Position numbers and translations under genes: made by a program. This document shows positions 1-64,000 of a stretch of DNA of 64,000 bases, in pieces. Below the pieces are notes generated by a model, which saw only the letters and a program-made list of their open reading frames with translations, was not told where the DNA came from and searched no databases. Each line of letters begins with the position of its first letter. Position 1 is the stretch's first letter. This DNA comes from Rhodovulum kholense. Its GTDB lineage: Bacteria > Pseudomonadota > Alphaproteobacteria > Rhodobacterales > Rhodobacteraceae. The stretch spans positions 62,001 through 126,000 of the forward strand of contig NZ_QAYC01000012.1 in the NCBI RefSeq assembly GCF_003053725.1. Direction: 5' to 3'.

Positions 1-89
1 CGATGCGCAAAACGCGATTTGCCCCCGTGGGCGAAACCTCGCTGACGGGGGGCGATCCCGGACAGGGGCCGGGACCGGAAGGGTTCGCA

Positions 90-103
90 CCATTCCGGAA
101 TGG
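90..103. repeat. 14-bp perfect palindrome upstream of the LysR gene
   Basis: CCATTCCGGAATGG is self-complementary and lies about 180 nt before the chosen LysR start. It could be an operator, but only its symmetry supports that. I see no gene in bases 1-279, which otherwise hold GC-rich sequence. Confidence 0.25.
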
Positions 104-279
104 CCGGGCTTAAGCCACGAAATGCCGTCCGAGTCAAGCTGGCCCGGGTTGGCGGCCCTGCCCGGCGGGGCCAACAGCGCCGCCGACTGAGGGAACGCGA
201 AACAACATCGCCCTTGCCTTGGCGAACGCAATTGACCAGCATCGCCGCGAATTGTGACTTTTTGCACAGGTGGCGCCGA

Positions 280-1155
280 ATGGATATCGACAACTGGGAT
301 GAGATCCGCACCGCCTATCATGTCGCGCGGCTTGGCACGGTCAGCGGCGCCGCCGATGCGCTGGGGGTGCACCATGCCACGGTGATCCGCCATGTCGACG
401 CGCTCGAGGACCGGCTGGGCGTCAAGCTCTTTCAGCGCCATGCCCGCGGCTATACCCCGACCGAGGCGGGCGAGGAGCTTTTGCGCGTGGCGCAGGTCAC
501 GGCCGACCAGTTCAGCCAGCTCGCCGGGCGCCTGCGCGGGCGCGGCGCGGCGATGACCGGCGACCTGACGGTGACGACGGTCGACAGCCTGACGCCGCTT
601 CTGGTGCCGGTGCTGTCCGGGTTCCAGGCCGAACATCCCGAACTGACCCTGCGGCTGATGGCCGATTCCCGGCTGTACCGGCTGGAATATGGCGAGGCCC
701 ATGTCGCGGTGCGCGCCGGATCGCAGCCGGACGAGCCCGACAACATCGTGCAACGGCTCTACACGCTGCGCTATGCGCTTTATGCCAGCAGCGGCTATGT
801 CGCCGCGCATGGCCGGCTGGGCGAGGACATGTCCGCGCATTTCTACGTGGGGCCCTCGGACGAGGAGCACCGGGCGCCGTTCAACCGCTGGCTCAAGGCC
901 AATACGCCGTCCGACCGGGTCGGCTTCCGCGCCTCGGACGCGCGGGCGCAGGTCGAGGCGGTGATCGCGGGTGCGGGCATCGGCTTCGTGCCGGTCTGGT
1001 GGGCCGAGCGGCTGCCCGGGCTTGAACAGATGCGTCCGCCGCAGGCCGAATGGGATGTGCCGCTCTGGCTGGTGACTCATGTCGACCTGCACCGCACCGC
1101 CAAGGTGCAGGCCCTGACCACGCGGCTGAAGGATGCGGCGAAGGAATGGCCCTGA
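280..1155 (+). CDS. LysR-family transcriptional regulator
   Basis: A DNA-binding regulator of about 291 residues. The N-terminal winged helix-turn-helix (residues ~5-65) includes GTVSGAADALGVHHATVIRHV, the usual LysR recognition region, and is followed by an effector-binding domain. The start is placed at the ATG opening MDIDNWDEIR; an in-frame ATG 60 codons upstream would add an Arg-rich stretch unlike any LysR N-terminus. The stop overlaps the start of the downstream EamA permease by 10 bases, so the two are probably co-transcribed, which is unusual because LysR genes more often diverge from their target. Its effector is not evident from sequence. Confidence 0.9.
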   Translation: MDIDNWDEIRTAYHVARLGTVSGAADALGVHHATVIRHVDALEDRLGVKLFQRHARGYTPTEAGEELLRVAQVTADQFSQLAGRLRGRGAAMTGDLTVTTVDSLTPLLVPVLSGFQAEHPELTLRLMADSRLYRLEYGEAHVAVRAGSQPDEPDNIVQRLYTLRYALYASSGYVAAHGRLGEDMSAHFYVGPSDEEHRAPFNRWLKANTPSDRVGFRASDARAQVEAVIAGAGIGFVPVWWAERLPGLEQMRPPQAEWDVPLWLVTHVDLHRTAKVQALTTRLKDAAKEWP

Positions 1156-2051
1156 GCCCGGCGGCCGTCCCGCGCCGCGAGGGGCTGCGCGGCCATCTCG
1201 CGATGCTGAGCTTCTCCGCGCTGGTGGCGGGGTCGTTCAGCTTTGGCAGCCTGATCGCCAACGACATCGACCCGGTCGCGCTGAACGCCCTGCGCTTCCT
1301 GCTGGCCGGGGTGCTGATCGGGGCCGCCGCGGCGCTGGGCCCGGGGCTGAGGCGCCGGCAGTTCCGCGCGCCCTGGCGCTTTCTGGTGCTGGGCACGGTC
1401 TTTGCGCTGTATTTCGTCTTGATGTTCGAGGGGTTGAAGACGGCCGCGCCGGTGCCGACGGCGGCGGTCTTCACCCTGACGCCGGTCATGTCGGCGGGCT
1501 TTGGCTGGCTGTTCCTGCGCCAGAGGGCGACGCCCCGGGTTGCGGCGGCGCTGGCGATCGGCGGGGCGGGGGCGCTTTGGGTGATCTTCCGGGCCGATCT
1601 CGGGGCGCTTCTGCGGTTCGACCTGGGGCGGGGCGAGGCGGTCTTCTTCATCGGCTGCGTCGCCCATGCGGCCTACACGCCGCTGGTGCGCAAGCTGAAC
1701 CGGGGCGAGCCCGCGCTGGTCTTTACCTTCGGGATGATGCTGGCGGCGCTTCTGGTGCTGACGCTTTACGGCGCGCCCGCGCTGGTCGCGACCGACTGGG
1801 CCGCGCTGCCGCCGCTGGTCTGGGCGGTGCTGGCCTATCTGGCGGTCTGCGCCAGCGCGATGACTTTCGTGCTGCTGCAATACGCGGCGCTGAGGCTGCC
1901 CGCGGCCAAGGTGATGGCCTATACCTACCTGACGCCGTCCTGGGTCATCCTGTGGGAAATCGCGCTGGGCCACGGGGCGCCGCGCGCGTTGGTTCTGGGC
2001 GGGGTCGCGCTGACCGTGCTGGCGCTGGGCCTGTTGCTGAAGGAAGAGTGA
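1146..2051 (+). CDS. EamA/DMT-family membrane transporter
   Basis: About 301 residues with ten predicted hydrophobic segments in two repeated halves, the architecture of drug/metabolite (EamA) permeases of the inner membrane. The start ATG lies inside the last codons of the LysR gene (10-base overlap), implying translational coupling. The C-terminal half contains PAAKVMAYTYLTPSWVI, matching the second EamA repeat. Substrate cannot be inferred; exporters of amino acids or metabolites are common in the family. Confidence 0.88.
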   Translation: MALSPAAVPRREGLRGHLAMLSFSALVAGSFSFGSLIANDIDPVALNALRFLLAGVLIGAAAALGPGLRRRQFRAPWRFLVLGTVFALYFVLMFEGLKTAAPVPTAAVFTLTPVMSAGFGWLFLRQRATPRVAAALAIGGAGALWVIFRADLGALLRFDLGRGEAVFFIGCVAHAAYTPLVRKLNRGEPALVFTFGMMLAALLVLTLYGAPALVATDWAALPPLVWAVLAYLAVCASAMTFVLLQYAALRLPAAKVMAYTYLTPSWVILWEIALGHGAPRALVLGGVALTVLALGLLLKEE

Positions 2052-2157
2052 GGTTTGGCCGAACGGGCGAGGCGCAAGGTCTTCGTAAATGGCTTGTGTC
2101 TTTTCAGCATGCACAGGCTTTCGGCGCCTACGTATGGAAGTATGAGGCAAGGGGGAT

Positions 2158-2712
2158 ATGCGAAGAAGAGTTGCCTGGCTGATTGTCGTTCTTGCTCCCT
2201 TGTATAAAATTGTTGATTTTATCACGACACTGCATGGGCTTCCGAGCGGCTTGGAGGATCTCTGGAGGGATGTTTGTGGTTATGTCTATCCGATTTCCGT
2301 TGTTGATGCTGCCCTGCTCTTTGCGGTTGTGACGGCCGCAATCTATCTTTTTTGGCACGAGCTTTCTAAGTTGTGGGGTTTGGACGATAGGAGGCCCTCT
2401 ATGGGCGATAGTTACCATAATAGTGGGAACAACTATGGCCACATGGGGCCGGTGAATATTGGGCGGCAAAGTTTCGAGCTGAACCAATCGACAAAAGAAG
2501 AAATCCTGCGGAAAATACCTCGGCATGGCATTTCGCGGGTTGAAATCGTCGGTTCTGGTCGGGCGCAGGACGTGGGCCGGGAGGTTCTGCGGTTCTTGGA
2601 GAAAAATGGCTATTCTTTACCGCAGCCTACACTCATCGGAATGTTGGTGCCGCCACCCAGTGGTCCTATTTGTTTTGACGGCGGGACGCTTACGATAGCT
2701 GCAGATGTTTAG
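2158..2712 (+). CDS. Orphan two-TM membrane protein, probably horizontally acquired
   Basis: 184 residues that I do not recognise. A GGGGG ribosome-binding stretch precedes the ATG. Two hydrophobic segments are visible (residues ~5-25 and ~46-66), then a soluble C-terminal part. The linker holds a Gly/Asn-rich stretch, SYHNSGNNYGHMGPVNIG, followed by an alpha/beta-looking segment (VEIVGSGRAQDVGREVLRFL). Base and codon use differ sharply from the neighbours: TTT, TTG, TCT, ATA and TTA codons are frequent and the GC content looks much lower, which suggests transfer. It stands alone between the EamA permease and an ArsR gene on the opposite strand. From memory, similar Asn/Gly linkers occur in other uncharacterised membrane-tethered proteins; that is not verified. 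Confidence 0.75.
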   Translation: MRRRVAWLIVVLAPLYKIVDFITTLHGLPSGLEDLWRDVCGYVYPISVVDAALLFAVVTAAIYLFWHELSKLWGLDDRRPSMGDSYHNSGNNYGHMGPVNIGRQSFELNQSTKEEILRKIPRHGISRVEIVGSGRAQDVGREVLRFLEKNGYSLPQPTLIGMLVPPPSGPICFDGGTLTIAADV

Positions 2713-2856
2713 CCGATCTGGAAGATCTATAAGTAACAGGTGGGCCGGGGCTTCAGAGGTAGTGGGGTGTGGCTCGGAAGGCCCGACGTCATAGGGCTGG
2801 TCATATTGTGCGGGCTGGACATCCATGCGTCCGGCATCGAATTGCTCGCCCCGGCC

Positions 2857-3180
2857 TCAGCCGTTCAGTTCCGCCGCGAGGAAGCGCTCGAAGGCGTCGA
2901 GGTTCACCGCCTCGAACTGGCCGAAGCTCTGCATCCAGATCGAGGCGTCCTTCAGCGCGTCGGGTTCGAGCTTGCACCATTTCACCCGCCCGCGCTTTTC
3001 CTGGCTGATCAGACCCGCCCGGGTCAGGATCGCCAGATGTTTGGAAACGGCAGCCAGAGACATCTGAAAAGGTTCGGCCACATCGGTCACCGCCATGTCG
3101 TCTTCCAGCAGCATGGCGAGGATCGCCCGGCGGGTGGGGTCGGCGAGCGCCGCAAAGACGATGTCGAGCCGGTCTTCCAT
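2857..3180 (-). CDS. ArsR-family transcriptional repressor
   Basis: A 107-residue winged-helix repressor. ALADPTRRAILAMLLE (residues ~11-26) is the hallmark first helix of the family, and SLAAVSKHLAILTRAGLI (residues ~41-58) is the recognition helix-turn-helix. No paired metal-binding Cys motif of classical ArsR/SmtB is visible, so it fits the SRPBCC-associated 'ArsR/YczG-like' group better than a metal sensor. It diverges from the F0 ATP synthase operon with about 200 bp between them. No obvious target gene adjoins it. Confidence 0.88.
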   Translation of the reverse strand: MEDRLDIVFAALADPTRRAILAMLLEDDMAVTDVAEPFQMSLAAVSKHLAILTRAGLISQEKRGRVKWCKLEPDALKDASIWMQSFGQFEAVNLDAFERFLAAELNG

Positions 3181-3318
3181 CGCCGCAGGATGCGCCTGTC
3201 CCTGAGCGATCGTCAACCGTCCGGTTGAATATGGCAAAGCTGTGCCGGGTGCGGGTTCCGGGCGGCGGCATCCGGCAAAAACACGTCTTTTCAATGACTT
3301 GAAGGGGGCGCAATCCGC

Positions 3319-3347
3319 TTGACTCATTTCCCCCCGCTGACTAGCTT
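3319..3347 (+). promoter_or_regulatory. Candidate sigma-70-type promoter of the F0 ATP synthase operon
   Basis: TTGACT and TAGCTT hexamers are separated by exactly 17 bases and end about 30 bases before the first atpI ATG. Both fit the housekeeping consensus (TTGACA / TANNNT). This is inferred from pattern alone. Confidence 0.45.
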
Positions 3348-3376
3348 CGCCGCGACTGTCCGAGGGGGACGTTCGC

Positions 3377-3712
3377 ATGATGGACCCGGCCGAAAAGGAA
3401 CGGCTCGCCCGGCTCGATGCCCGGCTGGCCGAGCTAAAGAAGGCCAAGGCCGAACCTGCGCCCTCTCACATGGACTCGCATTACACCCAGGCGCAGTTGG
3501 CCTGGCGAATGGTGATAGAGCTGGTCTCCGGTCTGGGGATCGGCTTCGGCATCGGGTTCGGCATCGACTCCTGGCTGGGGACAAAGCCGATCTTTCTGGT
3601 GCTGTTCATATTGTTGGGCCTTGCGGCGGGCATCCGGGTGATGCTGCGCACCGCGCAGGAGGTCCAGGGCCAACAGGCGGCGGCCGCCGCTGAGGACGAG
3701 AAGAGGGATTGA
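3377..3712 (+). CDS. atpI: ATP synthase protein I (AtpI)
   Basis: 111 residues. A charged, helical N-terminus (lysine- and glutamate-rich, residues 1-30) is followed by two hydrophobic segments (residues ~45-65 and ~72-88) with the glycine-rich [13 protein letters not shown] loop typical of alphaproteobacterial AtpI. In this family AtpI assists assembly of the c-ring or cation supply to it. It is the first gene of the F0 cluster and its stop overlaps the atpB TTG start. Two tandem ATG codons leave the exact start open by one residue. Confidence 0.9.
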
Positions 3713-4467
3713 ACGTGGCGAGCGAAGACGCGACCGGCGGAGTGAACATCGATACCATGCACCAGTTCATGGTGCGCCCGCTCTTCGGCGAGGGGGCGGT
3801 TCACTGGTACACCCCCACCAACGTGACCCTCTGGATGGGCATCGCGGTGGTTTGCACGGTGCTGCTTCTGGTGATGGGCACCCGGGGCCGCGCGATCGTG
3901 CCCTCGCGGATCCAGTCGGTGGCCGAACTGGCCTACGGCTTCGTCTACAAGATGGTCGAGGACGTGTCGGGCCGCGACGGCCTGAAATACTTCCCCTACA
4001 TCATGTCGCTCTTCATCTTCATCGTCTTCGCGAACTTCCTCGGCCTGATCCCCGGCGCCTTCACCACCACCTCGCATCTCGCGGTCACTGCGACCATGGC
4101 GCTGGCGGTGTTCATCGGCGTCACGGTTCTGGGCTTCGTCAAGCATGGCGCGAGCTTCCTCAGCCTGTTCTGGATCACCGCCGCTCCGCTGGCGCTGCGC
4201 CCGATCCTGGCGGTCATCGAGGTGATTTCCTACTTCGTCCGCCCCGTCAGCCACTCGATCCGGCTTATGGGCAACATGATGGCCGGCCACGCGGTGATGA
4301 AGGTGTTCGCGGGCTTCGCGGGCGTTCTGGGCGTGGGCGCGGTGTTCCCGGTCGTGGCGATCGGGGCGATCTACGCGCTCGAATTCCTGGTGGCTTTCAT
4401 CCAGGCCTATGTCTTCGCGATCCTCACCTGCGTCTACCTGCGCGATGCGCTGCATCCGCACCACTGA
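3709..4467 (+). CDS. atpB: F0F1 ATP synthase subunit a
   Basis: 252 residues, the membrane stator half-channel subunit. The essential arginine that faces the c-ring lies in [16 protein letters not shown], within the expected helix. Several long hydrophobic helices span residues ~40-250. The reading frame opens with a TTG overlapping the atpI stop (TTGA); a GTG two codons later is an alternative start. The gene precedes atpE by 57 bases. F1 genes are absent from this window, consistent with the split F0/F1 arrangement of Rhodobacter-type bacteria. Confidence 0.95.
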
Positions 4468-4524
4468 CGCCGGTCTGAGTATCACACACTGAATCTGCCA
4501 ATTCCAACGTAAGGAGAAATCGAC

Positions 4525-4761
4525 ATGGAAGGCGATATCGTTCAAATGGGTGCCTACATCGGTGCTGGTCTGGCCTGTACCGGTATGGGCGGCGCCTCCG
4601 TCGGCATCGGCCACGTCGTCGGCAACTACATCTCCGGCGCGCTGCGCAACCCCTCGGCGGCTGCGTCGCAAACCGCCACCATGTTCATCGGTATCGCGTT
4701 CGCCGAAGCGCTGGGGATCTTCTCGTTCCTCGTCGCGCTTCTGCTGATGTTCGCCGTCTGA
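4525..4761 (+). CDS. atpE: F0F1 ATP synthase subunit c (proteolipid)
   Basis: 78 residues forming the two-helix hairpin of the proton-driven c-ring. The polar loop ALRNPSA (residues ~39-45) and the proton-binding carboxylate Glu61 in [12 protein letters not shown] are intact. A near-ideal Shine-Dalgarno (AAGGAG, 9 bases upstream) precedes the start and suits the high copy number of c per complex. The following intergenic space holds a strong hairpin that may stabilise the upstream message. Confidence 0.97.
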
Positions 4762-4786
4762 TCTCCGACTGAACCGATCCTTACGG

Positions 4787-4819
4787 CCGGGTGGGGCGTG
4801 ACAAGACGCACCCACCCGG
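4787..4819 (+). promoter_or_regulatory. Stable hairpin between atpE and atpF'
   Basis: CCGGGTGGGGCGT pairs with ACGC-A-CCCACCCGG, giving 13 base pairs with one bulged A and a 6-base loop. No T-run follows, so it is not a classical intrinsic terminator. Its position directly 3' of atpE suggests a processing or stability element that raises subunit c output relative to the b subunits; that role is inference. Confidence 0.55.
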
Positions 4820-4846
4820 TGTGATCCGGGGTTCCAGGGGGACGAC

Positions 4847-5386
4847 ATGGCAACAGAACTAGAGACCGCCGAAGCTGCCGGTCACGCCGCCGAAGCCGTC
4901 GGCATGCCGCAGCTCGACTTCTCGACCTATCCCAACCAGATCTTCTGGCTGGTCGTCACGCTGTTCGCGATCTACTTCGTGCTGTCGCGCATCGCGCTGC
5001 CGCGGATCGGAGCGGTTCTGGCCGAGCGCCAGGGCACGATCTCGAACGACATCGCCGCCGCCGAAGAATTGAAGCTGCGGGCCCAGGAGGCCGAGCGCGC
5101 CTACGAGAAGGCGCTGGCGGATGCGCGCGCCGAGGCGCAGCGGATCGTCGCCGAGACCAAGGCCGAGATCAAGGCCGACCTCGACGCCGCCACCGCCAAG
5201 GCCGATGCGGAAATCGCGGCGCGGTCCGCCGAGGCCGAAAAGCAGATCGCCGAGATCCGCGCGGGCGCGCTGGAAAGCGTCAGCGAGGTTGCCCGGGCGA
5301 CCGCGGCCGACGTGATCGCTGCGATGGGCTTCCGGGCCGAGTCGGGGGCTGTCGAGGCCGCCGTCGACGGCAAGCTGAAAGGGTGA
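4847..5386 (+). CDS. atpF': F0F1 ATP synthase subunit b' (AtpF')
   Basis: 179 residues. One N-terminal membrane helix ([20 protein letters not shown], residues ~28-47) is followed by a long charged, Ala/Glu/Lys-rich coiled coil to the C-terminus. This is the peripheral-stalk b' subunit found in phototrophs and many alphaproteobacteria, which pairs with b as a heterodimer. The start follows GGGGGACGAC. It lies 4 bases before atpF. Confidence 0.94.
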
Positions 5387-5390
5387 TCCG

Positions 5391-5951
5391 ATGAAGAAAC
5401 TCGCAGTCGCTCTGATGCTGTCGGCGACGCCGGCGCTGGCGGCGGAAGGCCCGTTCTTCTCGCTGAACAACGCCGAATTCGTCGTCACCATCAGCTTCGT
5501 CGCCTTCCTCGCCCTGCTGGTCTATCTTCGTGTGCCGGGCAAGCTGATGGCGATGCTCGACAAGCGCGCGGCCGAGATCAAGTCCGATCTCGACGAGGCG
5601 CGGGCCCTGCGCGAAGAGGCGCAGACCGTGCTGGCGTCCTACGAGCGCAAGCAGAAGGAAGTGCAGGCCCAGGCCGAGCGGATCGTCGAGACCGCGCGGA
5701 CTGAAGCCGAAGCCGCCGCCGCCAAGGCCAAGGACGACCTGAAGGTCGCCATTGCCCGCCGTCTGGCCGCCGCCGACGAGCAGATCGAGTCGGCCAAGGC
5801 CGGCGCGGTCAAGGAAGTGCGCGACCGGGCCATCGCCGTGGCCGTTTCCGCCGCGCGCGAGGTGATCGTGCGCCAGATGACCGAACAGACCAGCGACAAG
5901 CTGGTTCAGGAGGCCATCGGCGAGGTTCGCGGCAAGCTGCACCTGCACTGA
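5391..5951 (+). CDS. atpF: F0F1 ATP synthase subunit b
   Basis: 186 residues. The N-terminus looks like a cleavable signal (MKKLAVALMLSATPALAAEG), followed by a membrane segment (FVVTISFVAFLALLVYLRVP) and a long coiled coil (residues ~60-185) that dimerises with b' to form the peripheral stalk. Last gene of the F0 operon, 4 bases after atpF' and followed by a strong terminator hairpin. The signal-like N-terminus is seen in b subunits of this bacterial group. Confidence 0.94.
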   Translation: MKKLAVALMLSATPALAAEGPFFSLNNAEFVVTISFVAFLALLVYLRVPGKLMAMLDKRAAEIKSDLDEARALREEAQTVLASYERKQKEVQAQAERIVETARTEAEAAAAKAKDDLKVAIARRLAAADEQIESAKAGAVKEVRDRAIAVAVSAAREVIVRQMTEQTSDKLVQEAIGEVRGKLHLH

Positions 5952-5992
5952 CCCGAACCGGCCGGGTCCGCGTGCCCGGCCACAGGTCCTGA

Positions 5993-6022
5993 CAGAACCC
6001 CGGCCCTTGGGCCGGGGTTCTG
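5993..6022 (+). terminator. Terminator hairpin of the F0 ATP synthase operon
   Basis: CAGAACCCCGGCCC and its exact complement are separated by two bases, so 14 pairs can form (in practice 13 with a 4-base loop). It lies 41 bases after the atpF stop. Only a weak T-run (GTTTCA) follows. Confidence 0.7.
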
Positions 6023-6193
6023 CCGTTTCAGGAGGTGTGCCGAAGCCCGCGCACACGCCGGGCGGGCAATCGGTGCAAATGTTCGCTTTCTTCGCGATTT
6101 GTCCGGCCCGGGGCATGACCCTGCCACATTCGCGGTTTCTACTGGATTCTGCGCGGGGACTCGCCCCGGCGCAGTTTCGCAGGGAGTCCCGTG

Positions 6194-6343
6194 ATGACCG
6201 CCGTCCTCATCCTCGCCCCAACACCCCTCGCGCTGTTCGTCGGGTTGCTCGCCCTGACGCCCTTCCTGTCCCTCGGAGGGGGCTCGCGCCGGTCGCTGCG
6301 GGTTCCGGTGCGGGCGGCGGTCCGCGGGCGCCGATCGGGGTAG
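6194..6343 (+). CDS. Possible 49-codon membrane peptide or leader ORF
   Basis: An ATG (preceded by an in-frame GTG) follows AGGGAG at good spacing. The encoded peptide starts MTAVLILAPTPLALFVGLL, one hydrophobic helix, and ends in an Arg-rich tail (residues ~32-49). The stop codon falls in the loop/stem of an intrinsic-terminator-like hairpin, 38 bases before the next gene. It could be a small membrane protein or a leader peptide that controls readthrough. There is no homology evidence, so it may also be chance. Confidence 0.4.
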   Translation: MTAVLILAPTPLALFVGLLALTPFLSLGGGSRRSLRVPVRAAVRGRRSG

Positions 6344-6355
6344 CGCCCGCTTTTT
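6324..6355 (+). terminator. Intrinsic terminator or attenuator between small ORF and next gene
   Basis: GCGGGCGC and GCGCCCGC form an 8-pair perfect stem with an 11-base loop, followed directly by TTTTT. This is the best hairpin-plus-T-run in the window and lies only 27 bases before the start of the next gene, within the last codons of the small ORF. It could terminate the small ORF's transcript or attenuate the downstream gene. Confidence 0.6.
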
Positions 6356-6381
6356 CCATTTTACCGGTTCCGGAGCCTCCC

Positions 6382-6942
6382 ATGTCCAGCCTGACCCAAA
6401 CCCCGCCCCGCCCCGCCGCCCTCTCGGCGCGGCGTCCGCGTGTGGGCTTTGGCGCGACAGCCGTCCCGCCGTCCAAGGCGGCTTCTGGGCGCAACCTGTT
6501 CCGGCCCGGCACCTTCTCGGCGATCCTGCTGGGGCTGGGCCTTTGCGCCCTGCTGGCGCTTTACGGCGTCGGCCCCGCGCAGCGCTTTCTGGAAGATCGC
6601 AGCAGCGGCGCCCGTGCCGCCCAGCATGCGGTGGCGATCGAGGCGGTGATGGCCACCGACCCGATCCATCAGCGCCGCCAGGACATGACCGAACGCGCGC
6701 GCCGCTTTGCCGGGGCCAAGGTCGATGCGGGGTTCTTCATCCGTACGCCCACGCCCGAAAAGCTGGCCTGCATCACCTTCCGGGGCGGCGACATGCATGC
6801 GCCCGAACCCTATCTGGTGCGAATGAACCTCGACTCGTTGCGGCGGATGCTGGCGGTTCAGGACGAGATGGACTTCGCGACCTACTGGGCGCTGTACAAA
6901 CGCTGCCGGATTCACGCGAACATGGCGACCAGCGTCAACTGA
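6382..6942 (+). CDS. Hypothetical single-pass membrane protein
   Basis: 186 residues, not recognised. A Pro/Arg-rich cytoplasmic-looking N-terminus (residues 1-50) is followed by one hydrophobic helix (AILLGLGLCALLALYGVG, residues ~54-72) and a soluble C-terminal part, probably periplasmic, that ends with MDFATYWALYKRCRIHANM. Codon use matches the chromosome. The start is the ATG after CGGAGCCTCCC; longer readings run into the terminator region. It converges with the GntR-family gene 19 bases away. Confidence 0.7.
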   Translation: MSSLTQTPPRPAALSARRPRVGFGATAVPPSKAASGRNLFRPGTFSAILLGLGLCALLALYGVGPAQRFLEDRSSGARAAQHAVAIEAVMATDPIHQRRQDMTERARRFAGAKVDAGFFIRTPTPEKLACITFRGGDMHAPEPYLVRMNLDSLRRMLAVQDEMDFATYWALYKRCRIHANMATSVN

Positions 6943-6961
6943 CGGCGCCCGCAGCTCGCGG

Positions 6962-7732
6962 TCAGCCCTTGCCCAGCGCCTGTTCCAGCCGCTGGCGGGC
7001 GACTTCCTCGTTGCGGGCGACGGCCTGATCGGCGCGCAGCGCCTCGGCCACAAAGTCCAGATGCCGTTCGACCGCGGCGCGTGCGGCGGCGCCGTCACGG
7101 GCCTGTAGTGCTGTGTTGATTGCCCGGTGCTGGTCCAGCAGGCTCGTCCGAGTGGTCCGCTGGCGAAACATGATCTGACGGTTGTAAAAGACCCCTTCGC
7201 GCAGAAGGTCGAACATCGCCCGCATCATGTGGGTCATCACCACATTATGGCTGGCCTCGATGATCGACAGGTGGAATTCGGCATCGAGCCGCGCCTCGTC
7301 GGCCGGGTTGCGCTTGGCATGGGCGGCTTCCATCCGCGCGAACAGCGTGTCGACGACCTTGAGGTCGGTGTCTGATGCGGTGCGGGCGGCGCGGTCGGCG
7401 GCAAGCCCCTCGAGGTCGCGGCGGAAGGCGATATAGTCGAACAGCGCCTCGTCATGGCTGGCGAACAGGCGCACCAGCGCATCGGAAAAGGCCGCGCCCA
7501 GCACCTCGGCCACGAAGACCCCGGCGCCGGCCTTGCGCACCAGAAGCCCGCGCGCCTCGAGCGCCTCGATGGCCTCGCGCAGCGAGGGGCGCGACACGCC
7601 AAGCCGGTCCGAAAGGTCGCGTTCGGCCGGAAGCCGTTCGCCGGGCCGCAATACGCCGCGCAGGATCAAAAGCTCGATCTGGCGCACCACCGCCTCCGAC
7701 AGCTTTTCGGGCAGGACTTTCTGAAAGGGCAT
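6962..7732 (-). CDS. FCD-domain GntR-family regulator (likely GlcC/LldR-type)
   Basis: 256 residues. The N-terminal winged helix holds LRPGERLPAERDLSDRLGVS and SRPSLREAIEALEARGLL (residues ~29-65), textbook FadR-subfamily GntR. An all-helical FCD ligand-binding domain follows (residues ~80-230), with the metal-liganding pattern DAEFHLSI ... DQHRAI ... VERHLD. FCD proteins of this type sense small carboxylates such as lactate, glycolate or pyruvate. An inverted repeat lies 22 bases upstream of its start and recurs upstream of glcDEF in this window, so I infer that it is autoregulated and controls glycolate oxidase. The ligand is not proven. Confidence 0.88.
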   Translation of the reverse strand: MPFQKVLPEKLSEAVVRQIELLILRGVLRPGERLPAERDLSDRLGVSRPSLREAIEALEARGLLVRKAGAGVFVAEVLGAAFSDALVRLFASHDEALFDYIAFRRDLEGLAADRAARTASDTDLKVVDTLFARMEAAHAKRNPADEARLDAEFHLSIIEASHNVVMTHMMRAMFDLLREGVFYNRQIMFRQRTTRTSLLDQHRAINTALQARDGAAARAAVERHLDFVAEALRADQAVARNEEVARQRLEQALGKG

Positions 7733-7753
7733 GGGGCCGCGCGGTCTCCGTTG

Positions 7754-7775
7754 AACCGGTCAGAAGATATGACCG
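7754..7775. promoter_or_regulatory. Putative operator of the FCD regulator (autoregulatory copy)
   Basis: AACCGGTCA, 7 spacer bases (GAAGATA), then TGACCG. The left half-site is identical to that upstream of glcD and the spacer length is the same. It lies 22 bases upstream of the regulator's start codon, a position suited to repression of its own gene. Confidence 0.6.
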
Positions 7776-7832
7776 CGGAGGCCCGCCGGCAATGGCCGCG
7801 CCCCCGGGCCGGACCCGGGGTCGCGTATCGCA

Positions 7833-8498
7833 TCAGGACATCGGGCGAATGACGATTTCGACCCGGCGGTTCTGGGCCCGGCCTTCGGGCGACAGGTTCG
7901 AGGCAATGGGCTGTTCCTCACCCCGGCCATAGGCGCGGATGCGGCCGGAATTCACGCCCGCGCCGGTCAGGATCGACGCCACCGCGGTGGCGCGGCGGGT
8001 CGACAGTTGCTGGTTGTAGCTGGCCGAGCCGGTATTGTCGGTATGGCCGATCACGTCGACGGTGGTGTTGGGATAGTCGTTCAGGCTGTAGGCCAGCGTC
8101 TGCAGGTCGGCGCGCAGGCCGGACCGGACCGCGGCGCTGTCGGTGTCGAACAGGATATCCTGCGGCATGGTCACGATCAGCGCGTTGCCTGTATTGACGA
8201 CGCCGATCTGGTTGTTGTCGAAGCTCTGGCGCAGTTCGGCGGCCTGCTTGTCGAGGTTGTTGCCGATGGCCGCGCCCGCCGCGGCGCCGACAGCCGCACC
8301 GATCAGCGCGCTCTTGGCGTCGTTGCCGCCTCGGTTCGAGGCAATGAGCCCGGTCACGGCGCCGAGGCCCGCGCCGATGGCGGCACCTTCCTTGGTGCGC
8401 TGCCGGGCATCGCCGGTCTGGACCGAGGGATCGGTACAGGCGCCCAGCGCAAGCGCCCCGGCGATGGTCAGAAGGATAGGTTTGCTGGCACGGATCAT
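7833..8498 (-). CDS. OmpA-family outer-membrane lipoprotein
   Basis: 221 residues. A signal peptide ends in the lipobox LALGAC, giving lipidation at Cys21. Residues ~38-82 are a glycine-zipper region (GAAIGAGLGAVTGLIA, then GAAVGAAAGAAIG). Residues ~100-220 form an OmpA/Pal domain with the peptidoglycan-binding signature IGHTDNTGSASYN and NRRVEI near the end. It probably anchors the outer membrane to peptidoglycan (YiaD-like). Single gene, with spaces on both sides. Confidence 0.93.
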   Translation of the reverse strand: MIRASKPILLTIAGALALGACTDPSVQTGDARQRTKEGAAIGAGLGAVTGLIASNRGGNDAKSALIGAAVGAAAGAAIGNNLDKQAAELRQSFDNNQIGVVNTGNALIVTMPQDILFDTDSAAVRSGLRADLQTLAYSLNDYPNTTVDVIGHTDNTGSASYNQQLSTRRATAVASILTGAGVNSGRIRAYGRGEEQPIASNLSPEGRAQNRRVEIVIRPMS

Positions 8499-8629
8499 GA
8501 CTGCCTCTCTGCTTGAGTCCCGTTCGGGGACCGTTGCCCGCGAATATAGTCGGCCGGGCGCGGTCTTCGAGGGGGGATCGTAAGGCCGGGGGCCGGATCT
8601 GGCGGCAAACGGCCGATGGGCGGAGGCGG

Positions 8630-9499
8630 TCAGGGGCCGTTCGCCCCGGCCTCGGCCCGGGCCGATTCCCAGGCCAGAAGGGCGCGCTTGACGGGCAGGC
8701 CCCAGTGATAGCCGCCCAGCGCCCCGGTCTTGCGCAAGGCCCGGTGGCAGGGGATCAGATAGCTGATCGGGTTGCGCCCAACCGCCGTGCCCACCGCGCG
8801 TACCGCGCCCGGATGGCCGATGGCGCGGGCGATTTCCGAATAGGTCGTGACCTGGCCCGAGGGCACGGCCAGCAAGGCCTCCCAGACCTTGATCTGGAAC
8901 GGCGCGCCGATCAGGTGAAGCCGCGCCTCGCCTCCCGTCTGCCCGAAGGCGGCCTCGGCCCAGGGGGCCAGCGCCATCGGGTCCTCGACGAAACTGGCGT
9001 GCGGCCAGCGCGATTTCAGGTCGGCCATCGCCGGTTCCGGGCCGGTTTCGGCGGCAAAGCCGATGCCGCAGATCCCGCGGTCGGTCGCCATCACCAGCGC
9101 CGGGCCGAAGGGGCTGTCGACCCAGCCCCAGCGAATCTCGAGCCCGGCGCCGCCTTTGGCATAATCGCCCGGGCTCATCGCTTCCCAGCGCAGGAAAAGA
9201 TCGTGCAGCCGCCCGGCACCCGAAAGCCCCAGCGCATCGGCGGTCTCGAGCGTGGTGAACCGCTCGCGCATCAGCGCGCGGGCATGGCCGAGCGTCAGGT
9301 ATTGCTGATAGCGCTTGGGCGAGACCCCGACCCAGCGCGAGAAGACGCGCTGGAAATGCGCGGGGCTCATGTTCATCTCGGCCGCCAGCGCGTCCAGCGG
9401 CAGCGTCTCGGCGCCGGCCGCGTCGATCCGGTCGATGGCCCGCCGGATCACCGAGAAATGATAGGCCTGGCTGTCGTCCCGGTCCGTGTCCTTGGGCAT
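8630..9499 (-). CDS. AraC-type regulator/O6-methylguanine-DNA methyltransferase fusion (Ada-like)
   Basis: 289 residues. Residues ~15-110 form an AraC helix-turn-helix (LDALAAEMNMSPAHFQRVFSRW). Residues ~125-285 form the DNA alkyltransferase, with active site PCHRALRKTGALGGY, whose Cys accepts the alkyl group, and the arginine-finger helix AIGHPGAVRAVGTA. The N-terminal zinc/phosphotriester domain of E. coli Ada is absent, so methyl-phosphotriester sensing by that route is not expected. It diverges from nth, placing two DNA-repair genes back to back. The start is the ATG opening MPKDTDRDDS; upstream sequence in frame is antisense to nth. Confidence 0.92.
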   Translation of the reverse strand: MPKDTDRDDSQAYHFSVIRRAIDRIDAAGAETLPLDALAAEMNMSPAHFQRVFSRWVGVSPKRYQQYLTLGHARALMRERFTTLETADALGLSGAGRLHDLFLRWEAMSPGDYAKGGAGLEIRWGWVDSPFGPALVMATDRGICGIGFAAETGPEPAMADLKSRWPHASFVEDPMALAPWAEAAFGQTGGEARLHLIGAPFQIKVWEALLAVPSGQVTTYSEIARAIGHPGAVRAVGTAVGRNPISYLIPCHRALRKTGALGGYHWGLPVKRALLAWESARAEAGANGP

Positions 9500-9628
9500 G
9501 GTCCTTCCTTTCGGGTGCTCGTCCTCAGGATAGGCCGGGCCGTTCTCCCGCGCGACCCGGAAGCTGCGCCAAAAGGCGGCCCCGCTGCGGCCTTGCCTCT
9601 GCCCTGCGGTGCGGGCATAGGAAGGCCG

Positions 9629-10273
9629 ATGGTCCAGGCGCTGCCCTATCATACGATCCGCGAGATCTTCGCCCGCTTTCAGGCGGCCGAGCCCGAACCG
9701 AAGGGCGAGCTCGAGCATGTCAACGCCTATACCCTGCTGGTCGCGGTGGCGCTGTCGGCGCAGGCGACCGATGCCGGGGTGAACCGGGCGACGCGGGCGC
9801 TGTTCGCCCGGGTCGACACGCCCGAAAAGATGCTGGCTTTGGGCGAGGAGGGGCTGGTCGAGCATATCCGCACGATCGGGCTTTTTCGCAACAAGGCGAA
9901 GAACGTCATCAAGCTGAGCCGGATCCTTGTCGAAGACTATGGCGGCGAGGTGCCCTCCTCGCGCGCGGCGCTGCAGGCGCTGCCCGGGGTCGGGCGCAAG
10001 ACCGCGAATGTGGTCCTGAACATGTGGTGGGGGCTGCCCGCCCAGGCGGTCGACACCCATATCTTTCGGGTCGGCAACCGCACCCTGATCGCGCCCGGCA
10101 AAACCGTCGAGGTGGTCGAGCGCGCCATCGAGGACAATGTGCCGGCCGAATTTCAACGCCACGCGCATCACTGGCTGATCCTGCACGGCCGTTACCTGTG
10201 CAAGGCACGCAAGCCGATGTGCGGGACCTGCCCGATCCGGGATCTCTGCCCATACGAGGACAAGACCTTATGA
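9629..10273 (+). CDS. nth: Endonuclease III (DNA glycosylase/AP lyase)
   Basis: 214 residues. The helix-hairpin-helix LPGVGRKTANVV carries the catalytic lysine, and VDTHIFRV supplies the catalytic aspartate. The C-terminal iron-sulphur ligand set C-x6-C-x2-C-x5-C (from CKARKPMCGTCPIRDLC) is complete. It removes oxidised pyrimidines in base-excision repair. The stop overlaps the start of the next gene (ATGA), so the two are co-translated. Confidence 0.96.
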   Translation: MVQALPYHTIREIFARFQAAEPEPKGELEHVNAYTLLVAVALSAQATDAGVNRATRALFARVDTPEKMLALGEEGLVEHIRTIGLFRNKAKNVIKLSRILVEDYGGEVPSSRAALQALPGVGRKTANVVLNMWWGLPAQAVDTHIFRVGNRTLIAPGKTVEVVERAIEDNVPAEFQRHAHHWLILHGRYLCKARKPMCGTCPIRDLCPYEDKTL

Positions 10274-11265
10274 CCAAGACCTATCACGTCGTCGGCATCG
10301 GCAATGCGCTGGTCGACGTTCTGGCCCATGCCGGAGACGATTTCCTGACCACGCATGGCGTCGAGAAGGGCATCATGCAGCTCATCGACACCGACCGTGC
10401 CGTCGAGCTTTACGGCCGGATCGGCCCGGCGCAGGAGATCTCGGGCGGGTCGGCCGCGAACACCATCGCGGGTATCGCGCATCTGGGCGGGCGCACCGCC
10501 TATGTCGGCAAGGTCAAGGACGACCAGCTGGGTGCGATCTTCGCCCATGACCTGCGCGCGCAGGGTGCCGATTTCGCGACGCCCATGGCGCCGGAAGCAG
10601 AGCCGGGCGAGACCGGGCGCTGCATCATTCTGGTCACGCCCGATGGCGAACGGTCGATGAACACCTATCTGGGGCTGTCCGAGCGGTTGTCGGCGGCCGA
10701 TATCGACGAGGCGCAGATCGCCGATGCCGAGTGGATCTATCTGGAAGGCTACCGCTTTGACGGTGCCGAGAGCCACGCGGCCTTCGCCAAGGCCATCTCG
10801 GCCGCGAAGGCTGCGGGCGGCAAGGTGGCGCTGACCCTGTCCGACCCGTTCTGCGTGGATCGCCACCGCGACGCCTTCCGCCGGATGATCCGCGAGGATG
10901 TGGACCTGCTGTTCGCGAACCGGGCCGAGATCCTGTCGATGTACCAGACCGAGGTCTTCGACGACGCGCTGGCCCAGGCCGCGGCCGAGATCGGGCTGGT
11001 GGCCTGCACCGACAGCGCCGATGGCGCCCATATCCTGTCGGGGACCGGGCGCTGGCATGCACCGGCGCTGAACACCCGGGTGGTCGACGCGACCGGCGCG
11101 GGCGATCTGTTCGCCGGGGCGTTTCTGTGGGGGCTGACGCAGGGCCACGATCTGGAAAGCTGCGGCCGCATGGGCTGCGTGGCGGCCAGCGAGATCATCA
11201 GCCATATCGGCGCCCGCGCCGAGGCCGATCTGACTCAGCTGTTCCGCACCCACGGGCTGATCTGA
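10270..11265 (+). CDS. PfkB-family kinase (adenosine kinase-like)
   Basis: 331 residues with both PfkB signatures: GGSAANTIAGIAHLGG near residue 57 (substrate/lid side) and VVDATGAGDLFAGAFLWG near residue 274 (anion hole and catalytic Asp). The alphaproteobacterial group to which it belongs is usually annotated as adenosine kinase, phosphorylating adenosine to AMP; another sugar or nucleoside substrate cannot be excluded. It overlaps nth by 4 bases and is followed by a cluster of hairpins and repeat copy A. Confidence 0.88.
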   Translation: MTKTYHVVGIGNALVDVLAHAGDDFLTTHGVEKGIMQLIDTDRAVELYGRIGPAQEISGGSAANTIAGIAHLGGRTAYVGKVKDDQLGAIFAHDLRAQGADFATPMAPEAEPGETGRCIILVTPDGERSMNTYLGLSERLSAADIDEAQIADAEWIYLEGYRFDGAESHAAFAKAISAAKAAGGKVALTLSDPFCVDRHRDAFRRMIREDVDLLFANRAEILSMYQTEVFDDALAQAAAEIGLVACTDSADGAHILSGTGRWHAPALNTRVVDATGAGDLFAGAFLWGLTQGHDLESCGRMGCVAASEIISHIGARAEADLTQLFRTHGLI

Positions 11266-11272
11266 AGGCGGC

Positions 11273-11365
11273 GGGGGCGCTCCCGCCCCCGGCCCGCTCG
11301 GGGCGCGCGCGTTACGCGCGCCCCGCTTGTCCGGCCTTGGGCCGGGCCGCGCGCAGGCGCGCGGC
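11273..11365. terminator. Cluster of four GC-rich hairpins between convergent genes
   Basis: Four perfect inverted repeats lie in tandem: GGGGGCG/CGCCCCC (11273-11290), an 11-pair stem CGGGGCGCGCG with a 5-base loop (11299-11325), CCGGCC/GGCCGG (11331-11345), and GCCGCGCGC/GCGCGCGGC (11346-11365). They separate the PfkB kinase from the convergent sulfotransferase and probably stop transcription in both directions. No T-runs are present. Confidence 0.6.
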
Positions 11366-11376
11366 GCCTCCGGCGG

Positions 11377-11398
11377 GGGTATTTCGGCCAAGAAGAAG
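11377..11398 (+). repeat. GGGTATTT...CCAAGAAGAA element, copy A
   Basis: GGGTATTT-CGG-CCAAGAAGAAG, in the sense of the upstream PfkB kinase gene, 112 nt after its stop and behind the hairpin cluster. One of six copies in the window. Confidence 0.85.
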
Positions 11399-11422
11399 AC
11401 CGCGCCGGGATGAGCCCGGGGG

Positions 11423-12241
11423 TCAGTCGCCGAGATGGGCGTGGACCTCGTCGAGGTCGATCTCGCCCAGCGGACGCTGATTGGCGGGGTCTTCCGCGTC
11501 ATAACGAAAGAGCCGGAAGTCGCGGTGATAGATCTCGTAGACGAGATGGCGCGACAGATCGTCGAAATAGGCCTCGACCGGGTGGGCGCGCCGCGGCCCG
11601 TGACCTTCGGATTCGTTGAAGCGGGGGATGCGGGCGAGGTCGACCGGGTGGCGGACCGGCGCGGCGTCAAGCACCGCCTGCATCCCTGTATCGAAGCATT
11701 CGGTGGCGAAGATCCGGTCGTAGCGGCCGCCATTGGCGATGAAGGTCGCCACATGGCCCGACATGTCGGACCAGTGGATGTCGGGCTCCATCGGGCGGCG
11801 CCAGCGGATCGTGTCGCGGGCAAACAGCAGAAAGCGGCGGAAGCTGGAGATCTGGTCGAATTCCTGCTGGCCGTCGGGGCCGCCGACCTCGATGCCGTAG
11901 GTTTCGATCAGCGTCGGCACCAGCTTGCCGCGGTAGCGGGTGCCGCTGCGCTGGATGCCGCAGATCTTGTCGAAGAAGGAGGACAGCACCCGGGCATAGG
12001 GGTTGCGCACGCAGGTGAAGGCCAGCGTGTCCCGCGCGCGGGCGCGGCGGTCGATCGCGGGCTGGCTGTCCTCGAACGCCCATTTGTGCAGGCCCTTGGC
12101 GGCATCGTGGATATCGCCGTCATAGAACCGGCCGTGATCCGAGAAAAACATGATCTGGCCGATGGTCGAGCAGGCGCATTTCGGCACCACGCGGTAGAGC
12201 ATGCTTTCGCTCAAGGTCATCCAGGTGCCGGGAAAGCCCAT
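11423..12241 (-). CDS. Sulfotransferase family 2 domain protein
   Basis: 272 residues. The N-terminal VVPKCACSTIGQIM matches the 5'-phosphosulphate loop of PAPS-dependent sulfotransferases (as in VPKTGSTS), and CVRNPYARVLSSFFDKI matches the 3'-phosphate-binding region. It would transfer sulphate from PAPS to a sugar or other acceptor. It diverges from a GT14 glycosyltransferase with 120 bases between, so a shared role in modifying a surface or exported glycan is a reasonable guess. The start MGFPGTWM is chosen because upstream in-frame sequence is Arg/Pro-rich and overlaps the divergent gene. Confidence 0.85.
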   Translation of the reverse strand: MGFPGTWMTLSESMLYRVVPKCACSTIGQIMFFSDHGRFYDGDIHDAAKGLHKWAFEDSQPAIDRRARARDTLAFTCVRNPYARVLSSFFDKICGIQRSGTRYRGKLVPTLIETYGIEVGGPDGQQEFDQISSFRRFLLFARDTIRWRRPMEPDIHWSDMSGHVATFIANGGRYDRIFATECFDTGMQAVLDAAPVRHPVDLARIPRFNESEGHGPRRAHPVEAYFDDLSRHLVYEIYHRDFRLFRYDAEDPANQRPLGEIDLDEVHAHLGD

Positions 12242-12361
12242 GTTCCGCCTCGTCGGTGCGGGCGGAACCGAACCGCCTGCGGTGACTTCTGTCCTCAGAG
12301 CCCGTAATAATCGGTAAATGCGGCCTCGGCGACACTGCGGCCGCCCGTTCGGGGGATCTGG

Positions 12362-13936
12362 ATGGCGATCGTCGCCTATTTGCTGCTCTGTCACAGGGAC
12401 CCGGAGACGATCGTCGCTCTGGCCGGGCGGCTGACGGCGGCGGGGGATCTGGTCGCCGTCCATCTGGACCGCCGCGCGCCGGATGCCGATTTCGCCGCGA
12501 TTCGCGCTGGCCTGGCGGGCAATGCCTCGGTCGTCTTCGCCCGGCGGGTGCGCTGTGGCTGGGGGGACTGGTCACTGGTGCAGGCGACGCTGAACGCGGC
12601 CCGCGCCGCGCTGGCGGCGTTTCCCCAGGCCACGCATCTTTACCTGCTCTCGGGCGATTGCCTGCCGATCAAGTCGGCGGTGCGGCTGCGTGCGGATCTG
12701 GACGACAGCGGGTCGGATCACATCGAAAGCGTCGATTTCTTCCGGTCGGGCTGGATCCGGACCGGGCTGAAGGACGAACGGCTGATCTACCGGCATCTCT
12801 TCAACGAGCGCCGCCAGAGGCGGCTGTTCTATGCCTCGATGGCGGTGCAGAAGGCGCTGGGCCTCAGGCGGGCGCCGCCGGCCGATCTGCAGGTGATGAT
12901 CGGCAGCCAGTGGTGGTGCCTGCGCCGGTCTACGGTCGAGGCGATCCTGACTTTCCTGGCGCGGCGGTCCGATGTGGTCCGGTTCTTCCGCACCAGCTGG
13001 ATCCCCGACGAGACCTTTTTCCAGACGCTCGTGCGTCATCTGGTGCCGACCACCGAGATCCGGTCGCGCGCGCCGACCTTCCTCATGTTCACCGATTACG
13101 GGATGCCGGTGACCTTCTACAACGACCACTACGACCTGCTGGTGGCGCAGGAGGGCTATTTCGCCCGCAAGATCTCGGTCGAGGCCGTGCAGTTGCGGGC
13201 GCGGCTGGCGGCGGTCTATGCCTCGGCCGATCGGGGGCCTGCGGCCTCGGGCGGCGGCCCCGAGATCCACCGGTTCCTGACCGGGCGCGGCCGGATCGGA
13301 CAGCGCTTTGGCGGCCGCGCCTGGGAACGTGGCGCGGGTCTGGGGCAGGGGCGCCAGCTGATGCTGGTGACCTGCAAGAAATGGCATGTCGCACGCCGTC
13401 TGGTCGAACGGGTGCGCCAGGCCACGGGGCTGGCTTCCGCCGATTTCGCTTTCGATGACGAGACGGTCGACCTGCCCGATCTGGGCGGGATAGAACGCAG
13501 TCGGGCCAAGCGCAGCCGCCACCGCCGCGCCTTTCTGCGGCTGGTCTATGAAAGCCTTGGCACCGACCGGCTGATCCTCTGCCTCGACCCGGCCGATCTG
13601 GAGATCATGGCGGATTTTCAGGCCGACGGTGCAACCGTGCGGATCCTCGAGATCGTCTGTCCATTCAGCCAGGCCGACCTTCTGGGCCATGCCCGGCGGG
13701 TGGGGCTTCTGTCCGACGCAAGCCCCCCGGGGGTGGCCGCGCGGGTGCTGCCGGCGCTGGCCCAGGACCTGGAGCGCGAGACCGCGCGGCTGAGGGCGGC
13801 CGGGTTTCCGGCGCTGTTCCGGCTGACCCCGGGCCAGAAGCTCAGCGAGGCGGCGCTGGTGCTGGCGCAATTCCTTGCAATCCCCTATGACACGGCCCGC
13901 GGGATCGCCGATACGGCGACCCTGTTCGACGATTGA
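12362..13936 (+). CDS. GT14 beta-1,6-N-acetylglucosaminyltransferase-like protein with long C-terminal domain
   Basis: 524 residues. Residues ~1-255 match the Core-2/I-branching glycosyltransferase fold (GT14): MAIVAYLLLCHRDPE, VRCGWGDWSLVQATLNA, YLLSGDCLPIKS and IGSQWWCLRR are the expected blocks. Residues ~265-524 form a second domain, known to me only as an uncharacterised extension of Rhodobacterales members. It probably transfers GlcNAc or a related sugar; the acceptor is unknown. The divergent sulfotransferase suggests a common sulphated or branched glycan. Confidence 0.85.
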   Translation: MAIVAYLLLCHRDPETIVALAGRLTAAGDLVAVHLDRRAPDADFAAIRAGLAGNASVVFARRVRCGWGDWSLVQATLNAARAALAAFPQATHLYLLSGDCLPIKSAVRLRADLDDSGSDHIESVDFFRSGWIRTGLKDERLIYRHLFNERRQRRLFYASMAVQKALGLRRAPPADLQVMIGSQWWCLRRSTVEAILTFLARRSDVVRFFRTSWIPDETFFQTLVRHLVPTTEIRSRAPTFLMFTDYGMPVTFYNDHYDLLVAQEGYFARKISVEAVQLRARLAAVYASADRGPAASGGGPEIHRFLTGRGRIGQRFGGRAWERGAGLGQGRQLMLVTCKKWHVARRLVERVRQATGLASADFAFDDETVDLPDLGGIERSRAKRSRHRRAFLRLVYESLGTDRLILCLDPADLEIMADFQADGATVRILEIVCPFSQADLLGHARRVGLLSDASPPGVAARVLPALAQDLERETARLRAAGFPALFRLTPGQKLSEAALVLAQFLAIPYDTARGIADTATLFDD

Positions 13937-13968
13937 GCCCTTCCGACAGTGCGTGAGTGAGGACCGAC

Positions 13969-14334
13969 ATGACCTATGCCTATGACGACCAGAATGTCTT
14001 TGCCCGGATCCTGCGGGGCGAGATCCCGAACGACACCGTGCTGGAAACCGGGATGAGCCTTGCGTTCAACGACATCGCGCCGCAGGCGCCGGTGCATGTT
14101 CTGGTGATCCCGAAGGGGCCCTATGTCTGCTACGATCATTTCGCGGCCGAGGCGAGCGATGCCGAGATCGTCGATTTCACCCGTACCATCGCCAGGGTCT
14201 GCGAGATGAAGGGGCTTGAGGACGGTTTCCGGATGATCTCGAACGCGGGCGAGCATGGGGTGCAGGAAGTTCCCCACCTGCATGTGCACATCCTCGGCGG
14301 GCGCGTTCTGGGGCGGATGCTGGCCAAGGGCTGA
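13969..14334 (+). CDS. HIT-family nucleotide hydrolase
   Basis: 121 residues, of the Hint/PKCI group of histidine-triad proteins, which hydrolyse nucleoside phosphoramidates such as AMP-NH2. The catalytic triad HLHVHIL is near residue 104, and FARILRGEIPND at the N-terminus is typical. An ATG four codons upstream is possible, but the chosen one follows GAGGACCGAC. It lies 32 bases after the GT14 gene and may be co-transcribed with it. Confidence 0.93.
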   Translation: MTYAYDDQNVFARILRGEIPNDTVLETGMSLAFNDIAPQAPVHVLVIPKGPYVCYDHFAAEASDAEIVDFTRTIARVCEMKGLEDGFRMISNAGEHGVQEVPHLHVHILGGRVLGRMLAKG

Positions 14335-14349
14335 GTCGAGGCCCCCGGC

Positions 14350-14808
14350 TCAGACGATCCGCGGCGCCAGCTCCGACGGGTCGTCGACCTCGACATGCCA
14401 GAAGGCGCGGGCCTCGGGCGGCAGGCGGGACAGCACGTCTTCCAGCGCCCGGGCATCGGTTGCCCGCCGCAAGGCCCAGGCGGTGGCCTCGATGGCGTTG
14501 TCGGGTGTCAGGTTGTGATGGGGGCGCAGGGCCTTCGCCTCGGCGGTCAGCGCGGCGCGGTCGGCGAAGGGCAGGGGCGGGGTGGTCACGTCCCAGCCCG
14601 CCACGAAGATCGCGCGCGGAACGGACGGCAGGACGCTGGCGAAATCGAGCCCCGCTTGCGCCGTCAACCGCCGCCGGAACACCTGGAAGACGCCGTCCAC
14701 CGCCGTGTAGGCCATGTTGTCGGAGGTCAGGTTCATCCGGTCCCGGGCATCGTCGAGAAATGCGCGGAATTCGCGCGAGGCATGGCGGTAGGTCCAGGGC
14801 ATCGGCAT
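14350..14808 (-). CDS. DUF2267 family protein
   Basis: 152 residues. The all-helical sequence with AFLDDARDRMNLTSDNMAYT, AVDGVFQVFRRRL and FWHVEVDDPSELA fits the DUF2267 family, whose function is unknown. It lies 23 bases downstream of the pseudouridine synthase on the same strand, so it probably belongs to that operon. Two in-frame ATGs (MPMPW) make the start uncertain by two residues. Confidence 0.8.
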   Translation of the reverse strand: MPMPWTYRHASREFRAFLDDARDRMNLTSDNMAYTAVDGVFQVFRRRLTAQAGLDFASVLPSVPRAIFVAGWDVTTPPLPFADRAALTAEAKALRPHHNLTPDNAIEATAWALRRATDARALEDVLSRLPPEARAFWHVEVDDPSELAPRIV

Positions 14809-14831
14809 TGGGGCCTCTCCGTCGCGGGGGA

Positions 14832-15380
14832 TCAGGCGGCGCGCCAGGTCCCGGTTTCGATCCCGTCGAGGGTCCAGTCGCCCACCCGGTAGCGGATCAG
14901 TCGCAGCGTCGGGTGGCCCACCGCGGCGGTCATGCGGCGGACCTGACGGTTCCGGCCCTCGGAAATGGTCAGCTCGATCCAGCAATCGGGCACCGACTTG
15001 CGGACCCTTACCGGCGGGTCGCGCGGCCAGAGCCCGGCCGGTGCGTCGATCCGCCGGACCCGCGCCGGACGGGTCGGCCCGTCCTTCAGGGTCACGCCGC
15101 GCCCCAGCGCCTCGAGCGCCTCGTCCGGGGGAAGGCCCTCGATCTGGGCCCAATAGGTCTTTTCGGTCTTTGCCTTCGGGGTCGCGATCCGGGCCTGCAG
15201 CCGCCCGTCATCGGTCAGCACCAGAAGCCCCTCGCTGTCGCGGTCGAGCCGCCCGGCCGGATAGACCCCGGGCAGGTCGATGAAGGCGGCCAGCGTCCGA
15301 CGGTCGGGCCGGGGCGGGCCGTCATCGGTGAATTGCGACAGCACCCCCCAGGGCTTGTTGAAAAGGATCACCCGGCTCAC
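14832..15380 (-). CDS. RluE/RsuA-family rRNA pseudouridine synthase
   Basis: 182 residues. [13 protein letters not shown] opens the catalytic domain, and [20 protein letters not shown] carries the catalytic aspartate of the family. [20 protein letters not shown] is the C-terminal RsuA/RluE signature. There is no N-terminal S4 domain, as in RluE, so modification of 23S rRNA helix 89 is the likely role. The GTG start lies in the stop of the upstream ABC ATPase (GTGA), giving translational coupling. Confidence 0.9.
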
Positions 15381-16321
15381 GCCGCGCCCTTGTGCGAGGT
15401 CAGGGCGACGAAGACGTCTTCGAGGTTGGGTTCTTCGGTCGCGATGTCGCGGATCGAGATGCCCGCGTTCCGGACCGCCTCGATCACCGCGCCGGTGCCG
15501 ATTTCGCTCCGGCGATAGGTGAAGCAGAGCGCGCCGTCGGGGCGGAGGCAGGTTTCGACCGGGGCGGGCATCTCGGGCGGGGCCGCGACCTCGCCCTCGG
15601 GCTGGATCACCAGCGTCTTGGCATCCATCCGCCCGATCAGGGCCGAGGTCGAATCGCGCGCGATCAGTTCGCCATGGTTGATGATGGCGATCTCGCCGCA
15701 CATCTCCTGCGCCTCTTCCAGGTAATGCGTGGTCAGGATGATGGTGGTGCCCTGTTCCTCGTTCAGCCGCCGGATATTGGCCCAGAGCATCTGGCGCAGC
15801 TCGATATCGACGCCCGCGGTGGGCTCGTCCAGCACCAGCACCTGCGGCCGGTGGACCAGCGCCTTGCCCAGCAACAGCCGCCGCCGCATGCCGCCCGAGA
15901 GGTTCCGGGCATAGGCGTCCGCCTTGTCCTCAAGCCCGATCGCCTTCAGCACCCGGTCGGTGACACGCTGGGATTTCGGTACGCCGTAAAGCCCCGCCTG
16001 CACCTCGAGGGCTGCGCGCGGGGTGAAGAACGGGTCGATGTTCAGTTCCTGCGGCATCACCCCGATCGAGGCGCGGGACTGGCGCGGGTTCACGTCCTGA
16101 TCGAAGCCCCAGATGCTGACCTTGCCGCTGGTTTTCAGCACCAGTCCGGCCAGAATGTTGATCAGCGTCGACTTGCCCGCGCCGTTCGGCCCCAGCAACC
16201 CGAAGATCGACCCGGCCGGGATGTCGAGGTCGATGCCCTTCAATGCCTGTTTCGGCGGCTGACTGCCGCTGGCGGCATAGGTCTTGGTCAATCCCTCGAT
16301 CTCGATCGCGTTCCCAGTCAT
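15377..16321 (-). CDS. ABC transporter ATP-binding protein
   Basis: 314 residues. Walker A is [12 protein letters not shown], the signature motif is [13 protein letters not shown], Walker B is [12 protein letters not shown], and the H-loop is [10 protein letters not shown]. This is the ABC-2/NodI type that pairs with an integral ABC-2 permease. No such permease adjoins it here: the downstream genes are a pseudouridine synthase (4-base overlap) and a DUF2267 protein, and the upstream gene diverges. The permease may be elsewhere, or the ATPase may have another partner. Confidence 0.92.
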
Positions 16322-16420
16322 TTCCCTGCCCCTGACGCTTGCCCGTGCCGCTTCATTCGCTATCATGGCCCCGGACATAAGGCGATCCGGTCGCCTCGGC
16401 AACGCGCGGAGCTTAATCGC

Positions 16421-16633
16421 ATGGCCCCAGAAGCCCCCGGACAGGACAAGGACACCACTCCTCCCGAAACGACGGTCACCACCGAATGGCGGGTCTCTTG
16501 CGATGGCAGCGGGCCGGGTCTGGGCCATCCGCGGGTCTGGCTGTCGATCCCGCCCGAGACGGGCTTTGTCGAATGCGGCTATTGCGACCGCAAGTTCGTG
16601 CATCAGAGCTTCGCCGACAAGGTCAAGACCTGA
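16421..16633 (+). CDS. Small zinc-finger (zf-CHCC) protein
   Basis: 70 residues. The C-terminal part carries C...GHPRVWLSI...[10 protein letters not shown], the Cys-His-Cys-Cys zinc ligand set of the zf-CHCC family, which includes the NDUFS6 subunit of complex I. Stand-alone alphaproteobacterial copies may join respiratory complex I; that role is family knowledge, not shown here. It starts about 100 bases from the divergent ABC ATPase and is followed 20 bases later by a DsbA-like gene. Confidence 0.88.
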
Positions 16634-16652
16634 CCGACGGCGTACGGGTCCG

Positions 16653-17396
16653 ATGACCGTCACCCGCCGTGGACTGGTCTGGGTGATGGGCGCTGCAGGC
16701 GTGACGACGGCGATTTCGGCCGCGCCGGGGCTCTGGCGCCGGGCCTTTCCTCCCGAGATCGAGACCGAACCGGTGCCGGGCCTGCCCGGCTTTTGCCGCG
16801 TGCCGAGGCCCGGCCCCGCGCTTTTGCCTCTGATCGGCTTGACGGCCGAGCCCCCGCCACCGCTGCCCGAAGACCCCTGCGCCGCGCTTTTCGGTCCCGC
16901 GCCCGACCGTCCCGGGGCGGTGCCGGTTGCCTGTTTCACCGACATCCGCTGCCCCTGGTGCCGGCGGCTGACACCCCTGCTGATCGCCCGCGCGGCGCGC
17001 CGGCCGGCCGCGATCCGCATCGCCTGGCAGCCGCTGCCCTTGTTGGGGGACGGCTCGGTCCTGGCCGCGCGGGCGGCGCTGGCGGCCGAGGCGCAGGGAG
17101 CGGCTCTTGACTGGCAGGAACGCACCATGGGCGGGGCGCTGGTGCCGACCCCCAGGGGCATGCGCGAGATTGCCGCCGGGATGGGGCTCGATATTGCCGC
17201 CTTCGAGCGGGACATGGCCCATCCGCGCACCGAGGCGCGGCTGGCCGAGGCCCGGGCGCTGGCCGCGGCTTTCGGCTTTGTCGGCACGCCCGGTCTCGTG
17301 GTCGGTCGCGTGGCGATCCTTGGCGGGGTCGACGGGCCGATGCTGGACCGGCTGATCGCCGACGAACGCGCGGCGCCCGGCTCCGCCTGCGGCTGA
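16653..17396 (+). CDS. Exported DsbA/thioredoxin-fold protein
   Basis: 247 residues. The N-terminus has an Arg-Arg pair before a hydrophobic stretch (TRRGLVWVMGAAGVTTAI), which resembles a Tat or ordinary export signal. The CxxC active site occurs in FTDIRCPWCRRLTP (about residue 100), and FGFVGTPGLVVG supplies the cis-proline loop (TP), so this is a probable periplasmic thiol oxidoreductase or bound disulfide protein. Its substrate is unknown. It may be transcribed with the zinc-finger gene upstream and polA downstream. Confidence 0.83.
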   Translation: MTVTRRGLVWVMGAAGVTTAISAAPGLWRRAFPPEIETEPVPGLPGFCRVPRPGPALLPLIGLTAEPPPPLPEDPCAALFGPAPDRPGAVPVACFTDIRCPWCRRLTPLLIARAARRPAAIRIAWQPLPLLGDGSVLAARAALAAEAQGAALDWQERTMGGALVPTPRGMREIAAGMGLDIAAFERDMAHPRTEARLAEARALAAAFGFVGTPGLVVGRVAILGGVDGPMLDRLIADERAAPGSACG

Positions 17397-17494
17397 GCGC
17401 GTCCGGCACTGGCGAAGCCGTGCGCTTCATGGCAAGACCGCAGGCAGGTCCGGCAGGCGGGCCAGTGACACGGGCCAGCGACGGGGAGAACGAC

Positions 17495-20305
17495 ATGACC
17501 GAGGGTTTCGGCACCGGCTGCCATCTGCATCTGATCGACGGCTCGGCCTTCATCTTCCGCGCCTTCCACGCGCTGCCGCCGCTGACGCGGAAATCCGACG
17601 GGCTGCCGATCGGGGCCGTCGCGGGGTTCTGCAACATGATCCACAAATATGTGCAGGACAATCGCGGCCCGGATGCGCCGACCCATGTGGCGGTGATCTT
17701 CGATAAGGGCAGCCACACCTTCCGCACCGATCTTTACCCCGACTACAAGGCCAATCGCGACGAGATGCCCGCCGATCTGCGGCCGCAGATCCCGCTGACC
17801 CGCGAGGCCACGCGCGCCTTCAACATCGCCTGCATCGAAAAAGAAAACTACGAGGCCGACGACATCATCGCCACCTATGCGCGGCTGGCGGTCGAGAAGG
17901 GCGGCCGGGTCACCATCGTCAGCTCCGACAAGGACCTGATGCAGCTGGTCGGCAACGGGGTCGAGATGCTGGATGCGATGAAAAACAAGCGGATCGGCGT
18001 CGAGGAGGTTGAAGCGAAGTTCGGCGTCGGCCCCGACCGGGTGGTCGATGTGCAGGCGCTGGCGGGCGATTCCGTCGACAACGTGCCCGGTGCGCCGGGG
18101 ATCGGGATCAAGACCGCGGCCCAGCTGATCCAGGATTATGGCGATCTGGAAACGCTGCTGGACCGGGCGGAGGAGATCAAGCAGCCCAAGCGCCGCCAGA
18201 CCCTGATCGAGCACCGCGCCCAGATCGAGCTGTCGAAAAAGCTGGTAACGCTCGATGCCGAGACGCCGCTTGACGAGACCCTGGACGATCTTGAGGTGAA
18301 GGACCCCGATGCCGAGACCCTGCTGGGGTTTCTGGCGCAGATGGAGTTCCGCACCCTGCTGAAGCGGGTCGCCGATGCGCTGGGCGCCGAGCCGCCCGCC
18401 TTGTCCGAGACAAGCCCCGCCGCCGCCGACCCCGCCGCGCCCGAGACGCCGGCCGCGCTGCCGTTCGACCCCGAGGGGTATGAGTGTGTGCGTCACGCGG
18501 CCGCGCTTGAGGTCTGGATCGGCCGCGCCCAGGGCCGGGGCCGGGTCGCGGTCGATACCGAGACCACCGGGCTTGATGAGATGCGGGTAGATCTGGTGGG
18601 CATCTCGCTGTCGGTCGAGCCGGGGCAGGCCTGCTACATTCCGCTGGGACATCGCGAGGGCGAGGGCGATCTTTTCGGCTCGGCGGCGCTGGCCGGGGGG
18701 CAGATGCCGATGGACGAGGCGCTGGCGCTGCTCAAGCCGCTGCTGGAAGATCCGGCGGTGATGAAGATCGGGCAGAACATGAAATACGATGCCAAGATCC
18801 TCGCCCGCCACGGCATCGCGGTCGCGCCCATCGACGACACGATGCTGATGTCCTACGCCATGCATGCCGGGCTGCATGGCCATTCGATGGATGCGCTGTC
18901 GGAACGCTATCTCGGGCACGCGCCGATCCCGATCAAGTCGCTGCTGGGCTCGGGCAAGTCGCAGATCACCTTCGACAAGGTGCCGGTCGCCGAGGCGGTG
19001 AAATATGCGGCCGAAGATGCCGACGTGACGCTGAGGCTCGCCGAGCTCTTCAAGCCGCAGCTGCACCGGGCCAAGGTCACGACCGTCTACGAGACGCTGG
19101 AACGCCCGCTGGTGCCGGTGCTGGCCGAGATGGAGATGCATGGCATCAAGGTCGATCGCGATACGCTGTCGAGGATGTCGAACGCCTTTGCCCAGAAGAT
19201 GGCCGCGCTTGAGGCCGAGATCCACGATCTGGCGGGCGAAAGCTTCAATGTGGGCTCGCCGAAGCAGCTCGGCGAGATCCTGTTCGACAAGATGAGCCTC
19301 GCGGGCGGCAAGAAGGGCAAGACCGGCGCCTATGCCACCGGCGCCGATGTGCTTGAGGATTTGGCGGCCGAGGGCCACGACCTGCCCGCGCGGGTGCTGG
19401 ACTGGCGCCAGCTGTCGAAGCTGAAATCGACCTATACGGATGCGCTTCAGGACCATATCAACCCCGAGACGGGGCGCGTGCATACCTCTTACGTGATCAC
19501 CGGGGCGGTGACCGGGCGGCTCGCCTCGACCGACCCGAACCTGCAGAACATCCCCGTGCGTAGCGAAGAGGGGCGCCGCATCCGCGAGGCGTTCGTGGCC
19601 GAGGAAGGCAAGGTGTTGCTGAGCCTCGACTATTCGCAGATCGAGCTGCGCATCCTGGCCCATGTGGCCGGGATCGATGCCCTGAAAGAGGCGTTCCGCG
19701 AGGGGCAGGACATCCATGCGATGACGGCGTCCGAGATGTTCGACGTGCCGATGGCCGAGATGACGCCCGAGATCCGCCGCCGCGCCAAGGCGATCAATTT
19801 CGGGGTGATCTACGGGATTTCGGGCTTTGGCCTTGCCCGGAACCTGCGCATTCCGCGCAGCGAGGCGCAGGGCTTCATCGACCGCTATTTCGAGCGCTTC
19901 CCGGGCATCCGCGACTACATGGACGCGACGGTCGCCTTCGCCAAAGAGCATGGCTATGTGCAGACCCTGTTCGGGCGACGGATCCATACGCCCGAGATCG
20001 GTGCCAAGGGGCCGCAGGCGGGCTTTGCCAGGCGTGCGGCGATCAACGCGCCGATCCAGGGGACGGCGGCCGACATCATCCGCCGCGCGATGATCCGGAT
20101 GCCTGCGGCGATCGAGGGGCTGCCCGCGAAGATGCTGCTGCAGGTCCATGACGAACTGATCTTCGAGGTCGAGGCGGGGGCGGCGGAAGACGTGGCCGAC
20201 CGCGCGCGCGCGGTCATGGAACGCGCCGGGCTTCCTGCCGTGGCGCTGGACGTGCCGCTGGTCGTCGATGCGGGGCAGGGTCCGAACTGGGCCGCGGCGC
20301 ATTAG
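17495..20305 (+). CDS. polA: DNA polymerase I
   Basis: 936 residues, full length. Residues ~1-300 form the 5'-3' exonuclease (ADDIIATYA, SSDKDLMQLV, GDSVDNVPGAPGIGIKTA). Residues ~335-540 form the 3'-5' proofreading domain with apparently complete acidic residues (DTETTG near 352, NMKYDAKIL, YAAEDADVTL). The polymerase domain has motif A LSLDYSQIELRIL (~711), motif B RRRAKAINFGVIYG (~767) and motif C LQVHDELIFEV (~882). The start ATG follows GGGGAGAACGAC. It fills gaps in replication and excision repair. Confidence 0.97.
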   Translation: MTEGFGTGCHLHLIDGSAFIFRAFHALPPLTRKSDGLPIGAVAGFCNMIHKYVQDNRGPDAPTHVAVIFDKGSHTFRTDLYPDYKANRDEMPADLRPQIPLTREATRAFNIACIEKENYEADDIIATYARLAVEKGGRVTIVSSDKDLMQLVGNGVEMLDAMKNKRIGVEEVEAKFGVGPDRVVDVQALAGDSVDNVPGAPGIGIKTAAQLIQDYGDLETLLDRAEEIKQPKRRQTLIEHRAQIELSKKLVTLDAETPLDETLDDLEVKDPDAETLLGFLAQMEFRTLLKRVADALGAEPPALSETSPAAADPAAPETPAALPFDPEGYECVRHAAALEVWIGRAQGRGRVAVDTETTGLDEMRVDLVGISLSVEPGQACYIPLGHREGEGDLFGSAALAGGQMPMDEALALLKPLLEDPAVMKIGQNMKYDAKILARHGIAVAPIDDTMLMSYAMHAGLHGHSMDALSERYLGHAPIPIKSLLGSGKSQITFDKVPVAEAVKYAAEDADVTLRLAELFKPQLHRAKVTTVYETLERPLVPVLAEMEMHGIKVDRDTLSRMSNAFAQKMAALEAEIHDLAGESFNVGSPKQLGEILFDKMSLAGGKKGKTGAYATGADVLEDLAAEGHDLPARVLDWRQLSKLKSTYTDALQDHINPETGRVHTSYVITGAVTGRLASTDPNLQNIPVRSEEGRRIREAFVAEEGKVLLSLDYSQIELRILAHVAGIDALKEAFREGQDIHAMTASEMFDVPMAEMTPEIRRRAKAINFGVIYGISGFGLARNLRIPRSEAQGFIDRYFERFPGIRDYMDATVAFAKEHGYVQTLFGRRIHTPEIGAKGPQAGFARRAAINAPIQGTAADIIRRAMIRMPAAIEGLPAKMLLQVHDELIFEVEAGAAEDVADRARAVMERAGLPAVALDVPLVVDAGQGPNWAAAH

Positions 20306-20308
20306 GCG

Positions 20309-20329
20309 CAATTCTTCTGCGAAGAATTG
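20309..20329. terminator. Short hairpin after polA
   Basis: CAATTCTTC and GAAGAATTG form a perfect 9-pair stem around TGC, 3 bases after the polA stop. It is AT-rich for this genome and lacks a T-run. Confidence 0.4.
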
Positions 20330-20386
20330 GGGCCTCGCCCATAGGTTCTGCCGGGGCGGGGAGCTTTGACGAAGACCCGTTCCCGG

Positions 20387-20408
20387 TTTCTTCTTGGCTT
20401 AAATACCC
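20387..20408 (-). repeat. GGGTATTT...CCAAGAAGAA element, copy B
   Basis: Read on the minus strand: GGGTATTT-AAG-CCAAGAAGAAA, sense to the DUF1285 gene and 30 nt after its stop. The bases before it read ATG in frame with GGGTATTT. Confidence 0.85.
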
Positions 20409-20437
20409 ATGTCCCGCGCGTGCAGCATGACCTGCGC

Positions 20438-21013
20438 TCAGGTCAGTTCCTCGGCGGGAATCGCCGGAAAGAAGAGGCCCTTCGAGCGGAACCCGAACCA
20501 ATCCCGGCCCTCGTGCCGGACGGTGTCTCCGATCTCGGCCATCCGGTAGAAGCTCTTGCGGTCGATCAGCGCCTGAAGACCCGCGCGGACATGGAGATAG
20601 GGCGCGGGCTCGCCGGTTCTTGGGTCGCGCGTCACCCGGATCTCGTGCCCCGGGCCGGCCTCCACGCGGTCGCCGACATTGGTGGTGAAGCTCAGCACCG
20701 GCTCGCCGTCCGCGACCGACTGTTCGACATCGACCGCAACGAACGGGGCGTCGTCGACGGAGATGCCGACCTTCTCGACCGGGGTGACGAGGAAATGGCG
20801 GTCGCCTTCGCGTTTCAGGATGGTCGAGAACAGCCGCACCAGCGGCGCCCGGCCGATCGGCGTGCCGAGGTAGAACCAGGTCCCGTCGCGGGCGATCCGC
20901 ATGTCGATATCGCCGCAGAAGGGCGGGTTCCACAGATGGACCGGCGGCAGACCCTTGCCCGAGGCCGCGCGGGCCGCTTCGGCGAGGCTTTCGGTAACAG
21001 GTTTCACGATCAT
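20438..21013 (-). CDS. DUF1285 family protein
   Basis: About 191 residues. PPVHLWNPPFCGDIDMRI, RDGTWFYLGTPIGR and VTPVEKVGISVDDAPFVAV are characteristic of DUF1285, a conserved alphaproteobacterial family of unknown function with a pleckstrin-like fold in solved members (recalled, not checked). The start at MIVKPVTES is preferred because AGGGACAA precedes it; an ATG 8 codons upstream has no visible ribosome-binding site. It diverges from the moxR operon. Confidence 0.85.
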   Translation of the reverse strand: MIVKPVTESLAEAARAASGKGLPPVHLWNPPFCGDIDMRIARDGTWFYLGTPIGRAPLVRLFSTILKREGDRHFLVTPVEKVGISVDDAPFVAVDVEQSVADGEPVLSFTTNVGDRVEAGPGHEIRVTRDPRTGEPAPYLHVRAGLQALIDRKSFYRMAEIGDTVRHEGRDWFGFRSKGLFFPAIPAEELT

Positions 21014-21096
21014 TTGTCCCTGTCGGTTTTTTGCCATTTGAGGTGAACAGGATATCTGCCGATAATGGTCCATGTAAGCCGGACAGGAGAGAAGTC

Positions 21097-22104
21097 ATGC
21101 CCGACGAGACCGAACTGGTGGCCGCGATCGAGGCGCTGGGCGAGAAGCTGGCCGAAGCGAAGGCCTCGATCACCAAGCGGTTCATCGGGCAGGAGCGGGT
21201 GGTCGACCTGACTCTGTCGGCCCTGCTGTGCGGCGGGCACGGGCTGCTGATCGGCCTGCCGGGACTGGGCAAGACCCGGCTGGTCGCCACGCTGTCGACG
21301 GTGATGGGGCTGAATGGCGGGCGCATCCAGTTCACGCCCGATCTGATGCCCGCAGATATTCTGGGCTCGGAGGTGCTGGAGACGACGCCAGACGGGTCCC
21401 GCGCCTTCCGGTTCATCGAGGGGCCGATCTTCTGCCAGATGCTGATGGCCGACGAGATCAACCGGGCAAGCCCCCGGACGCAATCGGCGCTTTTGCAGGC
21501 GATGCAGGAGAAATCCGTCACCATCGCGGGCGAGTCGCATGCGCTGACCCCGCCCTTCCACGTGTTGGCCACCCAGAACCCCATCGAGCAAGAGGGCACC
21601 TATCCGCTGCCAGAGGCCCAGCTCGACCGGTTTCTGGTGCGCATCGACGTGCCTTATCCCGACCGCCGCACCGAACATGACATCCTGATGGCCACCACCG
21701 GGGTCGCCGAGGAAGAGGCCCATCCCGTCTTCACCGCCGCCGAGCTGATCGCCGCGCAGAAGATCGTGCGGCAGATGCCGGTGGGCGAGGGCGTGGTTGA
21801 ACTGATCCTCGATCTGGTCCGCGCCTGCCGTCCGAACGAACCCGAGGCGCCGCAGGCCGTTCGCGAGAACGTGGCCTGGGGGCCGGGCCCGCGCGCCGCC
21901 CAGGCGCTGATGCTGACCGTGCGGGCACAAGCGCTGCTGGACGGACGTCTGGCGCCTTCGGCCGACGATGTGCTGAAGATGGCAGGGCCTGTGCTGATCC
22001 ACCGCATGGCGCTGAGCTTCGCCGCCCGTGCCCGGGGCGAGGATCTGCCCCGGATCATCGAAAAGGTCGCGCGCGACACCGTGCGGGTCGAGGCCGCCGC
22101 GTGA
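21097..22104 (+). CDS. MoxR-family AAA+ ATPase
   Basis: 335 residues. Walker A is GLPGLGKTRL (~residue 55), Walker B is MLMADEINRASPRTQSALL, and sensor 1 is HVLATQNPIEQEGTYPLPEA, the MoxR signature. MoxR ATPases act as chaperones that activate VWA-containing partners. It has a strong ribosome-binding site (AGGAGAGAAG) and heads a four-gene operon with 4-base overlaps throughout. Confidence 0.95.
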   Translation: MPDETELVAAIEALGEKLAEAKASITKRFIGQERVVDLTLSALLCGGHGLLIGLPGLGKTRLVATLSTVMGLNGGRIQFTPDLMPADILGSEVLETTPDGSRAFRFIEGPIFCQMLMADEINRASPRTQSALLQAMQEKSVTIAGESHALTPPFHVLATQNPIEQEGTYPLPEAQLDRFLVRIDVPYPDRRTEHDILMATTGVAEEEAHPVFTAAELIAAQKIVRQMPVGEGVVELILDLVRACRPNEPEAPQAVRENVAWGPGPRAAQALMLTVRAQALLDGRLAPSADDVLKMAGPVLIHRMALSFAARARGEDLPRIIEKVARDTVRVEAAA

Positions 22105-22973
22105 TCTCTGCCGCCGCCCTCCGCGCCCGCGCCGAGGGGCTGGCCGAGGCCCTGCCGCCGCTTCTGGCCGAGGCCGAGCATCTGGCCCAGGCCGTTCTGC
22201 TGGGCGAGCACGGCCGCCGCCGGGCAGGCATGGGCGACGAATTCTGGCAATACCGCCCGGTCCATGCCGGCGACGAGGCGCGGATGATCGACTGGCGCCG
22301 CTCGGCCCGGTCGGATGCGCATTTCGTGCGCGAGAAGGAATGGCAGGCGGCGCAAAGCGTGCTGCTCTGGGTGGACGACGCGGCCTCGATGGGGTTCTCG
22401 GGCGGCAACCATCCGCCCAAGGCGATGCGCGCGCGGGTGCTGGCGCTGGCGCTGGCGGTGCTGCTGACCCGCGGCGGCGAACGGGTGGGGCTTCTGGGCT
22501 CCGACCTGCCGCCCCGTCGCGGTCCGCATCAGATCCTCCGGCTGACCGATGTGCTGGGCCGCGACCTGTCGCAAAGCGATTACGGCGTGCCCGCGACCCG
22601 GGGCATGCCGCCCCATTCCCGCGCGGTCTTCCTGTCCGATTTCCTTGGCGATCTGGGCCCGGTCGAGACCGCGCTGACCGAGGCCGCCGACCAGGGCGTC
22701 AAGGGCGCGCTCTTGCAGGTGCTGGACCCCGCCGAAGAGGCCTTTCCCTTCGACGGGCGGACCATCTTCGAAAGCATGGGCGGTACGTTGCGCCATGAAA
22801 CGCTGAAAGCGGGTGATCTGCGCGGCCGCTATCTGGCGCGGCTGGCCGAGCGCAAGGAACGGTTGGCCGATCTGGCGCGGGTGACCGGCTGGCATTATTC
22901 GGCCCATCACACCGGCGAAGGCGCGCAGGGCGCGCTGTTGTGGCTGTTCCGCGCGCTGGAGCGCGGGCGCTGA
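22101..22973 (+). CDS. DUF58 domain protein (MoxR partner)
   Basis: 290 residues starting at a GTG overlapping the moxR stop. GRRRAGMGDEFWQYRPVHAG and DWRRSARSDAHFVREKEW are the core DUF58 motif. A VWA-like fold with a degenerate metal site follows (LLWVDDAASMGFSG). DUF58 proteins are the regular partners of MoxR in cell-envelope or stress (Bat-like) operons. Its stop overlaps the next start by one base. Confidence 0.93.
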   Translation: MISAAALRARAEGLAEALPPLLAEAEHLAQAVLLGEHGRRRAGMGDEFWQYRPVHAGDEARMIDWRRSARSDAHFVREKEWQAAQSVLLWVDDAASMGFSGGNHPPKAMRARVLALALAVLLTRGGERVGLLGSDLPPRRGPHQILRLTDVLGRDLSQSDYGVPATRGMPPHSRAVFLSDFLGDLGPVETALTEAADQGVKGALLQVLDPAEEAFPFDGRTIFESMGGTLRHETLKAGDLRGRYLARLAERKERLADLARVTGWHYSAHHTGEGAQGALLWLFRALERGR

Positions 22974-25756
22974 TGTGGACCGTCGGAGCCATCGGTTTCA
23001 CCACGCCTCTGCTGCTTTGGGGGCTGGTGCTGCTGCCCGCGCTGTGGCTGTTGCTGCGGGCGGTGCCGCCGGCGCCGATCCGGCGACGGTTTCCGGGGGT
23101 GGCGCTGCTGCTGGGGCTGGCCGATGACGAAACGCAGACCGACCGCACGCCCTGGTGGCTTTTGCTTCTGCGGATGCTGGCGGTGGCCGCGCTGATTGTC
23201 GGCTTTGCCGGGCCGGTCTTGAACCCGCAGGACCGCATGCCCGGTCGCGGGCCGCTTCTGGTGATGATCGACGGCGGCTGGGCCGATGCCCGCGACTGGC
23301 CGCGCCGGATCGACCGGATCGAGGCGATGCTGGACGAAGCCGCCCGCGACGGACGGCCGGTCGCGGTGGTGCAGGCGACCGACCTGCCCGGCGACGGGCT
23401 GCCTTTCCAGGCGGCCGAGGCCTGGTCGGCGCGGCTTGCGGGCTTCCGCCCGGCGGCCTGGTTGCCCGATGCGGATGCGCTGGCCGACTGGACCCGGACG
23501 CTTGAGGGGCGCTTCGATACGTTCTGGCTGTCGGGCGGGCTCGACTGGCCGGGGCGTACGGCGCTCTTGTCGGCGCTTGAACGGCACGGTCAGGTCAGCG
23601 TCTTCGAAAGCCCGCGCCCGCTTCTGGCGCTGCGCCCGGCCGCGTTTCGCGACGGGGCCATCGGGCTGACCGCGCTGCGTGCCCGGCCGGGGCCCGCGAC
23701 CGAGGCGACGCTGGCTGCCACGGGCCGCGATCCCGCCGGGGTCGAGCGGGTGCTGGCCCGCGTGCCGGTCGCCTTCGCCCCCGGCGAGACCGAGGCCGCG
23801 ACCGATCTGGTCCTGCCGCCCGAACTTCGCAACCGGATCAGCCGCTTTGCCATCGAGGGCGTGCGCTCGGCCGGAGCGGTCAGCCTGACCGATGACAGCC
23901 TCAAGCGGCGCGAGGTGGCGCTGATCGCGGGCAACGAGAACCGCGAGGGGCTGCAACTGCTGTCTCCGCTGCATTACCTGCACAAGGCGCTGGAACCGAC
24001 CGCCGATCTGATCGAGGGCACCCTGTCGGACGTGGTGCTGGCCAATCCCGACGTGATCGTGCTGGCCGATGTCGCCACCCTGTCGCCCGCCGAATCCGAG
24101 GCGCTGCAGGGCTGGGTCGAAAAGGGCGGGCTTTTGCTGCGCTTCGCCGGGCCGCGGCTTGCGGCCTCGGATGTCAGCCGCGCCGAGGAAGACCCGCTGA
24201 TGCCGGTACGGCTGCGCGCGGGCGGGCGCACGGTCGGCGGGGCGATGAGCTGGGGCGAGCCCAAGACGCTGCGCCCCTTCGGCGAGGGTTCGCCCTTCTT
24301 CGGGCTCGAGGTGCCCGACGATGTGCGGGTCAATGCCCAGGTGATGGCCCAGCCCGACCCGGCGCTGGCCGATCGGTCCATCGCGGCCCTCAGCGACGGT
24401 ACGCCTCTGGTAACCCGCAAGAAGATGGGGCAGGGGCAGGTGGTGCTGTTCCATGTCACCGCCAATGCCGAATGGTCCACCCTGCCGCTGTCGGGGCTGT
24501 TCGTGCAGATGCTGGAACGGCTGGCGGTCTCGACCCGGCCGGCGCGGCCCGATGCAGCCGAACTGACGGGCACGACCTGGGTGCCGCAGGCGGTGATCGA
24601 CGCCTTTGGCGAACTGGCCGAGGCCGGAACGCTGCCCGGCGTGCCGGGCGAAAGGCTGGCCGGGGCGGTGCCGGGGCCGGATCTGCCGCCCGGGCTTTAT
24701 GCGGGCGAGGACCGGCGGCTGGCGCTGAACGTGATCGGCGCCGACACGGTTCTGAGCCCCGCCGCCTGGCCCGCGCGGATCGCGGTCGAGGGGCTGGCGG
24801 TCGCGCGAGAAACCGTGCTGAAGGGCTGGGTTCTGGCCGCGGCGCTGGCGATCTTTGCGGCCGACATCCTGGCCTCGCTCTGGCTTTCGGGGAGGCTTCG
24901 GGGCGGACGCGTCGCGGGCGGCGCGGCGGTGCTGGCGCTGGGCCTGATGATGCTGGTGCCGCAGGGCGCGCGGGCCCAGGAGGACGCGGCGGCGCCCGAT
25001 GACAGCCTGGCGCTGCGGGCCACCAGCGAGGTGGTCCTTGCACATGTCCTGACCGGCGATACCCGGGTGGACCAGATCGCCGATGCGGGGCTTCGGGGGC
25101 TGTCGGAAAAGCTGACCCAGCGCACCTCGATCGAGCCCGCCGAGCCCATCGCCGTCAATCTCGAGACCGACGAGCTGTCGTTCTTTCCCTTCCTCTACTG
25201 GCCGGTGACCGCCGGGCAGCCGATGCCCTCGCCCGAGGCCTATGCCCGGCTCAACCGCTACCTGCGGACCGGAGGCATGATCCTCTTCGACACGCGCGAT
25301 GCCGATGTCGCGGCCTATGGCGGCGGCTCGCCCGAGGGGCGGCGGCTGCAGCAATTGGCGCGCCCGCTGGACATTCCGCCGCTGGAACCGATCCCCTCCG
25401 ATCACGTGCTGACCCGCACCTTCTACCTGTTGCAGGACTTTCCCGGCCGCAATGCCGGGCGCGACGTGTGGGTCGAGGCAGCCCCCCCCGATGCCGAACA
25501 GGCCGAGGGCATGCCGTTCCGCGATCTCAATGACGGGGTGACGCCGGTGGTGATCGGCGGCAATGACTGGGCTTCGGCCTGGGCCATCGACGGGCAGGGC
25601 GCCGCGATGTTCCCTGTCGGGCGCGGCTATGCGGGCGAACGCCAGCGCGAGATCGCCTTCCGCTTCGGGGTCAACCTCATCATGCATGTGCTGACCGGCA
25701 ACTACAAATCCGACCAGGTCCATGTGCCTGCGCTGCTCGACAGGCTCGGCCAATGA
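22973..25756 (+). CDS. BatA/DUF4159 domain membrane protein
   Basis: 927 residues. The N-terminus has a BatA-type pair of membrane helices (~5-25 and ~58-76) around the PIRRRFPGVALLLGLADD linker. A long extracytoplasmic region follows, with further membrane segments at ~615-665. Residues ~700-925 fit DUF4159 (FFPFLYWPVTAGQPMPS, LRTGGMILFDTRD, HVLTRTFYLLQDFPGR). Probably part of an envelope complex with the flanking VWA-like proteins; the operon resembles the Bat aerotolerance system, but the physiological role here is unknown. Confidence 0.88.
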   Translation: MWTVGAIGFTTPLLLWGLVLLPALWLLLRAVPPAPIRRRFPGVALLLGLADDETQTDRTPWWLLLLRMLAVAALIVGFAGPVLNPQDRMPGRGPLLVMIDGGWADARDWPRRIDRIEAMLDEAARDGRPVAVVQATDLPGDGLPFQAAEAWSARLAGFRPAAWLPDADALADWTRTLEGRFDTFWLSGGLDWPGRTALLSALERHGQVSVFESPRPLLALRPAAFRDGAIGLTALRARPGPATEATLAATGRDPAGVERVLARVPVAFAPGETEAATDLVLPPELRNRISRFAIEGVRSAGAVSLTDDSLKRREVALIAGNENREGLQLLSPLHYLHKALEPTADLIEGTLSDVVLANPDVIVLADVATLSPAESEALQGWVEKGGLLLRFAGPRLAASDVSRAEEDPLMPVRLRAGGRTVGGAMSWGEPKTLRPFGEGSPFFGLEVPDDVRVNAQVMAQPDPALADRSIAALSDGTPLVTRKKMGQGQVVLFHVTANAEWSTLPLSGLFVQMLERLAVSTRPARPDAAELTGTTWVPQAVIDAFGELAEAGTLPGVPGERLAGAVPGPDLPPGLYAGEDRRLALNVIGADTVLSPAAWPARIAVEGLAVARETVLKGWVLAAALAIFAADILASLWLSGRLRGGRVAGGAAVLALGLMMLVPQGARAQEDAAAPDDSLALRATSEVVLAHVLTGDTRVDQIADAGLRGLSEKLTQRTSIEPAEPIAVNLETDELSFFPFLYWPVTAGQPMPSPEAYARLNRYLRTGGMILFDTRDADVAAYGGGSPEGRRLQQLARPLDIPPLEPIPSDHVLTRTFYLLQDFPGRNAGRDVWVEAAPPDAEQAEGMPFRDLNDGVTPVVIGGNDWASAWAIDGQGAAMFPVGRGYAGERQREIAFRFGVNLIMHVLTGNYKSDQVHVPALLDRLGQ

Positions 25757-27804
25757 CCGGCGAGGTGATCTTCGACCCGCTGCTGCCGCTTCCCTTGCTG
25801 TGGGCCGCGGTGGCGCTGGCCGTTCTGATGGTGGGCTTCGCGCTCTGGCGCGGGCTTGGCGGCTGGTGGCTGCGCGGGCTTGCCGCCGTCGCGATCCTGG
25901 CTGCGCTGGCCAACCCGTCCCTGCAGACCGAAGAGCGGACGCCGCTGTCCGACATCGTGGTGCTGGTGGTCGACGAAAGCGCCTCGCAGCGGCTTTCGGA
26001 CCGGCCTGACCAGACCGCCCGTGCGGTCGACAGGGTCCGCGCCGAGGTGGCCGCGCTGGACAATACCGAGCTGCGGATCGTGCGTTTCGGGGATGGCGCG
26101 GGCGACGAGGGCACGATGCTGATGACGGCCCTGTCCGAGGCTCTGGCCGAGGTGCCGCGGGCGCGGTTGGCGGGCGCGATCCTGCTGACCGACGGGCAGC
26201 TGCACGATCTGGACCGCGCGCCGTCGCTGCCCGCGCCGCTTCATGCGCTCCTGACCGGGCAGGAGGACGATTGGGACCGGCGGCTGGTGGTCAAGAACGC
26301 ACCCGCCTTCGCGATCCTCGGCGAGGAAGTCACGCTGACCCTGAAGATCGAGGATCAGGGCGCGGTCCCCGAGACCATGGGCGGCACGACCTCGGTCACC
26401 GTCGCGGTCGATGGCGGCGAGCCGCAAAGCTATCGCGTGCCCATCGGTCAGGATCTCGACGTGCCGGTGGTGCTCGATCATGCCGGGCAGAACGTGATCC
26501 AGTTCTCGGTGGCCGAGCAGCCGGGCGAGCTGACCGACCGCAACAATGCTGCGGTGGTCCAGATCAACGGCGTGCGCGACCGGCTGCGGGTGCTGCTGGT
26601 GTCGGGCGAGCCGCATCCGGGCGAACGGACCTGGCGCAACCTGCTGAAATCCGACAGTTCCGTCGATCTGGTGCATTTCACCATCCTGCGGCCGCCGGAC
26701 AAGCATGACGGGGTGCCGGTGTCCGAACTGTCGCTGATCGCCTTCCCGACGCGCGAGCTGTTCCTCGACAAGATCGACGAATTCGACCTGATCATTTTCG
26801 ACCGCTACAAGCGGCGCGGCATCCTTCCGGCGGTCTATTTCGACAATGTGCGGAATTATGTCGAGAAAGGCGGCGCGCTGCTGATCGCGGCCGGGCCCGA
26901 TTTCGCCGGGGCCGAGTCGATCTACCGCTCGCCGCTGGCCGACATCCTGCCCGCCGAGCCCAGCGCGCGGGTGATCGAGCAGGGCTACCGCCCCGAGATC
27001 ACCGATCTCGGCCAGCGCCATCCGGTGACCGAGGGGCTCAAGGCCGAGGCGGGCGGCGCCTGGGGCCGCTGGTTCCGGCTGGTCGACCTGGTGCCGAAGC
27101 GGGGCGAGGTGGTGATGAGCGGGATCGACAACCGCCCGCTGCTGGTGCTGGATCGTGTCGGCGAGGGGCGGGTGGCGCTGCTGGCGTCGGACCATGCCTG
27201 GCTCTGGACCCGGGGCTTCGAGGGCGGCGGCCCGCAGCTTGAACTGCTGCGGCGGCTCGCGCACTGGATGATGAAGGAGCCCGAACTGGAGGAAGAGGCG
27301 CTGAGCGCCACGGCCGAGGGGCAGGTGATGACCATCACCCGCCGGTCGCTGTCCGAGGACCCGCGAAGCGTCGAGATCGCGCGCCCCGATGGCGGCACCG
27401 ACCGGCTCGATCTGACCGAGACCGCGCCGGGCCGCTTTACCGCGACCTATGAAGGGCCCGAGATGGGGCTTTACCGGCTGACCGACGGCACGCTTGAGAC
27501 GGTGATCGCGCTTGGCCCGGCCGCGCCCCGCGAGTTCGAAGAGACCATCGCCAGCGGGGCCCGGCTGGACGCCCCGGTCGCGGCCACGCGCGGCGGCATC
27601 CTGCCGCTTCATGCGGGCATGCCCGATCTGCGCACGGTGCGCGAGGGCCGCCGCGCCCATGGCCGGGGCTGGCTCGGGATCACCCCGCGCGGGGCCTATC
27701 TGACCAGCGATGTCACCATCACGCCGCTGGCGCCCGCCTGGGTCTTCCTGCTTCTGGCCGCGCTGCTGAGCGTCGGAGCCTGGCTGCGCGAGGGGCGGCG
27801 CTAG
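25753..27804 (+). CDS. Large membrane protein with glutamine-amidotransferase-like fold (Bat-type operon)
   Basis: 683 residues overlapping the DUF4159 gene by ATGA. Two N-terminal helices (residues ~10-50) and one C-terminal helix (~660-678) frame an extracytoplasmic region. DIVVLVVDESASQRL resembles the start of a VWA domain, and the middle (FDNVRNYVEKGGALLIAAG) resembles a class-I amidotransferase-like domain without the catalytic triad. Such proteins end many alphaproteobacterial MoxR-DUF58-BatA operons. Function unknown. Confidence 0.83.
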   Translation: MTGEVIFDPLLPLPLLWAAVALAVLMVGFALWRGLGGWWLRGLAAVAILAALANPSLQTEERTPLSDIVVLVVDESASQRLSDRPDQTARAVDRVRAEVAALDNTELRIVRFGDGAGDEGTMLMTALSEALAEVPRARLAGAILLTDGQLHDLDRAPSLPAPLHALLTGQEDDWDRRLVVKNAPAFAILGEEVTLTLKIEDQGAVPETMGGTTSVTVAVDGGEPQSYRVPIGQDLDVPVVLDHAGQNVIQFSVAEQPGELTDRNNAAVVQINGVRDRLRVLLVSGEPHPGERTWRNLLKSDSSVDLVHFTILRPPDKHDGVPVSELSLIAFPTRELFLDKIDEFDLIIFDRYKRRGILPAVYFDNVRNYVEKGGALLIAAGPDFAGAESIYRSPLADILPAEPSARVIEQGYRPEITDLGQRHPVTEGLKAEAGGAWGRWFRLVDLVPKRGEVVMSGIDNRPLLVLDRVGEGRVALLASDHAWLWTRGFEGGGPQLELLRRLAHWMMKEPELEEEALSATAEGQVMTITRRSLSEDPRSVEIARPDGGTDRLDLTETAPGRFTATYEGPEMGLYRLTDGTLETVIALGPAAPREFEETIASGARLDAPVAATRGGILPLHAGMPDLRTVREGRRAHGRGWLGITPRGAYLTSDVTITPLAPAWVFLLLAALLSVGAWLREGRR

Positions 27805-27840
27805 GCGTCAGCCGGGGGAAAGGTCCTTGCCAAGCCGCGA

Positions 27841-27865
27841 AACCGGTCATATTTTTTGACCGGTT
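27841..27865. promoter_or_regulatory. Putative operator of the glcDEF operon
   Basis: AACCGGTCA, 7 bases (TATTTTT), then TGACCGGTT: a perfect 9-base inverted repeat ending 19 bases before the glcD ATG. The left half-site and the spacer length are the same as at the site upstream of the FCD/GntR regulator gene, which supports one regulator for both. It could also form a hairpin in the leader. Confidence 0.65.
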
Positions 27866-27884
27866 CGAGGGAGGAGAGCCCGAC

Positions 27885-29318
27885 ATGCAGATGCCCGCCC
27901 CGGATGCCCGGGTGATGGCGAAGAAGGATCATGTGCTGCGCCGCCTGATGGCGGTGCTGCCCGAAGACGCCGTGATCCACGACCCGACCGCGACCCGCGC
28001 CTATGAATGCGACGCCCTGACGGCCTATCGCTGCCCGCCTCTGGCCGCCGTGCTGCCCGCCTCGACGGCCGAGGTCGCGGCAGTCCTGAAGATCTGCCAC
28101 GAAGAGCGCGTGCCGGTGGTGCCGCGCGGGTCGGGGACGTCGCTGGCGGGCGGCGCGCTGCCGACGGCCGACAGCGTGATCCTCGGTGTGGCGCGGCTGA
28201 ACGAGGTGCTGGAGGTCGATTATCCGAACCGGTTCATCCGGGTGCAGGCGGGGCGCACGAACCTGTCGGTCACCGGCGCGGTCGAGGGCGATGGCTGGTT
28301 TTACGCGCCCGACCCGTCCTCGCAGCTGGCCTGTGCCATCGCGGGCAATATCGGCATGAACTCGGGCGGCGCGCATTGCCTGAAATACGGGGTGACGACC
28401 AACAACCTGCTGGGCGTGACCCTGGTCATGATGGACGGCACCGTGGTCGAGATCGGCGGCGCGCATCTCGACGCCGCAGGCTATGACTGGCTGGGGGTGA
28501 TCTGCGGGTCCGAAGGCCAGCTTGGCGTGGTGACCGAGGCGACGTTGCGCATCCTGCCCAAGCCCGAAGGGGCGCGCCCGGTGCTGATGGGGTTCGACTC
28601 GTCGGAGGTGGCTGGCGCCTGTGTCGCCGACATCATCCGCGCGGGCGTGTTGCCGGTGGCGATCGAGTTCATGGACCGGCCCTGCATCGCCGCGACCGAG
28701 GCTTTCGCGGGCGCGGGCTATCCCGATTGCGAGGCGCTTCTGATCGTCGAGGTCGAGGGCTGCCCGGCCGAGATCGACGAACAGCTGGCCCTGATCAAGC
28801 GGATCGCCGAAGGCCATCGCCCGGTGGCGCTGCGCGAAAGCGGGTCGGCCGAGGAAAGCGCGCGGATCTGGCTGGGGCGGAAATCGGCCTTCGGGGCGAT
28901 GGGGCAGCTGGGCGATTACATGTGTCTTGACGGGACCATCCCGGTTTCGGCCCTGCCCGAGGTGCTGCGCAGGATCGGCGAGCTGTCGGCCGAGATGGGG
29001 CTGAGGGTCGCGAATGTCTTTCACGCGGGCGACGGCAACATGCATCCGCTGATCCTGTTTGATGCCAATGCGCCGGGCGATCTGGAGCGCTGCGAGGCAC
29101 TAGGGGCAGAGATCCTGAAGCTGTGCGTCAAGGCGGGCGGCTGTCTGACCGGTGAACATGGCGTCGGCGTCGAGAAACGCGATCTGATGGGGGTGCAGTA
29201 CCGGCCCGAGGATCTGGACGCGCAGATGCGGGTGAAGGACGTGTTCGATCCGGACTGGCTGCTGAACCCCGCGAAGGTGTTCCCGCTGGAGGCTAGCGCG
29301 GGGCGGCGCGCGGGGTGA
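27885..29318 (+). CDS. glcD: Glycolate oxidase FAD-binding subunit GlcD
   Basis: 477 residues of the FAD-linked oxidase (PCMH-type) family. VPVVPRGSGTSLAGGALP and GNIGMNSGGAHCLKYGVTTNN bind FAD; HAGDGNMHPLI and GGCLTGEHGVGVEKR near the C-terminus are the usual active-site blocks. With GlcE and GlcF it oxidises glycolate (or D-lactate) to glyoxylate, feeding electrons to the membrane. This suits a phototroph that makes glycolate through Rubisco oxygenase activity. A GGGAGGAGAG ribosome-binding site precedes the start. Confidence 0.93.
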   Translation: MQMPAPDARVMAKKDHVLRRLMAVLPEDAVIHDPTATRAYECDALTAYRCPPLAAVLPASTAEVAAVLKICHEERVPVVPRGSGTSLAGGALPTADSVILGVARLNEVLEVDYPNRFIRVQAGRTNLSVTGAVEGDGWFYAPDPSSQLACAIAGNIGMNSGGAHCLKYGVTTNNLLGVTLVMMDGTVVEIGGAHLDAAGYDWLGVICGSEGQLGVVTEATLRILPKPEGARPVLMGFDSSEVAGACVADIIRAGVLPVAIEFMDRPCIAATEAFAGAGYPDCEALLIVEVEGCPAEIDEQLALIKRIAEGHRPVALRESGSAEESARIWLGRKSAFGAMGQLGDYMCLDGTIPVSALPEVLRRIGELSAEMGLRVANVFHAGDGNMHPLILFDANAPGDLERCEALGAEILKLCVKAGGCLTGEHGVGVEKRDLMGVQYRPEDLDAQMRVKDVFDPDWLLNPAKVFPLEASAGRRAG

Positions 29319-29319
29319 A

Positions 29320-29342
29320 GGGGGGCTGTCTGCCCCCCTCTT
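29320..29342 (+). terminator. Terminator-like hairpin between glcD and glcE
   Basis: GGGGGGC and GCCCCCC pair around TGTCT and are followed by TCTTGT. A second small inverted repeat (TTGTCC/GGACAA, 29341-29356) adjoins it. Both lie inside the glc operon and could lower glcE/glcF expression relative to glcD. Confidence 0.5.
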
Positions 29343-29368
29343 GTCCTGCCGGACAATTCACCCCCCGA

Positions 29369-29390
29369 GGGTATTTGGACCAAGAAGAAT
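29369..29390 (+). repeat. GGGTATTT...CCAAGAAGAA element, copy C
   Basis: GGGTATTT-GGA-CCAAGAAGAAT, 51 nt after the glcD stop. Its last two bases are the first two of the glcE start codon, so the AAGAAG of the element lies close to where a Shine-Dalgarno sequence would be. Confidence 0.85.
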
Positions 29391-30486
29391 GATGAGACCT
29401 GAGACAGAGGCCGAACTGGCTGGGATCGTGGCCGGGGCGGAAGGGCCGCTGCGGATCGAGGGCGGGGGCACGCGCGGTATGGTCGGTGCCGAGGGCGACG
29501 CGTTGAGTGTCGCGGGGCTTTCGGGCGTGGTGCTGTACGAGCCCGGGGCCCTGACCCTGGTCGTCAGGGCGGGGACGCCCCTGGCCGAGGTTGAGGCGGT
29601 GCTGGCGGGCGAGGGGCAGCGGCTGGCTTTCGAGCCGATGGATCACCGGCGGCTTCTGGGCCGCGACGGCGTGCCGACGATCGGCGGGGTGGCGGCGGCG
29701 AATGTGTCGGGGCCGCGCCGGGTGCAGGCGGGTGCCTGCCGGGATGCGATGCTGGGGGTCCGTTTCGTCGACGGGCGCGGTCGGGTCATCCGCAATGGCG
29801 GGCGGGTGATGAAGAACGTCACCGGCTACGATCTGGTCAAGCTGATGGCGGGCAGCCGGGGCACGCTGGGCGTGCTGACCGAACTGGCGGTGAAGGTGCT
29901 GCCGGTGCCCGAGGCGGCGGCGGTGCTGGTTCTGGAGGGGCTGGATCCGCAGGCGGCGGTCGCGGCGATGTCGGCGGCGCTGGGCTCGCCCTTCGAGGTG
30001 TCGGCGGCGGCGCATCTGCCCGAGGCGGGCGAGACCTGGCTGCGGCTTGAGGGGTTTGCGGCGTCGGTTGCCTATCGCGCCGGGCGGCTTGGGGCGCTGC
30101 TGGACCGGTTCGGTCCGGCGCGGGTCGTCGAGGCGCCGGAGGAGGTGGCGGCGATGATTCGAAGGCTGCGCGACGTCGAGGATTTCGCCGACCGGCCGGG
30201 CGACGTCTGGCGGATCTCGGTCCAGCCCTCGGACGGGCCGCGCGCCGCCGAGGCGGTTGCGGCCGAGGCGGCGATCTACGACTGGGGCGGGGGGCTTGTC
30301 TGGGTGCTTGTGCCGGAAGGCCATGACATCCGCCCGGCCCTGGCGGGGCTTGCCGGGCATGCGGTACGGGTGCGGGGGGCGGGACCTCTGGCAAGCCCGG
30401 AACCGGCGCCGCTGGCGGCGCTGGCCGCGCGGCTTCGGGCCGAGTTCGACCCCAGGGGTCTTTTCAATCCCGGCGCGATGGGCTGA
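29389..30486 (+). CDS. glcE: Glycolate oxidase subunit GlcE
   Basis: 365 residues, a second FAD-binding subunit. GPLRIEGGGTRG, RLLGRDGVPTIGGVAAANVSG and GRVMKNVTGYDLVKLMAGS are typical GlcE blocks. It starts at tandem ATG codons directly abutting repeat copy C, with no conventional Shine-Dalgarno other than the AAGAAG of the repeat. It precedes glcF by 4 bases. Confidence 0.92.
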   Translation: MMRPETEAELAGIVAGAEGPLRIEGGGTRGMVGAEGDALSVAGLSGVVLYEPGALTLVVRAGTPLAEVEAVLAGEGQRLAFEPMDHRRLLGRDGVPTIGGVAAANVSGPRRVQAGACRDAMLGVRFVDGRGRVIRNGGRVMKNVTGYDLVKLMAGSRGTLGVLTELAVKVLPVPEAAAVLVLEGLDPQAAVAAMSAALGSPFEVSAAAHLPEAGETWLRLEGFAASVAYRAGRLGALLDRFGPARVVEAPEEVAAMIRRLRDVEDFADRPGDVWRISVQPSDGPRAAEAVAAEAAIYDWGGGLVWVLVPEGHDIRPALAGLAGHAVRVRGAGPLASPEPAPLAALAARLRAEFDPRGLFNPGAMG

Positions 30487-30490
30487 GCCG

Positions 30491-31780
30491 ATGCAGACGA
30501 ATTTCACCGAAGAGCAGTTGCAGGATCCCGGGATCGCGCGCGCCAACGAGATCCTTCGGGCCTGCGTACATTGCGGGTTCTGCACCGCAACCTGCCCGAC
30601 CTATCAGGTGCTTGGCGACGAACTCGACAGCCCGCGCGGGCGGATCTACCTGATCAAGGACATGCTGGAAAGCGGCCGGCCCGCCGATGCGCGCACCGTG
30701 CGCCATGTGGACCGCTGCCTGTCCTGCTTGGCCTGCATGACGACCTGCCCCTCGGGCGTGCATTACATGCATCTCGTGGATCATGCCCGCGCCCATATCG
30801 AGGCGACCTACCGGCGCCCCTGGCGCGACCGGGCGCTGCGCTGGCTGGTGGCGAAGACACTGCCCTTTCCCGGGCGGTTCCGCGCGGCGCTGCGGCTGGC
30901 GCGGCTGGGCCGGCCGTTTGCGCGGCTGATACCCGATCCGCGGCTGAGGGCCATGCTGGCGATGGCGCCCGCCCGTCTGCCCGCACCGGGAGAGAGCGAC
31001 CGGCCGCAGGTCTTTGCCGCCAAGGGCACGCGGCGGATGCGGGTGGCGTTGTTGACCGGTTGCGCGCAGAAGGCGCTCGACCCCGATATCAACGACGCGA
31101 CGATCCGGGTGCTGACCCGGCACGGGGTCGAGGTGGTTGTGGCGAAGGGCATGGGCTGTTGCGGGGCGCTGACCCATCACATGGGCCGGACGGCCGACGC
31201 CCATGCCCAGGCCGCGCAGGCGATCCGGGCCTGGTCGGCCGAGATCGCGGGCGAGGGGCTCGATGCCATCGTCGTCAACACCAGCGGTTGCGGCACCACG
31301 GTGAAGGATTACGGCCACATGTTCCGGGGCGATCCGCTGGCCGAGGCGGCGGCGGAAGTGGCGGCGCGGGCCGTCGATATCACGGAACTGCTGGAACGGC
31401 TGGATCTGCCGCCGGGCCGGGGCGGGCTGCGGGTGGCCTATCACGCGGCCTGTTCGTTGCAGCACGGGCAGAAGGTGAAGGACGCGCCCAAGGCGGTGCT
31501 GCGCCGCGCCGGGTTCGAGGTGGTCGAGCCGGTCGACGCGCATCTGTGCTGCGGCTCGGCCGGGACCTATAACCTGCTGCAGCCCGAGATTGCCGGGCAG
31601 CTGAAGGCCCGGAAGGTGCGGACGCTGGAGGCCAAAGCGCCCGACGCCATCGCCGCGGGCAATATCGGCTGTATCGCGCAGATCGGGTCGGGCACCGGGG
31701 TGCCGGTCCTGCATACGGTCGAGCTGGTCGACTGGGCGACGGGTGGGCCGCGGCCACGGGCGCTGTCGGGCCGGGACTGA
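30491..31780 (+). CDS. glcF: Glycolate oxidase iron-sulfur subunit GlcF
   Basis: 429 residues. Two [4Fe-4S] ligand sets, CVHCGFCTATCPTY and CLSCLACMTTCPSG, occur in the first 90 residues. The C-terminal half has two CCG domains (GMGCCGALTHHMG and HLCCGSAGTYNLL), which bind further clusters or heme-like partners. It passes electrons from GlcD/GlcE to the quinone pool. Last gene of glcDEF. Confidence 0.94.
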   Translation: MQTNFTEEQLQDPGIARANEILRACVHCGFCTATCPTYQVLGDELDSPRGRIYLIKDMLESGRPADARTVRHVDRCLSCLACMTTCPSGVHYMHLVDHARAHIEATYRRPWRDRALRWLVAKTLPFPGRFRAALRLARLGRPFARLIPDPRLRAMLAMAPARLPAPGESDRPQVFAAKGTRRMRVALLTGCAQKALDPDINDATIRVLTRHGVEVVVAKGMGCCGALTHHMGRTADAHAQAAQAIRAWSAEIAGEGLDAIVVNTSGCGTTVKDYGHMFRGDPLAEAAAEVAARAVDITELLERLDLPPGRGGLRVAYHAACSLQHGQKVKDAPKAVLRRAGFEVVEPVDAHLCCGSAGTYNLLQPEIAGQLKARKVRTLEAKAPDAIAAGNIGCIAQIGSGTGVPVLHTVELVDWATGGPRPRALSGRD

Positions 31781-31857
31781 CCGGGAGACGCGCCCGCGTC
31801 CCTGTGGCTCGCGCATGATGCCGCAATATTGCCGCGAGCGAGTGCTAGCGCGGGCCC

Positions 31858-32772
31858 ATGTGCCTGCACCGTTTCCTTCGCCTGCGTCATGCGGATCGGC
31901 CCCGCCGTAGGGCCGGAGTCCGCGCGCCTTTGGGGCGGGCGGGGGTTCTGGCGATGGGGCTGGGGGCGCTGGCCTTGCCCTTGCCGGGATGGGGCGCCGC
32001 GGCCGACCGGCCGTTGCACGCGCTGGTCACCGGCGACGAGTCGCGGGGCTGGGAAGGGGTCGGGCGGCTGGAACTGGGCGGCGGGGGCTTCTGCACCGGC
32101 GCGCTGATCGCCGCCGATCTGGTGCTGACCGCCGCGCATTGCCTGTTCGACAAGGAGACCGGCGGGCGGCTGCCGCTGGAGCGGATGGAGTTTCGCGCGG
32201 GCTGGCGCAACGGGCGGGCCGAGGCCTATCGCGGCATCCGGCGCGGCGCGGTGCATCCCGACTATGCCCCTGGCGCCGAGGCCTCGGTCGGCCGGGTGCG
32301 GCACGATCTGGCGCTGCTGCAGCTTGACCGGGCGATCCGGCTGCCGGGGCTCGTGCCCTTCGGGGTGGCGCCACGGCCCGGGCAGGGCGATGCGGTGGGT
32401 GTGGTGTCCTATGCGCTCGAGCGGTCCGAGGTGCCCTCGCTGCAGGAGGTCTGCCATGTCCTGGCCGGGATCGACGGGGTGCTGATGCTGTCCTGCGAGG
32501 TCGATTTCGGGGCTTCGGGCGCGCCGGTCTTCCGGGTCGAGAACGGGGTGCCCCGGATCGTGTCTGTGGTTTCGGCCAAGGCCGAGATGGATGCCCGGAA
32601 GGTGGCGCTGGGCAGCACGGTCGAGGACGGGCTCGAGATCTTGCGCGCGCGGCTGGCGGCGGGCGGGACAGAGACCGTGGCGCCCCTCGTGCCCGAGGTC
32701 CCGCTTTCGCCGATGCGCCGTTTCGGTGCGGGAACGGCGCGCAGCGCGGGGGCCAAGTTCCTGCGGCCCTGA
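31858..32772 (+). CDS. Exported trypsin-like serine protease (S1 family)
   Basis: About 304 residues. A long Arg-rich N-terminus leads into a signal-like stretch (VLAMGLGALALPLPGWGAAA); translation could instead start at the internal Met before it. The catalytic triad is visible: His in LTAAHCLF, Asp in VRHDLALLQL, and Ser in FGASGAPVF, a variant of the usual GDSGGP with Ala for Asp. It is a periplasmic or secreted endopeptidase of unknown substrate. It stands between glcF and the heat-shock gene. Confidence 0.85.
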   Translation: MCLHRFLRLRHADRPRRRAGVRAPLGRAGVLAMGLGALALPLPGWGAAADRPLHALVTGDESRGWEGVGRLELGGGGFCTGALIAADLVLTAAHCLFDKETGGRLPLERMEFRAGWRNGRAEAYRGIRRGAVHPDYAPGAEASVGRVRHDLALLQLDRAIRLPGLVPFGVAPRPGQGDAVGVVSYALERSEVPSLQEVCHVLAGIDGVLMLSCEVDFGASGAPVFRVENGVPRIVSVVSAKAEMDARKVALGSTVEDGLEILRARLAAGGTETVAPLVPEVPLSPMRRFGAGTARSAGAKFLRP

Positions 32773-32833
32773 GCCCGGAGAGACGGCGGCCAAGCCGACG
32801 CCGAAGATCTGCCGGTAGAGCGGTGCGCGGGGT

Positions 32834-32865
32834 CTTGAAACCGGTTTTCTCCACTCCCAGCTTAT
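32834..32865 (+). promoter_or_regulatory. Candidate RpoH (heat-shock sigma) promoter of the small heat-shock gene
   Basis: CTTGAAA, then 15 bases, then CCCAGCTTAT. This resembles the sigma-32 pattern CTTGAAA...CCCCATNTA, with the -10 part only partly matching. Transcription would begin near 32870, just before the structured leader. Confidence 0.5.
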
Positions 32866-32867
32866 GG

Positions 32868-32953
32868 CTTGCGGGCGCCTTCGGGGTCCGCAAGACCGGC
32901 CCGTCCCGCGTTGGGAGGGTCCCCACAGAGACGACATCGCTCAATGGAGGATG
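32868..32953 (+). promoter_or_regulatory. Putative ROSE-type RNA thermometer in the ibpA leader
   Basis: The leader folds locally into a first hairpin (CTTGCGG/CCGCAAG, 32868-32894, with an inner UUCG-capped stem), a small second one (TCCC/GGGA near 32904), and a last hairpin at 32935-32953. In the last, CAUC-G-CUC pairs with GAG-GAUG around AAUG with the single G bulged. This buries the GGAGG Shine-Dalgarno (32946-32950) and contains the ROSE signature UCGCU (32937-32941) opposite it. Weak, bulged pairing that melts on heating is the known ROSE mechanism, and E. coli ibpA uses the same kind of element. Confidence 0.72.
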
Positions 32954-32958
32954 ATACC

Positions 32959-33441
32959 ATGCGTCACTACGATTTTGCCCCGCTTTACCGTGCCACCGTC
33001 GGCTTCGACCGGGTGGCGGATCTGATGGACCGGGTGATGGCCAGCGACATGGCCCAACCGACCTACCCGCCCTATAACATCGAGAAGACCTCGGATCAGG
33101 GCTACCGGATTTCGGTCGCCGTGGCGGGCTTTGCCGCCGATGAACTGTCGGTCGAGGTCAAGGACGGCGCGCTGGTGATCGCGGCCCGCAAGGCGCCCGA
33201 GGACACCGAACGCAGCTTCCTGCATCGCGGCATCGCGACCCGCGCCTTCGAACGCCGCTTTGCGCTGGCCGATCATGTGCGCGTCACCGGCGCCACCCAT
33301 GCCGACGGCATGCTGCATGTGGATCTGGTGCGCGAAGTGCCGGAATCGCTGAAGCCGCGCCGGATCGAGATTGCGAGCGGCGGCGCGCAACGCATCGAGG
33401 CGCGCGCGGAAGCCGAGCAGCCCGAGGGCGCGGCGGTCTGA
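32959..33441 (+). CDS. ibpA: IbpA-type small heat-shock protein (Hsp20)
   Basis: 160 residues with an alpha-crystallin domain (~residues 35-135). The N-terminus MRHYDFAPLYRATVGFDRV and the blocks YPPYNIEK, GYRISVAVAGF, LVIAARK, GIATRAFERRFALA and PESLKPRRIEI follow E. coli IbpA closely. It is a cytoplasmic, ATP-independent holdase for unfolding proteins. The GGAGG ribosome-binding site, 8 bases before ATG, lies within a ROSE-like hairpin, and a heat-shock-type promoter lies about 120 bases upstream, so control at both levels is likely. Confidence 0.93.
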   Translation: MRHYDFAPLYRATVGFDRVADLMDRVMASDMAQPTYPPYNIEKTSDQGYRISVAVAGFAADELSVEVKDGALVIAARKAPEDTERSFLHRGIATRAFERRFALADHVRVTGATHADGMLHVDLVREVPESLKPRRIEIASGGAQRIEARAEAEQPEGAAV

Positions 33442-33469
33442 TCGACACTGCCAGTTTGTCAGCCGATGC

Positions 33470-33493
33470 GGCGCGCGGGACCTCCCGCGCGCC
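33470..33493 (+). terminator. Terminator hairpin after ibpA
   Basis: GGCGCGCGGGA and TCCCGCGCGCC form an 11-pair perfect stem with a 2-base (practically 4-base) loop, 28 bases after the stop, followed by ATTTGCATT. Confidence 0.6.
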
Positions 33494-33560
33494 ATTTGCA
33501 TTGGGCGGTCATTGTGGGGACGCCGGAAGAAGAGGTGTTTCGCCTTGCTGCGCAAGGCGA

Positions 33561-33598
33561 CCGGGGGCCCGGGAGGCCTTAGCCTCCCGGGCCCCCGG
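33561..33598. terminator. 17-bp perfect inverted repeat between convergent genes
   Basis: Two 17-base arms (CCGGGGGCCCGGGAGGC and its complement) flank CTTA. A smaller hairpin (CGCCTTG/CAAGGCG, 33541-33559) precedes it. Lying 23 bases from the stop of the EF-G-like gene, it probably serves as that gene's terminator on the minus strand and as a bidirectional stop. Confidence 0.65.
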
Positions 33599-33621
33599 GG
33601 CCGGTTGCTGACGGGATCGCG

Positions 33622-35556
33622 TCAGGCCAGTTCGGCGGCCCGGGCCTCGCGGATGCGGTCGGCATCCTTGCCGTGCAGTTCCTCGTAATGGTCGAAATGG
33701 CTTTCGAACCAGGCGGTGCCGTGGCTGAGCCCGCCCAGCGCCTGGAAGAGTTCCTCCTTGGCGGCGGCCGGGATCAGCGCCTGGAACACGTCCCAGCCGC
33801 GCGCCCGGCGATGCGCCTCGAAGCCCAGCACCTGGCCCTTGAGGCTGCTGACAAGCGCCACCAGCGAGCCCGAATGGATCGTCGGAACATGGATCTCGAC
33901 CCGCTCGATCGGTTGCAGCACCACCGAACCCGCTTGGTCGAGCGCCTCGCGTACCCCTGCCTTGGCCGCTGTGCGGAAGGCGTAGTCCGAGCTGTCGACC
34001 GCATGGGTCTTGCCGTCGAGCAGCGTCACCGCGACATCGACAACCGGAAAGCCGAGCGGCCCGCGTTCCATCGCCTCGCGCGCCCCGGCCTCGACTGCGG
34101 GAATGTAGTTGCGGGGCACGGTGCCGCCCTTGATCGTCTCGTCGAAGGCAAAGCCCGCGCCCCGGCCCTGCGGCCGGACGGTCAGCACCACGTCGGCGAA
34201 CTGCCCGGCACCGCCCGACTGCTTGCGGTGGCGGTAGTGGGTCTCGATGGGGCGGGTGATGGTTTCGCGGTAGATCCCCGAAACCGGCTGGTCGACCGCG
34301 TCGATGCCGAACTCCTCGGCCAGTTTGGCCAGCACGCGGCGCAGGTGGATCGGGCCTTGCAGATGCACCACCGCATGGCCGGTCTCGCCGTCCTGGGTGG
34401 TCTGCATCCCGGGATCCGAAGCCGCCATTCGCCCGAGTGCCGCGGAAAGCCGGGCATCGTCGCGTTCGTTCGCGGGCAAGAGCAGGCGCGGATAGGTCGG
34501 CGGCCGACCCCGGGTCCAGCGCGGCAGCGGTTGGCTGCGCTCGGCGGTATAGGCCATGCCCGGATCGAGATGGTCGGACTTGACCGCAACGGCCAGCGTG
34601 CCGGGCTCGAGCGGTTCGGCGACCGGCTTGCCGTCGATGCCGGTCAGGGTGCCGATCGACCCGCCGGCCAGCGGTTCGCCATGCCGGATCGGGGTGCCGA
34701 GCGCCCGGATCAGGGTCGACTTGCCGACATGCTTGCGGGTGTCGGAGGCGACACCCACGGCCAGCGGCGCCTCGACCCCGAGCCGGAGCCGGATGGCCTC
34801 GCGGTCGGGGGCCTCGTGGCGCAGCGCCTTCATCAGCCGGGTCAGCCCGTTGCCATGGCTGGCGGCGCCCAGATAGGCGGCGATGATCGCACCGTCGCGA
34901 TGCGCGTCGGCGAGGATGGTGTAGACCTCGCCCGAGGCGGGCTCGCGGTCGTCGATCAGCTGTTCCATCAGGCTGTCGTCGAAATCTGCCAGATGTTCCA
35001 GCAGTTCGGCGCGGGCCTCCTGTTCGCGGTCCTGGATGTCGGACGGGATCTCGATCAGCTTCGAGGGTTGACCCTCGCGGTACTGGAAGGCGCGTTCCGA
35101 GACCAGATCGACCGAGCCCACCACATGGCCCTCGGCGTCACGCATCGGCACCTGGCGCAGGACGATGTGGTGGTTGGCATAGGCCTGCAGCGCACCGACG
35201 ATGTCGCGGATGCGGGCCTCGTCCTGGTCCATCTTGTTGATGAAGACAAAGCAGGGCACGTCCGACTGTTCGACCAGCCGCAGATAGGGCGCGGCCAGCA
35301 CCGCCGCCTCGGGGTCGGGTGGCACGCACAGGATGGCGGCATCCGAAGCGGCCAGCGCCTCGCCCGCATGACCGAGGAAGTCGGGCCCGCCCGCGATGTC
35401 GAACCCGGCCCAGGATTCGCCCAGATAGGAGAACTGGCTGACGGTCAGGGCGTCGGTGAAGGCGGCCGTGACCGGACGGCCCTCAAGCTCGCCCAGGGCC
35501 TTCAGCAGCGTCGACTTGCCCGACTGCGAGGGGCCCAGGATGGTGAAGCAGCGCAT
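33622..35556 (-). CDS. EF-G-like translation GTPase paralogue
   Basis: 644 residues with the EF-G domain layout. The P-loop GPSQSGKST (~residue 8) and the NKMD guanine-specificity motif (VFINKMDQDEAR) are present. The usual DTPGH switch-II sequence is replaced by a diverged FDIAGGPDFLGHAG, and the canonical switch-I threonine block is not apparent. The C-terminal half keeps domains III-V (QSGGAGQFADV, DSSDYAFRTAAKAGVREA). It is the diverged second EF-G seen in many alphaproteobacteria; a role in translocation is unproven. The start MRCFTILG follows GGGAGGA. Confidence 0.85.
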   Translation of the reverse strand: MRCFTILGPSQSGKSTLLKALGELEGRPVTAAFTDALTVSQFSYLGESWAGFDIAGGPDFLGHAGEALAASDAAILCVPPDPEAAVLAAPYLRLVEQSDVPCFVFINKMDQDEARIRDIVGALQAYANHHIVLRQVPMRDAEGHVVGSVDLVSERAFQYREGQPSKLIEIPSDIQDREQEARAELLEHLADFDDSLMEQLIDDREPASGEVYTILADAHRDGAIIAAYLGAASHGNGLTRLMKALRHEAPDREAIRLRLGVEAPLAVGVASDTRKHVGKSTLIRALGTPIRHGEPLAGGSIGTLTGIDGKPVAEPLEPGTLAVAVKSDHLDPGMAYTAERSQPLPRWTRGRPPTYPRLLLPANERDDARLSAALGRMAASDPGMQTTQDGETGHAVVHLQGPIHLRRVLAKLAEEFGIDAVDQPVSGIYRETITRPIETHYRHRKQSGGAGQFADVVLTVRPQGRGAGFAFDETIKGGTVPRNYIPAVEAGAREAMERGPLGFPVVDVAVTLLDGKTHAVDSSDYAFRTAAKAGVREALDQAGSVVLQPIERVEIHVPTIHSGSLVALVSSLKGQVLGFEAHRRARGWDVFQALIPAAAKEELFQALGGLSHGTAWFESHFDHYEELHGKDADRIREARAAELA

Positions 35557-35748
35557 GTGATGAAATCCTCCCATCGGTGGCTTCGGACGGGTCGCGCCGC
35601 CGCGTCACGGAAGTCCTGCGCCCGGGTCCGGGATAGGCGCGAAGGGCCTGCCCCGGAGGTCGGGTGCGGCCGCCAATGGCGTCGGGCCGCTGCCCCGTAT
35701 GGGGGCGATGTTCGGCCCTTTAACCCTTCGGGGTCAAGGCGGAAATGA

Positions 35749-35783
35749 CCGCAAGCGGGCCGGTCGGACCCGCCCGCTTGCGG
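35749..35783 (-). terminator. Terminator hairpin after gabD
   Basis: CCGCAAGCGGGC and GCCCGCTTGCGG form a 12-pair perfect stem with an 11-base loop, 28 bases beyond the gabD stop on the minus strand. The rest of the 250-base space to the EF-G-like gene shows no further gene. Confidence 0.6.
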
Positions 35784-35810
35784 CGCTCTGTCGCCCTGTC
35801 GGCGCCGGTC

Positions 35811-37283
35811 TCAGACCGACATGCAGATGTATTTCATCTCGAGGTAATCCTCGATCCCGTGGCGGCTGCCCTCGCGGCCCAGCCCCGACTGCTTGACGCC
35901 CCCGAAGGGCGCGACCTCGGTCGAGATCAGCCCGGTATTGACGCCGACGATGCCGTATTCCAGCGCCTCGGCCACCTTGTAGACCCGGCTCAGGTCGCGC
36001 GCGAAGAAATACGAGGCCAGACCGAAGATCGTGTCGTTCGCCATGGCGATGACGTCGTCCTCGGTCTCGAACCGGAACAGCGGCGCCAGCGGGCCGAAGG
36101 TCTCGTCTGTGGCGAACTGCATCTCCTGCGTGGCGCCGGTGACGATGGTGGGCTCGAAGAAGGTGCCGCCGCGCTGATGCGGCTTGCCGCCCAGGATCAC
36201 CTTGGCGCCCTTGGCGGTGGCATCGGCCAGATGGGTCTCGACCTTCTCGCGCGCGGCGTCCGAGATCAGCGGGCCGAGATCGGTGCCGTCATCCATGCCG
36301 TCGCCGACCTTGAGCTTGCCGACCGCCTCGGCCAGCTTGGCGGCGAAGGCATCGTAGACGCCCGACTGCACGTAGATCCGGTTGGCGCAGACGCAGGTCT
36401 GGCCATTGTTGCGGAACTTGCAGGCGATGGCGCCCTTCACGGCCGCATCCAGATCGGCGTCGTCGAACACGATGAAGGGCGCGTTGCCGCCCAGTTCCAT
36501 CGAGCATTTCTTGACCTGGTCGGCGGCCTGGCGCAGCAGGATGCGCCCGACCTCGGTCGACCCGGTGAAGGTGATCTTGCGCACCACCGGGTTCTCGCTG
36601 AACTCCTTGCCGATATCCGAGGATTTCGACGAGGTGATCACCGACATGAGCCCCTTGGGCAGGCCCGCCCGTTCGGCCAGCACCGCCATGGCCAGCGCCG
36701 AAAGCGGGGTTTCGGCGGCGGGCTTGATCAGGATCGCGCAGCCCGCGGCCAGCGCGGGCGCGGCCTTCCGGGTGATCATCGCATTGGGGAAGTTCCAGGG
36801 CGTGATGGCGGCGACCACCCCCACCGGCTGGCGGAACACGGTCAGGCGCTTGTCGGGCTGGTGGCCGGGAATGGTTTCGCCATAGATCCGCTTGGCCTCC
36901 TCGGCGAACCATTCGACGAAGCCCGCGCCATAGGCGATCTCGCCCCGGGACTCGGCCAGCGGCTTGCCCATTTCGGCGGTCAGGATCATCGCCAGATCTT
37001 CCTGCGCGGCCATCATCAGATCGTACCACTTGCGCAACACGCCGGCGCGCTCTTTCGCGGTTTTCGCGGCCCAGTCCTTCTGGGCCGCGGCGGCGGCCTC
37101 GATGGCGCGGGCGGCTTCGACGCGGCCCATGTCGGGCACCTGGCAGATGGTCTCGCCATTGGCCGGGTTCGTCACGGCGAAGGTCGCGCCGTCATCGGCT
37201 CCGACCCAGTCCCCGGCCAGAAAGGCATCGGTCGCCAGCAGACCCGGGTCCTTGAGAAGGCTCTTGAGGTCGCGTGCAAGCAT
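35811..37283 (-). CDS. gabD: NADP-dependent succinate-semialdehyde dehydrogenase
   Basis: 490 residues, the usual length. Coenzyme-binding and oxyanion region is ITPWNFPNAMITRK; the general base Glu is in MELGGNAPFIVFDDADLD; the catalytic Cys is in FRNNGQTCVCANRIYV. The second Cys two residues later is typical of GabD. It oxidises succinate semialdehyde to succinate in GABA and related catabolism. No gabT adjoins it; it diverges from an alpha/beta hydrolase 54 bases away. Confidence 0.93.
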   Translation of the reverse strand: MLARDLKSLLKDPGLLATDAFLAGDWVGADDGATFAVTNPANGETICQVPDMGRVEAARAIEAAAAAQKDWAAKTAKERAGVLRKWYDLMMAAQEDLAMILTAEMGKPLAESRGEIAYGAGFVEWFAEEAKRIYGETIPGHQPDKRLTVFRQPVGVVAAITPWNFPNAMITRKAAPALAAGCAILIKPAAETPLSALAMAVLAERAGLPKGLMSVITSSKSSDIGKEFSENPVVRKITFTGSTEVGRILLRQAADQVKKCSMELGGNAPFIVFDDADLDAAVKGAIACKFRNNGQTCVCANRIYVQSGVYDAFAAKLAEAVGKLKVGDGMDDGTDLGPLISDAAREKVETHLADATAKGAKVILGGKPHQRGGTFFEPTIVTGATQEMQFATDETFGPLAPLFRFETEDDVIAMANDTIFGLASYFFARDLSRVYKVAEALEYGIVGVNTGLISTEVAPFGGVKQSGLGREGSRHGIEDYLEMKYICMSV

Positions 37284-37337
37284 CGGTCATTCTCCCTTGG
37301 ATATCGTCTGTGCAGCATGGGGGCAGGGGGAACGGGG

Positions 37338-38144
37338 ATGCAACACGAAGCCATCGACTGGGACGACGCCTATGCCAACGCCCCTCATATCCCCTCTGCC
37401 GAAGCCTATCCGCCGCGCTGGGCCGCCGAGGCCGCGGCATTCCGGGCCACGGCACGGGGCCAGACGGGGCAGAGTTACGGACCCCATCCGCGGCAGAGCT
37501 TCGATCTGTTCCTGCCCGAGGCAGAATCTAGCGGGCTCGTGGTGTTTGTCCATGGCGGCTACTGGATGAAGTTCGACCGCTCGATGTGGTCGCATCTGGC
37601 GGCAGGCGCGGTGGCGCGGGGCTGGGCGGTGGCGATGCCCTCCTACCGGCTGGCTCCCGAGGTCGCGATCTCAAGCATCACCGCCGATATCCGCGCGGCG
37701 GTCGAGGCCATCGCCAGCCGCGTCCCCGGCGGGCCGCTGGTGCTGGCCGGCCATTCGGCGGGCGGGCATCTGGTGGCGCGGATGCTTTGCGCCGATGCCG
37801 CACCGGGGGCGGCCGCGGACCGGATCGCCCGGGTCGTGCCGATCTCGCCGGTCTCGGACCTGCGGCCGCTTCTGAAGACGCAGATGGCTGGCCCGCTTCA
37901 CCTCGATGCCGGGTCCGCCGCCGCCGAAAGCCCGGTGCTGATGACACCCCGACCGGGCGTGCCGGTCCATGTCTGGGTCGGCGGCGACGAACGCCCGGTC
38001 TTTCTCGATCAGGCGCGCTGGCTGGCCGAGGCCTGGACGGGGGCGGCGCTGACCGTCGACGAGGGGCGCCACCATTTCGACCTGATCGAGGGGCTGACCC
38101 GGCCCGACAGCCCGCTGACCGGGGCGCTGCTCGACGGGCTCTAG
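37338..38144 (+). CDS. Alpha/beta hydrolase (kynurenine formamidase-like)
   Basis: About 268 residues. VFVHGGYWMKFDRSMW supplies the oxyanion hole (HGGYW, as in arylformamidases of the yeast Bna7 type), and VLAGHSAGGHLVARM carries the nucleophile Ser. A late Asp (WVGGDERPV) and the His in EGRHHFDLIEG complete the triad. It is a cytoplasmic esterase/amidase; the HGGYW form and length suggest N-formylkynurenine hydrolysis, but no kynurenine genes are nearby. Confidence 0.82.
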   Translation: MQHEAIDWDDAYANAPHIPSAEAYPPRWAAEAAAFRATARGQTGQSYGPHPRQSFDLFLPEAESSGLVVFVHGGYWMKFDRSMWSHLAAGAVARGWAVAMPSYRLAPEVAISSITADIRAAVEAIASRVPGGPLVLAGHSAGGHLVARMLCADAAPGAAADRIARVVPISPVSDLRPLLKTQMAGPLHLDAGSAAAESPVLMTPRPGVPVHVWVGGDERPVFLDQARWLAEAWTGAALTVDEGRHHFDLIEGLTRPDSPLTGALLDGL

Positions 38145-38150
38145 AATTGG

Positions 38151-39143
38151 TCAGGCCTGGCCGAACCGCTCCTGCCAGCAAGGCCTTGTGTCGCCCGGGG
38201 CGGGGCGCGCCAGATAGACCCCGCGCGCGATGGCCCGCGCCAGGCAGACGGCGGCGGCATGACCGAGCCGCAGCGCCTCGTACCCGCCCTCGGGCAGCGG
38301 CTTCGCCCCGGTGGCTGCGGCAAAGACCAGATCGCCGTCGAAGGGCGTATGGCTTGGCACCAGCGCGCGGGCCATGCCGTCATGGGCGGCGACCGCCATC
38401 CGCGTCGCCTGCGCCTGGGTCAGTGCCGCATCGGTCGCGACGATGGCGATGGTCGTCGACTGGCCAAGCCTGGCCTCGGGGCGTGGCTCGGCCAGAGGAT
38501 CGTGCCGCCCCATACCGCGCCCGCCGAACTCGTCCCCGATCTCGAAGGGCGCGGCCCAGAATTCCGGCCCGCCGCCCATGACCGCAGACCCCAGCGCATT
38601 GATCGCGACCAGCGCGCCGACGGTAATGCCGCTCTCCAGCACCAGCGAGGCCGAGCCGAGCCCGCCTTTCAGATCCGCCGTGGTGGCGCCAAGCCCCGCA
38701 CCCGCGCTGCCCAGCTCGATCTCTTCGCTTGCCGCCTCCAGCGCCGCCCGGCCAAGCGCGCGATAGGGCGCCTCGTCCCAGCCCTTGTCGCCGCCATTCG
38801 CCAGATCGAACAGGATCGCGCCCGGCACGATGGGCACCCGCTGCCCCGCGACCTCGAAGCCGCGCCCCATGGCGCGCAGCCCCTCGACCACCCCCGCCGC
38901 GGCATCGAGCCCGAAGGCCGACCCGCCCGACAGCACCAGCGCATCGACCTCCTGCACCAGCCGGTCGGGCGCCAGCAGATCGGTCTCGCGGGTGCCGGGC
39001 GCCCCGCCCATCACATGCACCCCGGCCACGAAAGGCGCCTCGCCCAGCAGAACCGTCACGCCGGTCTTCACCCGCGCATCCCCGGCCTGGCCGACCCTCA
39101 GCCCCGCCACATCGGTCACAAGGTTCCGCTGCCCCGGCCGCAT
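38151..39143 (-). CDS. P1/S58-family peptidase (DmpA/NylC-like, self-cleaving)
   Basis: About 330 residues. LSGGSAFGLDAAAGVVEGL, VPIVPGAILFDL and SHTPFDGDLVFAAATG are blocks of the P1/S58 N-terminal-nucleophile hydrolase family, whose members cleave themselves and act as aminopeptidases, D-esterases or nylon-oligomer amidases. The start MRPGQRNLV follows GGGAG; a start 13 codons upstream would translate repeat copy F into MGIFAKKK, which I judge spurious. It is downstream of an aldehyde dehydrogenase on the same strand. Substrate unknown. Confidence 0.85.
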   Translation of the reverse strand: MRPGQRNLVTDVAGLRVGQAGDARVKTGVTVLLGEAPFVAGVHVMGGAPGTRETDLLAPDRLVQEVDALVLSGGSAFGLDAAAGVVEGLRAMGRGFEVAGQRVPIVPGAILFDLANGGDKGWDEAPYRALGRAALEAASEEIELGSAGAGLGATTADLKGGLGSASLVLESGITVGALVAINALGSAVMGGGPEFWAAPFEIGDEFGGRGMGRHDPLAEPRPEARLGQSTTIAIVATDAALTQAQATRMAVAAHDGMARALVPSHTPFDGDLVFAAATGAKPLPEGGYEALRLGHAAAVCLARAIARGVYLARPAPGDTRPCWQERFGQA

Positions 39144-39158
39144 CGCGCCCACTCCCGT

Positions 39159-39180
39159 CTTCTTCTTGGCAAAAATACCC
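39159..39180 (-). repeat. GGGTATTT...CCAAGAAGAA element, copy F
   Basis: Read on the minus strand: GGGTATTT-TTG-CCAAGAAGAAG, 40 nt after the stop of the aldehyde dehydrogenase gene and in its sense, and 15 nt before the S58 peptidase start. Confidence 0.85.
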
Positions 39181-39219
39181 ATGGCACAGCGCCGGACGGA
39201 AGGCTGACCTGCGGTCGGC

Positions 39220-40668
39220 TCAGCCGTGGCGTGCCGCGACCGTCTTCAGCACCGAAAAGCCGTAAAGCGCCTCGAACCCCTTCTCGCGGCCATGGCCCGA
39301 AAGGCCCACGCCGCCGAAGGGCAGCTCGACCCCGCCGCCCGCGCCGTAATTGTTCAGATAGACCTGGCCCGCGCGCAGCTTCCTGGCCATCCGCATCTGC
39401 CGGGCGCCGTCGCGGGTCCAGACTGCGGCCACCAGCCCGTAGCCGGTGCCATTGGCGATCGACACCGCCTCCTCCTCGTCGGCGAAGGGGATCACCACCT
39501 GCACCGGGCCAAAGATTTCCTCCTGTGCCAGCCGGTGCCCGGGCGGCACCCGCGTCAGCAGCCGCGGCGCCACGTAATATCCGCCCGCGGGCGCATTGCC
39601 GATGATCCGGCCCTCGGCCGCGGTTTCCAGATCCTGTCCCTTGCCGAGATAATCCAGGACGATCTCTTTCTGCCGGCTCGAGATCAGCGGCCCGAGATTG
39701 AGATCCTCCAGCGCAGGCCCCACCCAGAGCGCGCGATAGGCGCCCGCCATGCGCTCGACCAGCTCGTCATAAAGCCGCCGCTCGACCAGGATGCGCGACG
39801 AGGCCGAACAGGTCTGCCCCGCGTTCTGCAGCCCGCCATTGACCAGGAACGGCAGCGCCGCGTCGAGATCGGCATCGGCAAAGACGATCTGGGGCGACTT
39901 GCCGCCCAGTTCCAGCGTCACCGGCGCCACATGCCGCGCCGCCTCGGCCTGCACCTTGCGTCCGACCGACAGCGAGCCGGTGAACGAGATATGATCGACC
40001 CCGGGATGCGAGGCGAGCGCCGCGCCGGCCTCGTCGCCAAGCCCCGGCACCACGTTCAGCGCGCCATCGGGCAGGCCCGCCTCTTCGGCCAGCTTGGCAA
40101 AGGCCAGCGCGGTCAGGCAGGCTTCCTCGGCGGGCTTCAGCACGCAGGCATTGCCCATCGCCAGCGCCGCCCCGACCGAGCGTCCGATGATCTGCATCGG
40201 GTAGTTCCAGGGAATGATATGGCCCGTCACCCCATGCGGCTCGCGCAGGGTGTAGACGGTATAGCCGTCCATGTAGGGCAGGCTGTGGCCCATCACCTTG
40301 TCGGCGGCACCGCCGTAGAATTCCAGATAGCGCGCCAGCGTCATCGCATCCGACCGCGCCTGGGTCAGCGGCTTGCCGACATCGGTGGCCTCGATCCGCG
40401 CCAGCGTTTCGGCGCGGCCGCGCACGAACTGGCCGATTCGGGTCAGAACCCGGCCGCGCTCGGTCGCGGTCATCCGGCCCCAGGACCCCTGCCGGGCCTC
40501 GTCCGCGGCGGTGACGGCCGCGTCGATATCGGCAACCTTGCCGCGCGCGATCGACCCGATCGGCGCGCCGGTCGAGGGATTCTCGACCGCAAGAAAATCG
40601 CGGCTGGCAGGCGGCTGCCAGACCCCGCCGATAAAGCAGCGGTCGGTTTCGAACCAAAGCTCGCGCAT
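39220..40668 (-). CDS. Aldehyde dehydrogenase family protein
   Basis: 482 residues with all catalytic parts: IIPWNYPMQIIG (oxyanion Asn), VTLELGGKSPQIVFADADLD (Glu base) and LQNAGQTCSASSRILVE (nucleophile Cys). It is an NAD(P)-dependent dehydrogenase of a small aldehyde. It begins 6 bases after the stop of the dipeptide-type ABC ATPase gene on the same strand, so it may be the last but one gene of that transport operon, and could act on the aldehyde derived from the imported substrate. Confidence 0.9.
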   Translation of the reverse strand: MRELWFETDRCFIGGVWQPPASRDFLAVENPSTGAPIGSIARGKVADIDAAVTAADEARQGSWGRMTATERGRVLTRIGQFVRGRAETLARIEATDVGKPLTQARSDAMTLARYLEFYGGAADKVMGHSLPYMDGYTVYTLREPHGVTGHIIPWNYPMQIIGRSVGAALAMGNACVLKPAEEACLTALAFAKLAEEAGLPDGALNVVPGLGDEAGAALASHPGVDHISFTGSLSVGRKVQAEAARHVAPVTLELGGKSPQIVFADADLDAALPFLVNGGLQNAGQTCSASSRILVERRLYDELVERMAGAYRALWVGPALEDLNLGPLISSRQKEIVLDYLGKGQDLETAAEGRIIGNAPAGGYYVAPRLLTRVPPGHRLAQEEIFGPVQVVIPFADEEEAVSIANGTGYGLVAAVWTRDGARQMRMARKLRAGQVYLNNYGAGGGVELPFGGVGLSGHGREKGFEALYGFSVLKTVAARHG

Positions 40669-40673
40669 ACGTC

Positions 40674-42251
40674 CTATTCCGGTTCCTTCAGCTTCGGGGC
40701 GGCCGACAACAACGCCTTGGTATAAGCATGCGCAGGGTTGTGCAGCACCTTTTCTGTCGCCCCTTCCTCTACGATCCGGCCCGCCTGCATCACAAGCACT
40801 CGTTCGGTGCTCGACCTGACCACGGACAGGTCGTGACTGATGAAAAGATAGGACAGACCGAACCTTGCGCGCAGATCGGCCAGCAGATCGAGAATCTGCG
40901 CCCTGACGCGAACGTCAAGCGCCGAAACCGCCTCGTCAAGCACGATCAGGTCGGGCCGCGCGATCAGCGCGCGCGCGATGGCGATGCGCTGGCGCTGGCC
41001 GCCCGAGAATTCGTGGATGAAGCGGTCGCGGTGCTTCGGATCAAGCCCCACAGCCTCGAGCGCCGCGTCGATGCGCTCGTCGGCATCGCTCGGGCGCCCG
41101 CCCAGATGAAACGGCTCGGCGATCAGCCGGGCCACGCGGTGGCGCGGATTGAAGCTGCCAAAAGGGTCCTGAAAGACCGCGTTCATCTTGCGGCGCAGCC
41201 GGGCGGGCATCGCCGCACCGGCCCGCACGACCTCTCCGTCCAGCCGGATCTCGCCGCCCTGCAGCGGATCGAGCCCCAGCACGGCACGCGCCAAGGTCGA
41301 TTTGCCGCACCCGGATTCGCCTACAAGGCCCAAACTTTCACCGCGCGCGATCCCGAAGCTGACCCCGTCGACCGCGCGATGGGGCGGCAGCCGCCGGAAC
41401 AGGCCGGAATGGACCGCCGGATAGCTGCGCCGCGCCTCGCGCACCTCCAGCAGCGGCGGGCCGGGCGGGGGCGGGGGCGGGGGCGTCGTCGGCCGGTGCG
41501 CAGAAGCGGCCACCAGCGCGCGGGTATAGGGGTGCTTTCGATCCGCCAGCACGGATGCGGCCGGGCCCTCCTCGACGATCTCGCCGCGCCGCATCACCGC
41601 CAGCCGGTCGGCAACCCCCGAGATCACCGCCAGATCGTGGGTGATCAGCAAGAGCCCCATGCCCGTTTCGGCCACCAGCCCCTTCAGCAGATCGAGGATC
41701 CGCGCCTGCGTGGTGACGTCGAGCGCGGTGGTCGGCTCGTCCGCGATCAGCAGCTGCGGGCGCAGCGCGATGGCCATGGCGATGCAGACCCTCTGGCGCT
41801 GCCCGCCAGACAGCTCGTGCGGATAGCGCGTGGGAGGAAACCGGTCGGGGGGCAGGCCGACCCGGTTCAGCAGCCGCGCGGCGGCGCGGCGCGCCTCGGC
41901 CCGGGTCGCCTCGCCATGCACGATCAGCGTCTCGGCCACCTGATCGCCGATCCTCTGCACCGGGTTCAGCGCGGTCATCGGCTCCTGGAAGATCATGCCC
42001 AGATCGCGGCCGCGGACCCGGCACATCTGCCGGTCCGACAGCGACAGAAGATCCAGCCCGTTCAGCCGCAGATGGCCGCGAAGTTCGGCGCCCTCGGGCA
42101 GAAGGCCCATGATCGCCAGCGCGGTCATCGACTTGCCCGACCCGCTTTCGCCCGCAAGCCCCAGGATCTCGCCCCGCCCGATTTCGAGCGAGACGCCGTT
42201 CAGCACCGGACGGCCGTTCAGGCTCAGCCCGAGATCGCGCAGCAGGATCAC
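40674..42251 (-). CDS. Peptide/opine-type ABC transporter, two fused ATP-binding domains (DppD-DppF)
   Basis: 525 residues with two complete nucleotide-binding domains. First: [33 protein letters not shown]. Second: [34 protein letters not shown] proline-rich linker (about residues 255-268) joins them. Fused pairs energise dipeptide/nickel/oligopeptide importers. The GTG start overlaps the dppC-like stop (GTGA). Confidence 0.93.
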
Positions 42252-43069
42252 CGGGCGGCTCTCCTGAGGCGCGGGTCGAGCGCGTCGCGCAGCCCGTCGC
42301 CCAGAAGGTTCAGCCCCAGCACGGTCAGCACGATGGCCAGCCCCGGCAGGATCGCCAGCCGGGGCGCGGTGTAGATCATGGTCTGCGCTTCGGCCAGCAT
42401 CCGGCCCCAGCTGGGCGTCGGCGGCTGCGCCCCGAGCCCGACATAGGACAGCCCCGCCTCGGCGAGGATGCCGAGGCTGAACTGGATCGTCGCCTGCACG
42501 ATCAGCAGATTGGCGATATTGGGCAGGACATGTTCGGTGCTGATGCGGGCCCGGCCCTTGCCCGCCAGCTCGGCCGCGCGGATATAATCGAGCGTCCAGA
42601 GGCCGAGTGCGGCGCCGCGCGTGACCCGGGCGAAGACCGGGATGTTGAAGATGCCGATGGCCAGGATCGCGTTCAGCGCCGAGGGGCCGAGAATGGCGGT
42701 GATCAGGATCGCGATCACCAGCGCCGGGAAGGCGAAGATCAGGTCGTTCATGCGCATGACGATCTCGTCGAGCCAACCGCCGCGGGTTGCTGCCGCCATC
42801 AGCCCCAGCGGCACGCCCGCGCCCATGCCGATGCCGACCGCGACCAGCGCCACCGCGATCGAGCTGCGCGCGCCCACCATCAGCATCGCCAGCATGTCGC
42901 GCCCCAGCTGGTCGGTGCCCAGCAGATAGGGGCCGCCCGGCGGGCGCAGCCGCTCGGCGATGTTCAGCGCGGTCACGTCATGGGGCACCCAGACCAGCGA
43001 CAGCGCCGCCAGCGTCAGCACGGCGCCGCTGATCACGCCGCCCGCGATCAGGTTCGGTCGCGCGCTCAT
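42248..43069 (-). CDS. Peptide-type ABC transporter permease (DppC-like)
   Basis: 273 residues, about six membrane helices. YLLGTDQLGRDMLAMLMVGAR is the N-terminal DppC signature, and the EAA loop is recognisable at RAAELAGKGRARI...HVLPN. It overlaps the DppB-like gene by ATGA and the fused ATPase by GTGA, so the three are translationally coupled. Confidence 0.93.
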   Translation of the reverse strand: MSARPNLIAGGVISGAVLTLAALSLVWVPHDVTALNIAERLRPPGGPYLLGTDQLGRDMLAMLMVGARSSIAVALVAVGIGMGAGVPLGLMAAATRGGWLDEIVMRMNDLIFAFPALVIAILITAILGPSALNAILAIGIFNIPVFARVTRGAALGLWTLDYIRAAELAGKGRARISTEHVLPNIANLLIVQATIQFSLGILAEAGLSYVGLGAQPPTPSWGRMLAEAQTMIYTAPRLAILPGLAIVLTVLGLNLLGDGLRDALDPRLRRAAR

Positions 43070-44010
43070 CGGCGCTTCAGCCGCGGGTCGACCGCAGCAT
43101 AGGCCAGATCGACAAGGAAGGTGACGAGGATCACCGCGAAGACCAGCAGCATCACCACGCTTTCGACCACGATCAGGTCGCGCTGGGTGATGGCCTGGAA
43201 GATCAGCCGCCCGAGACCGGGCAGGAAGAACACGTTCTCGATGATGATGGCTCCCGCCAGCAGAAAGGAGAATTGCAGCCCGAGGATGGTCAGGACCGGG
43301 ATCAGCGCGTTGCGAAAGGCATGGCGGCGCAGCGCCTGTGCCCGGCTCAGCCCCTTGGCGCGGGCGCTGCGGATATAGTCCTGCCCCAAGGTCTCGATCA
43401 GCGCCGAGCGCATCACCCGCGCGAGGATCGCGGCCTGCGGCAACGCCAGCGCCACGGCCGGAAGGGTCAGCGCCTTCAGCCCGGGGCCAAGCCCCGCCTC
43501 CCAGCCCGGAAAGCCCCCCGCCGAGACCCAGCGCAGCTTGACCGCGAAGACCAGCACCAGCAGCATCGCGAACCAGAAATTCGGCACTGCGATGCCCAGT
43601 TGCGTCGCCGCCATGATGCCAAGATCGGCCCCCCGCCCGCGCCGCGCCGCGGCCCAGAGCCCCACCGGCAGCGCGATGGCCGTCGACAGCGCCAGCGCAT
43701 AGGCGGCAAGCGGCAGCGAGACGGCCAGGCGCTGCGCCACCAGTTCGGCCACCGGCACGCGATAGGTGTAGGAGATCCCGAAATCGCCGGTCGCGAGCCC
43801 CGAGATCCAGTCGAGGTATCGCGCCCAGACCGAGCCCGACAGCCCCAGCTCGTCGCGCAGCACCGCCACCGTCTCGGGCGCCGCGTTCAGCCCCAGCATA
43901 TAGGCGGCGGGGTCGCCCGGGATCACCTCGATCGCCGCAAAGATCGCAACGCTGGCTGCGATCAGGCTCAGCGACAGCGACAGGAGGCGGGTCAGGGCGT
44001 AACGCAGCAT
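43066..44010 (-). CDS. Peptide-type ABC transporter permease (DppB-like)
   Basis: 314 residues. MLRYALTRLLSLSLSLIAAS is the first membrane helix; GDFGISYTYRVPVAELV and IRSARAKGLSRAQALRRHAF (EAA loop) are typical of DppB. It is the first gene of the minus-strand permease/ATPase group. The cognate binding protein lies 1.6 kb upstream beyond a creatinase gene on the other strand. Confidence 0.93.
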   Translation of the reverse strand: MLRYALTRLLSLSLSLIAASVAIFAAIEVIPGDPAAYMLGLNAAPETVAVLRDELGLSGSVWARYLDWISGLATGDFGISYTYRVPVAELVAQRLAVSLPLAAYALALSTAIALPVGLWAAARRGRGADLGIMAATQLGIAVPNFWFAMLLVLVFAVKLRWVSAGGFPGWEAGLGPGLKALTLPAVALALPQAAILARVMRSALIETLGQDYIRSARAKGLSRAQALRRHAFRNALIPVLTILGLQFSFLLAGAIIIENVFFLPGLGRLIFQAITQRDLIVVESVVMLLVFAVILVTFLVDLAYAAVDPRLKRR

Positions 44011-44195
44011 GCGCCCGAATCTAGGCCAAGGGGCAGGCCTGGCGCCAGTGCAATCGCCGCCGCGTCCGGACGCGATCTGATGCTTGCCAGACGGCGCGCA
44101 CCGGCTATGCTCGGCCCCGGGCACCGTGCCGATGGCGTCGTGCGCGGGGGGCTGATGCCCCCGATGCCCGGCGGTTTCCGCCTGTCCTCCTGTAC

Positions 44196-44219
44196 GCCGG
44201 GAACATCCGATGTCCCGGC
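44196..44219 (+). promoter_or_regulatory. Hairpin in the creatinase leader
   Basis: GCCGGG-A-ACAT and ATGT-CCCGGC pair around CCG, ten pairs with one bulged A, 33 bases before the creatinase start. It may be an operator dyad or an RNA hairpin. The 240-base divergent space to dppB shows nothing else clear. Confidence 0.35.
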
Positions 44220-44252
44220 CCGCGCGCAGGGATGGCCTGTCAGGGAGCTCCC

Positions 44253-45458
44253 ATGACCCGACCCGACTTCTACCGTTTCGCGAATTGCGAGAAGGCCGCG
44301 CTGCCCTTCGCGCCCGACGAATACGACACCCGCCTGATGGGGCTTCGCAGCGCGATGGACGCCACCGGCGCCGACGTGGCGGTGCTGACCTCGATGCAGA
44401 ACGTGGCCTATTATTCGGGCTTTCTCTATTGCAGCTTCGGCCGACCTTATGCGCTGGTGGTGACCGCCTCGCAATCGGTCGTGATCGGTGCGGGCATCGA
44501 CGCGGGCCAGCCCTGGCGGCGCTGTCATGGCGAGGCGCTGACCTATACCGACTGGGCGCGCGACAATTTCTGGCGCGCGGTTGCCCATGTCGCGGGGCAG
44601 GGCCGCCGCGTCGGGATCGAGGCCGACCATCTGACGCTGACCCGGAGGGACGAGCTTGACACCTTCCTTTCGCCCGGGGGCATGGTCGATCTGGCACCCG
44701 CCACCATGCAGCAGCGGATGCGCAAGAGCCCGGCCGAGCTTGACCTGATCCGGGCGGGCGCGGCGGTGGCCGATATCGGCGGCCACGCGATCCGCGCGGC
44801 GGTGCGCGAGGGCGCGCGCGAGATCGACGTGGCGATGGCCGGGCGTGATGCGATGGAGCTGGAAATCGCCCGCCGCTTCCCCGAGGCCGAATACCGCGAC
44901 ACCTGGGTCTGGTTCCAGTCCGGGCCCAATACCGACGGTGCCCATAACCCGGTCACGGGCCGTGTCCTGCAGCGCGGCGATTTGCTGTCGCTGAACGCCT
45001 TCCCGATGATCTCGGGTTACTACACCGCGCTCGAGCGGACGATGGTTCTGGGCGAGCCCGATCCCGTGACGCTGGCGATCTGGGAGGCCAACGTGGCGGC
45101 CCATGACTACGGCATGTCGCTGCTGAAACCAGGGGCCAGCTGCGCCGACATCACGCAGCGGATCAATGCCTTCCTGGCCGAGCGCGACCTGCTGCAATAT
45201 CGCAGCTTCGGTTATGGCCACAGCTTCGGGGTGCTGTCGCATTACTATGGCCGCGAGGCCGGGCTGGAGCTGCGCGAGGATATCGGGACCGTGCTGGAAC
45301 CCGGCATGGTGATCTCGATGGAACCGATGCTGACCATCCCCGAAGGCCGCCCGGGTGCGGGCGGCTACCGCGAACACGACATCCTGATCGTCACCGGGGA
45401 CGGGGCGGAAGACATCACCCGCTATCCCTACGGGCCGGGGTTCAACGTGATCGCCTGA
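44253..45458 (+). CDS. Creatinase (creatine amidinohydrolase), M24 family
   Basis: 401 residues, close to the 403 of the Pseudomonas enzyme. The match is strong throughout: [77 protein letters not shown] and [20 protein letters not shown]. The catalytic histidine is His231 in DGAHNPV (His232 in P. putida numbering, recalled). It would split creatine into sarcosine and urea. The 'pita-bread' fold lacks metal ligands in true creatinases. It sits on the plus strand between the two halves of a minus-strand peptide-type transporter, suggesting that the transporter imports creatine or a related guanidino compound. A neighbouring M24 peptidase function is less likely. Confidence 0.88.
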
Positions 45459-45494
45459 CCGGGGGCGTGGCGCCCGGCCCTGCCGTTGCGAGAT

Positions 45495-45516
45495 GGGTAT
45501 TTGGACCAAGAAGAAG
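45495..45516 (+). repeat. GGGTATTT...CCAAGAAGAA element, copy D
   Basis: GGGTATTT-GGA-CCAAGAAGAAG, 37 nt after the creatinase stop and in its sense, behind a small hairpin (GGGCG/CGCCC, 45464-45476). With copy E it forms a large inverted repeat. Confidence 0.88.
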
Positions 45517-45526
45517 ACATGTTCGG

Positions 45527-45548
45527 TTTCTTCTTGGATCAAATACCC
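45527..45548 (-). repeat. GGGTATTT...CCAAGAAGAA element, copy E
   Basis: Read on the minus strand: GGGTATTT-GAT-CCAAGAAGAAA, 63 nt after the stop of the binding-protein gene and in its sense. Copies D and E face each other with 10 bases between and pair at nearly every position. Confidence 0.88.
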
Positions 45549-45556
45549 GAAAGACC

Positions 45557-45578
45557 GCCTGCCCCGTCAGGGGCAGGC
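45557..45578 (-). terminator. Terminator hairpin after the ABC binding-protein gene
   Basis: GCCTGCCCC and GGGGCAGGC form a perfect 9-pair stem with a GTCA loop, 33 bases beyond the stop on the minus strand and just before repeat copy E. Confidence 0.55.
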
Positions 45579-45610
45579 CAGAGGGCGTGCGCCGCAGGCG
45601 CTCCGCCGGA

Positions 45611-47107
45611 TCAGTCGATCCAGCGCACGGCGGTCAGGTCGTTGGCCTGGGTCGGGGCGTTTTCCCAAAGCCCGTCGATCTTCGCGTTGGCAACGCCGGT
45701 CTTGGCAAGCTGGAAGAGATAGACGTTGACGTAGTCCTCGGCGATCATCCGCTGCGCCGCCTTCAGGATGTCCGAGCGCTCGTCGGGGGCGGTCGCGCCG
45801 GCAAGCCGGTCCATCAGCGCCACGAAATCCGGTTTGTCATAGCCGAAATAGTAGTCGGGCCGGGCATAGATGCCGATATCCATCGGCTCGGTATGGCTGA
45901 CGATGGTCAGGTCGAAATCGTGCCGCTTGAACACCTGGTCGAGCCATTGCGCCCATTCCAGGTTGGTGATCTCGGTCTCGATCCCCGCGGCGCGGAGTTC
46001 GGCCGCCACGATCTCGCCGCCGCGCCGCGCATAGCTTGGCGGGGGCAGCGCCAGCCGCAGTTTCAGGTCGGTCTGTCCCGCCTCGGTCAGAAGCGCGCGG
46101 GCCTTCTTAAGATCGTGCCGCGACAGGTCGGTCAGATCGACATAGTCGGGATGGTGCGGCGCGAAATGCGTGCCGATGGGCGTGCCATAGCCGAACATCG
46201 CCCCGTCGATGACGTCCTGGCGGTCGATGGCATGGGCGATGGCCTCGCGCACCCGGATGTCGTCAAGCGGCGGGCGGCGGTTATTGAGCGCGAGGATGGT
46301 TTCGCCCTCGGTGGTGCCGACGATCACCTTGAACCGCGGGTCGGCCTCGAATTGCGGCAGCGTTTCGGGGGCGGGGAAGTTCGGGAAGGCATCGACATCG
46401 CCCGCCATCATCGCCGCGAAGGCCGCGTTCGGGTCGGGGATGAACTTGAAGGTCGCGCGGGCCAGCGCCGGGGCCGGGCCCCAGTAATCGGGGTTGCGCA
46501 CCAGCTCGACCCGGTCGCCATGGACCCAGCGGTCGAACCGGAAGGGGCCGGTGCCGACCGGGGCGGTGGCCTCGGTCCCGGCCGTCTCGGGGGCGACGAT
46601 CACCGCATCGCCCCAGGCCATCTTGAAGGGGAAGGCGCCGTCGGGCTGGGTCAGCGTCACCGTCACGGTCAGCGGATCGGTTGCCGCGACGCTGTCGATC
46701 CCCTCGAACAGCGCCTTCTGGGCGTTGGTGCTGTCGGGGCCCCGGGCGCGGTCGAGGCTGAAGACCACGTCATCGGCCTCCATCGTCGTTCCGTCGTGAA
46801 ACCGCACCCCCTCCCGCAGATGGAAGGTGTAGACCGTGGCGGTCTCGTTCGTCTCCCAGCTGGCGGCGAGGCCCGGCACCACGGTACCGTCGGCGGCGAA
46901 CCGGGTCAGCCCCTCGAAGACATTGGCATAGACCACCTCGTCGGTCGCGGCGGCGGCGCCGGAGGTCGGGGCGAGGTTCGGCGGCTCGAGCACCATGCCG
47001 ATGACAATCGCATCCGGCGGCGCGGCGCTGGCGGGTCCGGCCGCGAGGGCTGGTCCGAAAGGCAGGGCCAGGACCAGGGTCCGGGCGATGATCCGAATGG
47101 GGCGCAT
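45611..47107 (-). CDS. Peptide-type ABC transporter substrate-binding protein (SBP_bac_5)
   Basis: 498 residues. A signal peptide (residues 1-28, ending ASA-AP) leads a typical family 5 lobe structure: [43 protein letters not shown] and [14 protein letters not shown]. It captures a ligand in the periplasm for the DppB/DppC/ATPase group. Creatinase lies between it and the permeases. The family includes binders of peptides, opines and other cationic solutes, so the ligand cannot be read from sequence. Confidence 0.92.
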
Positions 47108-47245
47108 CCTGCGGTCTCCTTTCCGTTCCGTCCCCATCTGAGGCCGGGCGGGTGGCCATGGCAAGGCCCCGGGCATGGCAGCGGGCTGGATTCTGCGCTG
47201 CAGCACGCTATAAGGCGCGCCAATTGCAGCGCCGGGGAGGAGAGG

Positions 47246-48076
47246 ATGAGTGCAAGCGCCGAAAGCCGCCAGATGACGGTGGCAGAGGTCCGGGCGAGGA
47301 AGGGGGCCGCGCCGCTGGTCTGCCTGACCGCCTATACGACGCCGATGGCCGAAGCGGTCGATGCCGCCTGCGATGTCGTTCTGGTGGGCGACAGCGTGGG
47401 CATGGTGCTGCACGGGCTTCCCTCGACGCTGGGCGTCACCATGGAGATGATGCTGATGCATGGCCGGGCCGTGGCGCGCGGGCTGAGCCATGCGCTGATG
47501 GTCGTCGACATGCCCTTCGGGAGCTATGAGGAAAGCCCCGAACAGGCGTTCCGCAATGCCGCGCGGCTGATGGCCGAGACCGGCTGCGGCGCGGTCAAGC
47601 TGGAAGGCGGGGCGGCGATGGCCGGGACGATCCGGTTTCTGACCGCGCGCGGCATTCCGGTGATGGCCCATGTCGGGCTGACGCCGCAGGGCGTGATGGG
47701 CTTCGGCGGCTACAAGGTGCAGGGGCGCGGCGCCGACGGGGCCCGGGTGCTGGCCGATGCCGAGGCCGTGGCCGAGGCGGGCGCTTTCGCGGTGGTGCTG
47801 GAGAAGGTGCCCGCGGCGCTGGCCGACCGGATCACCGACGCCGTTCCGATCCCGACCATTGGCATCGGCGCCTCGGCGGGCTGCGACGGGCAGATCCTTG
47901 TCGTCGACGACATGCTGGGCGTCTTCACCGGCTTCCGGCCGAAATTCGTCAAGCGCTATGCCGAACTGGGCGATGCCGCGCGCGCGGCGGTCGAAACCTA
48001 CGCCGAGGAGGTCCGTTCGCGGCGTTTCCCGGGGCCGGAGCATGTCTTTGCCGATGAAACCGGAGGTGGCGCATGA
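47246..48076 (+). CDS. panB: 3-methyl-2-oxobutanoate hydroxymethyltransferase
   Basis: 276 residues. [39 protein letters not shown] and [12 protein letters not shown] are PanB signature blocks, with metal-liganding Asp in DSVGM and Glu in KLEGG. It makes ketopantoate, the first committed step to pantothenate and CoA. The start follows GGGGAGGAGAGG, an excellent ribosome-binding site. It overlaps panC by ATGA. Confidence 0.97.
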
Positions 48077-48924
48077 GCGCGCCGATCCTGCGAAGCCTGG
48101 CCGAGCTGCGAGCGCTTCGGGCCGCGTGGCGGGCCGAGGGCGCGCGCGTGGCGGTGGTGCCGACCATGGGCGCGCTGCATGACGGGCATCTCAGTCTCGC
48201 CGCCGCCGCGAAGGCCGCGGCCGACCGGGTGATCGTGACGATCTTCGTCAACCCCAGGCAATTCAACGATCCGGGCGATCTGGCGCGCTATCCGCGCACC
48301 GAGGCGCGCGATGCGGAAAAGCTGGCGCCGCTCGGGGTTGACGCGATCTATGTGCCCGCGCCCGATCAGGTCTATCCGCCGGGCTTTGCGACCTCGGTGT
48401 CGGTTTCGGGCGTCAGCGAGGGGCTCTGCGGCGCGCACCGGCCGGGCCATTTCGACGGGGTGGCGACGGTCGTGACCAAGCTTCTGCTGCAGACCGGCGC
48501 CGATTGCGCCTTCTTCGGCGAGAAGGACTTTCAGCAGCTGATGGTGGTGCGGCGGCTGGTGCGCGATCTGGACATTCCCGTCGAGATCGTTGGCTGCCCC
48601 ACGGTGCGCGAGCCCGACGGGCTGGCGCTGTCTTCGCGCAACGCGCTTCTGCCCGGGGATGTACGGACCACGGCGCCGGCGCTTTATCAAGCGCTTGTCG
48701 AGGCGCGGCGGGCGCTCGAGGCCGGGACCGGGGCAGGGGCGGCGCTGGCAACGGCGAGAGCCGCAATTCTGGCGGCAGGCTTTGCCGAGGTCGAATATCT
48801 CGAACTGCGCGCGGCTGCCGATCTGGCGCCGCTCGAGGCCCCCGACGTGCCCGCCCGGCTGCTGGTTGCCGCACATCTGGGCGGGGTGCGGCTGATCGAC
48901 AATATCGAGGTGGCGGCGCGCTGA
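48073..48924 (+). CDS. panC: Pantothenate synthetase
   Basis: 283 residues. [14 protein letters not shown] holds the HxGH nucleotide-binding motif; [32 protein letters not shown] and [10 protein letters not shown] are further class markers (GEKDFQQ, SSRN). It condenses pantoate with beta-alanine using ATP. Translationally coupled to panB. Confidence 0.97.
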
Positions 48925-48931
48925 GGCGCCG

Positions 48932-50218
48932 TCAGCCGCCCAGCAGGTCCTGAAGCGTCAGCGCCATGACCTGCGCGGCCTCGACCATGTCGTCGATGCC
49001 GACCCATTCGTCGGGCTGATGCGCCAGATCGAGGATGCCCGGCCCGTAGGCGATGCAGTTCCTGAGCCGCCCGATCCGGTCGATATGCTTCTGGTCATAG
49101 GTGCCGGGCGAGACCACGAAATCGGGTGCTGTGCCCAGCACCCGGCTTATCGCGCGCTCGACCGACCGCACCACCGGCGCGTCTCGCTCGGTCATGCTGG
49201 GGCGAACCTCGAACAGCTCGCGGATTTCATACTCGAAGCCGGGGCGGCGGGCGCGGACCCGCTCCATCAATGCGCGGATCTCGCGCTTGACCTCTTCGGG
49301 GTCCTCCTCGATCAGCACCCGCCGGTCGATGGTGATGCGGCAGCGGTCGGGCACGCAGGGCGCGGGCAGGCCGTCATAGCCCGCCTCCTGTTCCGGCTCG
49401 CCGCCATGGACCGCATTGATGTTCAGCGTCGCGGTGCGGGCGCCCTCGGGCACCACCGGCATGGCGGTCTGTCGCCCCGCCAGCAGCGGAAACAGCGTGG
49501 CCTCCATCTCGGCCAGCACCGCGCCCATGTGGCGGACCGCGCAATCGCCCAGGAAGGGCATCGAGCCATGGGCGATCCGGCCCTTCGTCTCGATCTCGGC
49601 CCACCAGACGCCGCGATGGCCCAGACAGATCCGGTTCTTGTTCAGCGGCTCGGGGATGATGACATGCTGGACCCGCTCGGGCGCGAACCAGCCGCGCTCG
49701 GCCAGCCAGGCGACCCCGCCGAAACCGCCCGATTCCTCGTCGGCGGTGGCGCTGATCTCGACCGCGCCGCGATAGGCGGGGCAGGTGGCGACGAAGGTCT
49801 CGGCCGCCAGCACCGCCGCGGCGATGCCGCCCTTCATGTCGCAGGCGCCCCGGCCCCAGACCCGGCCGTCGCGGATCTCGCCGCCGAAGGGGTCGACGCT
49901 CCAGCCATGGCCGACCTCGACCACGTCGTGATGGCCGTTGAAATGGACGCAGTCGCCGCCCTCGGTGCCCTCATGCCGCGCGATCATGTTCCAGCGCGGA
50001 TGGGCGTCGCTGTCGGCGGGCGCACCGCGGGCCCGGACATAGCTGACCTTAAAGCCCTTCGCGGCCAGCCGCTCGCCCAGATATTCACAGATTTCCAGAT
50101 AGTTGCGCCCCGGCGGGTTCAGCGTGGGAATGCGGATCAGATCGCGCGCCAGCGCGGCCACCTCGTCGCGCCTTGCCGCGACCGCCCGTTCCAGCCCATG
50201 CCCCGGAGATGTGTCCAT
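48932..50218 (-). CDS. M20-family deacylase (ArgE/DapE type)
   Basis: 428 residues. Zinc ligands and catalytic residues are visible in HFNGHHDVVEVGHGW, RGACDMKGGIAA, TADEESGG and near the C-terminus in LAHQPDEWV. It fits the ArgE/DapE branch of metallo-amidohydrolases, cytoplasmic and acting on N-acyl amino acids. The exact substrate is uncertain; it is not near arginine or lysine genes. It converges with panC, 7 bases apart. Confidence 0.88.
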   Translation of the reverse strand: MDTSPGHGLERAVAARRDEVAALARDLIRIPTLNPPGRNYLEICEYLGERLAAKGFKVSYVRARGAPADSDAHPRWNMIARHEGTEGGDCVHFNGHHDVVEVGHGWSVDPFGGEIRDGRVWGRGACDMKGGIAAAVLAAETFVATCPAYRGAVEISATADEESGGFGGVAWLAERGWFAPERVQHVIIPEPLNKNRICLGHRGVWWAEIETKGRIAHGSMPFLGDCAVRHMGAVLAEMEATLFPLLAGRQTAMPVVPEGARTATLNINAVHGGEPEQEAGYDGLPAPCVPDRCRITIDRRVLIEEDPEEVKREIRALMERVRARRPGFEYEIRELFEVRPSMTERDAPVVRSVERAISRVLGTAPDFVVSPGTYDQKHIDRIGRLRNCIAYGPGILDLAHQPDEWVGIDDMVEAAQVMALTLQDLLGG

Positions 50219-50352
50219 GCCCGATCCTAGCGCCTCGCGGTGGCTGCGGCAATCGCGCCTAGGCTGCGTCCGGCCGCTGGCCTGTCGTGCAAATCGCACG
50301 GGGCTTGCCTATATTCGGCGACGAGGGCGGGATCGCCCGGGAGGAAGGAACC

Positions 50353-50619
50353 ATGTTTGCATTCCTGCGTTTTGCTCTTGCGGGGTTCGTGATCCTCACG
50401 GTGATCTATATTGCCGTGTCGCTCTATTCCCGTGCGGTCAGACGCGGCAAGCTCGGACGGGAATGGGACGAGGACATCCGTATCGGCGACCGCCATGCTT
50501 ACGTCGAGGAGGGGCTCCGGCAATATGACCGCTCGCTCCGGCGCAAGCTGATCCTCGGGGTCTATGTCGTGCCGGCCATCGTCGTCGGCACGATCATCTA
50601 TATCACGAATTACATGTGA
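50353..50619 (+). CDS. Small conserved membrane protein
   Basis: 88 residues, two membrane helices (MFAFLRFALAGFVILTVIY and LGVYVVPAIVVGTIIYI) with a charged cytoplasmic or periplasmic loop (GREWDEDIRIGDRHAYVEEG). A strong ribosome-binding site (GGGAGGAAGGAACC) precedes it. It lies 7 bases before the DUF1523 gene and is probably its partner. Function unknown. Confidence 0.85.
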   Translation: MFAFLRFALAGFVILTVIYIAVSLYSRAVRRGKLGREWDEDIRIGDRHAYVEEGLRQYDRSLRRKLILGVYVVPAIVVGTIIYITNYM

Positions 50620-50626
50620 GGCTCGA

Positions 50627-51250
50627 ATGGCTTACGTCAAATGGACCATCGTCACCATCGTCGTGTTGGTGATCGCGGGCTTCCTGCACTACACGCTGCC
50701 CCAGCATGACGTGGTGCGGATCACCGCGACCAAGGAACGGCAGATCACCTTCGGCGAGAACCGGATCTTCTTCGCCAGCAACGGCGCCGGGAACAGCGAA
50801 GGCGACAATACCCGCTTCGTCAATTTCATCGAGACGTTCAACCGCGACGGCAAGCCGGTCGTCTTCCGCAACGAGGATACCGGCTGGGGCTGGCCGCCCT
50901 ATTTCAAGTTCGACACCTCGAACCTTCAGGCCAAAGCCAGCGACATGATTTCGACCAAGGAAAACCCGGAATGGGTGGTCGTGACCCATTACGGCTGGCG
51001 CAACGAATATCTCTCGATCTATCCGAACGCGGTCGAACTGCGTCCGGTGGGCAGCCCGGATGACAGCCCCATCCCGTGGTTCAACATCCTCTTCCTCGGC
51101 GCCCTGGCCGCGCTGGTGATCTGGATCTGGCAGATGCTGGCCCGGTTCAAGGAAGACCGGATCGAGCCGATGCTGGACGAGATGGGCGAATCGCTCGAAT
51201 CGGCGGGCGACCGTGCCGAGGGCTTCTGGCGCCGCGTGTTCTCGCGCTGA
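50627..51250 (+). CDS. DUF1523 family membrane protein
   Basis: 207 residues. An N-terminal helix (WTIVTIVVLVIAGFLHYTL), a large extracytoplasmic region with GWGWPPYFKFDTSNLQA and VVVTHYGWRNEYLSIYPNA, and a second helix (FNILFLGALAALVIWIWQM) match DUF1523, a Rhodobacterales family of unknown function. Followed by an amphipathic C-terminal tail. Co-transcribed with the small membrane protein upstream. Confidence 0.9.
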   Translation: MAYVKWTIVTIVVLVIAGFLHYTLPQHDVVRITATKERQITFGENRIFFASNGAGNSEGDNTRFVNFIETFNRDGKPVVFRNEDTGWGWPPYFKFDTSNLQAKASDMISTKENPEWVVVTHYGWRNEYLSIYPNAVELRPVGSPDDSPIPWFNILFLGALAALVIWIWQMLARFKEDRIEPMLDEMGESLESAGDRAEGFWRRVFSR

Positions 51251-51281
51251 GCTGACATCGCGACAGGCCGGGGACGCGCTC

Positions 51282-53243
51282 TCAGGCGCCCCAGCTTGTC
51301 CGGATCGTCTGTGCACGGCTGGCCGCCCGCAGCAAGGCCTCGCTTGGGTCCCCCGGGTCCGACCAGGCCCCGGGGGCGGCTTGCGCCAGCCATAGCGCCG
51401 GGCCGCCGGATGCCGCCCGGACGGGCAGGTCGTCCGGCAGATCGTCTCCCTCGAAACACCAGAGTGCGTCGAGATCGACCCGCGCGGCGAGGCGGAGCGC
51501 GACGGCCGCTGGCGCGCCCGACAGGATCTGGACCAGCCCGGCGGGCAGTCCGGCCGCTTCCAACTCCTTCACCAACAGACGCAGCTGGGTCTCGGCGCCG
51601 GGTTGCGCCAGCAGCAATGCGGCGTTTCCCGTGGCCAGCACCGGCCCGAGGATCGTGGCGGCCGCGAGGGCCGGGGTTTCGGCCGGGCAGAGGGCGGCGA
51701 TCACGCCAAGGGGTCTTTGACGTGTCAACGTGGCGCCGTCCCGCTTCTCGGACCAGGTGGCGCAGGCGGTCGCGGCCCGCGCGGCGCATGCGGCCAGCGG
51801 CGCGGCCGCCTCTTCGGGCATCCGGGCGGCAGTGCGGGCCAGCACGGTGGCGCGCCCGGTGGCGTCCCGCCGGGCCCAGCCGGTCTGCGTGTGGCGCGCG
51901 GCGGTCAGCGCGGCCGTTGGGTCGGGGCCGCGGTCGGCCGGGGCGGGGGCCATGGGCCGGGCCGGGGCAAGGCCCTCGGGCCGTTGCCAGAGTTCCAGAG
52001 GGTCCGGGGCGGGGCCAAGATCGGTGCCGTTCACGCAGACCGTCCCGGCCTCAAGCGCGGTGGCAAGATCGAGCGCGACGGCCAGCGTCTCGCTCCAGAG
52101 GCTGACGGAGGGCGCGGGCGGCCCGGCATTGGCCAACAGGATGGCCTCGGCCGGGCTGCGGAAGGTGATCGACAGCAGGATGGGCCCGGGCAGGGGAAGC
52201 TCCATCTCGGGCGAGGCCGGGGCGAGGCCCGAAATCAGGGCAGGCGCGAAATAGAGGCCAGTGTCGGGCAGGCGGGGCAGCGGCTGGATCGGGGTGCCTG
52301 TGCTGTCGGCCAGCGCGGCGGTCAGCCGGTCGCGCAACGCGGCCTCGGGCAGCGGCCCCAGATCGGTGGCCGGGTCCAGCGGGTCGCCGACGATCAGCCG
52401 CGCCATGCGCCCGGCCAGCCGGGCATGGACCCGCTCGGCGACCGATTCCTGAACCAGCAGGCGCTGCCCGGTCGTGCCGGGCAGCGGATTGCCCAGCGCC
52501 TCGGCGATGGCGTCGGCGGCGGCATCGAGATCGGCATCCTCCAGCACCAGATGCAGGCAGGGGCCACAAAGCTCCGGTAAGGGTGGCCGCGCGAGACCGA
52601 GCAATGGCTTGGCGGGGCCGGTCAGCACTGTCAGCAGACCCGCGGGCAGTCCGGCCTCTGCCGCGGCCTCGGCCAGGCACAGGGCGGCCAGCGTTCCGCC
52701 GCCCGGGCCGGGCGCAAGCATCGCGGCATTGCCTGCCGCTAGCGCCGGACCGATCCGGCCAAGCGACAGGCCGGGCGCGACGATCCCCATGGTCACGAGG
52801 CCCGGTCGGTTCGCCGCGCCCAGCAGGGCCTGATCCGCCGCTTGTCGCAGCGCCATCGCCCCCTCGGCCAGCCAGGCGCGGCCGTGCCGCACCGGTCGCC
52901 CGGTTTCCAGCGCCAGCAGCTGGGTCAGGCAGGCGGCCCGGGCGTCGATTGCCTCGGCCCAGGCCCGCAACCGGTCGGCCCGCGCGGGGCCCGACAGCGC
53001 AGCCCAGTCGGCCTGCGCGCTCCCGGCGGCGGCACGGGCGTCGGCGATCTGGGGCGGCGTCGCCTCGGCCAGCTCGGCAAGGTCGGTCCCGGTCGCGGGC
53101 GCGGTCAGGGTCCGGATCGGCCCGTCCGGCGCCACCGGTCCGCCGATCCAGGGACCGAAGCGGCCCTGCGTCCGGGCGATCCAGGCGCGGGCCTCGGCGT
53201 CGGAGGCACGGCCGGGGCCGCGGTCGAGTGTGGGGGACGGCAT
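51282..53243 (-). CDS. Degenerate aldehyde-dehydrogenase-family protein behind deoC
   Basis: 653 residues, Ala/Pro-rich. One full ALDH-like unit (~residues 45-430) is followed by a partial second one (~residues 440-653). Folding landmarks survive (LETGRPVRHGRAWLAEGA, HLVLEDADLDAAADAIAEA, LIVGDPLDPATDLGPL), but the nucleophile Cys expected in a GQxC motif is replaced around residues 254-260 (NPLPGTTGQ). The oxyanion Asn of PWNFP is also absent (GIVAPGLSLGRIGPAL). The second unit has no such residues either. It starts 4 bases after the deoC stop, so the two are in one operon. I infer that it is not an active dehydrogenase. Confidence 0.8.
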   Translation of the reverse strand: MPSPTLDRGPGRASDAEARAWIARTQGRFGPWIGGPVAPDGPIRTLTAPATGTDLAELAEATPPQIADARAAAGSAQADWAALSGPARADRLRAWAEAIDARAACLTQLLALETGRPVRHGRAWLAEGAMALRQAADQALLGAANRPGLVTMGIVAPGLSLGRIGPALAAGNAAMLAPGPGGGTLAALCLAEAAAEAGLPAGLLTVLTGPAKPLLGLARPPLPELCGPCLHLVLEDADLDAAADAIAEALGNPLPGTTGQRLLVQESVAERVHARLAGRMARLIVGDPLDPATDLGPLPEAALRDRLTAALADSTGTPIQPLPRLPDTGLYFAPALISGLAPASPEMELPLPGPILLSITFRSPAEAILLANAGPPAPSVSLWSETLAVALDLATALEAGTVCVNGTDLGPAPDPLELWQRPEGLAPARPMAPAPADRGPDPTAALTAARHTQTGWARRDATGRATVLARTAARMPEEAAAPLAACAARAATACATWSEKRDGATLTRQRPLGVIAALCPAETPALAAATILGPVLATGNAALLLAQPGAETQLRLLVKELEAAGLPAGLVQILSGAPAAVALRLAARVDLDALWCFEGDDLPDDLPVRAASGGPALWLAQAAPGAWSDPGDPSEALLRAASRAQTIRTSWGA

Positions 53244-53247
53244 CGTT

Positions 53248-54243
53248 CTAGCCCGGCGCGTGGCGGCGGGGGGTGTTGCCCGCACCGAAGGCGATCTCGT
53301 CCAGTCGCCGCTCGATCGCGCCCAGAAGCGACGAGGCACCGAAGCGGAAAAGCGCCGGCTCCTGCCAGCGCGGCCCGAGTTCCTCGCCCACCAGCCCCAG
53401 CCAGTCGAGCGCATCCGTCGCCGTCGAGATCCCGCCCGCGGGTTTGAAGCCCACGTCAATGCCGGTCGCCTCGCGATAGGCGCGGATCATCCGGCACATG
53501 GTCAGCCCGACCGGCAGGGTCGCGTTCACGGGTTCCTTGCCGGTCGAGGTCTTGATGAAATCGGCGCCCGCCATCATCGCGACCAGACTGGCCCGGGCGA
53601 CATTGGTCAGCGTGCCCAGCTCGCCCGTGGCGAGGATCGCCTTCATGTGGGCGGGGCCGCAGGCGGCGCGAAAGGTCGCAATCTCGTCATACAGCGCCTG
53701 CCAGTCGCCCAGCAGCACGTGGCGGCGCGAAATCACGATGTCGATTTCCGCAGCCCCTGCGGCGACGCTGGCCTCGATCTCGGCCAGCCGGGTGGAAAAG
53801 GGCGACAGCCCGGCCGGAAAGCCGGTCGAAACCGCCGCGACCGGCAGGCCCGAGCCCTCGAGCGCCGCGCGCGCTGGCGCGATCATCTCGTGATAGACGC
53901 AGACCGCGGCCGTGGTCACCCGACCGGCGCCAAGTGCCGCCCTGAGATCGGCGCGCAGCGGGTTCCGGGCCTTGGCGCACAGCCTGCGGACGCGGCCGGG
54001 GGTGTCGTCGCCCGACAGCGTCGTGAGGTCGATCAGCCCGACCGCGCGCAGAAGCCAGACTGCTTCGGTCGCCGGATCGGCCGGGCGCCGCGCGGCAAGA
54101 CCCGCCACATGGCGTTCGGCCGCCGGACGGTTCACCCGGGTCGCAGCGACCCAGCCGGTATCGAGCGGCAGGCCTGCATTGCGGTCCTGCGCAGGTTGTG
54201 GCCCGGCGGTCCGGGCGGGCGATGGGGTTTCCTCGCTTGGCAC
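53248..54243 (-). CDS. deoC: Deoxyribose-phosphate aldolase
   Basis: 331 residues, the longer class of DeoC. The Schiff-base lysine is in ADFIKTSTGKEPVNA, the second active-site lysine in GIDVGFKPAGGIST, and HMKAILATGELG is a third conserved block. It splits 2-deoxyribose-5-phosphate into acetaldehyde and glyceraldehyde-3-phosphate in deoxynucleoside catabolism. An aldehyde dehydrogenase normally follows to use the acetaldehyde; here the downstream partner looks inactive. Confidence 0.95.
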   Translation of the reverse strand: MPSEETPSPARTAGPQPAQDRNAGLPLDTGWVAATRVNRPAAERHVAGLAARRPADPATEAVWLLRAVGLIDLTTLSGDDTPGRVRRLCAKARNPLRADLRAALGAGRVTTAAVCVYHEMIAPARAALEGSGLPVAAVSTGFPAGLSPFSTRLAEIEASVAAGAAEIDIVISRRHVLLGDWQALYDEIATFRAACGPAHMKAILATGELGTLTNVARASLVAMMAGADFIKTSTGKEPVNATLPVGLTMCRMIRAYREATGIDVGFKPAGGISTATDALDWLGLVGEELGPRWQEPALFRFGASSLLGAIERRLDEIAFGAGNTPRRHAPG

Positions 54244-54321
54244 GGTGCGCCCCCTTTCAGCTTTGCCGTTCCCCTAGCTCGCATGCGGGCACGGGGCTTG
54301 GCAAGGCGGCGTCCGGGCGGC

Positions 54322-54684
54322 TCAGAGGTTCAGGAAATAGGGGTCGGAGCTGTGCCAGTAGGCCGCGAAGTCGGCGGCGCGGGCATGCGGCAGGCCGAGG
54401 CTCTGCATCGCGTAAAGGTCGGCCGACAGAAGCCCCGCCAGCCGGAACCCGTTCTGCGCCGCGGTGCGGGCCGGGCTGCCTTCCGAGAAGATCGCCTCGA
54501 TCTGGGCAGAGGCGTTGACCAGCGCGAAGATCACCGCCAGAGGCCGGGAATTGGGCCAGACCGCCACGCTTTCGCGCGCAAAAGACCGCCATCCCTCGGG
54601 CGAGGCCAGAAGGGATTCAAGCGCGAATTCCGTGAGCCCTTCGGTGGGATCAACCCCGGGCTCGGGACAGCTTGAGTCTGGCAT
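54322..54684 (-). CDS. Hypothetical protein
   Basis: About 120 residues, not recognised. It is mainly helical and acidic with no signal or membrane segment: EGLTEFALESLLASPEGW, then AVIFALVNASAQIEAIF, then LLSADLYAMQSLGLPHARA. The start at MPDSSCPEP is a guess; Met codons further upstream extend it by 7-15 residues, and no convincing ribosome-binding site marks any of them. It lies 79 bases upstream of deoC on the same strand. Confidence 0.55.
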   Translation of the reverse strand: MPDSSCPEPGVDPTEGLTEFALESLLASPEGWRSFARESVAVWPNSRPLAVIFALVNASAQIEAIFSEGSPARTAAQNGFRLAGLLSADLYAMQSLGLPHARAADFAAYWHSSDPYFLNL

Positions 54685-55169
54685 GGCACGTAACGTCAAC
54701 ATCATCCGCGAAACTGGGCTGGGCTGCACGCCGGGTGCCCGCCTCCCCGGCTAACAAATAACTTTATAAATGCGGTCGTGTCGGTGCCGCCTCCTCCGGC
54801 TTGCCGAGACGGAAGGAAAGATAGACGTCAGACCCCTTCCGAACAAGCGTATCAGTCGCCTTTTAGGCGGATCGCTGCGCGGCCGATGGCGCATTTCCGG
54901 CGGGACTCCGACGCACCGGGCGGTGCGCGGAATGTCGCAGTGCGAGTCGCGGCACCCCCTCCGGCCCCGGCAGATTCGGGGTCATCTTTCTGTAAGAATT
55001 CGGTTTTTGCGCCGAGCCGCCGGGCGCCGGACAAGATCTGGGCCGGGAGGCCGGTCCTGAGCTCTTGCAAATGCGGCGGAACAGGCCCATACATTCAATA
55101 AATTGCATTTGTTGGTCCGGGGGCGAACCGGTTCGCCCGGGCAGCTGCGACTCGGCGAAAGGTGGGGCG
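54685..55169. other. 485-bp non-coding region upstream of the RND operon
   Basis: No convincing gene. It is less GC-rich in two patches (around 54755 and 55090). TTGCAA at 55065 with TACATT 19 bases on is a possible but weak promoter for the adaptor gene. Other short open frames here have no ribosome-binding site. Confidence 0.5.
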
Positions 55170-56138
55170 ATGGGCGGGCGACTCGCGATGATTCTGGTGC
55201 TGCTGGCGGCCTTGCCCGCCGCGGCGGCCGAGACGGTTCTGACGCCGGTCGAAATCACCGAATGGAAGCCGGTCTATGGCGAGGTCGAGGCCCGCGACCG
55301 GGTGCCCGCGCGCAGCCGGATCGGCGGCACGGTGGCCGAGCTGAAGGTGACCGAGGGCGATCCGGTCGAGGCCGGGCAGGAAATCGCGCGGATCGAGGAC
55401 GACAAGCTGACCTTTCAGATGCGTGCGCTCGACGCGACGCTGAAGGCGCTGACCGCGCAGCTCGAGACCGCGCGGCGCGATCTCGACCGGGGCACGGCGC
55501 TGCGGGAACGGGGCGTCGTCACCCAGCAGCGGCTCGACCAGCTTGCGACCCAGGTGGCCGAGCTTGAGGGCCAGATCGACAGCACCGCCGCCCAGCGCCG
55601 CGTGATCGAGCAGCAGGTTGCCGAAGGCGCGGTTCTGTCGCCCGGCAGCGGGCTGGTGCTGTCGGTGCCGATCTCGCCCGGCTCGGTTCTGGTCGCGGGC
55701 GACACGGTGGCCGAGATCGGCGGCGGCGGGCTGTTCCTGCGGCTCGCGATCCCCGAACGCCATGCGCTGGCGCTGCGGCAGGGCGACCGGATCGACGTTG
55801 GCACGGGCCACGGCCAAAGCGGGCGGCTGGTTAAGATCTATCCGCAGATCGAGGGCGGCCGGGTGCTGGCCGATGTCGAGGTCGAGGGGCTCGACGGCCG
55901 GTTCGTCGGGCGCCGGGTGCCGGTCCGGCTGCCGGTCGGCACGCGGCGGGCGCTGCTGGTGCCGCCGGGGGCGGTGACGCATCGCGGCGGGCTCGATTTC
56001 GTCGCGGTGGCGGGGCCCGATGGCCCGGTCGAGCGCGCGGTGGTGCCGGGCGAGCGCCTCACCCATGACCGCCGCGACTGGGTCGAGATCCTGACCGGGC
56101 TGGAACCCGGCGACCGCGTGGTGAGCCCCGATGAGTGA
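55170..56138 (+). CDS. RND efflux periplasmic adaptor (HlyD/MexA-like)
   Basis: 322 residues. An N-terminal signal (MILVLLAALPAAAAET) is followed by a lipoyl/barrel half-motif (GGTVAELKVTEGDPVEAGQE), a coiled-coil hairpin (~residues 85-150) and a second barrel region (GAVLSPGSGLVLSVPIS). It links the inner-membrane pump to the outer membrane. Short for the family and lacking the full membrane-proximal domain. It overlaps the pump gene by 8 bases. Confidence 0.9.
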   Translation: MGGRLAMILVLLAALPAAAAETVLTPVEITEWKPVYGEVEARDRVPARSRIGGTVAELKVTEGDPVEAGQEIARIEDDKLTFQMRALDATLKALTAQLETARRDLDRGTALRERGVVTQQRLDQLATQVAELEGQIDSTAAQRRVIEQQVAEGAVLSPGSGLVLSVPISPGSVLVAGDTVAEIGGGGLFLRLAIPERHALALRQGDRIDVGTGHGQSGRLVKIYPQIEGGRVLADVEVEGLDGRFVGRRVPVRLPVGTRRALLVPPGAVTHRGGLDFVAVAGPDGPVERAVVPGERLTHDRRDWVEILTGLEPGDRVVSPDE

Positions 56139-59100
56139 CGAACCCCGCCCCGCCGCCCGCCGCCTCGGCCTTGCTGGGCACCTGACCAGGGGGTTCATCC
56201 GCTCGCCGCTGACGCCGCTTTTGCTGCTGGCGGCGCTGGCGCTGGGCCTGATCGCGCTGATCGCCCTGCCGCGCGAGGAAGAACCGCAGATCTCGGTGCC
56301 GCTGGTCGATATTCATGTCCAGGCCGACGGGTTGAAGGCCGTCGACGCGGTCAAGCTGGTGACCGAGCCGCTCGAGACCATCGTCAAGGGCATCGACGAG
56401 GTCGAGCATGTCTATTCGCAGACCTATGACGACCGGGCGATGGTGACCGCGCGGTTCAAGGTGGGGCTGAGCCAGGACACCGCGATTTTGCGCGTGCGCG
56501 ACAAGATCCTGGCCAACATGGACCGCATCCCGGTCGGCATTCCCGAGCCGCTGGTCGTGGGGCGCGGCATCAACGACGTGGCCATCGTCACACTGACCTT
56601 CACGCCCACTTTCGGCCAGACCGCCGTGACCGCGGCCGATCTGACCCGGATCGCCCGCGAGGCCGAGACCGAGCTGGTCCGGATCGACGATGTCGGGCTG
56701 ACCTATCTGGTCGGCGCGACCGAAGAGGCGCTGCGCATCGCCCCCGACCCGCAGAAGCTGGCGCTTTACGGGATCACGCTGCAGCAGTTGTCGCAAAAGG
56801 TCGAGGGCGCCAATGCCGCCGCCCCGGCGGGGCTGGTGCGCGACGACGGCCAGCAGGTTGGGCTGGTGCTGGGCCGGACGCTGGCAACCCCGGCCGAGAT
56901 CGGCAATCTGGAACTGACCGCGCGGGACGGCCGCACCGTCTATCTGCGCGATCTGGCCGAGATCGGCTTCGTCTCGGATCTGGACGAACATCATGTGGCA
57001 AGCCTCGCTCGTGGGCCCGATGGCGAGATCGTCCGTCGCCCCGCGGTCACGCTGGCGCTGGCCAAGCGGGCGGGCGCCAATGCGGTGGTGGTGGGCGAAC
57101 AGGTGCTGGCCCGGCTTGAGCAGATGAAGGGCGGGCTCATCCCCAATTCGGTCGCGGTCGAGGTCACGCGCGATTACGGGCACACCGCGTCCGAGAAGGC
57201 CAACGAGCTTCTGTTCCATCTGGGGCTGGCGACGGTCTCGATCGTGGCTTTGGTGCTGTTTGCCATCGGCTGGTGCGAGGCGCTGGTGGTGGCCATCGTC
57301 ATTCCGGTGACGATCCTGCTGACGCTCTTTGCCGCCCATGCCATGGGCTACACGCTGAACCGGGTGTCGCTGTTCGCGCTGATCTTCTCCATCGGCATTC
57401 TGGTCGATGACGCCATCGTGGTGATCGAGAACATCGCCCGGCACTGGGGGATGATGAAACCGGGCGATAGCCGGGTGCGGGCGGCGGTGGAGGCCGTGGC
57501 CGAGGTCGGCAACCCGACCATCGTCGCGACCCTGACCGTGGTGGTGGCGCTTTTGCCGATGCTCTTCGTGTCGGGGCTGATGGGGCCCTACATGAGCCCG
57601 ATCCCCGCCAATGCCTCGGCCGCGATGATCTTTTCCTTCTTCGTCGCGGTGACGATCACGCCCTGGCTGATGCTGAAGATCGCGGGCCGGGCGCCTCTGC
57701 ATGCCGGGGGCGCGGGGGCGGGCCATCCGGGCGGTCGGCTGGGGCGGCTTTACGCCCATGTCGTGCGGCCCATCCTGTCGCGCAAATGGATCAGCGTGGT
57801 TTTCCTGCTGGGGGTGGCGACAGTCTCCTTCGGGTCGATGGCCGCGCTTTACACCAAGGACGTCACCGTCAAGCTGCTGCCCTTCGACAACAAGTCGGAA
57901 CTGGCCATCGTCATCGACCTGCCCGAGGGCGCCTCGGTCGAGGCGACCGACGCGGTGGCGCAGGCCGCCGCCAGGGTGGCGCTGGCCATGCCCGAGGCGG
58001 TTTCGGCCCAGACCCATGCCGGCACCGCCGCGCCCTTCAACTTCAACGGGCTCGTGCGCCACTATTTCCTGCGGCAAAGCCCCGAACAGGGCGATGTGCA
58101 GGTCAATCTCGCGCCCAAGGATGCCCGCGACCGCACCAGCCATGCCATCGCGCTCGACCTGCGTCAGCGGCTTGCGGCGCTCGACCTGCCCGAGGGGACC
58201 GTGCTGAAGGTGGTCGAGCCGCCGCCAGGACCCCCGGTCATCGCCACCCTGCTGGCCGAGATCTACGGTCCCGACGGGGATACCCGTCGCGCCGTTGCGG
58301 CCAAGGTCCGGCAGGCCTTCGAGGACACGCCCTTCATCGTCGATGTCGACGACAGCTTCGGCACCCGCGCCCGCCGCATCCGGGCCGAGGCCGATCCGTC
58401 CGATCTGGCCTTCTTCGATGTCGCCGAGGCCGACGCTCTGGACACGCTCCGGATGCTGAACGGGTCCACCACGGTCGGCTATTCCCATCGCGGCGAGGGG
58501 CGGGCGCCGATCCCCATCGTGGTCGCGCGCGACAAGGCCGACCGGGTGCTGGACGAACGGGCGCTGGCGACGCCGGTTCCGGCCAATGCGCTGCCCGGCG
58601 GGCGCGGCGTGGTCGAGCTGGGCGACGTGGTGCACCTGACCGAAGAACAGGCTTCGTTCCCGATCTTCCGCCATAACGGCCGATATGCCGAGATGGTCCA
58701 GGCCGATCTGGCGGGCGATTTCGAGGCGCCGCTTTACGGCATGCTGGCTGTTCAGGACCGGCTGGCCCGGGTCGACTGGGCGGCGCTGGGCTTGCCCGCG
58801 CCCGAGATCCGCCTGCATGGCCAGCCGCTGTCCGAGGACTGTCCGGTCCTCTTGTGGGACGGCGAATGGGAGGTGACCTGGGTCACCTTCCGCGACATGG
58901 GCGCGGCGTTCGGGGGGGCGCTGGTCGGGATCTACATCCTCGTCGTGGCGCAGTTCGGGTCGTTCCGGCTGCCGCTGGTGGTGCTGACGCCGGTGCCGCT
59001 GACCTTTCTGGGCATCATGCTGGGGCACTGGTTGTTCCATGCACCCTTTACCGCGACCTCGATGATCGGGTTCATCGCGCTGGCCGGGATAATCGTGCGC

Positions 59101-59358
59101 AACTCGATCCTGCTGGTCGATTTCATCCGCCACGCGGACCCCGAGGGGAGGATCACGGTCGAGACGCTGATCGAGGCCGGGGCGACGCGGGTCAAGCCGA
59201 TCCTGCTGACCGCGCTGGCGGCGATGATCGGGGCGGCGGTGATCCTGGCGGATCCGATCTTTCAGGGGCTGGCGCTGTCGCTTCTGTTCGGGCTGGCCTC
59301 GTCGACCCTGCTGACGGTGCTGGTGATCCCGGCGATCTACCGGATCTTCAAGACCTGA
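56131..59358 (+). CDS. RND-family efflux permease
   Basis: 1075 residues with the AcrB/HAE layout: one helix at ~30-50, a large periplasmic loop, helices ~360-560, a second loop, and the final helix bundle. FSIGILVDDAIVVIENIARH carries the aspartate pair for proton relay in TM4, and FIALAGIIVRNSILLVDFIR is the usual late helix. With the adaptor it forms a tripartite drug or solute exporter; no outer-membrane factor is encoded here. Its end overlaps the convergent nifQ by 11 bases. Confidence 0.94.
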   Translation: MSDEPRPAARRLGLAGHLTRGFIRSPLTPLLLLAALALGLIALIALPREEEPQISVPLVDIHVQADGLKAVDAVKLVTEPLETIVKGIDEVEHVYSQTYDDRAMVTARFKVGLSQDTAILRVRDKILANMDRIPVGIPEPLVVGRGINDVAIVTLTFTPTFGQTAVTAADLTRIAREAETELVRIDDVGLTYLVGATEEALRIAPDPQKLALYGITLQQLSQKVEGANAAAPAGLVRDDGQQVGLVLGRTLATPAEIGNLELTARDGRTVYLRDLAEIGFVSDLDEHHVASLARGPDGEIVRRPAVTLALAKRAGANAVVVGEQVLARLEQMKGGLIPNSVAVEVTRDYGHTASEKANELLFHLGLATVSIVALVLFAIGWCEALVVAIVIPVTILLTLFAAHAMGYTLNRVSLFALIFSIGILVDDAIVVIENIARHWGMMKPGDSRVRAAVEAVAEVGNPTIVATLTVVVALLPMLFVSGLMGPYMSPIPANASAAMIFSFFVAVTITPWLMLKIAGRAPLHAGGAGAGHPGGRLGRLYAHVVRPILSRKWISVVFLLGVATVSFGSMAALYTKDVTVKLLPFDNKSELAIVIDLPEGASVEATDAVAQAAARVALAMPEAVSAQTHAGTAAPFNFNGLVRHYFLRQSPEQGDVQVNLAPKDARDRTSHAIALDLRQRLAALDLPEGTVLKVVEPPPGPPVIATLLAEIYGPDGDTRRAVAAKVRQAFEDTPFIVDVDDSFGTRARRIRAEADPSDLAFFDVAEADALDTLRMLNGSTTVGYSHRGEGRAPIPIVVARDKADRVLDERALATPVPANALPGGRGVVELGDVVHLTEEQASFPIFRHNGRYAEMVQADLAGDFEAPLYGMLAVQDRLARVDWAALGLPAPEIRLHGQPLSEDCPVLLWDGEWEVTWVTFRDMGAAFGGALVGIYILVVAQFGSFRLPLVVLTPVPLTFLGIMLGHWLFHAPFTATSMIGFIALAGIIVRNSILLVDFIRHADPEGRITVETLIEAGATRVKPILLTALAAMIGAAVILADPIFQGLALSLLFGLASSTLLTVLVIPAIYRIFKT

Positions 59359-60007
59359 CCGTGCCGTCCGCCCGGTCGTCCGCCCGTGCCGGGGTCGGGT
59401 TGCCGTCCGGCGGCTCGGCCCGGCCCGCGCGGGCCAGCCGCGATTCGCCGCTTTCCTCGCCGAAGCACATGTCGAAATCGGCGCAGTCGGTGCAGACCGG
59501 CGTCGCGCAGAGAACGAACCCCTCGTCCTCGCAGATCAGCCGGTAGAAGAACCGCTTCCATTTCATGTTGGCGGTGTTCTTGGCGGCGAGCGGGCCGAAA
59601 TGCCGGGTCAGCATCGCCGAAAGCTCGCCCCGGTTGCGCAGGCCCAGATCCTGCCAGAGATGATCGGGCTCCATCGCGCGGCGCGCGATCATCGAGGCCA
59701 GCGGCGGGGCCAGCGCCGTGTCGCCCGCATGGGCCAGCAGCAGCGAGCGCAGCGAGTCTTCCTCGATGCCGCGGGGGACGTCGCCGATGCCGCGCAGGAA
59801 CTCCCGCGGCGCCGCCGGGAACAGCGCGCCCACCAGCCCCGCCAGTTCGGCCGCGTCCAGGCCGCAATGCGCTGGCAGGTCCTCGGGAACCGGGGCTTCG
59901 GACAGGGCCAGCGCCAGGATCGAGGCGGCGACATGCAGGTCTGCCGCGTCCCAGCGGCCGCGGGCGGCTCCGGCCATCAACCGGTCATAGGCGGTGTCAG
60001 CTGTCAT
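59348..60007 (-). CDS. nifQ: NifQ, molybdenum donor for FeMo-cofactor
   Basis: 219 residues. MEPDHLWQDLGLRNRGELS, LAAKNTANMKWKRFFYRLI and LCATPVCTDCADFDMCFG match NifQ; the last gives C-x4-C-x2-C-x5-C, the ligand set for the MoFe3S4 cluster. NifQ supplies molybdenum to FeMo-co synthesis. No other nif gene is in the window; its neighbours are an RND pump and a Nudix hydrolase. The start MTADTAYDRL is preferred over an upstream Met because the added residues are not NifQ-like. Confidence 0.88.
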   Translation of the reverse strand: MTADTAYDRLMAGAARGRWDAADLHVAASILALALSEAPVPEDLPAHCGLDAAELAGLVGALFPAAPREFLRGIGDVPRGIEEDSLRSLLLAHAGDTALAPPLASMIARRAMEPDHLWQDLGLRNRGELSAMLTRHFGPLAAKNTANMKWKRFFYRLICEDEGFVLCATPVCTDCADFDMCFGEESGESRLARAGRAEPPDGNPTPARADDRADGTVRS

Positions 60008-60157
60008 CGTCCCAGCCTCTGCGCCGGGGGCGGTTCCGTCAAGCGATCGGCGGTCCGGCCTTAGCGCCATCCGTGACATGCCGCATTGCTGGGCAGGGAT
60101 GGCGCCGACACTGGCGCCGCGCGAACGCGGGGCTGCTGCCGCAGGGCCCGGGACTGG

Positions 60158-60643
60158 TCAGGCCGACCGGATCAGGTCGCGGATCACGGGCACCTTCTGC
60201 GGCTTGCCCGACAGCGACCGCAGCAGCGTGGCCAGCTCGGGCTCGTCGACCCGCCGGGCGGCATCCTTGGGGCTGAACCAGCGCCGCGTGCGTTCGCGCC
60301 GTTCCTTCCAGTCGCGCTTGAGCTTTGTCACGATCATCGGAAACACCTCGACCCGGCAGCGCAGCACCGACCCGTCGTCGAGGCGCTTGTCATAGTCGTA
60401 GGTGCCGATGCTCTGGCTGGCGACGTAGCCCTCGGCGCCAGCCTCCTCCAGGGCTTCGATCTCGGCCGCGACCCAGGGCTTGCGCCCGTCCATGGTCCAG
60501 CCCTTTGGCATGACCCAGCGGCCGGTCCCGCGCGAGGTGACCATCAGCACGCTCAGCCGGCCGTTCTTGTCACGCCGGAAGGGCAATGCCGCAATCTGGC
60601 TGCCAACCGGTGCCTTTGGCTCGATCGCCAAACTCCCGTCCAT
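60158..60643 (-). CDS. Nudix hydrolase (diphosphoinositol-polyphosphate-phosphatase-like)
   Basis: 161 residues. Layout AALPFRRDKNGRLSVLMVTSR, then VMPKGWTMDGRKPWVAAEIE and EALEEAGAEG. The Nudix box is recognisable, but the standard REUxEE is diverged at its first pair (IE for RE), while the two glutamates of EEAG remain. The PKGW form is typical of the DIPP subgroup. It hydrolyses a nucleoside-diphosphate-linked or polyphosphate substrate. Confidence 0.85.
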   Translation of the reverse strand: MDGSLAIEPKAPVGSQIAALPFRRDKNGRLSVLMVTSRGTGRWVMPKGWTMDGRKPWVAAEIEALEEAGAEGYVASQSIGTYDYDKRLDDGSVLRCRVEVFPMIVTKLKRDWKERRERTRRWFSPKDAARRVDEPELATLLRSLSGKPQKVPVIRDLIRSA

Positions 60644-60998
60644 TCTTTTCCGCTCGTATCCTGCGCGGCCGCCAGAGCATCCGCGCGACTCCTCCCCCGG
60701 GCCTCTCCGGGTGCCGCGCTTTGCGCGACCAACTTTGGCGAATCATAAACCCAATACTTTGTCGGGTGTGCGAAAATATCACGTCATCTACCGCAAATCC
60801 GACATCTCCGGGAACATCTTCGGCCCGATTGGGATGCCAAACACCGTCGCGGCGACGGCGGCAAGGCTTGCGGATATGACGTTTCGGTGACATTCGTCCT
60901 GCCGGGACGGCCGGACCGCGTGCGCGGGCCTGCGCTGCGCCCCAGCCGCGGGAGGCTGTGCCCTGCCGCGACCGACGGTAAACGAGGAAAGGCTTCCC
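60644..60998. other. 355-bp intergenic region upstream of the phosphate transporter
   Basis: No convincing gene. It contains an AT-richer patch around 60745-60790 that could carry promoters for one or both divergent genes, and the PHO-box-like direct repeat at 60876-60893. Confidence 0.5.
60876..60893 (-). promoter_or_regulatory. Weak candidate PHO box upstream of the PiT transporter
   Basis: On the minus strand ATGTCAC-CGAA-ACGTCAT reads as two 7-base half-sites with an 11-base period, like the PhoB box (CTGTCAT-N4-CTGTCAT), 106 bases upstream of the GTG start. Each half-site matches five of seven bases and orientation is reversed relative to the gene, so support is modest. Confidence 0.25.
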
Positions 60999-62477
60999 GT
61001 GTCAGACACTTTCAAGGACCGCCAGTGGAAGACACTGGACAAGGACCTCAAGCGCCTGTCGCAGGTCGGAACCGCCGCACAATCCGTGTCGCGTCCGCTG
61101 GTGGGTGTCGGAATCTCGCTCGCTTTCATCGTGGCGGCGGCGCTGGCCGCGGCCCTGGTGACGGGCAACACGCCGGGCCTGCTGTTCGTCATGGCGGCCG
61201 CGGCCTTCGGCGCCTACATGGCGCTGAACATCGGGGCCAATGACGTCGCCAACAACATGGGTCCTGCGGTCGGCGCCAACGCGCTGTCGATGGCCGGGGC
61301 CATCGCCATCGCCGCGATCTGCGAAAGCGCGGGCGCGCTGATCGCGGGCGGCGACGTGGTCTCGACCATTTCCAAGGGCATCATCGCGCCCGAAAGCGTC
61401 GCGGATTCGGCCACCTTCACCTGGGCGATGATGGCCGCGCTGCTGGGGGCCGCCGTCTGGGTCAACATCGCCACCTGGATCGGCGCGCCGGTCTCGACCA
61501 CCCATTCGGTGGTGGGAGGCGTGCTGGGCGCGGGCGTTGCCGCGGCGGGCATCGCGGCAGTCAACTGGCCGACCATGGGCGGCATCGCCGCCAGCTGGGT
61601 GATCTCGCCCTTTCTGGGCGGGGTGATCGCGGCCGGGATGCTGGCCTTCATCAAGTGGAAGGTCGTCTACCGGGACGACAAGATCGCGGCGGCCCGGGTC
61701 TGGGTGCCGGTGCTGATCGGCGTGATGTCGGCCGCCTTTGCGACCTATCTGGCGATGAAGGGGCTGAAACACCTCTTCGATATCGGGCTCGGGCATGCGG
61801 CGCTGATCGGGGTGCTGGTCGGGGTCCTGGCCGGGCTGGTTTCGGTGCCGCTGATCCGGCGCCAGTCGGTGGGGCTCGAGAACCGGAACCGGTCGCTGAA
61901 GGTCATGTTCACCGGGCCTCTGGTGATTTCCGCAGGGCTTCTGTCCTTTGCCCATGGTGCCAACGACGTGGCCAATGCGGTCGGGCCGCTGGCGGCCATC
62001 GTCCATGCCCAGCAGGACGGCGAGGTTCTGGGGCAGGTCGCGATTCCGGTCTGGGTGATGGTGATCGGCGCCTTCGGGATCTCGTTCGGGCTGATGCTGT
62101 TCGGGCCCAAGCTGATCCGCATGGTCGGCAGCCAGATCACCAAGCTGAACCCGGTCCGGGCCTATTGCGTGGCGCTGTCGGCGGCGCTGACGGTGATCGT
62201 GGCCTCGTGGCTGGGGCTGCCGGTCAGCTCGACCCATATCGCCGTGGGCGGGGTCTTTGGCGTCGGGTTCTTCCGCGAATGGGATGCCGAGCGGCGCTGG
62301 CGCCGGATGGACCAGACGCTGCCGCAGGCCAAGCGGCTGGCCCCGGAAGAACGCCGCCGCCGCAAGCTGGTGCGCCGGTCGCATTTCATGACCATCGTCG
62401 CGGCCTGGGGCATCACCGTCCCGGCGACAGCCCTGCTGTCGGGCGGGCTTCTCGCCGCGATCATGGCCCTGCAATAG
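60999..62477 (+). CDS. PiT-family inorganic phosphate transporter
   Basis: 492 residues, about 10 membrane helices. The two signature repeats are NIGANDVANNMGPAVGA (~residue 85) and AHGANDVANAVGPLAA (~residue 321); APVSTTHSVVGGVLG and LPVSSTHIAVGGVFG are the further paired motifs. It is a low-affinity, ion-coupled phosphate (metal-phosphate) importer. GTG start after GAGGAAAGG. The mid-protein loop and the C-terminal basic tail (ERRRRKLVRRS) face the cytoplasm. Confidence 0.94.
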   Translation: MSDTFKDRQWKTLDKDLKRLSQVGTAAQSVSRPLVGVGISLAFIVAAALAAALVTGNTPGLLFVMAAAAFGAYMALNIGANDVANNMGPAVGANALSMAGAIAIAAICESAGALIAGGDVVSTISKGIIAPESVADSATFTWAMMAALLGAAVWVNIATWIGAPVSTTHSVVGGVLGAGVAAAGIAAVNWPTMGGIAASWVISPFLGGVIAAGMLAFIKWKVVYRDDKIAAARVWVPVLIGVMSAAFATYLAMKGLKHLFDIGLGHAALIGVLVGVLAGLVSVPLIRRQSVGLENRNRSLKVMFTGPLVISAGLLSFAHGANDVANAVGPLAAIVHAQQDGEVLGQVAIPVWVMVIGAFGISFGLMLFGPKLIRMVGSQITKLNPVRAYCVALSAALTVIVASWLGLPVSSTHIAVGGVFGVGFFREWDAERRWRRMDQTLPQAKRLAPEERRRRKLVRRSHFMTIVAAWGITVPATALLSGGLLAAIMALQ

Positions 62478-62498
62478 CGACCCGGACGCGACGCGTGC

Positions 62499-64000
62499 TC
62501 AGGCGAAGCTGTCGCGATACTCGGCGCGAAGCGCCGCCTTCTGCACCTTGCCCATGGCGTTGCGCGGCAGCGCCGGGGTCAGCACCATCCGGCGCGGCTG
62601 CTTGAAGGCGGCCAGCCGGGTCCTGAGGTCGGCGGCGATGGCGTCCAGATCGGGCCCGGCACCCGGCGCAGGCACCAGCACCGCCACCACGGCCTCGCCG
62701 AAATCGGGATGGGGCACGCCGATCACCGCGCTTTCCAGCACCCCGGGCTGGGCGTCCAGCGCCTCTTCGATCTCTTTGGGATAGATATTGAGCCCGCCCG
62801 AGATGATCAGGTCCTTGGCGCGGCCGACGATCTGCACATAGCCGTTCTCGTCGATCCGCCCCAGATCGCCGGTCAGGAAAAAGCCGTCCTCGCACAGCTC
62901 TTCGCGGGTCTTCTCGGGCATCTGCCAGTAGCCCTTGAAAACATTGGGGCCCCGGACCTCGATCTGGCCGATCTCGCCCTGCGGCAGCTCGGCCCGGGTC
63001 TCGGGGTCGGCGATCCTCAGATCGACCCCGGGCAGCGGCAGGCCCACCGTGCCCGCGATGCGCTCGCCCTCATAGGGGTTCGAGGTCGACATGTTGGTTT
63101 CGGTCATGCCGTAGCGTTCGAGGATGCGGTGGCCGGTGCGGGCCTCGAAGGTGCGGTGGGTTTCGGCCAGAAGCGGCGCGCTGCCCGACACGAAGAGCCT
63201 GAGAGGCGCGGCCAGTGCGCGGTCGAAGCGGGGATCGTCCAGAAGCCGCGTGTAGAAGGTGGGCACGCCCATCATCGCGGTCGCGCGGGGCAGCGCCGCG
63301 ATCACCGCGTCGGTGTCGAATTTCGGCAGAAAGATCATCGACCCGCCGGCCAGCAGCAGGGTGTTGGTGGCGACGAAAAGCCCGTGGGTGTGAAAGATCG
63401 GCAGGGCGTGCAGCAGCACGTCCCGGGCGGTGAACCGCCAGACATCGGTCAGCACCTCGGCATTGGAGATCAGGTTGGCCTGGGTCAGCATCGCCCCCTT
63501 GGACCGGCCCGTCGTGCCCGAGGTGTAGAGGAAGGCGGCCAGATCCTCGGCCGCGCGGGGCACGGTCGGATAGGTGCCGGTCCTGGCGCGGGCGATCACC
63601 GTGAAGCTGCCCGAGCCATCGGCATTCAGCGTGGCGATCCGGGCGCCCGCGGCCTCGGCGACCGGCGTCAGCCCGCCCATCCGGCGGCCGTCGCAGATGA
63701 ACAGCCGCGCCCCGCTGTCGGACAGGAAATAGGCCAGCTCGTCCGGGGTATAGGCGGTGTTGAGCGGCAGGAAGATCACCCCGGCCTGGGCGCAGGCCGC
63801 ATAAAGCGCCAGCGCCTCGGGCGATTTCTCGACCTGCACCGCCAGCCGGTCGCCGGGGCCGAGCCCGAAGGCGTTCAGCGCATGGGCAAAGCGGGCGGCG
63901 GTGGTCAGGAAGGCCGCATGGGTCAGGGTGCGGCCGTCGGCCAGATGCAGGAAGGGCGTCTCGCGCCCTGCATGGCGGCCGAAAAGCTGGTCGTAAAGCG
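62499..64000 (-). CDS. Malonyl-CoA/acyl-CoA synthetase (MatB-like), N-terminus cut by window edge
   Basis: At least 500 residues are visible; the reading frame runs off the right edge, with LYDQLFGRHAGRETPFLHL just inside it, close to the usual MatB start. The AMP-binding motif LYTSGTTGRSKGAM, ERYGMTETNMST, FFLTGDLGRIDENGYV and the late catalytic Lys in LPRNAMGKVQKAAL are present. MatB activates malonate to malonyl-CoA; the match to the Rhodobacterales MatB pattern is good, though other short dicarboxylate or fatty acids are possible. It converges with the phosphate transporter. Confidence 0.88.
   Translation of the reverse strand, partial: LYDQLFGRHAGRETPFLHLADGRTLTHAAFLTTAARFAHALNAFGLGPGDRLAVQVEKSPEALALYAACAQAGVIFLPLNTAYTPDELAYFLSDSGARLFICDGRRMGGLTPVAEAAGARIATLNADGSGSFTVIARARTGTYPTVPRAAEDLAAFLYTSGTTGRSKGAMLTQANLISNAEVLTDVWRFTARDVLLHALPIFHTHGLFVATNTLLLAGGSMIFLPKFDTDAVIAALPRATAMMGVPTFYTRLLDDPRFDRALAAPLRLFVSGSAPLLAETHRTFEARTGHRILERYGMTETNMSTSNPYEGERIAGTVGLPLPGVDLRIADPETRAELPQGEIGQIEVRGPNVFKGYWQMPEKTREELCEDGFFLTGDLGRIDENGYVQIVGRAKDLIISGGLNIYPKEIEEALDAQPGVLESAVIGVPHPDFGEAVVAVLVPAPGAGPDLDAIAADLRTRLAAFKQPRRMVLTPALPRNAMGKVQKAALRAEYRDSFA

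Follow-up and report, generated by a model that had tools for sequence, protein, structure and literature searches.

What does a short, exactly repeated word do at the ends of genes in Rhodovulum kholense? The question is raised by a 64-kb window of the genome, the whole stretch of DNA that was analyzed, in which the word occurs six times. It consists of 8 and 10 fixed bases on either side of three free ones (NNN), and the fixed bases do not form an inverted repeat. An earlier note took the word to be a dispersed 3'-end element that acts in RNA and always reads in the direction of the gene upstream. That reading as a whole is partly supported by the results below.

Six copies in the window

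Copy 1 (GGGTATTT-CGG-CCAAGAAGAA, 11377..11397, + strand) lies in the convergent gap between the PfkB and sulfotransferase genes, and copy 2 (NNN = AAG, 20388..20408, - strand) lies in the convergent gap between the genes for DUF1285 and DNA polymerase I. Copies 3 and 4 sit in the sense orientation between tandem genes, the former (GGA, 29369..29389, + strand) 3' of an FAD-linked oxidase gene of the glcD type and the latter (TTG, 39160..39180, - strand) between the aldehyde dehydrogenase and peptidase S58 genes, and both have an orthologous copy in the congener G015. Copies 5 (GGA, 45495..45515, + strand) and 6 (GAT, 45528..45548, - strand) are the two members of a convergent inverted pair, and the G015 ortholog of copy 5 is degenerate. 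The pair (45495-45548) folds as a single hairpin of -27.9 kcal/mol (z = -6.4).

All six copies are exact at the 18 fixed bases, and a scan of the window that allowed up to 3 mismatches found no other. Shuffled windows (n = 100) held a mean of 0.01 copies, and 0/100 held six. The neighboring genes named in the earlier note were backed by Pfam (PfkB, DUF1285, FAD-linked oxidase, aldehyde dehydrogenase, M24/creatinase type, and SBP_bac_5), and the distances from the upstream sense stop, in order 111, 29, 50, 39, 36, and 62 nt, reproduce its range of 30 to 112 nt to within one nucleotide. It had also argued that chance could not give six sense orientations out of six. Four of the copies (11377, 20388, 45495, and 45528), however, are in convergent gaps, where either orientation is sense, and thus the chance of six of six is about 1 in 4.

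Gene context and hairpins

The 4.46-Mb R. kholense genome that carries the window contains 66 exact copies, 33 per strand, and a reversed-pattern control gave 0. The claim of a dispersed, nonrandom element near gene 3' ends was correct. Nine additional copies at 1 to 3 mismatches bring the total to 75, against 1 in the control. Position 22 is G in 48/66 and A in 16/66 of the exact copies. By our own arithmetic, the 18-bp word holds about 36 bits, whereas about 17 would suffice to locate 66 sites in this genome.

The position of the copies is biased, and their strand is not significantly so. Gene strands were taken from a codon-model gene caller, the errors of which are a limitation. Convergent gaps were enriched (28/66 copies versus 52/248 gaps) and divergent, promoter-bearing gaps were depleted (2/66 copies versus 54/248 gaps). 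Between tandem genes, 20 copies were sense and 14 were antisense when all 66 were considered; restriction to the 46 unpaired copies gave 15 sense versus 9 antisense (P = 0.31), and unpaired copies in G015 gave 11 versus 10. The sense rule, though true of the six copies in the window, therefore fails as a rule for the genome. Antisense copies sit amid Pfam-supported gene pairs (edd-eda, carboxyltransferase-biotin carboxylase, and rlmH-gpmI), sense copies occur amid tightly spaced genes such as phnK-phnL, and copies are also intragenic and in frame, antisense in xdhA and sense in xdhB.

An RNA element at the 3' end of the sense strand, one that terminates or processes transcripts or binds RNA or protein, would account for the frequent location 3' of stop codons. 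Moreover, TATTT can be the T-tract of an adjoining hairpin at several copies, the inverted pair folds strongly, and the purine tail recalls the ARN repeats of Hfq. Antisense copies are kept as well, however, and the one at edd-eda is exact in G015; copies of both orientations occur within reading frames, hairpins show no enrichment, and Rfam at the gathering threshold found no family at the element sites, its sole match in the window being ffh RNA at 14-66. Action in RNA is thus unsupported, and we consider it very unlikely. We reject a sense-strand RNA element as the general rule on the tandem antisense counts, the Pfam-supported antisense cases, and the in-frame xdhA and xdhB copies on both strands. 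A search of seven genomes for a split guide RNA, a locus where the complements of the two halves lie no more than 30 nt apart with their order swapped, found 0/7; an unswapped guide would resemble another copy of the element.

GC-rich hairpins upstream of copies, reported in the earlier note, are real but no commoner than elsewhere: a fold z below -1.5 was found upstream of 27% of the 66 copies and at 25% of 138 copy-free gene ends (P = 0.42). Terminator-like hairpins were found at 9/39 sense-copy gene ends in R. kholense and at 8/28 in G015. They were commoner at such ends (for convergent and tandem contexts, P = 0.047 and 0.037 in G015 and 0.19 and 0.17 in R. kholense), and the excess arises partly because TATTT itself provides T residues. 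The element does not behave as an intrinsic terminator, as a minority of sense-copy ends are terminator-like and 14/66 copies are tandem and antisense. Nor is it supported as a substitute for one, since terminator-like hairpins are commoner, not rarer, where it is present. A protein-bound roadblock to transcription, or an insulator, at gene ends would fit the enrichment in convergent gaps. It is hard to reconcile with hairpins that are not fewer at sense-copy ends and with copies in both orientations amid close tandem genes (phnK-phnL, pdxA-rsmA, edd-eda, and rlmH-gpmI), and we think it improbable.

Conservation, hairpin modules, and dialects

How strictly the element is kept can be seen between congeners. 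At 46 sites orthologous between R. kholense and G015, 17 fixed positions differed at 6/782 letters, whereas NNN differed at 55/138 and the 10 nt upstream differed at 138/460. Exactness is not absolute, as position 15 has drifted to G at 17/46 of these sites in G015, and sites turn over, as der and pckA have no copy in most genomes of the genus. Both observations count against recognition of the element as a DNA site.

Some copies are joined to hairpin modules. A dispersed GC-rich hairpin repeat, module c (11270..11376, + strand), ends exactly at copy 1, and its BLAST hits elsewhere in the genome begin at about the same base and stop at the element (10/10 hits, six loci). Module b (29320..29368, + strand) is a hairpin immediately upstream of copy 3. 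Modules a, b, and c terminated exactly at the element in 14/14 instances, at loci most of which were picked because they hold a copy. A hairpin is not an integral part of the element, as there is no overall enrichment, even though these modules adjoin a copy in every instance examined. That they always do so at the loci examined recalls a mobile unit and also counts against a DNA site.

The element might accordingly be the shared tail of nonautonomous mobile repeats (REP-, BIME-, or MITE-like) that is kept for mobility, and the exact module ends, the inverted pairs, and the in-frame copies within xdhA and xdhB favor that idea. Old orthologous copies remain exact, however, while NNN and flanks diverge, and the carboxylase locus retains the element next to a different module. 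None of the alleles seen was a clean insertion; in G015, xdhB has lost 45 bp but still carries part of the element. Moreover, the RAYT/Y1 transposase family (PF01797) was absent from R. kholense and found in 1/16 genomes of the genus (G013), against 5/14 control genomes. Like REP and BIME sequences, the element is dispersed, extragenic, near gene ends, lineage specific, and in inverted pairs, with some copies beside hairpins; unlike them, its core is nonpalindromic, its NNN is free, and RAYT is missing from R. kholense and 15/16 genus genomes. A REP/RAYT system is rejected for this genus because PF01797 is missing from R. kholense and the conserved core forms no palindromic hairpin, and we regard mobile repeats in general as unlikely.

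The earlier note's impression of relatives in other Rhodobacterales was correct. Among Rhodobacteraceae, the only family sampled with it, the general pattern RRRTATTT-N3-xxxARANRAA had at least 10 matches with 2 or fewer in controls in 79/149 genera, although the pattern demands TATTT, such that TATTT constancy is partly built in and dialects like that of G016 are missed. The exact R. kholense spelling was found in 0/24 genomes of other families, and genome G010 had no copy at 3 or fewer mismatches. Genomes listed with copies mostly have one to three dialects of their own, at tens to about 200 copies per genome, and orthologous xdhA and pdxA-rsmA sites bear different dialects in different genera. 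We found no earlier description of the element in the open-access literature on repeats, terminators, and uptake sequences of this group.

Exact dispersed words, species dialects, and poorly kept flanks are also features of the DNA uptake sequences (DUS/USS) of Neisseriaceae and Pasteurellaceae, and by analogy the element might mark self DNA, with a surface receptor preferring tagged DNA and recombination keeping the tags exact. Uptake sequences are described as short, in dialects with a constant core, better kept than their flanks, and present in inverted intergenic pairs and in permissive core-genome DNA (PMC3630211, PMC2397512). Both kinds of word are nonpalindromic, and several dialects may share a genome. 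The element differs in design, as its 18 fixed bases are split by a free N3, and in number, its 66 copies per 4.46 Mb standing against 1,500 to 3,800 main-dialect copies per genome given in PMC3630211. Moreover, the type IV prepilin N-terminal motif (PF07963) was matched in 0/16 genus genomes and in 8/14 controls, with a 27-position model of possibly weak sensitivity. Prepilin-based uptake is disfavored by this result, and a self-DNA mark seems to us a doubtful explanation.

A candidate double-stranded DNA tag

We propose that one or more lineage-specific proteins recognize the element in double-stranded DNA and that it serves as a chromosome-wide tag, and we judge the chances of this reading to be about even. 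It is favored by the excess of exact over mismatched copies (66 versus 9), the conservation at sites shared with G015, the lack of a significant strand bias at tandem genes, the presence of copies within reading frames, the spread over 79 genera, the differing dialects at orthologous sites, the shared dialect of paired copies, and the depletion in divergent gaps. The half-sites RRRTATTT and xxxARANRAA would be separated by three free base pairs, and the most dialect-variable letters (positions 1 to 3 and 12 to 14) would fall about one helical turn apart on the same face of the helix. A putative DNA-binding protein, probably one per dialect, would read the site with little tolerance, and the same protein would read both members of an inverted pair. 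Sites may settle where DNA tolerates them, at convergent and tandem gene ends and rarely within genes. Because sites lie in tolerant places and need no orientation, we infer a tag rather than gene-by-gene control, just as we infer a protein reader, its action on DNA, and a chromosomal role. That role may be nucleoid organization or another in which the tag outweighs the neighboring gene. RNA pairing or biased recombination is another possible source of the strict conservation.

Dispersed sites that organize chromosomes, such as those of matS, Noc, and SlmA, are largely palindromic and regional. The element resembles them as tens of dispersed protein sites indifferent to neighboring genes would, and it differs in being bipartite, nonpalindromic, chromosome-wide, and respelled between relatives. 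Site positions in G015 and G014 were indistinguishable from random, with no even spacing. In sampled G015 stretches, where skew changes sign near 0.05 and 2.0 to 2.1 Mb, site strand did not follow skew as judged by eye, with no statistic.

An exact word whose spelling varies between related genera, with up to three spellings per genome, implies a reader that coevolves within a large family. We speculate, more tentatively, that this is an undescribed family-wide tagging system, in which fast-evolving, related bipartite DNA-binding proteins each have an 18-bp dialect and tens to about 200 orientation-independent sites, and site and reader specificity change together even inside genes. The reader, once found, would reveal a new mode of organizing or marking chromosomes or a self-recognition system, and the dialects are natural swaps with which to test it. 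For annotators, the motif need no longer be read as a terminator. Finally, inverted pairs share a dialect in 6/6 pairs of genome G167 and 4/4 of G014. Several G015 pairs combine the two forms that differ at position 15, and in G021 two copies on the same strand, separated by 88 bp, belong to different dialects; both observations count against a DNA site.

Copies and their position relative to genes

All six copies of the element in the window were recovered, each exact at the fixed bases, and no further match was found there at up to three mismatches (shuffled sequences average 0.01). A whole-genome scan of R. kholense (4.46 Mb, 51 contigs) gave 66 exact copies, 33 on each strand, versus no exact match in that genome to a reversed control pattern, and allowing up to three mismatches raised the count to just 75, versus one control match. 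Across the 66 copies, positions 1 to 8 and 12 to 21 are invariant and the three central bases (NNN) vary, the third being G in 49 of 66. Position 22 is a purine (G or A) in 64 of them. By its nicotinate phosphoribosyltransferase, as identified by Pfam, the nearest named genome is that of Rhodovulum euryhalinum (88% identity), which makes a Rhodovulum the probable source.

How the element is oriented relative to genes is not as the earlier note supposed from six copies that were always sense. Four of the six sit in convergent gaps, at which Pfam backs both flanking genes (PfkB/sulfotransferase, DUF1285/DNA polymerase I, and creatinase-type/SBP_bac_5). Because a copy in a convergent gap is always downstream of and sense to one gene, only two window copies are informative, and six of six in sense would therefore arise by chance one time in four. 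Across the genome, in contexts taken from our own gene caller, 28 copies were convergent, 20 tandem sense, 14 tandem antisense, 2 divergent, and 2 intragenic. Among the 46 unpaired copies, tandem sites were 15 sense versus 9 antisense (p = 0.31), and in the congener G015 (53 sites) unpaired tandem sites were 11 sense versus 10 antisense, counts that are not independent because many G015 sites are orthologues of R. kholense sites. Ten of the 12 proteins around six antisense sites were submitted to Pfam, and each of the ten had good support (IMP dehydrogenase, ribosomal L28, carboxyltransferase, biotin carboxylase, KDPG aldolase, 6-phosphogluconate dehydratase type, pyridine nucleotide-disulphide oxidoreductase, MAPEG, SPOUT methyltransferase, and iPGM). 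Of the 66 copies, 28 lie in convergent gaps and 2 in divergent ones, against 52 convergent and 54 divergent gaps among 248, a background that leans to copy-holding gaps because loci were picked around copies. The rule that stands is therefore one of position, with convergent gaps favoured and divergent ones avoided, and not one of strand.

Terminators and hairpin modules

The element is not a terminator. Termination was considered and rejected: copies in sense occur where tandem genes are set close together, as at phnK-phnL and pdxA-rsmA, and antisense copies lie between edd-eda and rlmH-gpmI. At pckA the copy lies past a GC-rich hairpin, behind which several congeners have five T, although a consensus scan did not list it in R. 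kholense. At metG the copy lies ahead of a hairpin with five T. Contrary to the nonterminator view, hairpin-plus-T patterns were somewhat commoner where a gene end has a copy in sense. Folding upstream of copies is not stronger than at copy-free gene ends. Moreover, the element lies in frame within xdhA (antisense) and xdhB (sense), as identified by NCBIfam TIGR02963 and TIGR02965, and the in-frame hairpin module plus element adds residues to both proteins. In the stretch L067, the two sites are at 8837-8857 and 10956-10976, each a hairpin module plus element. The sole Rfam gathering match in the window was to the ffh small RNA (RF01793), at 14-66 on the minus strand.

Three kinds of GC-rich hairpin repeat adjoin copies in 14 of 14 instances at R. 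kholense loci. One of these, module c (window 11270-11376), is a dispersed multi-hairpin repeat of about 100-120 bp with 10 BLAST matches in the stretches examined, query included (six loci once orthologues are joined), all ending in the element, one degenerate. The carboxylase locus has one module in R. kholense and a different one in G002 and G015, with the element retained, and so we take the hairpins to be secondary.

Constraint and turnover within the genus

An orthologous site was found in G015 for 46 of the 66 R. kholense sites, and these differ at only 6 of 782 letters over 17 fixed positions. At position 15, G replaces A in 17 of the 46. Differences reach 55 of 138 letters in NNN, 138 of 460 in the 10 nt upstream, and 199 of 460 in the 10 nt starting at position 23. 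The whole G015 genome has 36 exact copies and 19 whose single change is A15G. Part of the 20 sites at first without an orthologue was covered by further stretches judged by eye: the L070 copy is present, the copy at window 11377 has a single change (position 21), the L082 copy has lost one N, the L042 and L043 copies have decayed, and the pairs L039 and L073 each keep one member and lack the other. At L041 the copy follows the same gene after different intervening sequence, and in xdhB a 45-bp in-frame deletion removed most of the element. The remainder of the 20 gave no or merely partial matches in these stretches. Of the 16 genus genomes, 6 have a copy after der within the 190 nt viewed (R. 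kholense, G005, G001, G015, G012, and G013), and 5 have one after pckA, on the opposite strand in G013. From the constraint in G015 and the patchy der and pckA copies, we conclude that sites are old, constrained within the clade, and turning over between species. The congener G010 has no copy at up to three mismatches of the R. kholense spelling and is possibly a natural knock-out.

Dialects, a putative reader, and inverted pairs

Of 61 genomes, 17 carry the exact R. kholense spelling. Within the genus 14 of 16 have it (1-101 copies each), and in other families 0 of 24. When mismatches were allowed, different genomes showed different fixed spellings, or dialects, and the suspicion of relatives in other Rhodobacterales proved correct, the general pattern being present in many Rhodobacteraceae genera. 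G016 mostly uses GGATATTT-N3-CCAAGAAGTG, G021 chiefly AGGTATTT-N3-ACCAGAAGAA besides two minor dialects, and G014 both GAGTATTT-N3-CCAAGAAGAA and GGATATTT-N3-GCCAGAAGAA; left and right halves are variously combined, as in G276. The general pattern RRRTATTTNNNNNNARANRAA gave 4771 matches versus 55 controls over 149 genera, with at least 10 matches and at most 2 controls in 79, 1-9 matches in 40, zero in 29, and 13 matches but 5 controls in one. Among the matches listed per genome, mostly one to three spellings cover nearly all copies, NNN being free in each, and low-GC genomes with matching controls (e.g., G129 and G072) have unrelated matches only. Copies of three dialects (1, 17, and 14 stretches) also occur on a few putative viral contigs (L264-L295).

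Dialects also differ at the same site. Flanks of 82 sites outside R. kholense, some same-genus, were compared with R. kholense sites, and at least 20-odd matched. Between genera, the xdhA site reads GGG..CCAAGAAGAA in R. kholense versus GAG..GAAAGATGAA in G035, in frame in both (SFFLAEIP and SFIFPEIL, respectively), and xdhB has one dialect common to the two genomes. The pdxA-rsmA site reads GGG..CCAAGAAGAA in R. kholense versus GAG..GCAAGATGAT in G021, and a pncB-centred search found a differing dialect in one uncultured member of the Rhodobacteraceae. Differing dialects at orthologous sites are as site-reader co-evolution predicts.

The element combines an exact word around a free N3, the absence of a strand rule, dialects, and strong constraint. 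We infer that it would be a double-stranded DNA site for a protein whose two contact modules are separated by one turn, and that it would serve as a chromosome-wide tag. The closest known system in form is the uptake sequence, but the element's copy number is far below that of uptake sequences. No prepilin-motif match was found in genus genomes. Identity with REP/RAYT was rejected, as it does not fit the element.

In R. kholense, 10 inverted pairs were counted within 250 bp; the GAAGAA ends point inward in every one, and start-to-start spacing is 33-43 bp in nine and 190 in one. Pairs in G012 and G015 are similar (31-43, one of 192), and several in G015 combine A15 and G15 forms. In multi-dialect genomes, the two members of a pair share a dialect. 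This is so for 6 of 6 pairs in G167, for which chance gives about 0.006, and for 4 of 4 in G014, leaving out a fifth G014 pair of degenerate copies; one dialect-sharing pair each was seen by eye in G025, G131, and G276. Two same-strand copies 88 bp apart in G021 have unlike dialects. Outward-facing exceptions are one G167 pair and one G021 block, the latter (L093, about 340-480) having two copies around a hairpin block, opposite to the usual pair.
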